24,200 bases of DNA from a virus. A program made the position numbers and the translations under genes. Shown here piece after piece: positions 1 through 24,200 of the stretch. How positions within the stretch are numbered: position 1 is the first letter of the stretch; every line of letters starts with the position of its first letter. Under the pieces are notes generated by a model. It ran no database searches, was not told where the DNA came from, and saw nothing but the letters and a program-made list of their open reading frames with translations. The DNA lies in the IMG/VR virus record IMGVR_UViG_3300021091_000415, positions 1-24,200 of that record. One strand, 5' to 3'.

Positions 1-189
1 AGTTCTGAAGTAAAATCATTAGCAATTTTTGTTTTATTTGACGATTACCTAATGAATTTTTGCGAATCAGATAACAACGGGGGGTATTATGTTGCAGAAC
101 GAGAGCAAACAGACTTTATTGATTTTGTAAGGTTTAAGATGTGTATTGATGATTATTCTGGTGTTACTGTTGATGAGGTATTAAAGTGA
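1..189 (+). CDS. hypothetical protein, 5' end outside window
   Basis: The frame is open from the first base to the TGA at 187-189, so the gene begins left of the window and only its last 62 residues are visible. The visible part is mildly acidic, with no signal peptide, membrane segment or domain I recognise. Its stop overlaps the GTG start of the next gene in a GTGA junction, which suggests translational coupling and supports the frame. Confidence 0.6.
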   Translation, partial: SSEVKSLAIFVLFDDYLMNFCESDNNGGYYVAEREQTDFIDFVRFKMCIDDYSGVTVDEVLK

Positions 190-374
190 GTAGATTTACA
201 AAAAATCCTGACGAAATAATTTTAGAGAATGTAAAACTTTTTCACTATGAAGTTATGGAGGAGGGACGTGCCGTATGGTTGGGAATCTATCTCAACAATG
301 GGCAAATCTTTCATCTAAACATTGGTGGTGATGACATCTATGTGAATTATAGTGATGAGACTTGTGATAAATAA
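186..374 (+). CDS. small hypothetical protein (GTG start)
   Basis: A 62-residue protein that starts with GTG overlapping the upstream stop by 4 bases. No better ATG exists upstream. The sequence looks like a small soluble beta-rich protein, with alternating hydrophobic and charged stretches and a Gly-Gly-Asp-Asp turn near residue 48. I do not recognise the family. It is the last small gene before the LamG tail-fibre-like block. Confidence 0.55.
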   Translation: MSRFTKNPDEIILENVKLFHYEVMEEGRAVWLGIYLNNGQIFHLNIGGDDIYVNYSDETCDK

Positions 375-398
375 AGACACGAAGAAGTATTAGAATAA

Positions 399-1907
399 AT
401 GTCTTTAGGGCACTCCCCACGCATAGTCACAAATGGAATGGTGTTGTGTTTAGATGCAGCAAATCCAAAGAACTTCAATCTTACTGAGGTTGAAGTTCTT
501 GTGGTTGCTGGTGGTGGTGGAGCAGGACACTGGCAGTCTGCTGGTGGTGGTGCTGGTGGTTTAATTTATAATAGAAACTTTGCTGTTACTCCTGGTTCTG
601 CTATTACTGTAACTGTTGGTGGTGGAGGAGCAAATGCAGGAAGTAGTGGTGGTGCTCAAGGTTCTAATGGGGGTAATTCTGTATTTGGTTCTTTAACTGC
701 TATAGGTGGAGGTGGTGGAGGGGGAATCAATGCTCTAACAGGAAAAAATGGAGGATCTGGAGGAGGAGGTGGTGGCGGATATGCAGGTGGTTCTGGTGGA
801 ACAGGAACATCTGGGCAAGGATTTGCTGGTGGAAATGGAACTTCAACTTCCGGTGCCGGTGGTGGAGGTTCTGGTTCTATTGGTTCTAATGGTGGAACTA
901 ATTTAGGTGGTAATGGTGGGTCTGGATTAGGATTTGATATTTCTGGTACTTTTACTTACTATGCTGGTGGTGGTGGTGGGGGAACTGTATCTGCTGGAAC
1001 TGCCGGAACTGGTGGATTGGGTGGTGGTGGAAATGGTTCAACAAGTACCGGGTCAAATGGAACCACTAATACTGGTGGAGGTGGTGGTGGAGGAGGAGAA
1101 GGTCCTGCTGGAGGCAACGGTGGTTCAGGAATCGTAATAGTAAGATATCCAGGACCACAAAAAGCAATCGGAGGAACCGTAACTTCTGTTGCTGGACATA
1201 CAATTCATACCTTTACGACTGTTGGTTCTACGACCTTTACTCCATTAGTTGCTACCAATAACTCTGCAATTTTAGGACTTTCTGATTTCTCTGGTAATAA
1301 TAATTCTGGTGTGACTTATAATTCACCAACTTACCTTAGCACAAATAATGGAAGTATAAGTTTTGATGGAACTAATGATTACTTGCAAGCAAATGTAAAT
1401 ACAACTTCTCTTGATGGAGACCCAAGTTTAACTGTAGATATGTTTGTAAGAAGAAGGACTGGAACGAATATTGGACCTTCTGCTGGTTTTTGGGGAATTG
1501 GTGGTAGTGGACAGGGAAACTCAATTCAGGGATGGACACCAACAACAAATTTAATACATTTGGATGTTTATGATTCAACCAGATTAGCAACTTCTCAATA
1601 TTACCCAGAAGGTCAATTTGTTCATATTGTTTGGACTAAAAGTGGAGCAGGAACAGAAACTACAAATGTTAAGTGTTACATAAATGGAGTTGAAGCATCA
1701 TTGACCAAAAATAGAAATGCTACACGAACAAATCAACTTAATACGAGCACTAATGGTGTTGGTATTTGTCTTGGTAGAATAGTTGCGGATGAAGCAAACT
1801 ATCATGCTCCAGTTGATATTGGTTCATTTAAAATCTACAACAGAGCACTCACAGCAGCAGAAGTCCAACAAAACTTTCAGGCACTCAGAGGTCGTTTTGG
1901 AATCTAA
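399..1907 (+). CDS. LamG-domain tail-fibre-like protein with Gly-rich insertion
   Basis: A 502-residue protein. Residues 8-24 are the conserved first strand of a LamG/concanavalin A-like domain (NGMVLCLDAANPK). This is interrupted by about 250 residues of Gly-rich sequence: an entry motif VEVLVVAGGGG near 31-41, an exit motif GSGIVIVRYP, then a GHTIHTF segment. The LamG domain resumes with SDFSGN and SISFDGTNDY and ends in the shared tail IYNRALTAAEVQQNF...RGRFGI. In T4-like cyanophages such proteins are candidate tail-fibre or adhesin parts that bind surface glycans. The role here is inferred from domains and from two related genes downstream. SD-like AAGAAG lies 10-15 bases before the ATG. 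Exact virion location is unknown. Confidence 0.85.
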   Translation: MSLGHSPRIVTNGMVLCLDAANPKNFNLTEVEVLVVAGGGGAGHWQSAGGGAGGLIYNRNFAVTPGSAITVTVGGGGANAGSSGGAQGSNGGNSVFGSLTAIGGGGGGGINALTGKNGGSGGGGGGGYAGGSGGTGTSGQGFAGGNGTSTSGAGGGGSGSIGSNGGTNLGGNGGSGLGFDISGTFTYYAGGGGGGTVSAGTAGTGGLGGGGNGSTSTGSNGTTNTGGGGGGGGEGPAGGNGGSGIVIVRYPGPQKAIGGTVTSVAGHTIHTFTTVGSTTFTPLVATNNSAILGLSDFSGNNNSGVTYNSPTYLSTNNGSISFDGTNDYLQANVNTTSLDGDPSLTVDMFVRRRTGTNIGPSAGFWGIGGSGQGNSIQGWTPTTNLIHLDVYDSTRLATSQYYPEGQFVHIVWTKSGAGTETTNVKCYINGVEASLTKNRNATRTNQLNTSTNGVGICLGRIVADEANYHAPVDIGSFKIYNRALTAAEVQQNFQALRGRFGI

Positions 1908-1910
1908 ATA
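1904..1910 (+). promoter_or_regulatory. late-promoter-like CTAAATA at stop codon
   Basis: The stop codon of the first LamG gene is part of CTAAATAA, a degenerate form of the T4 late -10 (TATAAATA). It lies 25 bases before the ATG at 1936. An equivalent sequence sits at the end of the next gene. The match is short, so the call is tentative. Confidence 0.35.
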
Positions 1911-1935
1911 AGAAACAAAGAGAAACTGAAAGAGA

Positions 1936-2619
1936 ATGGGAGTAGCATACAATCCGGCAATAGTATCAAATGGTTTGGTCTTATGTCTTGATGCAGCAAA
2001 CACAAAGAGTTATCCGGGTTCTGGAACCACTTGGACTGATTTGAGTGGGCAGGGTAATACTGGAACTCTTGTGAATATGGATGGTACTAATCTTAATAGT
2101 GCTAATGGAGGAAGTTTAACTTTTGATGGAAGTAATGAATATGTAAGTTGTGGAAACCCAAGTTCTTTAAATTTTGGAACAGGTAATTTCACATTATCAT
2201 TCATTACATATAGAACTGGAACTGGTTTTCAAGGTGGTTCATATGTTGGTAAAGGAAATGGAACTTCCATAGGATTTGATTTTAGGGATTATGCGTTTTT
2301 TCTTTATGGAACATCTGGTTTAATAGCATCTAGTAGTTTTTCTGCAACTTTAGATGTATGGGAACATCATACATTTGTTTATGATAGTTCTTCCTCTGTT
2401 AAAATATACAAAAATGGTGCTTTATCTTCTACTCTTTCTATTTCAAATGTTTCTTCCATTAATACTACAGATCCTTTTAGAATTGGATTATCTGTAGCAG
2501 GTGGTCCAACCAGATATTTTATTGGAAGAATTCCTTCAGTTCAAGTATACAACAGAGCACTCACAGCATCAGAAGTTCAACAAAACTTCAATGCAACAAG
2601 AGGTCGTTACGGCATCTAA
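1936..2619 (+). CDS. LamG-domain tail-fibre-like protein
   Basis: A 227-residue protein made almost entirely of one LamG-like domain. It has NGLVLCLDAANTKSYPGSG at 12-30, TWTDLSGQGNTG, LTFDGSNEYV, then a C-terminal VYNRALTASEVQQNF and RGRYGI. It is a stripped version of the preceding protein without the Gly-rich insertion. Long identical DNA stretches shared with the gene at 2975 (2010-2048 against 3049-3087) point to recent duplication or gene conversion. The expected role is a virion surface or fibre component that binds carbohydrate. SD-like AAAGAGAA precedes the ATG. Confidence 0.82.
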   Translation: MGVAYNPAIVSNGLVLCLDAANTKSYPGSGTTWTDLSGQGNTGTLVNMDGTNLNSANGGSLTFDGSNEYVSCGNPSSLNFGTGNFTLSFITYRTGTGFQGGSYVGKGNGTSIGFDFRDYAFFLYGTSGLIASSSFSATLDVWEHHTFVYDSSSSVKIYKNGALSSTLSISNVSSINTTDPFRIGLSVAGGPTRYFIGRIPSVQVYNRALTASEVQQNFNATRGRYGI

Positions 2620-2622
2620 ATA
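2616..2622 (+). promoter_or_regulatory. late-promoter-like CTAAATA at stop codon
   Basis: Same arrangement as at 1904: the TAA stop is embedded in CTAAATAC, 18 bases before the ATG at 2641. A conserved Gly-Ile-stop gene end followed by ATA produces this motif in both places. It may be a weak T4-type late promoter. Confidence 0.35.
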
Positions 2623-2640
2623 CTCATAAAACTCAGAACA

Positions 2641-2973
2641 ATGTACGAAAACAGAAACTACCTGATATTTGCAGTCACAGAAATTGATAAGATTGATTTC
2701 TCACAAGTCTGCGAAACTTCTCCAGAAACTCTAAGACGTAGCACAGACGGTCTTCGGTCATTTATTAAGTGGGATCAAGGTGTTTATGACCCAACCCCTT
2801 ATCAGATTACAAATGTAGAAACGAATGAAATAGAAACAATTATTCCACAACCACCAACACCTCCAAGTTTTATTGCAGACCTTGAAACTGCTGAGGGTCC
2901 TTATAGTCACTCTGAGATTTTAGAGATACTTTCAGGACCAGAATGGACAGCACCAATGGAAGAGAGATTATAA
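2641..2973 (+). CDS. hypothetical protein between LamG genes
   Basis: A 110-residue acidic protein, with a Pro-rich stretch (PQPPTPPSF) near residues 70-78 that separates an N-terminal half from a short C-terminal half ending in PEWTAPMEERL. No catalytic motif or membrane segment is visible. It sits between two tail-fibre-like genes with only one base between its stop and the next ATG, so it is probably co-expressed with them. It may be a fibre accessory or assembly protein; that is inference from position only. Confidence 0.65.
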   Translation: MYENRNYLIFAVTEIDKIDFSQVCETSPETLRRSTDGLRSFIKWDQGVYDPTPYQITNVETNEIETIIPQPPTPPSFIADLETAEGPYSHSEILEILSGPEWTAPMEERL

Positions 2974-2974
2974 A

Positions 2975-3703
2975 ATGGGAGTCTTTGCTGGTCCAGATGT
3001 AAGAGAAGATGGACTCGTATTAGCACTTGATGCTGGGAACACAAAGTCTTATCCGGGTTCTGGAACCACTTGGACTGATTTGAGTGGTAGAGGAAATACT
3101 GGAACCTTAACGAATGGACCGACTTATAGTAGTGCGAATGGTGGGTCTATTGTTTTTGATGGGACTGATGATTTTTCAACTTCTGGAGCACTATCAGGTT
3201 CATTTACCTCATTCACTGTGATTATTTGGTTCTATCCAACATCAGTGACTAGTCATGAAAATCCAATAGATTGTAATTATTCTTATAATGGAACAACTGG
3301 TAATATTGGACCAAGATTAGAAATGAATAGTGCTGGAACACTTGATTGGTTATATTCAAATATAACTAATAGTAATAGTTCATATTATAATCATCCTGTT
3401 GTTTCAAGTGGATTAGCAGCAAACATCTGGCACTGTGCTGCGATTACTTATAATGGTGGAACAAATACATCAACCACTTATTACAATGGAAATGCAACTG
3501 GTTTATCAAGAACAACTATTGGATCTCCTACAGGATTTGTTGGTGTAATGAATAATGTAACAATTGGAAAGGGTTTTCATTTAGGTGGAGCAGAAAGAAT
3601 ATTTACAGGTAGAGTTTCAAACACCACAATATACAACAGAGCACTCACAGCATCAGAAATCCGACAAAACTTCAATGCACTCCGTTCAAGATTCGGTATC
3701 TGA
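2975..3703 (+). CDS. LamG-domain tail-fibre-like protein
   Basis: A 242-residue, single LamG-like domain protein and third member of the local family. It has DGLVLALDAGNTKSYPGSG at 12-30, TWTDLSGRGNTG, IVFDGTDDF, and the shared tail IYNRALTASEIRQNF ending in RSRFGI. In this copy Cys of LCLDAAN is replaced by Ala (LALDAGN). The middle is Ser/Thr/Asn-rich, as expected for an exposed beta-sandwich. Its stop TGA merges into the first promoter cassette of the window, so the LamG block probably ends transcriptionally here. Confidence 0.82.
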   Translation: MGVFAGPDVREDGLVLALDAGNTKSYPGSGTTWTDLSGRGNTGTLTNGPTYSSANGGSIVFDGTDDFSTSGALSGSFTSFTVIIWFYPTSVTSHENPIDCNYSYNGTTGNIGPRLEMNSAGTLDWLYSNITNSNSSYYNHPVVSSGLAANIWHCAAITYNGGTNTSTTYYNGNATGLSRTTIGSPTGFVGVMNNVTIGKGFHLGGAERIFTGRVSNTTIYNRALTASEIRQNFNALRSRFGI

Positions 3704-3759
3704 CCACTTCTCAAACCGGCACAAGACTGCACACAGTCTCACAGCATCTGTGCTATAAT
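3701..3759 (+). promoter_or_regulatory. promoter cassette (dyad plus -10), copy A
   Basis: TGACCA-N10-CGGCAC at 3701-3722 is the most divergent copy of the repeated dyad, but TATAAT at 3754-3759 lies exactly 31 bases after it, as in other copies. Two small hairpins fill the spacer (AGACT/AGTCT at 3724-3739 and CACAG/CTGTG at 3740-3752). ATG follows 23 bases after the -10 with no Shine-Dalgarno. It probably drives the small-gene operon beginning at 3783. Confidence 0.65.
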
Positions 3760-3782
3760 ACTTTCAGCATCACAAGACTCTT

Positions 3783-3998
3783 ATGAAACAATGGATTGAA
3801 GATTCTTTATGGTCTTGGAGAAATTGTATTGATTTTCGTCTTGACTATAACGACATTATTGATTACAAAGCATTCTGGGAAGAATTGAACCTAGGTTACA
3901 ATCAAATGAGAGATGAATACCTAATGGCACAACCAAACTTTGACCCTTATAATCTCTCAGGTAGAGACCCATACTATTCAGAGGTATTCAAAATATGA
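3783..3998 (+). CDS. small hypothetical protein
   Basis: A 71-residue Trp/Tyr/Asp-rich protein and first gene after a promoter cassette. The N-terminus is aromatic (MKQWIEDSLWSW). The leader lacks a Shine-Dalgarno. Its stop overlaps the next ATG by 4 bases. Function unknown. Confidence 0.65.
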   Translation: MKQWIEDSLWSWRNCIDFRLDYNDIIDYKAFWEELNLGYNQMRDEYLMAQPNFDPYNLSGRDPYYSEVFKI

Positions 3999-4201
3999 AC
4001 TTTCTATTGTCTTTATGGTACAGATACAAAGAATGGAGATACGAACGTAAATGTATTAAACATCTGGGTATGAAACCTCAAAAGATGTATGTGACCAAAG
4101 AACAGTATGATGCTCTTATGGAAGCAATCAACAAACCACCAGACCCTGAGAAAGTAAAAAGACTTAGGGAAATTATGAACAAAAAAGCACCATGGGAATG
4201 A
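3995..4201 (+). CDS. small basic hypothetical protein
   Basis: A 68-residue Lys/Arg-rich protein that starts at the ATGA junction with the preceding gene. A short hydrophobic N-terminus (MNFLLSLWYRYKEW) is followed by basic residues and a C-terminal helix-like stretch. It could be membrane-peripheral or nucleic-acid-binding, but no family is recognised. Confidence 0.6.
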   Translation: MNFLLSLWYRYKEWRYERKCIKHLGMKPQKMYVTKEQYDALMEAINKPPDPEKVKRLREIMNKKAPWE

Positions 4202-4208
4202 ATAAATA
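4201..4208 (+). promoter_or_regulatory. T4-type late promoter AATAAATA
   Basis: AATAAATA overlaps the upstream stop and lies 13 bases before the ATG at 4222, so a late transcript would start with a leader only a few bases long. It fits the NATAAATA consensus of T4-like late promoters and supports the choice of 4222 as the start of the downstream gene. Confidence 0.5.
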
Positions 4209-4221
4209 CTTTCAAAAAGTC

Positions 4222-4416
4222 ATGATTACCTTTAAGCAATTTTTAGAAGAAGCAAAGAAGAAGAAAGTTAAACCTCTGAGATCTAAAAAAGAAGTCATGA
4301 AAGCACTAAATGCCCAAGGTGGTATTGGTGGAAAGGCAGTAGAAAAGTATGACCGCCAAAACCCAGATCGTGGAGTGCGAACTTATAATCTCAATGACCC
4401 ATTGAATGACCGATAA
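4222..4416 (+). CDS. small basic protein with capsid-targeting-like N-terminus
   Basis: A 64-residue, very Lys-rich protein. The N-terminus MITFKQFLEEA strongly resembles the capsid-targeting sequence of T4 internal proteins (MKTYQEFIAEA), which is cut by the gp21 prohead protease after an (L/I)-x-E site. Here L-E-E followed by Ala would serve. I prefer ATG 4222 over in-frame ATGs at 4192 and 4198 because this motif then sits at the very N-terminus and a late promoter lies just upstream. It may therefore be a DNA-associated protein packaged inside the head; that is inference by analogy. The longer form of 74 residues remains possible. Confidence 0.6.
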   Translation: MITFKQFLEEAKKKKVKPLRSKKEVMKALNAQGGIGGKAVEKYDRQNPDRGVRTYNLNDPLNDR

Positions 4417-4582
4417 ATCTAAAATCTTCTACAACATTTGGTGTTGTTCTTATCAACGCAGAAGTTTGTATAAGGGAACACTAAGAGAACACAGAGAGCA
4501 CGAAACTGTGCGTATGTGTTTAGATATGAAAGATGTAAAATTCTACACATTTGATACAGAAAAACCAAAACATTTAAAATAA
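4406..4582 (+). CDS. small basic hypothetical protein
   Basis: A 58-residue reading frame beginning with ATGACCGATAAA, overlapping the upstream stop by 11 bases and ending one base into the next ATG. It is Arg/Lys/His-rich, with two adjacent Cys (WCCSYQRR) near residues 13-14. The tight junctions on both sides support it despite its small size. Function unknown. Confidence 0.6.
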   Translation: MTDKSKIFYNIWCCSYQRRSLYKGTLREHREHETVRMCLDMKDVKFYTFDTEKPKHLK

Positions 4583-4743
4583 TGAACTTCACACCTGAAC
4601 AATACAAACTCATTTACAATTCTGTGCGTCGTTATCAGATTGAAAAGACCATTCTGAATAGTGATGAGTACTACCAGTGCAATGAGATACTTGACGGACT
4701 CTTTGATTCCGTGTATACTCAAAAGGCAGAGCAACCAACCTAA
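4582..4743 (+). CDS. small hypothetical cyanophage-type protein
   Basis: A 53-residue protein starting MNFTPEQYKLIY, with its ATG sharing a base with the upstream TAA. It is predicted mostly helical and acidic. The N-terminus matches a recurrent small cyanophage protein type I recall, but no function is known. Confidence 0.6.
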   Translation: MNFTPEQYKLIYNSVRRYQIEKTILNSDEYYQCNEILDGLFDSVYTQKAEQPT

Positions 4744-4748
4744 ACATT

Positions 4749-4961
4749 ATGGGACGACCAAAGAAAACTGAACAGGTTACTCAAAATAGAGAAGAAGAAT
4801 TCCCATTTGATCAATTTCCCTGGAAACTTGTTCATAAGGATGGGAAGGATGGAAAAGAAGTTCGTAAGTGCTATTTTCAATCTGAAGCACACCGACAAAA
4901 ACATATTGATCGATATAACCTTAAAAAGAAAGAAATTCAACTCTCATATAAGTATGACTGA
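4749..4961 (+). CDS. small charged hypothetical protein (GRPKK N-terminus)
   Basis: A 70-residue protein, highly charged. It begins MGRPKKTEQ; a Gly-Arg-Pro core beside basic residues is reminiscent of an AT-hook, but one short motif is weak evidence. The middle (FPFDQFPWKLVHKDGK) is aromatic. It overlaps the next gene by 8 bases. Function unknown. Confidence 0.6.
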   Translation: MGRPKKTEQVTQNREEEFPFDQFPWKLVHKDGKDGKEVRKCYFQSEAHRQKHIDRYNLKKKEIQLSYKYD

Positions 4962-5085
4962 ACGCACATTTGTAGATAAGAACGGTAACTCTTGGTCTTG
5001 GCAGGAAACACCAGAAACCATTGAGGCACTTAAACAACTTCATGAAACTGTAAAGGAAGTAAATGACCGAAAAGAAACTAATTGA
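4954..5085 (+). CDS. small hypothetical protein
   Basis: A 43-residue protein from ATG 4954 (MTERTFVDKNGNSW), overlapping the previous stop by 8 bases and the next start by 23. The longer upstream extension in this frame only shadows the preceding gene, so the short form is chosen. It is predicted to be one acidic helix after a beta turn. Function unknown. Confidence 0.5.
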   Translation: MTERTFVDKNGNSWSWQETPETIEALKQLHETVKEVNDRKETN

Positions 5086-5284
5086 CGACTGCTTTTACAT
5101 CGAACAAAAAAAGTATGGACTCTGGGACTCAACCGATCTTGAAGGTAAAGGACTGGTCACATCTCTCACTGAAGACCAATGTATCAGTGCTACAAGATTT
5201 TTTCTTCAGATTAGGCAAGAAGAAAAAAATGGTAAAAAATTTGAAGGGTTTAAATATTCAGGAGAAGTTGCTGGTAAATTATAA
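5063..5284 (+). CDS. small hypothetical protein
   Basis: A 73-residue protein (MTEKKLIDDCFYIEQKKYG). It overlaps the previous gene by 23 bases. Its TAA stop lies inside the late promoter TATAAATA at 5280-5287, which begins the endonuclease 1 upstream module. Function unknown. Confidence 0.6.
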   Translation: MTEKKLIDDCFYIEQKKYGLWDSTDLEGKGLVTSLTEDQCISATRFFLQIRQEEKNGKKFEGFKYSGEVAGKL

Positions 5285-5287
5285 ATA
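5280..5287 (+). promoter_or_regulatory. T4-type late promoter TATAAATA
   Basis: A perfect late -10 that includes the stop codon of the upstream gene. Its expected start point lies near GTGCCT at 5291, a hexamer also found at the same place in the module of endonuclease 2 (CTAAATA at 12374, then GTGCCT). Confidence 0.6.
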
Positions 5288-5325
5288 ACAGTGCCTTAAT
5301 TGGTTCGCATCTTTAGGGTAGATTA

Positions 5326-5348
5326 GGGGCAGAAATGCTCCTTTTCTT
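5326..5348 (+). terminator. rho-independent terminator with GAAA loop
   Basis: GGGGCA-GAAA-TGCTCC (6 bp with one G-U pair) is followed by TTTTCTT. The GNRA tetraloop and U-rich tail make a compact intrinsic terminator. The nearly identical element is at 12421-12443. Confidence 0.7.
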
Positions 5349-5349
5349 G

Positions 5350-5357
5350 TATAAATA
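5350..5357 (+). promoter_or_regulatory. internal T4-type late promoter TATAAATA
   Basis: A perfect TATAAATA inside the loop of the inverted repeat. The expected start point falls at the beginning of the right arm, so a late transcript from here would lack the left arm and leave the ribosome site of the endonuclease gene free. Confidence 0.7.
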
Positions 5358-5384
5358 CTATTGCGAACCAATTTAAGAGTAGAA

Positions 5385-6248
5385 ATGGTAAACCCTAACA
5401 GGTTTTATACCTATGCGTATTTGCGTAAAGATAAGACACCCTATTACATAGGTAAAGGTAGTGGCAATAGAATTTATAGAAAAGAGGGTAGACCTTGTAA
5501 TAAACCAAAAGATAAATCAAGAGTAATATTTCTTAAACAAAATCTGACGGAGGAAGAAGCATTTAAGCACGAGAAGTATATGATTACTGTCTTTGGTAGA
5601 AAAGATTTGGGCACTGGTATTCTTCACAATAGAACTGATGGTGGTGAAGGAAGTAGTGGTGCTATAAGATCTTTAGAAATAAGAAATAAAATAAGTAAAA
5701 AATTAAAGGGTAAGATAGTGACAGAAGAAACTAGAAGAAAATTAAGTGAAAAATCAAAAGGTAAAAAGTTAAGTGAAAAGGCAAAAGAAAAAATAAGTAA
5801 ATTCCATAAAGGTAAAAAAATGACCAAAGAAACAAAGGAAAAAATGAGTTTATCGCAAAAAGGTAGAATAGTTAGTGAGGAAACTAGAGAAAAAATTAGT
5901 CAAGCAAACAAGGGTCGTTATGGGCATTTTACTGGGAAAAAATTTTCTAAAGAGCATAGAGATAAAATCTCAAAATCATTAACTGGAAAGAGATTGCCTA
6001 AAGAAACAAAAGAAAAAATAAGTAAATCTAAAAAAGGTATTACACCATGGAATAAAGGACTTATATTGGAGTCAAATTATGTTTATGAATATAAAAATCC
6101 AATTGGATACTCCATATCTACAAAAAATTTAAGTAATTTATGTAATCAAAATAACTTAAATGTAACTTGTATGCGAAGATTGATTACTGGAAAACAAAAA
6201 CAACATAAAGGATGGATTTTTGTGAAATTGAGTATAGTTGAAAAATGA
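5385..6248 (+). CDS. GIY-YIG homing endonuclease with NUMOD3 repeats and NUMOD1 domain
   Basis: A 287-residue protein. The GIY-YIG nuclease core is at about 7-90: FYTYAYL, PYYIGKG (19-25), Arg29, probable catalytic Glu63 in AFKHEKYMI, and LHNRTDGGEG (80-89). Residues about 95-215 hold about seven NUMOD3-type repeats of the form (S/T)xExxxKISxxxKGK. The C-terminus (about 230-280, YEYKNPIGYSISTKNLS...HKGWIF) is NUMOD1-like and DNA-binding. Such enzymes cut DNA lacking the gene and spread it by homing. ATG 5385 is chosen with AAGAG upstream; the frame also opens with TTG at 5361, but that lies inside the inverted repeat. Its stop overlaps the next start (ATGA), so the insertion is stitched into the operon. 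Confidence 0.92.
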   Translation: MVNPNRFYTYAYLRKDKTPYYIGKGSGNRIYRKEGRPCNKPKDKSRVIFLKQNLTEEEAFKHEKYMITVFGRKDLGTGILHNRTDGGEGSSGAIRSLEIRNKISKKLKGKIVTEETRRKLSEKSKGKKLSEKAKEKISKFHKGKKMTKETKEKMSLSQKGRIVSEETREKISQANKGRYGHFTGKKFSKEHRDKISKSLTGKRLPKETKEKISKSKKGITPWNKGLILESNYVYEYKNPIGYSISTKNLSNLCNQNNLNVTCMRRLITGKQKQHKGWIFVKLSIVEK

Positions 6249-6424
6249 TTGACTTTCGAAAAAATATGGGGTATTATGATCCAAGATATCCAGCACTTGA
6301 CCCAACTACACCACATTATGAATTTAACACTTATATTGAGTGTTGTGAAAGTCTTGGAGTCACTCCATCTCTACAACGCTTTATGGCATATCAAAGGTAT
6401 CTGAAATCGGTTGGAATCGTATGA
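6245..6424 (+). CDS. small hypothetical protein
   Basis: A 59-residue protein (MIDFRKNMGYYDPRYP) starting in an ATGA overlap with the endonuclease stop and ending in an ATGA overlap with the next gene. It is Tyr/Pro-rich at the N-terminus, with CC near residue 34. Function unknown. Confidence 0.6.
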   Translation: MIDFRKNMGYYDPRYPALDPTTPHYEFNTYIECCESLGVTPSLQRFMAYQRYLKSVGIV

Positions 6425-6624
6425 ATTTGTTTAGCAAATGGTTTTTTGAAGAAGATGTGCCAATGGATGATGTCTATAAGAGACTTTATGAGTTGGAAGC
6501 AAAAGTTCAAAGACTAGAAGAAGAAAACATTGAAACCTCAAATACTCTGTATGGAATTATGAATTCTATTGAGGCGGTTGATCGTCGTATAGATATCATT
6601 GCAGAGCGTTGTGGAATTAACTAA
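6421..6624 (+). CDS. small coiled-coil protein
   Basis: A 67-residue protein with a hydrophobic N-terminus (MNLFSKWFF), then a heptad-like helix over residues about 18-60 (YKRLYELEAKVQRLEEE). It is probably an oligomerising coiled coil. Function unknown; co-operonic by 4-base overlap. Confidence 0.62.
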   Translation: MNLFSKWFFEEDVPMDDVYKRLYELEAKVQRLEEENIETSNTLYGIMNSIEAVDRRIDIIAERCGIN

Positions 6625-6625
6625 G

Positions 6626-6805
6626 ATGTATGAATTAGATTCTTTTGAAAGAGCACTAGCACATTTTGGCACAAGAGTAGAAATTATCATTGCCCTTGAG
6701 ATGGGAGATAAAATAGATGCGGACACTGCTTACAAGAATATTAAAATGGAACTCAAGGAACTTAAAAAACTCCGAAAGTCCAATAAAAAAGATAAGAACT
6801 TGTAG
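6626..6805 (+). CDS. small hypothetical protein
   Basis: A 59-residue protein from ATG 6626, one base after the preceding TAA. It has a predicted helical N-terminus (MYELDSFERALAHFG) and a Lys-rich C-terminus. The earlier in-frame start at 6599 would overlap the upstream gene and is less likely. Confidence 0.58.
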   Translation: MYELDSFERALAHFGTRVEIIIALEMGDKIDADTAYKNIKMELKELKKLRKSNKKDKNL

Positions 6806-6920
6806 TAAGTGTGAAGAAGAAAAACCACTTGACTCCGAGCACTATCAACCTGTAAAATATTTTAAAGAAAAGTTTAGTTTTTATTGTAATGAGTGTAATC
6901 AACCCAAACCCAGAGAATGA
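6717..6920 (+). CDS. small zinc-ribbon-like protein, start uncertain
   Basis: The frame carries a convincing C-terminal zinc ribbon of about 40 residues: CSKC near residues 29-32 and CNEC near 57-60, ending in QPKPRE. The only ATG (6717) would put about 26 residues of poor-looking sequence in the middle of the preceding gene. A natural junction is near 6792, where only ATA is available. Either a rare start codon is used or the start has been lost. Structural zinc binding is inferred from the two CxxC pairs. Confidence 0.45.
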   Translation: MRTLLTRILKWNSRNLKNSESPIKKIRTCSKCEEEKPLDSEHYQPVKYFKEKFSFYCNECNQPKPRE

Positions 6921-7071
6921 TTCTCTAAGATTTACCAAGAATGAAGATGGATCCTTTACAGCAACTTGGGATCCACAAGACCCTAAATGGGGATTTCTTA
7001 ACAAGTTGACCAGTGCTGAGATTAGTGCTATGATGGGGCAAGCAATCAAGGACTTTACCAATGGACTTTGA
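6889..7071 (+). CDS. small hypothetical protein
   Basis: A 60-residue protein (MSVINPNPENDSLRF), overlapping the zinc-ribbon gene by 32 bases and the next gene by 11. It contains DGSFTATWDPQDPKWGFLN, a recurrent type of small cyanophage protein with a W-D-P beta hairpin followed by a helix. Function unknown. Confidence 0.58.
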   Translation: MSVINPNPENDSLRFTKNEDGSFTATWDPQDPKWGFLNKLTSAEISAMMGQAIKDFTNGL

Positions 7072-7798
7072 CTACAAGAAGTATTCTCTTGAAAATCTTG
7101 AGAAGTGGATGAGTGATGCCCTAGTATCTTCTGAGGCAACACCACAAGAAATCTATGATGTCATCAAAGGAGTTGTAGAAGAGGAGTATCATTACTTCAA
7201 GCATCATACTAGTCGTTGTTATGAATTGCTTGCTCTTCTAAATGGTAATGGTAAAGGACATCTGACTTGTGATAAGGATGACCCATCAGAAGAACGTAAA
7301 GGTGCATGGACTTCTTTCTGGGAAGAGAATTATTATCCAGAAGAATATAAAGAACCAAGTGTAGAAGACATTATGCCACCTTGGGGTCATAGTGATATGG
7401 AAGTACTTCGTTATACAGAAGAAGAATTGAACGCGATGTGTGATAAAGCAGAATCAGATCAAGAGAAAGAAAAGTGTCGTGAATACAATCTGCGTGAGGC
7501 AGAGTATTATGATAAGCGAGCACAACTTGATGCAACTTACGATGATATGATTGCTGCTGGATATACAATGACTGATGATGGTTTTTGGATTCCTCCTCAG
7601 AAAGAAGAAACAGTAAAGAAGTGGGTACTTCCAACTGATGTTGATGGTTTGACTGGTGATGTGATTGTAAATCTTCCTGATGATCTTTTGGAGGCGGCGA
7701 ATCTGAAAGAAGGTGACTATGTAGAATGGATTGATAATGGTGATGGATCTTATATTATGAAAAAAGCAACTCAACTACTTGGAATGGAGGAATGTTGA
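7061..7798 (+). CDS. hypothetical protein with AbrB-like C-terminal domain
   Basis: A 245-residue acidic protein. The N-terminal region (1-180) is helical and Glu/Asp/Tyr-rich, without a domain I recognise. The C-terminal part (about 186-236) reads like an AbrB/MazE swapped-hairpin domain: DVIVNLPDDLLEAANLKEGD, then YVEWIDNGDGSYIMKK. Such domains bind DNA as dimers in bacterial regulators and antitoxins. In this phage context it could be a regulator or a dimerisation module. Its TGA overlaps the next ATG (TGATG) just after a strong GGAGG. The domain call is by pattern and only moderately sure. Confidence 0.75.
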   Translation: MDFDYKKYSLENLEKWMSDALVSSEATPQEIYDVIKGVVEEEYHYFKHHTSRCYELLALLNGNGKGHLTCDKDDPSEERKGAWTSFWEENYYPEEYKEPSVEDIMPPWGHSDMEVLRYTEEELNAMCDKAESDQEKEKCREYNLREAEYYDKRAQLDATYDDMIAAGYTMTDDGFWIPPQKEETVKKWVLPTDVDGLTGDVIVNLPDDLLEAANLKEGDYVEWIDNGDGSYIMKKATQLLGMEEC

Positions 7799-8022
7799 TG
7801 GCGTTATCGCAATCTGTTGAAGAATCACTGAAAGAGGCAGAAGCATCTTTACGAAACGCATTAGCATACGCTGCCCGTCAAGAACGTCCGATGGTATGTT
7901 CAGTAATTGCTGATCTTATTCATCGTATTGAAACTCTACAAACTACGGATTCTTTATTGGATAAATTGGAAAACCGCAAACCAGGAGACTCTGGATTCTT
8001 TGGAACTATTTTTGGAGAATGA
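7798..8022 (+). CDS. small helical hypothetical protein
   Basis: A 74-residue protein. GGAGG at the end of the upstream gene is 7 bases from ATG 7798 but only 1 base from the in-frame ATG 7792, so 7798 is chosen. Residues 5-55 look like two amphipathic helices (SVEESLKEAEASLRNALAY), with a Gly/Phe-rich C-terminus. Function unknown. Confidence 0.65.
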   Translation: MALSQSVEESLKEAEASLRNALAYAARQERPMVCSVIADLIHRIETLQTTDSLLDKLENRKPGDSGFFGTIFGE

Positions 8023-8378
8023 TGACTGAACCTAACGAATTTGGTAAAGCAATGCAGGAATGGTGGGATTCTGATGCTTGCAAACAACTACAAAAATCAC
8101 ATAAAGAAAGTGTAGAAAGAGCAGTAGGAAAGTATTTTATGCTTTCTGAAGAGGATAAACTTGATATGGTGCAGGCAATCTGCTACATTATGTGTAAGGC
8201 AGAAAGTGAAGGAACTTCACATCGGGGTCTTATGGATGCTTTGGGTGTATATCCATCGGGATTTTGGATCGATGGACTTATGGAAGTACATAACTCACTC
8301 TGGTCTTACTATCACAACAAGAAACGAGAGCAGGAATTGAAAGATGACCTTGATGCTCTTGAAGAATTCATTAAGTAA
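8019..8378 (+). CDS. hypothetical protein
   Basis: A 119-residue acidic, helical protein overlapping the previous stop by 4 bases (ATGATGA; a second ATG lies at 8022). It contains two Cys near 52 and 57 (ICYIMCKAE) and a Trp/Tyr-rich segment (GFWIDGLMEVHNSLWSYY). It ends the long overlapping operon; a promoter-like region follows. No family recognised. Confidence 0.65.
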   Translation: MMTEPNEFGKAMQEWWDSDACKQLQKSHKESVERAVGKYFMLSEEDKLDMVQAICYIMCKAESEGTSHRGLMDALGVYPSGFWIDGLMEVHNSLWSYYHNKKREQELKDDLDALEEFIK

Positions 8379-8409
8379 TGTAAAGCAATCCCAAATAAAT
8401 TGTTAAAAT

Positions 8410-8432
8410 TATAACTAATTATGTTATAGAAT
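8410..8432 (+). promoter_or_regulatory. promoter with TATAAC-N7-GTTATA inverted repeat
   Basis: In the AT-rich gap 8379-8462, TATAAC (8410-8415) and GTTATA (8423-8428) form an inverted repeat that overlaps a possible -10 (TATAGA or TAGAAT, 8425-8432). TTGTTA at 8400 could be a loosely spaced -35. A similar inverted repeat is at 22703-22722. It may be an operator. Confidence 0.45.
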
Positions 8433-8462
8433 GCTAACATTGGGACACATCGCAAGAAACTT

Positions 8463-8639
8463 ATGACTCTCGCAAAAACTGGACCTAAAACTCTTACAAC
8501 TGATGAATGGAACGAATTGATTGCTCTTAAAGATGCGATTACTTATTCTCCACAGACAGTTTCTTATGAGAAAATGGAAAAATTTACCGAACTTATGGTA
8601 AGGTCCCTGGAAGGAAAAGGTGACTGTACCCCCCGATAA
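8463..8639 (+). CDS. small hypothetical protein upstream of CP12
   Basis: A 58-residue protein (MTLAKTGPKTLTTDEW), with a central WNELIALKDAITYSP and ending GKGDCTPR. The composition and spacing look coding. It precedes CP12 and could be co-transcribed with it. Function unknown. Confidence 0.62.
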   Translation: MTLAKTGPKTLTTDEWNELIALKDAITYSPQTVSYEKMEKFTELMVRSLEGKGDCTPR

Positions 8640-8647
8640 AATAAATA
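8640..8647 (+). promoter_or_regulatory. late-promoter-like AATAAATA
   Basis: AATAAATA directly follows the stop of the upstream gene, 21 bases before the CP12 ATG. It matches the NATAAATA late consensus. Phage CP12 genes are generally thought to act early, so this may be chance or a second expression window. Confidence 0.35.
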
Positions 8648-8668
8648 TTATCATCACGATACAAAACA

Positions 8669-8881
8669 ATGGATAACATCAATCAGCACATTCAGAAGGA
8701 TGAGGATCTTTTGAGTGACCCAACAATCTCTCCACAAGCACGGAGGCACGCAGAAGAAGAATTAGAGGCACTGAAAGCATATAAGGCAAATCACCCTGAT
8801 GATGAACACGATCCCACACCATTTGAACTTTATTGTGAATCAAATCCAAGTGCTCTGGAATCAAGAATCTATGACTCCTGA
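8669..8881 (+). CDS. cp12: CP12-like Calvin cycle inhibitor
   Basis: A 70-residue protein with the CP12 layout: N-terminal helix INQHIQKDEDLL, DPTISPQARRHAEEELEAL, a PDDEHDPTPFELYC linker, and the C-terminal GAPDH-binding segment with Cys56, NP, E64, RIYDS. In cyanobacteria CP12 ties GAPDH and phosphoribulokinase into an inactive complex. Cyanophages carry it as an auxiliary metabolic gene, thought to shift carbon from the Calvin cycle to the pentose phosphate pathway and NADPH for nucleotide synthesis. The second redox Cys of the usual CxxxxxxxxC pair is Ser65 here (LESRIYDS), so the C-terminal disulfide cannot form. Family assignment is confident; activity is inferred. Confidence 0.9.
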   Translation: MDNINQHIQKDEDLLSDPTISPQARRHAEEELEALKAYKANHPDDEHDPTPFELYCESNPSALESRIYDS

Positions 8882-8940
8882 GTGACAGTTTAAGAAGTGT
8901 CACATTGGGTCTCCTGAATTTCTGGGAGACCCTTTATAAT
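8882..8940 (+). promoter_or_regulatory. promoter cassette, copy B, with terminator hairpin
   Basis: GTGACA-N10-TGTCAC (8882-8903, perfect 6-bp arms), then an 8-bp hairpin GGGTCTCC/GGAGACCC ending near 8932, followed at once by TTTATAAT. The -10 is 8935-8940, 31 bases after the dyad. The hairpin plus T-run may terminate the CP12 transcript while the same T-run is part of the next -10. ATG 8966 follows 25 bases later without a Shine-Dalgarno. Confidence 0.75.
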
Positions 8941-8965
8941 ATGTGGGTAATCAACACCACCCTTC

Positions 8966-9205
8966 ATGGAAACCGTTGAACTGATTAAATACCATTACGA
9001 CACTCAACCTGTCATGATAGAATTCACTGTTGAAGAGCATGATCTTCTAAATTCCATTCTGTGTCATGCTGTTGATGGAATGCATCTTGCCGTTCCCTGC
9101 ATTTACGATTTGCCTGAAGACTCTGAAGTCCGACAGCGTTATGAAATGCTTGAACACATGAAAAACCACTCTTATTCACTCTGGGCACAACGATTTGGTA
9201 ACTGA
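8966..9205 (+). CDS. hypothetical protein
   Basis: A 79-residue protein (METVELIKYHYDTQPVMIEF). It has a central EEHDLLNSILCHAVDGMH and a C-terminal helix. It is the first gene after cassette copy B; its leader is A/C-rich (CAACACCACCC). No family recognised. Confidence 0.65.
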   Translation: METVELIKYHYDTQPVMIEFTVEEHDLLNSILCHAVDGMHLAVPCIYDLPEDSEVRQRYEMLEHMKNHSYSLWAQRFGN

Positions 9206-9208
9206 CTT

Positions 9209-9400
9209 ATGAAAAACTCTACTGCTATTGGTGTTGCCTTTGGAGTTCTTATTCTTATTACTGCAGGACTGTTCTTTCAAGCATGGATTCTTGGTATTAT
9301 TCTGTCTTGGTTTAGTATCTCACTGTCATTCTGGCAGAACCTTTTGATTGTCCTTCTTGCTAATATGATTACTTACAACTCTAGTGGTTCTTCTAAATGA
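9209..9400 (+). CDS. small membrane protein
   Basis: A 63-residue protein with two hydrophobic segments (about 5-30 and 33-54) and short polar ends, so it is predicted to have two membrane spans. The start lies 3 bases after the previous stop and the end overlaps the next ATG (ATGA). Holin-like size, but no signature I can name; neighbours are other small membrane proteins. Confidence 0.65.
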   Translation: MKNSTAIGVAFGVLILITAGLFFQAWILGIILSWFSISLSFWQNLLIVLLANMITYNSSGSSK

Positions 9401-9519
9401 TCACTACAATTATGGCAGGATTTGCCTTTGGATATTGTGTGATGGATATTATTCTAAATTATCGTGCTCGTCGCACTGTTAATGAACTTCTTAAATCTAC
9501 TCTGGAGAATGACAAATGA
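9397..9519 (+). CDS. small hypothetical membrane-associated protein
   Basis: A 40-residue protein (MITTIMAGFAFGYCVMDIIL), with a hydrophobic first half and basic then acidic second half (RARRTVNELLKSTLEND). It is bounded by ATGA overlaps on both sides, which supports translation. It is probably one membrane anchor with a cytoplasmic tail. Confidence 0.55.
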   Translation: MITTIMAGFAFGYCVMDIILNYRARRTVNELLKSTLENDK

Positions 9520-9923
9520 ACAAACAAAACGGTTTTATTGACCCTGCAGTTGCTGTTGTTGGTCTTGCTGGTGTAATTGTGATTGCTGGTCTTGCTTTTG
9601 GTCTCCCTCAGTATGGTGTGTGGACTAAAACTCTCAGCGGTAAAGCACAACTCCAAGAAGCAGAATATACTCGTCAGGTAGCAGTTCTGGAGGCACAAGC
9701 AAAAAAAGATAGTGCTCAGCAACTTGCTGATGCTGAAATCATTCGTGCTACTGGTGTTGCTAAGGCAAACCAAATTATTGGTGATTCATTGAAGGATAAT
9801 CGTGAATATCTTCAATATCTTTACATCACTGGTCTGGAAGATGGTAGCAAGAATGGTAATGTGACCATTTATGTTCCCACTGAAGGTGGTATGCCCGTGC
9901 CAACACTTCAGATGAATAAGTGA
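9516..9923 (+). CDS. Band-7/SPFH-like membrane protein
   Basis: A 135-residue protein with a membrane segment at about 9-31, then GLPQYGVWTKTLSGKA and a long Ala/Glu/Gln-rich helix (about 42-90: YTRQVAVLEAQAKKDSAQQL, ATGVAKANQIIG), ending in a beta segment NVTIYVPTEGG. This matches the short cyanophage version of the C-terminal half of SPFH/Band-7 (prohibitin-like) proteins, which form membrane microdomain scaffolds. The full SPFH beta domain is missing. Role in infection unknown. Its stop TGA lies inside the next cassette. Confidence 0.75.
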   Translation: MNKQNGFIDPAVAVVGLAGVIVIAGLAFGLPQYGVWTKTLSGKAQLQEAEYTRQVAVLEAQAKKDSAQQLADAEIIRATGVAKANQIIGDSLKDNREYLQYLYITGLEDGSKNGNVTIYVPTEGGMPVPTLQMNK

Positions 9924-9978
9924 CACTCTGACAACTGGCACACTATGGCACTCAGAACCCTCTGGGTGCCTTTATAAT
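9920..9978 (+). promoter_or_regulatory. promoter cassette, copy C, with terminator hairpin
   Basis: GTGACA-N10-TGGCAC at 9920-9941. A 10-bp stem GGCACTCAGA/TCTGGGTGCC (9947-9970, loop ACCC, one G-U pair) runs straight into TTTATAAT; -10 is 9973-9978, 31 bases after the dyad. ATG 10000 is 21 bases on, after CAACCAACTC with no Shine-Dalgarno. The clearest copy of a combined terminator and promoter. Confidence 0.8.
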
Positions 9979-9999
9979 AAGTACATACGCAACCAACTC

Positions 10000-10461
10000 A
10001 TGAGCACCACCTTCGCTGACTACGCCGCCCAAGCAGAGGCACGGGAAAGCATCTCCGCTGCGGTTCTGAAGCATACTCTGTCACTTTGTGAAGCACTGCG
10101 CCAGAATTACATTGATTACAGCATCAAATCTCACCAGCGCCAATTGACAGAGTATGGTGGTGATCGTTGTGATGTTTCTTATGCACCTTATCATCAGGAG
10201 TGTATTGAAAAACTGAAACAAGGTATCAGTGATTATGAGTTTACCATTGAGAGTGGTCGTAAGTATCACAAAATCATTATGAATGTCAATGGTTCCCGCA
10301 GTGTTCATGCTTTTGTAGATAAGAAAACTGGAGGTCTATATAAGTCTGCATCATGGAAGGCACCTGCAAAAGGAGAACGCTATAATCTTCTGATCATTGA
10401 ACAGAGGGAGTGGTTGTTTGAAAATGCAGACTGGGCTTCTGGATATTTGTACGCTAAGTAA
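10000..10461 (+). CDS. hypothetical protein (conserved phage type)
   Basis: A 153-residue protein. The first 50 residues are helical (TTFADYAAQAEARESISAA); the second half is beta-rich, with RKYHKIIMNVNG, SRSVHAFVDKKTGGLYKSAS and WKAPAKGERYNLLI. The VDKKTGxxYKxASWKAPAKG signature recurs in many tailed-phage proteins of unknown function. The first about 100 bases are visibly richer in G/C than the rest of the gene. The start is fixed by the cassette upstream. Confidence 0.72.
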   Translation: MSTTFADYAAQAEARESISAAVLKHTLSLCEALRQNYIDYSIKSHQRQLTEYGGDRCDVSYAPYHQECIEKLKQGISDYEFTIESGRKYHKIIMNVNGSRSVHAFVDKKTGGLYKSASWKAPAKGERYNLLIIEQREWLFENADWASGYLYAK

Positions 10462-10462
10462 A

Positions 10463-10834
10463 ATGAAATACCTTTTTCTTCTACTTCCACTCACATTCTT
10501 CTCAGTTCCTGTACAGGCACAGCAGATCAATAACTATGCTGTTTGTACTCAAAACCAGGAAGTTTATCAACCTGGTGGTTATGATCAGTATGGAAATTAT
10601 GTTCCTGGTGGGGTGAGTGTTCAGACTTACAATGTACCATGTAATCAGTATTATGGAAATGGGGGTGGTTACTATAGGAGAAGAACAAATCCTAATTGCA
10701 ACCCCACAAGAACCGTTTTAGGTGCTGTGATGGGTGGGGCAATTGGTCGTGCAGCTGCAAGTAATTATCCAAAGAATTATGGATGGGCAACTGCGCTTGG
10801 AGCATCTCTTGGTGGACTTGCCTTTGCTTGTTAA
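10463..10834 (+). CDS. secreted glycine-zipper protein
   Basis: A 123-residue protein from ATG 10463, one base after the preceding stop region. Residues 1-19 are a signal peptide (MKYLFLLLPLTFFSVPVQA, cleavage before QQ). The middle is Gly/Tyr/Asn/Gln-rich with Cys at 28, 60 and 79. The C-terminus (84-123) has a glycine-zipper pattern (LGAVMGGAIGRAAAS, ALGASLGGLAFAC) like bacterial 17-kDa/OmpA-linked glycine-zipper proteins that insert in membranes. It is exported from the cyanobacterial cytoplasm and perhaps acts in the periplasm or outer membrane. A longer in-frame form from 10397 would bury the signal peptide and is rejected. Confidence 0.72.
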   Translation: MKYLFLLLPLTFFSVPVQAQQINNYAVCTQNQEVYQPGGYDQYGNYVPGGVSVQTYNVPCNQYYGNGGGYYRRRTNPNCNPTRTVLGAVMGGAIGRAAASNYPKNYGWATALGASLGGLAFAC

Positions 10835-10836
10835 TT

Positions 10837-10977
10837 ATGAAGTATAGTGGTTTTGATCGTTTGATTTTTGTCTCATCGTTCCTTTGGTTTCTTCATTGGT
10901 CATGCAGTCTTTTCTCTATCATCATGGATATGGTTATCGTAAACGGGTCTGTGAGGATGTTGCCTGTTGGTTTTTGA
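10837..10977 (+). CDS. possible small hydrophobic leader peptide
   Basis: A 46-residue frame from ATG 10837 (MKYSGFDRLIFVSSFLWFLH), hydrophobic over residues 8-35, two bases after the glycine-zipper stop. It overlaps the metallopeptidase frame, so it may be a real small membrane peptide, or a remnant of the N-terminal signal of the metallopeptidase separated from it by a frameshift. Low confidence. Confidence 0.35.
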   Translation: MKYSGFDRLIFVSSFLWFLHWSCSLFSIIMDMVIVNGSVRMLPVGF

Positions 10978-11381
10978 ATAGATTTCTACCACGACATAAG
11001 ATTGAGTTGGAAATTGTTCATCGTGGATTGAAACGTGAATGTGTTTATGGTTACTGTTCAGTTCAAGATTGTGATTGGAGACCTAGAGATTTTTTAATTG
11101 AAATTCAATCTAATCTTTCTCAAAAAGATTATATTCAAACTTTATTCCATGAATTATATCATTGTTATCAACATATTAAAGGTGATTTGAGGGATGTAAG
11201 AGGAATTCGTTGTTGGAAAGGTATGAAGTGGGATGATGATGATTATGATAAAATGCCATGGGAAATAGAAGCACGGGAACAGGAAGAAACATTATACCTT
11301 GAGTACCTGAAAGAAAAGCAGGATGTACCAGTTCCACAAGTGTCACAGATCTTCCCCAACCGCCTGATGCAGGCAGTATAA
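10902..11381 (+). CDS. zinc metallopeptidase-like protein (HELYH)
   Basis: A 159-residue protein if started at ATG 10902 (TTG 10884 would add 6 residues). HELYH at 83-87 is an HExxH zinc site, followed by PWEIEAREQE at 119-128, whose Glu could be the third ligand, as in SprT-like and related minimal metallopeptidases. The preceding YIQTLFHELYHCYQHIKG fits the active-site helix. Four Cys occur in the N-terminal half. No Shine-Dalgarno precedes either start, and the overlapping hydrophobic frame at 10837 suggests the 5' end may be altered. Substrate unknown. Confidence 0.68.
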   Translation: MQSFLYHHGYGYRKRVCEDVACWFLNRFLPRHKIELEIVHRGLKRECVYGYCSVQDCDWRPRDFLIEIQSNLSQKDYIQTLFHELYHCYQHIKGDLRDVRGIRCWKGMKWDDDDYDKMPWEIEAREQEETLYLEYLKEKQDVPVPQVSQIFPNRLMQAV

Positions 11382-11406
11382 TTACAGAGTAATTAAGGGA
11401 ACCACC

Positions 11407-11859
11407 ATGGTCACCGACACTACACAAGACAAGCAGATCCGTCGATCCATTGTCAAATCTGTTGAAGACATGGATCTGCGACTATCGAAGATTAATTTTA
11501 TGAAAAAACTTCTTCTTCTTGCTACAATTTTTCTCTCTTCCCCTGCATTTGCACAAGAGACTCAAGCATATCGCCCATTCCGATATGAAACTGCTTGTGG
11601 AGTTGAATCTCAAGGTCAATTGTTTGAGGATACTTGTGTTGTGATTGAGACTCGTGAAAAGAACGGTGCTCTTCGCACTCGCAATATTTTCTCTAATCGT
11701 TTTGCGTTGACAATTAAAGGACGATTTGATAGAGAGAAAGGGTATATGACTTGGGATAGTCATAACAAATACGAATATAAGTGGGAGTACAAACCTGCTG
11801 GCACTGGGTGGACTTATGTAATGCCTGGTGTTCTTGTTGAAAATGTATCATGGGATTAA
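11407..11859 (+). CDS. secreted hypothetical protein with extended N-terminus
   Basis: The frame gives 150 residues from ATG 11407, which has a good AGGGA upstream. Residues 32-50 are a textbook signal peptide (MKKLLLLATIFLSSPAFAQ) beginning at an internal ATG 11500, giving a 119-residue secreted protein. The first 31 residues are hydrophilic (DTTQDKQIRRSIVKSVEDMD) and would normally block export. Either two products are made or the short form is the real gene preceded by a fused small protein. The mature part is beta-rich, with Cys at 65 and 77 of the long form. Function unknown. Confidence 0.6.
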   Translation: MVTDTTQDKQIRRSIVKSVEDMDLRLSKINFMKKLLLLATIFLSSPAFAQETQAYRPFRYETACGVESQGQLFEDTCVVIETREKNGALRTRNIFSNRFALTIKGRFDREKGYMTWDSHNKYEYKWEYKPAGTGWTYVMPGVLVENVSWD

Positions 11860-11864
11860 AGACA

Positions 11865-12068
11865 ATGACTGAAACACAAGTAAATCTAAATGTACATGAG
11901 ATTGGTATTCTTCTCTCTGCAATTCAAAATTTAGAAATTGTAGATGAAAGACACATCGCCCGTGACTATGGGAGTGCTCCTGCACTCTACAATAAACTTT
12001 ATACACTCTGGGAGCAAATGGATCGATCTCAGGTTGGACTGGTAAATGATGTTGTCCCTTCATTCTAA
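11865..12068 (+). CDS. small hypothetical protein
   Basis: A 67-residue protein (MTETQVNLNVHEIGILLSAI). An ATG at 11850 in frame would overlap the previous gene; 11865, 5 bases after the previous stop, is preferred. Helical, with LYNKLYTLWEQMD in the second half; a recurrent cyanophage small-protein type of unknown role. Confidence 0.6.
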   Translation: MTETQVNLNVHEIGILLSAIQNLEIVDERHIARDYGSAPALYNKLYTLWEQMDRSQVGLVNDVVPSF

Positions 12069-12073
12069 CTGAA

Positions 12074-12199
12074 ATGAAACTTAGACACTTGCTAATTGGT
12101 GTATTTGGGTTTATTGTTGGATGGAACATCTTTTTGATTCAACGGGACTCAAACCTTTTTGAGTCTTACAATCGTCCAAACTACGAAGCATTGAAATGA
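12074..12199 (+). CDS. small single-span membrane protein
   Basis: A 41-residue protein (MKLRHLLIGVFGFIVGWNIF) with a basic N-terminus, a hydrophobic segment at 6-22 and a polar tail. It ends in an ATGA overlap with the next gene. Probably an anchored peptide; function unknown. Confidence 0.55.
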   Translation: MKLRHLLIGVFGFIVGWNIFLIQRDSNLFESYNRPNYEALK

Positions 12200-12366
12200 A
12201 CGAATTCTCCCGCGCCTATCAGGATTTCACAGATCATTATGTAGAAATCAATGAGGATGAAATTAAAGTTTATGCCGAAACAATGAAAAAGTTTTGGGAT
12301 GACATTGAAAAGAAAGCAGAGGCACTGGAATTGACTGTTGATTATTATATTCAGGAGTTTATGTAA
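12196..12366 (+). CDS. small acidic helical protein
   Basis: A 56-residue protein (MNEFSRAYQDFTDHYVEINE), acidic and helical, starting in an ATGA overlap with the preceding gene. Its stop is 7 bases before the CTAAATA that opens the endonuclease 2 module. Function unknown. Confidence 0.58.
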   Translation: MNEFSRAYQDFTDHYVEINEDEIKVYAETMKKFWDDIEKKAEALELTVDYYIQEFM

Positions 12367-12373
12367 CTCTTGA

Positions 12374-12380
12374 CTAAATA
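12374..12380 (+). promoter_or_regulatory. late-promoter-like CTAAATA
   Basis: CTAAATATTTGTGCCT stands at the same place as TATAAATAACAGTGCCT upstream of endonuclease 1, so it is probably the outer late promoter of the module in a degenerate form. Confidence 0.45.
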
Positions 12381-12420
12381 TTTGTGCCTGAAGTTGACTG
12401 ACATCTCTACAGGTAAGAAA

Positions 12421-12443
12421 GAGGCAGAAATGCCTCTTTTCTT
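12421..12443 (+). terminator. rho-independent terminator with GAAA loop
   Basis: GAGGCA-GAAA-TGCCTC (6 perfect pairs) followed by TTTTCTT. Compared with 5326-5348 the stem has base changes, yet pairing is kept, indicating selection for the hairpin. Confidence 0.75.
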
Positions 12444-12444
12444 G

Positions 12445-12452
12445 TATAAATA
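12445..12452 (+). promoter_or_regulatory. internal T4-type late promoter TATAAATA
   Basis: A perfect late -10 in the loop of the inverted repeat, identical in position to 5350-5357. The predicted transcript would start at or just before the right arm and lack the left arm. Confidence 0.7.
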
Positions 12453-12479
12453 CTTGAGTCAGTCAACTAAAGAGCAGTT

Positions 12480-13175
12480 ATGTCTTCAATTGGCAAGATT
12501 TATTGTGCCCATTGTATTTCTACAGGGAAGAAATACGTAGGTCAAACTATAAAAAATAATATTAATTTAAGAATCAATGAGCACTTTGCAGATTCCATTA
12601 AATATCAACATAAATTTGCAAATGCTCTTAAAAAATACGGAAAAAATGGATTTATTTGGGGAATAATTGAAGAATGTGAACTGTCAATATTAGATGATAG
12701 AGAGATATTTTGGATATCACAATATAATACATTTGACAAAGGATATAATAGTACAAAAGGTGGAAATCAATCTAAAGAATATTATGTAAAAGATTATTTG
12801 GTAGAAACTCCAACTGGAAATAAAAATCAAATTAAAAATCTATCTCAATATTGTAGAGATAATGATCTTAATATAGGTAATCTTCATGAAACTCTTTATG
12901 GAAAAAGAATTCAACATAAAGGATATAAACTTATACCAAGAAGTGATGAAGAAATTAAAAGATATGAAAATGAAAGAAAAGTAAGAGAAGATGCAAGTAG
13001 AAAAGGTCTTAAAGGGGAAAGAAATGGGAGAGCGATCCTTAACTGGAATAAAGTTGAACAAATACGTCAAATGCACTCTTCTAAAAAATATAAAAATCAA
13101 GAAATAGCAAATACATTTGGTATTAAACTTGGAACACTTGAAAAGATAGTATCAAATAAACTATGGACAGTTTAA
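12480..13175 (+). CDS. GIY-YIG homing endonuclease with HTH C-terminus
   Basis: A 231-residue protein. The nuclease core is at 5-95: GKIY (5-8), KKYVGQT (17-23), Arg31 and NEH (33-35), KKYGKNGFIWGII (51-63), probable catalytic Glu75 in LDDREIFWI, and GYNSTKGG (88-95). A NUMOD1-like DNA-binding segment spans about 107-153 (YLVETPTGNK...HKGYKLI). A helix-turn-helix closes the protein (about 187-229, VEQIRQMHSSKKYKNQEIAN). It is a different subfamily from endonuclease 1 (no NUMOD3 repeats) but shares its upstream module. The codons are much more A/T-rich than in flanking genes, consistent with horizontal entry. Confidence 0.92.
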   Translation: MSSIGKIYCAHCISTGKKYVGQTIKNNINLRINEHFADSIKYQHKFANALKKYGKNGFIWGIIEECELSILDDREIFWISQYNTFDKGYNSTKGGNQSKEYYVKDYLVETPTGNKNQIKNLSQYCRDNDLNIGNLHETLYGKRIQHKGYKLIPRSDEEIKRYENERKVREDASRKGLKGERNGRAILNWNKVEQIRQMHSSKKYKNQEIANTFGIKLGTLEKIVSNKLWTV

Positions 13176-13186
13176 TTTCCGCACAC

Positions 13187-13215
13187 TTGACTTTTGAACA
13201 AAAACCTCCTATGAT
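13187..13215 (+). promoter_or_regulatory. sigma70-type promoter TTGACT-N17-TATGAT
   Basis: TTGACT (13187-13192), a 17-base spacer and TATGAT (13210-13215) form a near-consensus housekeeping promoter 24 bases before ATG 13240. It is the best -35/-10 pair in the window, and unlike the repeated cassettes it has a -35. It probably drives the early operon from 13240 using host RNA polymerase. Confidence 0.75.
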
Positions 13216-13239
13216 ATCAATGTTAAACATAAGAGGTCA

Positions 13240-13470
13240 ATGAAGTACCTGTATTTGGTGGATCATTTTATTCCAGCACCTTTTTCTGATGGTGGACTTT
13301 GGAATGTTGTCGCAGAAGATGATAATGAATGTTTTGAGTTGATTGCTACAGAAGATAATGAACTTAATTTAAACTATTATCCAAAATTAAAAGAAAATAT
13401 TGTTAAAGCACAACGATTTGCACTGCAAGATGATTATGAGTCTGGTATTCTGGAGGCATTCACCACATGA
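13240..13470 (+). CDS. small acidic hypothetical protein
   Basis: A 76-residue acidic protein (MKYLYLVDHFIPAPFSDGGL), beta-rich at the N-terminus with a helical C-terminus. AGAGG precedes the ATG. It ends in an ATGA overlap. Function unknown. Confidence 0.65.
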   Translation: MKYLYLVDHFIPAPFSDGGLWNVVAEDDNECFELIATEDNELNLNYYPKLKENIVKAQRFALQDDYESGILEAFTT

Positions 13471-13631
13471 CACAACTCTATCGTATTGAAGAATTGTTTA
13501 CCAATGGTTGGGAAGTCATTGATGAGAACGCGAAACAACTCACTAAAGAACAATGTGATGAGCGTTTGAATTATTATCTTTCTGCAGGTTATAATCCAAA
13601 CTACCTTCGCGCTGTTTTGGATGTTGATTGA
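13467..13631 (+). CDS. small hypothetical protein
   Basis: A 54-residue protein (MTQLYRIEELFTNGWEVID). LTKEQCDERLNYYLSAGYNP is a recurrent small cyanophage pattern (strand, then helix, then AGYNPNYLR). It overlaps both neighbours (4 and 11 bases). Function unknown. Confidence 0.6.
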   Translation: MTQLYRIEELFTNGWEVIDENAKQLTKEQCDERLNYYLSAGYNPNYLRAVLDVD

Positions 13632-13908
13632 ATTCTTTCATAAAGCACCCAAAGGTTACTCATATGTATTTGAAGACTTCAAACGCAACATTACTGCAAT
13701 CTGGATTGTTAATCACTCTCATTTCAACTATTGTGGTAAGTCTGATGTTTTTAGCATTTGGGGATTCTGGAATTCAAAAACAAAAGAATACCATGCCCCA
13801 ATCAATAGTAAGACCGTTGGTGATTGTGTAAATATTCAAGATACAACACCTTATTCGGCAATGATTCCCAACCTTACCCCATTAGAGCGATGTATGTTCC
13901 CAAGGTAA
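13621..13908 (+). CDS. hypothetical protein
   Basis: A 95-residue aromatic-rich protein (MLIEFFHKAPKGYSYVFEDF) with IWGFWNSKTKEYHAPINS in the middle and a C-terminal TPLERCMFPR. It overlaps the previous gene by 11 and the next by 19 bases. No family recognised. Confidence 0.62.
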   Translation: MLIEFFHKAPKGYSYVFEDFKRNITAIWIVNHSHFNYCGKSDVFSIWGFWNSKTKEYHAPINSKTVGDCVNIQDTTPYSAMIPNLTPLERCMFPR

Positions 13909-14132
13909 ATGATTTTGTTATATGGGATAATGGAAAAGGTGTAGAAGGTTGGGTATACTTCACTGACAAGGAATATATTACAATTGAAGTGAATACAAGA
14001 CCAAAAGATCAAATTAATTATGAAGCATGTAGTCTTCATCGCAATAATAGATTGTTGGTCTTGTGTTATGCAAATCAATGGAAAGAACTCAAATATATAA
14101 AGTCCAGGAAATCAATTTATGAATCCAAATGA
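13890..14132 (+). CDS. small hypothetical protein
   Basis: An 80-residue protein from ATG 13890 (MYVPKVNDFVIWDNGKGVEG), with AGAG just upstream. An ATG at 13824 in the same frame would lie deep in the preceding gene. The strand-rich start (GWVYFTDKEYITIEV) suggests a small SH3-like or OB-like barrel; this is only an impression. It ends in an ATGA overlap. Confidence 0.62.
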   Translation: MYVPKVNDFVIWDNGKGVEGWVYFTDKEYITIEVNTRPKDQINYEACSLHRNNRLLVLCYANQWKELKYIKSRKSIYESK

Positions 14133-14365
14133 AAAGAAAAAAGGGATTTCTTTACTACATTTACTACGCTCTTGGAGAGAAATCTCATCCACATTGCAAT
14201 AAAACGGCAGATAGAGTTGCTCTCATTCGTTTGATTATTACATTACAAATTTTAGTTACAAATTTTTTCATCATTGGGGGAGTAATTATAAATGTTGCTT
14301 CCATCAAAAGACATTGGAACAATAACACACCATCAGTGATTCAAGTGCAGTGTGGCAATTCTTGA
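14129..14365 (+). CDS. small membrane protein
   Basis: A 78-residue protein with a basic N-terminus (MKRKKGFLYYIYYALGEKSH), then a hydrophobic segment over about 31-58 (LIRLIITLQILVTNFFIIGG). One membrane span is predicted. Cassette copy D overlaps its last codons. Function unknown. Confidence 0.62.
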   Translation: MKRKKGFLYYIYYALGEKSHPHCNKTADRVALIRLIITLQILVTNFFIIGGVIINVASIKRHWNNNTPSVIQVQCGNS

Positions 14366-14410
14366 ACTGTCACAGCATATATCACACTAGACTGATTTCC
14401 CAGTTATACT
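14352..14410 (+). promoter_or_regulatory. promoter cassette, copy D
   Basis: GTGGCA-N10-TGTCAC (14352-14373), with TATACT at 14405-14410, 31 bases later; ATG 14435 is 24 bases on. No strong hairpin occurs in the spacer. The first arm lies inside the upstream coding sequence. Confidence 0.65.
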
Positions 14411-14434
14411 CATATCAGTTCAACTGAACATCTA

Positions 14435-14620
14435 ATGACTGATGCAGACAAAGTATTCGCCCTTACCGAACTTATGGGTGACGTACTTCATGTTCTTGAA
14501 ATGAAAAAGTATGACATCGAAGATCCTACTCTTTCTCATGAATGTGAAATAGACGCAGATAAGTTTCATCAAAGGATGATGGATGTTCTTTATAATGAAA
14601 AACAGAAAGATGAGTGTTGA
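14435..14620 (+). CDS. small acidic hypothetical protein
   Basis: A 61-residue acidic helical protein (MTDADKVFALTELMGDVLHV), ending EKQKDEC. Followed by a 45-base gap with a direct repeat AAACTCTGA and no clear promoter. Function unknown. Confidence 0.6.
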   Translation: MTDADKVFALTELMGDVLHVLEMKKYDIEDPTLSHECEIDADKFHQRMMDVLYNEKQKDEC

Positions 14621-14665
14621 CACTTTGGGAAACTCTGAGAAACTCTGAAAACAACTGAAACTTCA

Positions 14666-15544
14666 ATGAACACAAAACATCTTGATCACTTTGAAGATTT
14701 TATTCTTACTGGTGACTTCCGTGCTCTAAATGCAATTACAAAGGACTTTCATCTTTCTACCAAAATAGATGGAAGTCCTGCTGTTGTTTTTGGTAAGAAT
14801 CCTGTAACAGGTAAATTCTTTGTATCAACCAAATCTGCATTTAATAAAGTAAAGATCAAACTTTGCCATTCTCATGAAGAAATTGACACGCACTTTGCAG
14901 GTGAAGTTGCAGACATTCTTCACGATTGTTTTGATTATCTACCTCGCACAAATTCTATCTTTCAATGTGATTTTCTGGGGTTTGGTAATTCTGACATTGT
15001 TAAACCTAATACCATTTCGTATCTCTTTCCAGAGGTAATTACACAGAAGATTATTGTTTCTGTTCATACTCAATGGGCAACAGAAGGTGAGTTGAAAGAT
15101 GCTTATGTTGTAGGTCCAGCACCTCAATTTGAGTCTGATGATGATGTTTATTTTGTAGATAATTCTGCCTATCAAACTATTGATTGTGAAGACTTTGTAG
15201 ATGTAATTGGTTTCATCAAACAGATGGCAACCACAGTTACTTTTGTAACTGAAAAAGAAGTAAAGGAAATCAAAAAGCAAATTAATGCATGTATCTGGGA
15301 AGATCGTGATGTTGTACCTGAAGAGTTTGATAATTCTTCTCTGATTTCTCTTTGGAAGGTTGCAGAAAGTATTAAATTGGATTTTCTACACTTCTGTCGA
15401 TCTATCAATACTCCAAAATCTTATCTGTATGGAGAGGAAATCAATCATGAAGGATTTGTTCTACAAAATGATGAAGTGATTGTGAAGTTTGTCAATCGTA
15501 GAATATTTTCTCATGCGAATTTTCTAAATAACAATAAAAAATGA
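14666..15544 (+). CDS. nucleotidyltransferase (ligase)-superfamily-like phage protein
   Basis: A 292-residue protein. K33-I-D-G36 is followed by SPAVVFG, resembling motif I (KxDG) of the DNA/RNA ligase and capping-enzyme superfamily, where the Lys takes the nucleotide. A late NHEGFVL (260-266) resembles motif IV (EG) and VIVKFVNRR (271-279) motif V (K). QCDFLGF at 100-106 may be the motif III strand. I recall similar phage proteins annotated DUF6267 without biochemical function. It could seal, cap or adenylylate a nucleic acid, or be an inactive relative. The motif-based call is moderate. Its stop overlaps the next ATG by 4 bases. Confidence 0.72.
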   Translation: MNTKHLDHFEDFILTGDFRALNAITKDFHLSTKIDGSPAVVFGKNPVTGKFFVSTKSAFNKVKIKLCHSHEEIDTHFAGEVADILHDCFDYLPRTNSIFQCDFLGFGNSDIVKPNTISYLFPEVITQKIIVSVHTQWATEGELKDAYVVGPAPQFESDDDVYFVDNSAYQTIDCEDFVDVIGFIKQMATTVTFVTEKEVKEIKKQINACIWEDRDVVPEEFDNSSLISLWKVAESIKLDFLHFCRSINTPKSYLYGEEINHEGFVLQNDEVIVKFVNRRIFSHANFLNNNKK

Positions 15545-15705
15545 AAACTCTTTCACAATTCTTAGAAGACGCTGGTAGTGGTTATTCTGATGATTATGAA
15601 AATGAAAGAGTTGAAAGAAGAAAAAGAACACCTATTCAAAAGAGACAAGACAGAGATCTTGCAAAGTTAACTTATATGTTGAATCTTGATCGTCGTGGAA
15701 GATAG
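15541..15705 (+). CDS. small basic protein with capsid-targeting-like N-terminus
   Basis: A 54-residue, Arg-rich protein. MKTLSQFLEDA at the start closely parallels the T4 capsid-targeting sequence MKTYQEFIAEA; residues 25-54 are strongly basic (RVERRKRTPIQKRQDRD). Starting in an ATGA overlap, it is coupled to the nucleotidyltransferase-like gene. It may be a head-internal, DNA-binding protein by analogy with T4 internal proteins; the protease site (L-E-D) is less ideal than in the 4222 protein. Confidence 0.58.
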   Translation: MKTLSQFLEDAGSGYSDDYENERVERRKRTPIQKRQDRDLAKLTYMLNLDRRGR

Positions 15706-15706
15706 A

Positions 15707-15765
15707 GTGACACTTGTAGAACTGTCACAAGACCCCTCCACAATCCCCCACAACACCCTTATAAT
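15707..15765 (+). promoter_or_regulatory. promoter cassette, copy E (before restriction-modification genes)
   Basis: GTGACA-N10-TGTCAC (15707-15728, perfect arms), with TATAAT at 15760-15765, 31 bases later; ATG 15789 is 23 bases on. The spacer is C-rich without a hairpin, so this copy looks like a promoter only. It would drive the endonuclease and methyltransferase together. Confidence 0.72.
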
Positions 15766-15788
15766 ACAGAAGTAGAGTTCTCTTCATC

Positions 15789-16415
15789 ATGAAAATTCAA
15801 ACGATCACTGCCGATGTTTACGGAGAGTCGAGTGTTTTTGAAGTGATTCAATATGACCATACTGACATTCCAAATGTCAAGAAAGCATTTGATTCCTGGA
15901 CTGATTTGAAAAACTTTTCTAACATTCTTCATGGACGGTCACCAAATCTTCCTGAATGTATTTCAGAAACTTGTCTTTGTTTGGTTACAAATTGTGTCCG
16001 CTTCTATAAGTCAAAGAAGTTGAAAAGTTCATCCTTCGATTGTTTTGATCTTGTATCTCAAAAAGCAATTCAAGTGAAAGGAAGTTCTGTTGAGGATGAT
16101 CTGACTTCTTTTGGTCCAAAGTCAAAATGGGATACTTTTTATTTTCTTGATTTTTATAATGATGGTAACATTGATGGTACTTTCAACATTTATGAAATTC
16201 CAAATCATTTGATTTATGATTGCAATGTAAAAAATGGTCGTACATTGCGCGAATCTCAAGAACTTGGTTATCGTCCTCGCATTCATTTGAAAAGTCAAGT
16301 GATTGTTCCCAATGGAGTTGAAGCATTTGAAATTGACGAGGATAGTGATATAATGGAAGAAATTATTCGTCCTTCTGGACTGTCCGCCACAGAAAAAGGA
16401 ATTAAACTATGGTAA
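15789..16415 (+). CDS. Bsp6I-like type II restriction endonuclease
   Basis: A 208-residue protein resembling the Bsp6I restriction endonuclease family: SVFEVIQYDHTDIPNVKKAF near 15-34, SSSFDCFDL at 80-88, AIQVKGSSVEDDLTSFGPKS at 93-112, and WDTFYFLDFYNDG. Asp84/Asp87 with Gln95-Val-Lys97 form a PD-(D/E)xK-type active site. The Bsp6I prototype cuts GCNGC; the specificity here is inferred from family only. It precedes and overlaps a C5-methyltransferase by 7 bases, the normal partner. In a phage it could cut competing phages or host DNA. Length and motifs look intact. Confidence 0.82.
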   Translation: MKIQTITADVYGESSVFEVIQYDHTDIPNVKKAFDSWTDLKNFSNILHGRSPNLPECISETCLCLVTNCVRFYKSKKLKSSSFDCFDLVSQKAIQVKGSSVEDDLTSFGPKSKWDTFYFLDFYNDGNIDGTFNIYEIPNHLIYDCNVKNGRTLRESQELGYRPRIHLKSQVIVPNGVEAFEIDEDSDIMEEIIRPSGLSATEKGIKLW

Positions 16416-17353
16416 ATCGCACAATAGATCTGTTTGCTGGAATTGGAGGTATTCGTCTTGGATTTGAATCTGCTGGTTTTGAGTCTGTATTTTCGAATGA
16501 CTTTGAACCACAGTGTAAAATCACTTATGATCTAAATTTTGAAACCTCCAAACTTCACATTCAAGATATTCGTGAGATTGAACCAAATACATTGCCTGAC
16601 TTTGATTTTCTTCTTGCAGGATTTCCTTGTCAGGCATTTTCAATTGCTGGTTATCAACAGGGATTTGATGATGAGAAGAATCGAGGTAATTTATTCTTTT
16701 ATATTGCAGAAATTCTCAAACAAAGACAACCATCCGGATTTCTTCTTGAGAATGTAAAAAATCTAGTTTCTCATGATTCTGGAAGAACATTTCAAGTAAT
16801 TCAAAGTATTCTTTCTGAACTAGATTATCATATCAAGTTTCAAGTTTTGAATACGATGAATTATGGTAATGTACCGCAAAATCGTGAGAGGATTTATATT
16901 GTTGGGTTTAAATCTTTTTCTCATTGTATGAGATTTTCTTTTCCAGATTCAATTCCATTGACAAAAACAGTTTCAGATCTTCTAGACTCAGGACCAGTTG
17001 ATTCTAAGTATTATTATGATGGAAAACCATTGTATGATCGAATTAAAGATGATGTGACTGATTCTTCAAAGGTTTATCAATGGCGAAGGCAATATGTAAG
17101 AGAAAACAAAAAGAATGTTTGTCCAACTCTTACTGCAAACATGGGAACAGGAGGACATAATGTACCGATTATTAAAGATTCTCATGGAATTCGCAAACTA
17201 ACTCCGAGAGAATGTCTTAGTCTTCAAGGATTTCCTGATTCTTATGTTTTACCTTCAATTTCTGATGGAGCATTGTATAAGCAAGCAGGTAACTCAGTCA
17301 GTGTACCAGTCATTGAACGCATCGCTCAGCAGATTCGTATGACAGTTTCTTAA
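16409..17353 (+). CDS. DNA (cytosine-5) methyltransferase
   Basis: A 314-residue protein with all main C5-MTase motifs in order: I (DLFAGIGGIRLGFESAGF, 7-24), IV with catalytic PC at 73-74 (GFPCQAFSIAG), VI (ENVKNL, 114-119), VIII (QNRERIYIVGF, 157-167), a target-recognition region about 180-255, IX (LTPRECLSLQGFP, 264-276) and X (AGNSVSVPV, 293-301). It methylates cytosine in DNA using S-adenosylmethionine and should protect the phage from the coupled endonuclease. It starts 7 bases inside the endonuclease gene, with AAGGA upstream, so the two are translationally coupled. No controller gene is seen. Its last codons (MTVS-stop) lie in the next cassette. Confidence 0.95.
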   Translation: MVNRTIDLFAGIGGIRLGFESAGFESVFSNDFEPQCKITYDLNFETSKLHIQDIREIEPNTLPDFDFLLAGFPCQAFSIAGYQQGFDDEKNRGNLFFYIAEILKQRQPSGFLLENVKNLVSHDSGRTFQVIQSILSELDYHIKFQVLNTMNYGNVPQNRERIYIVGFKSFSHCMRFSFPDSIPLTKTVSDLLDSGPVDSKYYYDGKPLYDRIKDDVTDSSKVYQWRRQYVRENKKNVCPTLTANMGTGGHNVPIIKDSHGIRKLTPRECLSLQGFPDSYVLPSISDGALYKQAGNSVSVPVIERIAQQIRMTVS

Positions 17354-17396
17354 CTGTCCACTCCCATACCCCATACGCCGTTTGTGTGTGTATGAT
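17339..17396 (+). promoter_or_regulatory. promoter cassette, copy F
   Basis: ATGACA-N10-TGTCCA (17339-17360) overlaps the methyltransferase stop; TATGAT is at 17391-17396, 30 bases later. A 5-bp hairpin CATAC/GTATG (17372-17394) reaches into the -10. ATG 17423 is 26 bases on. Confidence 0.6.
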
Positions 17397-17422
17397 ATGG
17401 AGGTCAAGAGGCAAACCACTCA

Positions 17423-17698
17423 ATGTCTTTTCACTCCTTTCAACTTTCCTCAGTTCGCATTGAAGATTCTCAGACTGATGATGTTTTTTATGTTTATCCT
17501 GACAATTTGCAGAAATCTAAATCTCTCCCTGAAACCTTGGATGATGCTTATGGTGATGGATTTCTGACTATTTCTTTGTGGGATGACAAGTTTGATACTT
17601 GGTATCTAAACATTGCAAATGAAGAGTATACAGGTTCTCTTCAAAAACTTGAGTCTATTCTTTACAACTGGGCACAATCTGAAGGTTTTCATTACTGA
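17423..17698 (+). CDS. hypothetical protein
   Basis: A 91-residue acidic protein (MSFHSFQLSSVRIEDSQTDD), beta-rich with FLTISLWDDKFDTWYLNIAN in the middle and a helical C-terminus. No Shine-Dalgarno. The next ATG is 2 bases after its stop. Function unknown. Confidence 0.65.
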   Translation: MSFHSFQLSSVRIEDSQTDDVFYVYPDNLQKSKSLPETLDDAYGDGFLTISLWDDKFDTWYLNIANEEYTGSLQKLESILYNWAQSEGFHY

Positions 17699-17700
17699 TT

Positions 17701-17871
17701 ATGACTTACAATCCTTACACACAGCACCTGCTTCAGAAGGGTTATACTGAAGCAGAGACTCGCACTCCATCTAAAACCAAACGCACTTTCCCTTGTACCA
17801 TTGGTGCTCGTACTTTTCACACTGAAGAACAGTATCAAGAAGCACTTGCTGATTTCCTGAACGGTTATTGA
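17701..17871 (+). CDS. small hypothetical protein
   Basis: A 56-residue protein (MTYNPYTQHLLQKGYTEAET). A helix is followed by a basic stretch, then FPCTIGARTFHTEEQYQEAL. The composition looks coding and it fills the gap between two accepted genes. Function unknown. Confidence 0.6.
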   Translation: MTYNPYTQHLLQKGYTEAETRTPSKTKRTFPCTIGARTFHTEEQYQEALADFLNGY

Positions 17872-17878
17872 TCTTATC

Positions 17879-18265
17879 ATGAAAACTATCTACATTCTGA
17901 CCGAAGGTGATTACTCCGACTATCATATTGTTGGAGTGTATTCTACCAAAGAACTTGCCGAAAAAGCACAGTTTGTTTATAAAGATTCTCAAATTGAAGA
18001 GTATACATTGGATAATGTACCTGACTATCCTCCTGGTATGAAAGGATGGTATGTGAATATTGATGATGCAAAACCTGATGATCCTTATAGTTATCAAGTG
18101 AGTCCAGATTATGCAATCATTCCATCTGAGAGTGAGTACAAATATGATTACAATGGACAGTCAGGATATTATGTGTATTGTTGGGCAGTTGATCAAGAAC
18201 ATGCTCTAAAGATTGCACGGGATAAGTATTACCAACATCAAGCACAAAAGGCAGGTATTGTATGA
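17879..18265 (+). CDS. hypothetical protein with DUF7336-like N-terminus
   Basis: A 128-residue acidic protein. The N-terminus MKTIYILTEGDYSDYHIVGV, then YSTKELAEKAQ, matches a short domain (as I recall, DUF7336) common in phage and bacterial small proteins. The C-terminal half has QSGYYVYCWAVDQEHALKIA, another alpha/beta unit with the look of a repeated substructure. Function unknown. It ends in an ATGA overlap. Confidence 0.7.
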   Translation: MKTIYILTEGDYSDYHIVGVYSTKELAEKAQFVYKDSQIEEYTLDNVPDYPPGMKGWYVNIDDAKPDDPYSYQVSPDYAIIPSESEYKYDYNGQSGYYVYCWAVDQEHALKIARDKYYQHQAQKAGIV

Positions 18266-18588
18266 CTTCAGTTACTTTGAGTGACATTGCTAAGTTTCAT
18301 GAGGATCCTGATAGTGATCAAATCACTTTAGTCCGAAGGCAAATTGTGTATAGTGAAATTGTAATTCCTAAAAGCAGGTACGAAGAAATTAAAAGTAAGT
18401 GGGATTTGGAAGATGATCTTAGTTCTTTTGATGAATTAAAGAGTGAGATGGTAACTGATTATTGTATGGAGTGTATTGGTAATGAACAAGAATCATGGAT
18501 GATGTTTGATGGTGATGTTACAGACTGTAGTGATGATTTAATTTTCTGGACTGACAAAGGATGGAATGATTTCTTTTTCTTAAAATGA
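18262..18588 (+). CDS. hypothetical acidic protein
   Basis: A 108-residue strongly acidic protein (MTSVTLSDIAKFHEDPDSDQ), with RRQIVYSEIVIPKSRYEEI and two Cys near 72 and 75 (YCMECIG) that could be one half of a metal site. It overlaps the preceding gene by 4 bases. Function unknown. Confidence 0.65.
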   Translation: MTSVTLSDIAKFHEDPDSDQITLVRRQIVYSEIVIPKSRYEEIKSKWDLEDDLSSFDELKSEMVTDYCMECIGNEQESWMMFDGDVTDCSDDLIFWTDKGWNDFFFLK

Positions 18589-18807
18589 CTGACTACGGAT
18601 TCTACACAGAGTAAGAACTTCAACGTCGTGCTTCAATTTCTTTTTAATCATTTACTCAGAGCACCAGGTTCTTATCGAGTGGAAGAGAATCGAATCTATC
18701 GTGATCTTCCACTTGGTTTTTCATATTGTTGCAAAGAGTGTAAGTCAACACTTGAAGCATGTAGAATTGCTTATCAATTAAATTCATTGAGGATTAAACA
18801 TGATTGA
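18585..18807 (+). pseudogene. degraded small gene (nonsense plus frameshift)
   Basis: ATG 18585 starts MTDYGFYTE and then hits TAA; the same frame continues ELQRRASISF before another TAA. From about 18628 a different frame runs open to TGA 18805-18807 with good coding character (APGSYRVEENRIYRDLPLGF, then SYCCKECKSTLEAC). The simplest reading is one former protein of about 65-70 residues, with two Cys pairs, broken by one nonsense codon and one frameshift. The downstream part might still be made from GTG 18628. Confidence 0.5.
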
Positions 18808-19099
18808 CTCTTATCTCTCTCAAGAACATAGTTTTATTAATTTCAAACAAAAAGATTCAAAACTTAAGTATGCAAGGCAGAAGATTGTGAATTGTAAATT
18901 TAGTAGTAAGATCTTTTCTCTTCATGATGATTGTACTATTGTTGGATTTACTCTGAACAAAAGTAAAACAAAGGTTATTAGATTATTCTACAATAAGCAT
19001 AATAGGTCGGAGGGAGATCAAGTTTGTGAAACTGTTCATTATCCAGTGAAGGTTGGTATCTTTGATCCTTTATATCCTGATAATTTAATAATGTTTTGA
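18800..19099 (+). CDS. small basic hypothetical protein
   Basis: A 99-residue protein (MIDSYLSQEHSFINFKQKDS), preceded by TTGAGGA. It is Lys-rich and beta-rich in the middle (CTIVGFTLNKSKTKVIRLFY). It is the last gene before the noncoding patch; a 19-residue frame at 19101 follows but is too short to support. Function unknown. Confidence 0.6.
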   Translation: MIDSYLSQEHSFINFKQKDSKLKYARQKIVNCKFSSKIFSLHDDCTIVGFTLNKSKTKVIRLFYNKHNRSEGDQVCETVHYPVKVGIFDPLYPDNLIMF

Positions 19100-19214
19100 A
19101 ATGAAAACAATTAAAAAATATATTAAAAAATATATTTGTGTTATTTGTTTCGTTGTATAATGTTAGTGTTATATTCTTATAATACTCTCTAAATGCTTAT
19201 AAATGCCTCTAGTT

Positions 19215-19318
19215 CTTATGTTCTTTAATGCTTCTTATATCTTATGTTCTTTAATGCTTCTTATATCTTATGTTCTTTAATGCTTCTTATATCTTATGTT
19301 CTTTAATGCTTCTTATAT
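19215..19318 (+). repeat. 26-bp tandem repeat, four perfect copies
   Basis: Units 19215-19240, 19241-19266, 19267-19292 and 19293-19318 are identical, beginning CTTATGTTCT and ending GCTTCTTATAT. The last 5 bases before (AGTTC...) and after (CTTATAAATG) are partial matches. A 26-base unit is not a multiple of 3 and no frame is open, so it is not protein coding. Each unit carries TTATG and TTAATG. Perfect identity implies recent expansion. Confidence 0.95.
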
Positions 19319-19326
19319 CTTATAAA

Positions 19327-19418
19327 TGTGTCTGGGTCTTGTGAGTTTGGCGAGCGTATCATAAGACTCGCAGTTTGTCAACCCACGAACCGCCGAAAAA
19401 TTCACAGACCCACACATA
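19327..19418 (+). ncRNA. predicted three-way-junction structured RNA
   Basis: P1 pairs 19334-19348 with 19398-19411 (GGGTCT and GTGAGTTT against AAATTCAC and AGACCC, one bulge, one G-U) and can extend outward to 19327/19418 with one mismatch. Inside are P2 GCGAG/CTCGC (19350-19354/19367-19371, 12-base loop) and P3 GTTTGT/ACGAAC (19373-19378/19385-19390, 6-base loop CAACCC), joined by single-base linkers and a 7-base linker CGCCGAA. A competing GGCG/CGCC (19349/19391) exists. It matches neither a tRNA nor a hammerhead. Transcription from TATAAT boxes upstream is possible. This is hand folding only. Confidence 0.5.
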
Positions 19419-19485
19419 AGACTTATAAGATTATTATATAACGATACAATAATATCATATAATTCCTATATATTCTTATGTGAAT

Positions 19486-19656
19486 CTCGACGAGACCTGC
19501 AGTACTTGCATCTAGTCGAGTTTTGTGGTACAATAAACACAGTTATCTCGACGAGTTATGTACGACGACTACGATCTCGACTATACATACAGCAACGATT
19601 ACGCGGATCTCGACGAGGACACATATGCCGAACTAGGCACATCAGATCTCGACGAG
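19486..19656 (+). repeat. CTCGACGAG palindrome cluster 1 (four copies)
   Basis: Exact copies at 19486-19494, 19547-19555, 19609-19617 and 19648-19656. The 9-mer is an odd palindrome CTCG-A-CGAG, always with A in the centre on this strand. Two copies are upstream of the acidic gene and two are inside it, where they encode Leu-Asp-Glu in DLDED. Confidence 0.9.
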
Positions 19657-19713
19657 GATTATGCACGGGATGGGCAAGATTACCAAGATCTTGCATATCG
19701 ACACTACGCATGA
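19558..19713 (+). CDS. small Asp/Tyr-rich acidic protein
   Basis: A 51-residue reading frame starting MYDDYDLDYTY, extremely rich in Asp (14) and Tyr, with two DLDED units (residues about 17-21 and 30-34). A CTCGACGAG repeat ends 3 bases before the ATG, in place of a Shine-Dalgarno. The acidity is like DNA-mimic or anti-restriction proteins, but the size is small and this is speculation. An overlapping Arg-rich frame (19506-19751) is considered a shadow. Confidence 0.5.
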   Translation: MYDDYDLDYTYSNDYADLDEDTYAELGTSDLDEDYARDGQDYQDLAYRHYA

Positions 19714-19744
19714 TAGAATCTAGTACACATTACATCGAGTTCTT

Positions 19745-19894
19745 ATGTTGATGCAGAAGCGCAGGGTCATTGTTACTCTAGACATTGATTGCTATGATGA
19801 TCTAGATGTACATGATATTGATTGGAAGGATCTTCTAGACCTAGAAGGGGATGAGAATATTCATGTAAGCATTAAAGAGTACGATCCTTTCTGA
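19745..19894 (+). CDS. small acidic hypothetical protein
   Basis: A 49-residue protein (MLMQKRRVIVTLDIDCYDDL) with WKDLLDLEGDENIHVSIKEY at the end. The strand VIVTLDID and the closing strand HVSIKEY suggest a small beta fold; similar short phage proteins are familiar but uncharacterised. It is followed after 4 bases by cassette copy G. Confidence 0.6.
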   Translation: MLMQKRRVIVTLDIDCYDDLDVHDIDWKDLLDLEGDENIHVSIKEYDPF

Positions 19895-19898
19895 TAGT

Positions 19899-19958
19899 AT
19901 GACAGTTCGATAAGTGGCACAAGGGGTCTTGAGTACCTATGAGATCCAGTGGTACATT
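19899..19958 (+). promoter_or_regulatory. promoter cassette, copy G
   Basis: ATGACA-N10-TGGCAC (19899-19920), then AAGGGG and a weak hairpin GTACC/GGTAC; TACATT at 19953-19958 lies 32 bases after the dyad. ATG 19987 is 28 bases on, preceded by CCCCAACC. Confidence 0.6.
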
Positions 19959-19986
19959 GACCTTGTTCGACACCTGAACCCCAACC

Positions 19987-20169
19987 ATGTCCATCTACAC
20001 TGAGAACGGTTACGAATCCCGCACCGAATACCTCAACGAACTGCGTGAGGAGTACGGTGATCTGGTTGACATCCTTATCGGTGTGCTACCATCGTCAGAA
20101 GATTTCGACGGTCTTGTAATCGCTCTGGAAGACGCATTGGAATCGGGAGAGTACGAAGACCTCCTGTGA
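19987..20169 (+). CDS. small acidic hypothetical protein
   Basis: A 60-residue protein (MSIYTENGYESRTEYLNELR), acidic and helical, with GLVIALEDALESGEYEDLL at the end. The C/G-rich start resembles other cassette-driven genes. The TGA stop is the TGA of the next GTGACA dyad. Function unknown. Confidence 0.65.
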   Translation: MSIYTENGYESRTEYLNELREEYGDLVDILIGVLPSSEDFDGLVIALEDALESGEYEDLL

Positions 20170-20222
20170 CACTTTGAACACTGTCCACGGGGCACACAGG
20201 AGTCTCTCCGGTGCCCTATACT
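20166..20222 (+). promoter_or_regulatory. promoter cassette, copy H, with hairpin
   Basis: GTGACA-N10-TGTCCA (20166-20187); hairpin GGGCAC/GTGCCC (20190-20195/20211-20216) runs directly into TATACT (20217-20222), 29 bases after the dyad. ATG 20249 is 26 bases on. Confidence 0.72.
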
Positions 20223-20248
20223 GATTCAGTCAACCCACCTCTGACGCC

Positions 20249-20716
20249 ATGGGTACTCGCTCTCGCATTGGTTACGAACTTCCTGATCATTCAGTGGTTT
20301 CTGTCTACTGCCACTGGGATGGTTATGTAGAACACAATGGTAAGATTCTGGTAGAGCATTATCAGAATCGTGATGATGTTGTGGATCTCATTGATGGCGG
20401 TGGTATTTCATCACTGCGAACCCGTGGCACTTGGGATCATTCTTCCCCTCTTCGTGATGAGAATGGAGAGTACATTTCAGATGTTGCAGGTTATCTGAAG
20501 TATGAGAATGATCGTGATCCTCAACCGCTTTATTATACTGAGCGGGGAGAAGAACTGGACATTGCACATACTTCATTTGATGAGTTTGTGAGTGGAAATC
20601 TTGGTGGTGAAGAGTATGCGTACCTGTTCGATCTGAATGGTAACTGGAAAGCATACAAGATGAACTGGGATGGTCCTGTAGAGCGTGTTGAGATTCCTAA
20701 CTATGTGACAGCGTAG
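20249..20716 (+). CDS. conserved phage hypothetical protein (MGTRSRIG type)
   Basis: A 155-residue protein starting MGTRSRIGYELPDHSVVSVY, followed by CHWDGYVEHNGKILVEHYQN. This N-terminal block is widespread in tailed-phage and plasmid proteins of unknown function. The rest is acidic, with EYAYLFDLNGNWKAYKM near the C-terminus. Its final VTA-stop lies in the next dyad (GTGACAGCGTAG). Regulatory context: between cassettes H and I, so it is probably a single-gene transcript. Confidence 0.8.
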   Translation: MGTRSRIGYELPDHSVVSVYCHWDGYVEHNGKILVEHYQNRDDVVDLIDGGGISSLRTRGTWDHSSPLRDENGEYISDVAGYLKYENDRDPQPLYYTERGEELDIAHTSFDEFVSGNLGGEEYAYLFDLNGNWKAYKMNWDGPVERVEIPNYVTA

Positions 20717-20762
20717 AAACTGGCACAAGGGCACTGGAAGCGCCTCTGGTGCCCCTTATACT
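20705..20762 (+). promoter_or_regulatory. promoter cassette, copy I, with hairpin
   Basis: GTGACA-N10-TGGCAC (20705-20726); hairpin GGGCAC/GTGCCC (20729-20734/20749-20754), then CTTATACT with -10 at 20757-20762, 30 bases after the dyad. ATG 20791 is 28 bases on after CAACCAACCACACACC. Confidence 0.75.
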
Positions 20763-20790
20763 ACAAGAGTCAACCAACCACACACCTCTC

Positions 20791-20919
20791 ATGGAAGACA
20801 CCCTTTGGTCTGAGATTATGGAAGCACCCGGTGAGATCTGGGATCTTCCGGAACTGCAGGATGAAGATGAGAATGAGCAGACTTGGAATGAGTTTGTCAA
20901 CAGCAATGTGACACTCTAA
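20791..20919 (+). CDS. small acidic protein
   Basis: A 42-residue, very acidic protein (MEDTLWSEIMEAPGEIWDLP) with 12 or more Glu/Asp. It is framed by two cassettes, and its last codons (NVTL-stop) form the GTGACA of the next one. Function unknown. Confidence 0.58.
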   Translation: MEDTLWSEIMEAPGEIWDLPELQDEDENEQTWNEFVNSNVTL

Positions 20920-20966
20920 CAACTGGCACAAGGGGGGTTTACATTCCCCCCAATCCGTTCTACATT
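20908..20966 (+). promoter_or_regulatory. promoter cassette, copy J, with hairpin
   Basis: GTGACA-N10-TGGCAC (20908-20929); hairpin GGGGGG/CCCCCC (20932-20937/20946-20951); TACATT at 20961-20966, 31 bases after the dyad. ATG 20989 is 22 bases on. Confidence 0.7.
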
Positions 20967-20988
20967 ACCTTTGTTCCTGAGACACCTC

Positions 20989-21150
20989 ATGACTGACACT
21001 CTTTCACGAAACATCTACCGCGCTTTGTTCAGTGAAGAGCAGTGGGATCTGATCTATGCTATGGTAGGTCATGCTCTGGATGATGATGACTTTGATCCAG
21101 AGGATGTCTACACTATTCGCAACAAGATTCACGCTATCTTTGGAGACTGA
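20989..21150 (+). CDS. small acidic helical protein
   Basis: A 53-residue protein (MTDTLSRNIYRALFSEEQWD) with HALDDDDFDPEDVYTIRNKI. Its TGA overlaps the next ATG by one base. It heads a run of eight overlapping mini-genes to 22286. Confidence 0.62.
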   Translation: MTDTLSRNIYRALFSEEQWDLIYAMVGHALDDDDFDPEDVYTIRNKIHAIFGD

Positions 21151-21365
21151 TGCAGTTTCAAATCACCTTCATTCAATTTGATTGCTCACTTGATTGTGAG
21201 GATGACTGGTCAGAATCAGATCAGATCTGTACCGAAAAAAAACTTAATTTAGAGTATGTTGGTACGATTTGGGAGGCAGATGATGAAGATGACCTCGTAG
21301 AAGAGATCACTTGCGCTGCAGGTTGGTGCATCAAGTCCATTGATTATCGTCACATTCTGAAATGA
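21150..21365 (+). CDS. small acidic hypothetical protein
   Basis: A 71-residue protein (MQFQITFIQFDCSLDCEDDW), with Cys at about 12, 16, 27, 56 and 60, and alternating strands. Function unknown; it overlaps both neighbours. Confidence 0.62.
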   Translation: MQFQITFIQFDCSLDCEDDWSESDQICTEKKLNLEYVGTIWEADDEDDLVEEITCAAGWCIKSIDYRHILK

Positions 21366-21535
21366 CTAACCTTCGCTATTCTACTGGCACAGAACTCTTT
21401 GAGTTTCTGTATGCCAAATGCAGGGAAGATCATGACCTTCTCGCTATGATTGTCGATGAGTACATTGTCTCTCTAAGTGACAGCAAACTCATTGAACTTG
21501 AAGACTTCCTCACCAACAACTTCGGAGACAACTGA
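21362..21535 (+). CDS. small hypothetical protein
   Basis: A 57-residue protein (MTNLRYSTGTELFEFLYAKC), helical and acidic, bounded by ATGA and TGATG junctions. Function unknown. Confidence 0.6.
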   Translation: MTNLRYSTGTELFEFLYAKCREDHDLLAMIVDEYIVSLSDSKLIELEDFLTNNFGDN

Positions 21536-21717
21536 TGAACCGCACTGAACTTCAAGATGCTCTCATTCAGCAGATGCTGGATAACATGGACCTCAAGACA
21601 ATGACCCAACTCTGCTATGACTACCTGGACGAGGGTTATGCTAAGTATTCTGATGAAGAACTGATCGCTGAATGTGACGAATACTACCCCGAACTGCTGG
21701 AGGAATCTGCACAATGA
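21535..21717 (+). CDS. small acidic helical protein
   Basis: A 60-residue protein (MNRTELQDALIQQMLDNMDL), rich in Glu, Asp, Leu and Tyr, helical. ATGA junction with the next gene. Function unknown. Confidence 0.6.
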   Translation: MNRTELQDALIQQMLDNMDLKTMTQLCYDYLDEGYAKYSDEELIAECDEYYPELLEESAQ

Positions 21718-21842
21718 CACCTGACACTCTGAACTTTACTGGCGACTCTGTGACAGTTCTCGGACTGGTCGGAGTCATCTCCACTGGCATCATCCTGGTG
21801 CTATGCTTCACTCGTTACTTCAATTCACCCTTGAGGAAATGA
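21714..21842 (+). CDS. small single-span membrane protein
   Basis: A 42-residue protein with a polar start (MTPDTLNFTGDS), a hydrophobic span at about 13-33 (TVLGLVGVISTGIILVLCF), and a basic end (RKstop), predicted N-out/C-in. ATGA junctions on both sides. Function unknown. Confidence 0.55.
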   Translation: MTPDTLNFTGDSVTVLGLVGVISTGIILVLCFTRYFNSPLRK

Positions 21843-22018
21843 CTTACCTTGAACTTCTGAAGAAACTCCAAACTCTTGAGAAGAACCAACTAGATCGTCA
21901 GGTTCTCGTCTACAATGAAGAGGAAGATCTCTTCTATGATGATGGAACAAATCTCCGCATCACAGATCGTTCTGTTCCTGGTTTCATTGATGCAGACTTT
22001 CCGTACCTTGTAGTATGA
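21839..22018 (+). CDS. small acidic hypothetical protein
   Basis: A 59-residue protein from ATG 21839 (MTYLELLKKLQTLEKNQLDR), chosen for its ATGA overlap; the in-frame ATG at 21803 would lie inside the membrane-protein gene. VLVYNEEEDLFYDDG follows. Several phages have similar 'LKxLxxLxxxQLDxxVxVY' proteins of unknown role. Confidence 0.6.
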   Translation: MTYLELLKKLQTLEKNQLDRQVLVYNEEEDLFYDDGTNLRITDRSVPGFIDADFPYLVV

Positions 22019-22143
22019 TTCTCTTGCTCGGCGCATTTATTATCACCATGTTCTTGGTGATGTTCTATCTCGAAGACCGTCAAGGTGGCGGTCTTTATGA
22101 TTCAGATCCCACTGCACACTATCGCCATCGTAATCGCAAATGA
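22015..22143 (+). CDS. small single-span membrane protein
   Basis: A 42-residue protein with a hydrophobic N-terminus (MILLLGAFIITMFLVMFYLE) and a polar basic tail ending YRHRNRK. It is bounded by ATGA junctions. Function unknown. Confidence 0.55.
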   Translation: MILLLGAFIITMFLVMFYLEDRQGGGLYDSDPTAHYRHRNRK

Positions 22144-22286
22144 CCAAACAACTTCTGATCTCTCAACTTCGCCAAGGCAAAAATGGGAACGACATCCTTC
22201 ACATTCTTGATGTACTCTGTAATGGGATGGACAGTAGTGAATCTAGTCAAGATAATGTCCCAACACTAGACGAGATTCAATTCTAA
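22140..22286 (+). CDS. small hypothetical protein
   Basis: A 48-residue protein (MTKQLLISQLRQGKNGNDIL), ending TLDEIQF. Short helical start, acidic end. The last codons carry a near-match (CTAGACGAG) of the palindromic repeat that follows. Function unknown. Confidence 0.55.
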   Translation: MTKQLLISQLRQGKNGNDILHILDVLCNGMDSSESSQDNVPTLDEIQF

Positions 22287-22374
22287 ACTCGACGAGGTGT
22301 GACAGATGTTCTAGTGGCACATTCACTCTCGACGAGATCAGCAAGATCAACTAGATTATGCACATCTCGACGAG
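22266..22374 (+). repeat. CTCGACGAG palindrome cluster 2 (three copies plus one near-match)
   Basis: Exact copies at 22288-22296, 22328-22336 and 22366-22374; the last is part of a 13-bp palindrome ATCTCGACGAGAT. A one-mismatch copy CTAGACGAG is at 22266-22274. Two copies bracket the dyad of cassette K and one lies between its -10 and the ATG. Confidence 0.88.
22299..22357 (+). promoter_or_regulatory. promoter cassette, copy K, with CTCGACGAG sites
   Basis: GTGACA-N10-TGGCAC (22299-22320); TAGATT at 22352-22357, exactly 31 bases later; ATG 22381 is 23 bases on. The spacer has no GC hairpin; instead a CTCGACGAG site sits in it. This suggests an extra layer of control. Confidence 0.6.
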
Positions 22375-22380
22375 ATCATC

Positions 22381-22569
22381 ATGCAAACTGCATCTGTTAC
22401 ACCAATCTCGAACAAGGCAAAGAACAGATTCTCGAACATCATGAATCGTAACGAGATCTGCATCATTGAGCAACACAAAGGTAACAAAGTGTTTCTCACA
22501 TCCATGAACAAGCGTTACCATTTCTGGGTGACCATTGACAACGACCCAGACTGGATGGTATCATTCTAG
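22381..22569 (+). CDS. small conserved phage-type protein
   Basis: A 62-residue protein starting MQTASVTPISNKAKNRFSNI, then IIEQHKGNKVFLTSMNKRYH and FWVTIDNDPDW. The HKGNKVFL...NxRYHFWV core is familiar from cyanophage proteins of unknown function. It is beta-rich and basic. Single gene between cassette K and the long leader region. Confidence 0.68.
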   Translation: MQTASVTPISNKAKNRFSNIMNRNEICIIEQHKGNKVFLTSMNKRYHFWVTIDNDPDWMVSF

Positions 22570-22661
22570 AACAAAGACGGAAGGGGTTTGCCGTCGCTTT
22601 CTTGTTAAAGTTACCCAGCGCGAAAGAGAACCGATAATTATAGGGTCTAGGTGAGGTGGTT

Positions 22662-22697
22662 AAGGAGATGGGGTGGTGCCTGTCTCCTTTTTTCTTT
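22662..22697 (+). terminator. rho-independent terminator
   Basis: AAGGAGA (22662-22668) pairs with TCTCCTT (22683-22689), followed by a run of six T and CTTT. This is the strongest intrinsic terminator in the window and ends transcription from the left. Confidence 0.8.
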
Positions 22698-22702
22698 ATA
22701 CG

Positions 22703-22728
22703 GTATAACGATACTGTTATACTATAAT
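22703..22728 (+). promoter_or_regulatory. promoter with GTATAAC-N6-GTTATAC operator-like repeat
   Basis: GTATAAC (22703-22709) and GTTATAC (22716-22722) form a perfect 7-bp inverted repeat directly before TATAAT (22723-22728). The repeat covers the -35 region, as expected for a repressor site. The related repeat at 8410 has spacing 7 instead of 6. A transcript would begin near 22735 and give a leader of about 195 bases. Confidence 0.6.
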
Positions 22729-22749
22729 AACACACTCCCATCCATCCTA

Positions 22750-22829
22750 GCACACTGCTCTGGGTTCTGGCAGGTACGGGTTCCCCTGATGCCCGATACC
22801 TATAAGTGCAAAAAACCCGTGCAGTGTGC
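22750..22829 (+). promoter_or_regulatory. leader RNA with mutually exclusive stems
   Basis: Fold 1: GCACACTGC (22750-22758) pairs with GCAGTGTGC (22821-22829) and ACGGGTT (22776-22782) with AACCCGT (22814-22820), the two 3' arms adjoining. Fold 2: GGTACGGG (22773-22780) pairs with CCCGATACC (22792-22800) with one bulged A. The ACGGG segment is shared, so both inner stems cannot form together. This resembles an attenuator or riboswitch, but no known class was recognised and the pairing was done by hand. Confidence 0.5.
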
Positions 22830-22847
22830 CAATCGAATCAGTGGCAC
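22826..22847 (+). promoter_or_regulatory. isolated dyad copy GTGCCA-N10-TGGCAC
   Basis: A perfect-arm version of the cassette dyad, overlapping the 3' arm of the leader stem. At the expected distance only a poor -10 (CATCAT, about 22880-22885) is found, so it may regulate the upstream promoter or be a decayed cassette. Confidence 0.5.
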
Positions 22848-22929
22848 AAGGTCGCTGGTGTGGGTCGGTTCTGGCATGGCATCATTCACACATCGGCGCA
22901 CCACTGACGCCGACCACCACCCAAGACAA

Positions 22930-23406
22930 ATGACCGACCTTCAGACTCTCCTGATTAACATCGAAGAACTGAAAGTTCAGTTCGCAAAGAGTTTTGAAAC
23001 CATCGAAACTGCTGTGTCATTGTTGCAAACTCAGCAACAACAACAGCAGGTCAATGTAGATCAAACTGCTCTTAAGTTTGTTGACTTTTTCGCACAAGAA
23101 CTGGAAAACAACATCTCTGGAGGCAAATTGTTCGCTGCTCGATTGAACTTCATTCGGCAGAATTACGACAAAATGTATTATCAATCCTTGAATGACATTT
23201 ACAAGGAATTGATTAACAAACCCGCACCAGGTTGGGCAAAGCGTCGTCAACTTTTGCTGACTGCATCTGCAATCTGGCGTTATACTTTCCACGGTCGTTC
23301 TTATGATCTTAAGTGTCAAATTGAAGCGGCGATGGAGTGTAGCGATTGTGGGCAATTTGTGCGCCCAATGGTAGAAAGAATGATCCAGGAAAAACTCTGG
23401 GTGTGA
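22930..23406 (+). CDS. hypothetical protein
   Basis: A 158-residue protein from ATG 22930 (MTDLQTLLINIEELKVQFAK). It has an N-terminal coiled coil (1-38) ending in a run of six Gln, then a helical body with FVDFFAQELEN, FAARLNFIRQNYDKMYYQSL and a C-terminal MECSDCGQFVRPMVERMIQE, whose CxxC may bind a metal. Longer in-frame forms are rejected (see leader region). Function unknown. Its TGA is that of the next GTGACA. Confidence 0.7.
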   Translation: MTDLQTLLINIEELKVQFAKSFETIETAVSLLQTQQQQQQVNVDQTALKFVDFFAQELENNISGGKLFAARLNFIRQNYDKMYYQSLNDIYKELINKPAPGWAKRRQLLLTASAIWRYTFHGRSYDLKCQIEAAMECSDCGQFVRPMVERMIQEKLWV

Positions 23407-23462
23407 CAGTTTGTTAAGATGCACACTGGGGGGATCACTTCCCCCTCTGTGCCCTGTAGGAT
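23403..23462 (+). promoter_or_regulatory. promoter cassette, copy L, with hairpin
   Basis: GTGACA-N10-ATGCAC (23403-23424); hairpin GGGGGG/CCCCC (23428-23445), extendable by GCACA/TGTGC; TAGGAT at 23457-23462, 32 bases after the dyad. ATG 23487 is 24 bases on, after CACCACACCACCCG and no Shine-Dalgarno. Confidence 0.68.
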
Positions 23463-23486
23463 AACCTCAGTTCACCACACCACCCG

Positions 23487-24167
23487 ATGAACCGCGTTAC
23501 CATCACCCGAATCTCTGGCAACAGCAAGACCGGACCGATCACCACCACACGCACCGATCGCGCAACTTGCCCCACTACCTGCCCGTTTTATGATGCAGGT
23601 TGCTACGCTACTCTGGGGCGTGAGCGTATGCAATGGGACCGCCTTAATCGTCAAGAAACAGGTGTAAGTTGGGATGAGTTTATCTCTCAGATCCGCCGTA
23701 TTGTGCCCAATGGTATGCTGTGGCGGCACAATACTGCAGGCGATCTGCCACACAATGATGGCAGCATTGATTATCTGAAACTCAAACAGTTGATCAATGC
23801 AAACAAGGGTAAGAAGGGTTTCACCTATTCTCACCACGTTCTGACAGATCACAACGTGATTGCACTACAGAACGCGAACGGGTTAGGTTTCACTGTAAAC
23901 GCATCTTGTGAGTCGGTTGATGAAGCGGACCGCGTGATGAGTGAGCATAACATTCCTGCCGTTGCTGTTGTTCATTCTGAAGAAAAGCGCCGATTCTTCA
24001 CAACAACCAACGGTCGCAAGGTTGTTACTTGCCCTGCAGCATTGCACCCTGGCAAAGTAACCTGTGCCACTTGTGGTTTGTGTCAACAATCCGACCGTGA
24101 GTTTGTGATAGCGTTTCCTGCACACGGCGTGGCAAAGAATAAAGTTAATGCCATTGTGACAGTCTGA
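23487..24167 (+). CDS. Cys-rich DUF7227-like phage protein
   Basis: A 226-residue protein starting MNRVTITRISGNSKTGPITT. CPTTCPFYDAGCYA (28-41, Cys28/32/39) near the N-terminus and TCPAALHPGKVTCATCGLC (181-199, Cys182/193/196/199) near the C-terminus could form one metal or iron-sulfur site. The middle resembles an alpha/beta barrel segment (FTYSHHVLTDH, NIPAVAVVHSEEKRRFFTT). I recall such proteins in many tailed phages as DUF7227, without known function. The gene is visibly more G/C-rich than the left half of the window. It ends VTV-stop inside the last dyad. Confidence 0.78.
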   Translation: MNRVTITRISGNSKTGPITTTRTDRATCPTTCPFYDAGCYATLGRERMQWDRLNRQETGVSWDEFISQIRRIVPNGMLWRHNTAGDLPHNDGSIDYLKLKQLINANKGKKGFTYSHHVLTDHNVIALQNANGLGFTVNASCESVDEADRVMSEHNIPAVAVVHSEEKRRFFTTTNGRKVVTCPAALHPGKVTCATCGLCQQSDREFVIAFPAHGVAKNKVNAIVTV

Positions 24168-24199
24168 CAACCTGCACACTGGGGGGATCTGATCCCCCC
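24156..24199 (+). promoter_or_regulatory. promoter cassette, copy M, cut by window end
   Basis: GTGACA-N10-CTGCAC (24156-24177), then a hairpin GGGGGGATC/GATCCCCCC (24181-24199). By the rule of the other copies a -10 is expected about 31 bases after the dyad, near 24209, beyond the window. Confidence 0.65.
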
Positions 24200-24200
24200 T

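Follow-up and report, generated by a model that had tools for sequence, protein, structure and literature searches.

A repeated dyad-promoter cassette at gene junctions of T4-like cyanophages: a probable activator-dependent early promoter

Short palindromic sequences recur between the genes of the viral DNA analysed here (IMG/VR record IMGVR_UViG_3300021091_000415, positions 1 to 24,200; this whole stretch of 24,200 nucleotides is referred to as the window), and they raise the question of what they control and which factor reads them.

The dyad and its sites in the window

The initial annotation had listed 14 copies of a 22-base dyad, GTGACA-N10-TGNCAC. All 14 exist in the window, and both shuffling and a position matrix set them apart: with at most two mismatches the pattern had 27 strand matches, compared with 7.2 ± 3.1 in shuffled sequences, and 27 was reached in 0/100 shuffles. 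Leave-one-out matrix scores of the dyad sites were 13.9-29.0 bits, and the best non-site positions in a full matrix scan of the window scored 15.7 bits (21750) and then 6.1. Position 21750 lies in a conserved coding stretch, has no -10 box and was rejected as a dyad site. The 22-base span was retained, but the gap of 10 bases between the arms was not, as the consensus, GTGACASTY-N4-RASTGKCAC (22 letters), is longer than first stated and its nine-base half-site GTGACASTY leaves a gap of 4. The site list also proved incomplete: it lacked the dyad at 11325, which has a perfect -10 and a gene start and brings the number of sites to 15. The repeated dyad marks a genuine promoter-cassette family, in which the dyad is followed by 29-31 nt, TATAAT, a purine at exactly +1 and, about 24 nt further on, a start codon. 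The dyads do lie at gene junctions, and the stop codon of the upstream ORF is inside or adjoins the dyad at most sites (stops at 3703, 8881, 9923, 14365, 15705, 17353, 20169, 20716, 20919, 23406 and 24167). Tandem arrays of 58 bp were seen as well; the argument does not rest on them.

All sites are on the + strand. The first cassette (3701-3759) has the weakest dyad (3701-3722), the upstream stop at 3703, TATAAT at 3754-3759 and a start at 3783. In the second (8882-8940), whose junction is also found in S-SRM01 (72007), a near-perfect dyad (8882-8903) and a spacer hairpin with an 8-bp stem precede TATAAT at 8935-8940 and a start at 8966. The cassette at 9920-9978 (dyad 9920-9941, hairpin, TATAAT 9973-9978) drives the DUF7717/phrog_818 gene, 10000-10461. 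The newly found one spans 11325-11382, with the dyad at 11325-11346, TATAAT at 11377-11382 and a start at 11407, and is followed by that at 14352-14410 (dyad 14352-14373, TATACT 14405-14410, start 14435). A near-perfect dyad (15707-15728) with TATAAT at 15760-15765 forms the cassette 15707-15765, which drives a Bsp6I-like restriction endonuclease (15789) and a methyltransferase; the stop of the upstream methyltransferase (17353) is contained in the dyad (17339-17360) of the cassette 17339-17396, which has TATGAT at 17391-17396 and a start at 17423.

The cassette 19899-19958 has its dyad at 19899-19920, a weak -10, TACATT, at 19953-19958 and a start at 19987; that at 20166-20222 has a dyad (20166-20187), a hairpin, TATACT (20217-20222) and a start at 20249; and that at 20705-20762 (dyad 20705-20726, TATACT 20757-20762, start 20791) occupies a junction also present in S-SRM01 (87187). 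In the cassette 20908-20966, the dyad (20908-20929) is separated by a GGGGGG...CCCCCC spacer hairpin from a weak -10, TACATT (20961-20966), with a start at 20989. The dyad at 22299-22320 is accompanied by a weak -10, TAGATT (22352-22357; whole element 22299-22357), and a start at 22381, the junction being shared with S-SRM01 (88176), while the -10 of the element 22826-22885 (dyad 22826-22847, CATCAT; also in S-SRM01, 88697) is doubtful. The cassette 23403-23462 consists of a dyad (23403-23424), a GGGGGG...CCCCC hairpin and a weak -10, TAGGAT (23457-23462), with a start at 23487, and its junction recurs in S-SRM01 (89266). Only the dyad of the last site (24156-24177) is inside the window, the remainder of the cassette lying beyond its end.

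Promoter anatomy and the spacer hairpin

The -10 boxes were borne out at 9 window sites, which match the consensus at 5 or 6 of 6 positions, but five others (19899, 20908, 22299, 22826 and 23403, with the sequences TACATT, TAGATT, CATCAT and TAGGAT) have only 4/6 matches, and that of 24156 is cut off. The poor -10s at several window sites are a point against reading the cassettes as activator-driven promoters. The expected +1, seven nt past the -10, is a purine at 14/14 testable window sites. Across 11 genomes, -10-like boxes (at least 5/6) at dyad distances of 29, 30 and 31 nt numbered 13, 50 and 25, respectively, compared with about 2 at other distances; the exact +1 was a purine in 114/123 sites and +2 was T in 82/123. 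An ORF starts 8-50 nt past the -10, mostly at 21-26 nt, in 105/131 cases, as compared with 28% for other TATAATs.

With this start-site phase, the dyad extends from -65 to -44, shortly before the -35 position, and its centre, at about -53.5/-54.5, agrees with the value near -54 proposed earlier. The dyad holds about 20 bits of information, while no position of the -35 zone exceeds about 0.4 bit. The earlier statement that a -35 box is absent is correct for the window, in which the box is weak or absent (best match 4/6, none with at least 5/6), but not across the genomes: in the 11 genomes, 17/123 sites have a correctly spaced TTGACA match of at least 5/6, where 1.6 would be expected, and at these sites an activator might not be needed.

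Terminator-like hairpins are present in about half of the dyad-to-(-10) spacers. The minimum free energy was below -6 in 53% of the spacers compared with 19% of shuffled ones, and stems of at least 7 bp occurred 22 times against 0.6. In these cassettes, a single short sequence would thus end the upstream transcript and begin the next one.

The dyad itself could also be an RNA hairpin, at which the transcript of the upstream gene is terminated or processed at its 3' end, since it overlaps the upstream stop and in half of the cases is followed by a second hairpin. The arms, however, do not covary: at nearly all nine positions Watson-Crick pairs are at or below the expectation for independence. 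No T run follows the dyad, and its spacing from the -10 is fixed, which makes an RNA hairpin highly improbable. A search of Rfam with the element gave no match, and the dyad was rejected as an RNA structural element, as it has neither compensatory arm changes nor an Rfam family. Because the arms vary independently, the dyad appears to be a dimer site on duplex DNA.

Distribution among phages and the genes served

The initial annotation had named enrichment at the same junctions in relatives as a test, and such enrichment was found. Full scans of T4-like Synechococcus/Prochlorococcus phage genomes showed the cassette in 10/10, and it was also clear in P-HM2 and P-SSM4, with two weaker dyad sites in S-CAM3; T4, KVP40, one T4-like pelagiphage and non-T4-like cyanophages had none or no more than chance would give. 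The DUF7717 junction (the 9920 cassette) is conserved in 7/11 genomes, and in 50/65 unique IMG/VR loci the dyad lies about 58 nt before the DUF7717 ATG, compared with 3/75 control windows.

A host regulator whose site had been borrowed by the phages was the other origin considered at first. Host machinery must read early genes, and a few palindromes of this form do occur in large cyanobacterial genomes. Nevertheless, only 28/194 cyanobacterial genomes have a dyad (at most one mismatch), typically one site each, and none of those of up to 3.0 Mb, the size of picocyanobacterial hosts, has any; the 73 exact dyad matches include no Synechococcus, Prochlorococcus or Cyanobium contig; and the dyad was not found in S-TIM5, P-SS2, P-SSP7 or Syn5, non-T4-like phages of the same hosts. 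Repeated dyads that would form a host regulon were looked for in host genomes and not detected. A captured host regulator is therefore disfavoured and improbable, and the dyad is better regarded as an element of the T4-like cyanophage lineage.

Within one or two regions of the genome, the dyads separate small accessory genes from one another; apart from these genes they serve the peptidase (8/10), DUF7717, cobS (5/10) and DUF6267 (5/10) genes, but almost never those for replication, photosynthesis or the capsid. The count was 0/10 at gp55, gp43, nrdA, nrdB, hli, gp41, uvsX, gp46, phoH and the capsid genes, and gp55, gp32 and hli are served by canonical TTGACA-N17-TATAAT promoters without the dyad. 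Photosynthesis and nucleotide genes belong to the middle class (PMC5082946, PMC7238727). The dyad is nearly absent upstream of known middle or late genes; the early assignment is thus made by exclusion, from its near-absence at genes known as middle, and points to a mainly early class of dyad genes.

Mode of action, candidate readers and known systems

We consider it probable (about 0.68) that the cassettes are activator-dependent early promoters used by host RNA polymerase, the regulator probably being of phage origin. From the observed sequence anatomy, fixed spacing, +1 purine, association with gene starts, distribution and independence of the arms, we infer protein binding, activation, early timing and the phage origin of the factor. 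The host sigma-70-type polymerase would start transcription at each cassette from a good -10 and a +1 purine with an almost uninformative -35, and two subunits of one protein, each reading a GTGNCAnTT half-site on duplex DNA at -65 to -44, would place or hold the polymerase, substituting for the missing -35. The element would be part of a T4-like cyanophage regulatory system that controls mainly early accessory genes and a few conserved ones.

As for the dimeric activator proposed earlier, a dimeric factor is the likely reader, while activation rather than repression is the inferred part. The dyad may instead be the operator of a phage repressor that closes early genes once middle transcription starts: symmetric dyads are typical of operators, and the peak of cyanophage early transcripts, at 0.5 h, precedes that of the middle ones (PMC5082946). 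However, the dyad precedes the core promoter, and the majority of these core promoters, having no -35, would be weak unaided, whereas a strong promoter under repression should keep its -35; we regard such an operator as unlikely.

No phage gene was found that both tracks the dyad and has a convincing DNA-binding domain, which counts against the activator reading, and Pfam and PHROG scans of conserved proteins of undefined function found no HTH or RHH. An AbrB/MazE-like protein (window 7061-7798; phrog_661) is encoded by 9/10 dyad phages and 0/3 controls, as well as by P-SSM4 and S-CAM3, but not by P-HM2 or S-CRM01, both of which have many dyads, and it is weakly present in S-TIM5, which has none. 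The DNA-contacting residues of AbrB are arginines, and these positions appear to be acidic or neutral instead. Due to these residues and the mismatched distribution, the protein was rejected as the likely reader. DUF7717 was set aside as a regulator: the protein is conserved and its gene has a dyad promoter, but no fold in the PDB matched its confident model (pLDDT 89).

The initial annotation knew of no such cyanophage element, and this apparent novelty is doubtful. Doron et al. in 2016 (ISME J 10:1437) reportedly described a 'novel regulatory element' for early genes of the T4-like cyanophages Syn9 and P-TIM40, whereas their middle genes have host-like promoters; the element is reported to be conserved throughout this phage group. 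The dyad is probably this element: the phages are of the same group, and the gene partition found here likewise suggests an early element that is not that of T4 and host-like promoters at middle genes. New with respect to the initial annotation are the GTGACASTY half-site, the site at 11325, the spacer hairpin and the common occurrence in T4-like Synechococcus/Prochlorococcus phages.

Like the T4 middle promoters, which consist of a MotA box and a -10 and depend on MotA/AsiA, the cassettes keep the -10 and would replace the -35 with the site of a phage activator. The MotA box, however, is short and asymmetric and lies at -30, whereas the dyad has 22 bp centred at -54; centring at -30 was sought and not seen, the dyad lying further upstream with another sequence. 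In cyanophages, T4-like middle promoters are reported to be missing, as are motA and/or asiA (PMC5780444). CRP/NtcA-type promoters (GTA-N8-TAC in cyanobacteria) likewise combine a symmetric dimer site with a downstream sigma-70 -10 and a weak -35, but their half-site and spacing are different, and the dyad centre is at -54, not -41.5 or -61.5.

The stem-loop terminator joined to a promoter is shared with the PeSLs of T4, cassettes of an early promoter and a stem-loop, as summarised in PMC4503421 with reference to Arbiol 2010 and Comeau 2014; in both, a terminator and a promoter are combined in a short cassette that separates small accessory genes in T4-like phages. In contrast to PeSLs, a 22-bp dyad stands upstream, conserved core genes are included, and the strong host-like -35 is not matched, the -35 zone being poor and nearly uninformative. 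Few PeSLs were noted in the S-PM2 ORFan region (PMC4503421), unlike the dyad, which has several sites there. A mobile cassette kept mainly for the shuffling of accessory genes by homologous recombination, with the dyad as part of the repeat, would account for the composite anatomy, the location between small genes and the upstream stop codon inside the element. Yet the spacers share little sequence while their length stays at 30 ± 1, a constancy for which a recombining repeat would have no need, and the dyad is also found at core genes whose location does not vary (peptidase, cobS); as the main explanation it is very unlikely, although it is compatible with a regulatory one.

Tentatively, and with somewhat less than even odds, the activator may be a new dimeric protein, phage-encoded and possibly injected, unrelated to MotA, that runs a shared early regulon, with the cassettes as modular entry points for accessory genes. 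If the dyad genes are truly immediate-early, an activator made by the phage must be either injected or produced in an earlier wave. Few marine viruses are as abundant as the T4-like cyanophages, which reportedly order their transcription without the MotA/AsiA middle system of T4 (PMC5780444). The dyad, its matrix, the start-site phase and the lists of promoters that have or lack it allow a direct hunt for the reading protein. The terminator-promoter form also suggests how small genes may join these genomes and be expressed on time at once.

Dyad sites and cassette anatomy

The 24.2-kb window derives from a T4-like freshwater cyanophage (IMG/VR record), whose nearest annotated relative is Synechococcus phage S-SRM01, with partial synteny and about 80% identity in pieces. 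All 14 dyads described in the initial annotation were recovered (3701, 8882, 9920, 14352, 15707, 17339, 19899, 20166, 20705, 20908, 22299, 22826, 23403 and 24156), and an additional 15th was found at 11325; the full motif is GTGACASTY-N4-RASTGKCAC. A scoring matrix was built from these sites, each being left out in turn, and gave left-out scores of 13.9-29.0. In the matrix scan of the full window, the dyad sites were set apart from the remainder, the sole unlisted position above 6.1 being 21750 (score 15.7). This sequence (21750-21771) lies within conserved coding sequence common to S-SRM01 (87734), has no -10, and is a false positive worth leaving out of any matrix.

Cassette anatomy was surveyed in ten complete genomes and the window. 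Dyads of at least 15 bits numbered 4-24 per genome, compared with ~0.2-1 in shuffled genomes, and -10-like boxes were located 29, 30 and 31 nt past the dyad 13, 50 and 25 times, respectively, other distances giving about 2 each. In 114 of 123 sites a purine stood exactly seven nt past the -10, and in 82 of 123 the next base was T, as would be expected of a real +1; this position puts the dyad centre at -53.5 or -54.5. A gene start followed the -10 by 8-50 nt, mostly 21-26, in 105 of 131 cassettes, compared with 28% for other TATAATs. The -35 zone was nearly uninformative. The lack of a -35 claimed earlier holds in the window but is not general among relatives, since 17 of 123 sites matched TTGACA at 5 or 6 positions at 16-18 nt, against 1.6 expected.

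The spacer had an MFE below -6 in 53% of sites (19% of shuffled spacers); about half of the sites had a hairpin-forming spacer, often with T's ahead of the -10, and the stop codon of the upstream gene was often inside or adjoining the dyad. Given both features, many cassettes look like a combined terminator and promoter.

A probable dimer site and its predicted factor

Pairing of the arms, whether in RNA or in cruciform DNA, would be expected to make them change jointly. At nearly all nine positions, Watson-Crick pairs between the arms were no more numerous than expected if the arms vary independently, and this missing covariation speaks against such pairing; comparison with Rfam gave no family matches. 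Because the arms lack joint change, the half-sites appear to be read separately, as by two subunits of a dimer. The predicted factor, at -65 to -44, would adjoin the missing -35 and hold the sigma-70 polymerase on a weak promoter, and is best read as an activator of the dyad promoters. It is possible that it acts as a repressor, however both the position of the dyad and the lost -35 count against repression. The factor is probably of phage origin, and may be injected if the dyad genes are immediate-early.

Neither candidate examined as the dyad reader, AbrB-like phrog_661 or DUF7717, was convincing. An AbrB/MazE-like swapped-hairpin domain is present on a longer protein in the window (7061-7798) and in S-SRM01 (70029-70727 and 93311-93487). 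Most T4-like cyanophages have relatives of it that are small, acidic and without obvious DNA-contact arginines; possibly, the protein does not bind DNA but antagonizes host regulators of the AbrB type.

Distribution in phages and hosts

The dyad was present in 10 of 10 T4-like Synechococcus and Prochlorococcus phages first examined, and also in P-HM2 and P-SSM4, with two weaker sites in S-CAM3. The pattern scan found none in Ma-LMM01, Syn5 and T4, and the reversed pattern, used as a control, had zero matches; pelagiphage HTVC008M, S-TIM5, P-SS2, P-SSP7 and KVP40 gave zero or chance-level matches. The earlier expectation of enrichment at the same junctions in relatives was borne out upstream of the DUF7717 (phrog_818) gene at 10000: with this gene as the query, 80 IMG/VR relatives were fetched, and 50 of 65 unique upstream regions carried the dyad, its usual distance to the ATG being 57-60 nt, versus 3 of 75 control windows. 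The spacers varied widely, a pattern pointing to selection on this junction.

Allowing no more than one mismatch, sites occurred in 28 of 194 cyanobacterial genomes, and in none of those of at most 3.0 Mb, the size of picocyanobacterial hosts, which, judged by size, they presumably are. Among 85,000 species genomes there were 73 exact matches, near chance by estimate, and none bore the name Synechococcus, Prochlorococcus or Cyanobium. Hence, no host regulon was found in either set. Six GTGACA..TGTCAC-type palindromes in an unrelated bacterium, Pyrinomonadaceae MAG SSF56 (L332, L345, L352, L366, L380, L384), suggest that another regulator, or a repeat, has a site of similar form. Two freshwater viral contigs, L152 (IMGVR 3300031784_003461, 1110-2862) and L168 (3300008113_001711, 12-926), carry a 58-bp unit, comprising the dyad and TTGACA with no clear -10 per unit, that is repeated in tandem up to ~6 times.

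Genes served and timing class

Counting dyads no more than 150 nt from a gene start, the element accompanied the peptidase gene in 8/10 cases, DUF7717 in 7/11, cobS and DUF6267 in 5/10 each, gp32 in 2/10 and psbA in 1/10; in P-HM2, dyads lie near the peptidase and cobS genes (125043 and 127351). It was found in 0/10 cases within this distance of gp55, gp43, nrdA, nrdB, hli, gp41, uvsX, gp46 and phoH, as well as gp23, gp17, gp20 and gp18. TTGACA-N17-TATAAT promoters without a dyad precede gp55, gp32 and hli. Photosynthesis and nucleotide genes form the middle class, and capsid genes the late one (PMC5082946, PMC7238727). A passage of PMC5780444 (citing Doron et al. 2016, Thompson et al. 2016) describes T4-like cyanophages as lacking middle promoters of the T4 type as well as motA and/or asiA. 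Since the dyad is near-absent from genes known as middle or late, its class would, by exclusion, be early.

The dyad had initially been taken as new-looking. Doron et al. 2016 reportedly described, for T4-like cyanophages, a novel element that regulates the early genes, conserved among these phages, and host-like promoters at middle genes. Because the two promoter classes seen here agree closely with that early/middle split, the class has probably been reported already, the window being a new member. The present analysis itself supplies the dyad symmetry, the independence of the arms, the terminator hairpin and the lack of the element in the hosts scanned.

In S-SRM01, psbA is preceded by a dyad-like sequence (207134-207155) whose TTGACA...TATGAT promoter is shifted downstream by ~11 bp (one turn) relative to the standard cassette; psbA itself (207378-209585) is interrupted by a putative site-specific endonuclease gene (207752-208447). 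The accessory genes of the window include two homing-endonuclease-like genes by PHROG matches (5361-6248 and 12480-13175, the second GIY-YIG). A Bsp6I-like type II restriction endonuclease gene (Pfam E = 8e-19) adjoins a DNA methyltransferase gene at 15789-17353, apparently a complete phage-carried restriction-modification pair under one dyad cassette.
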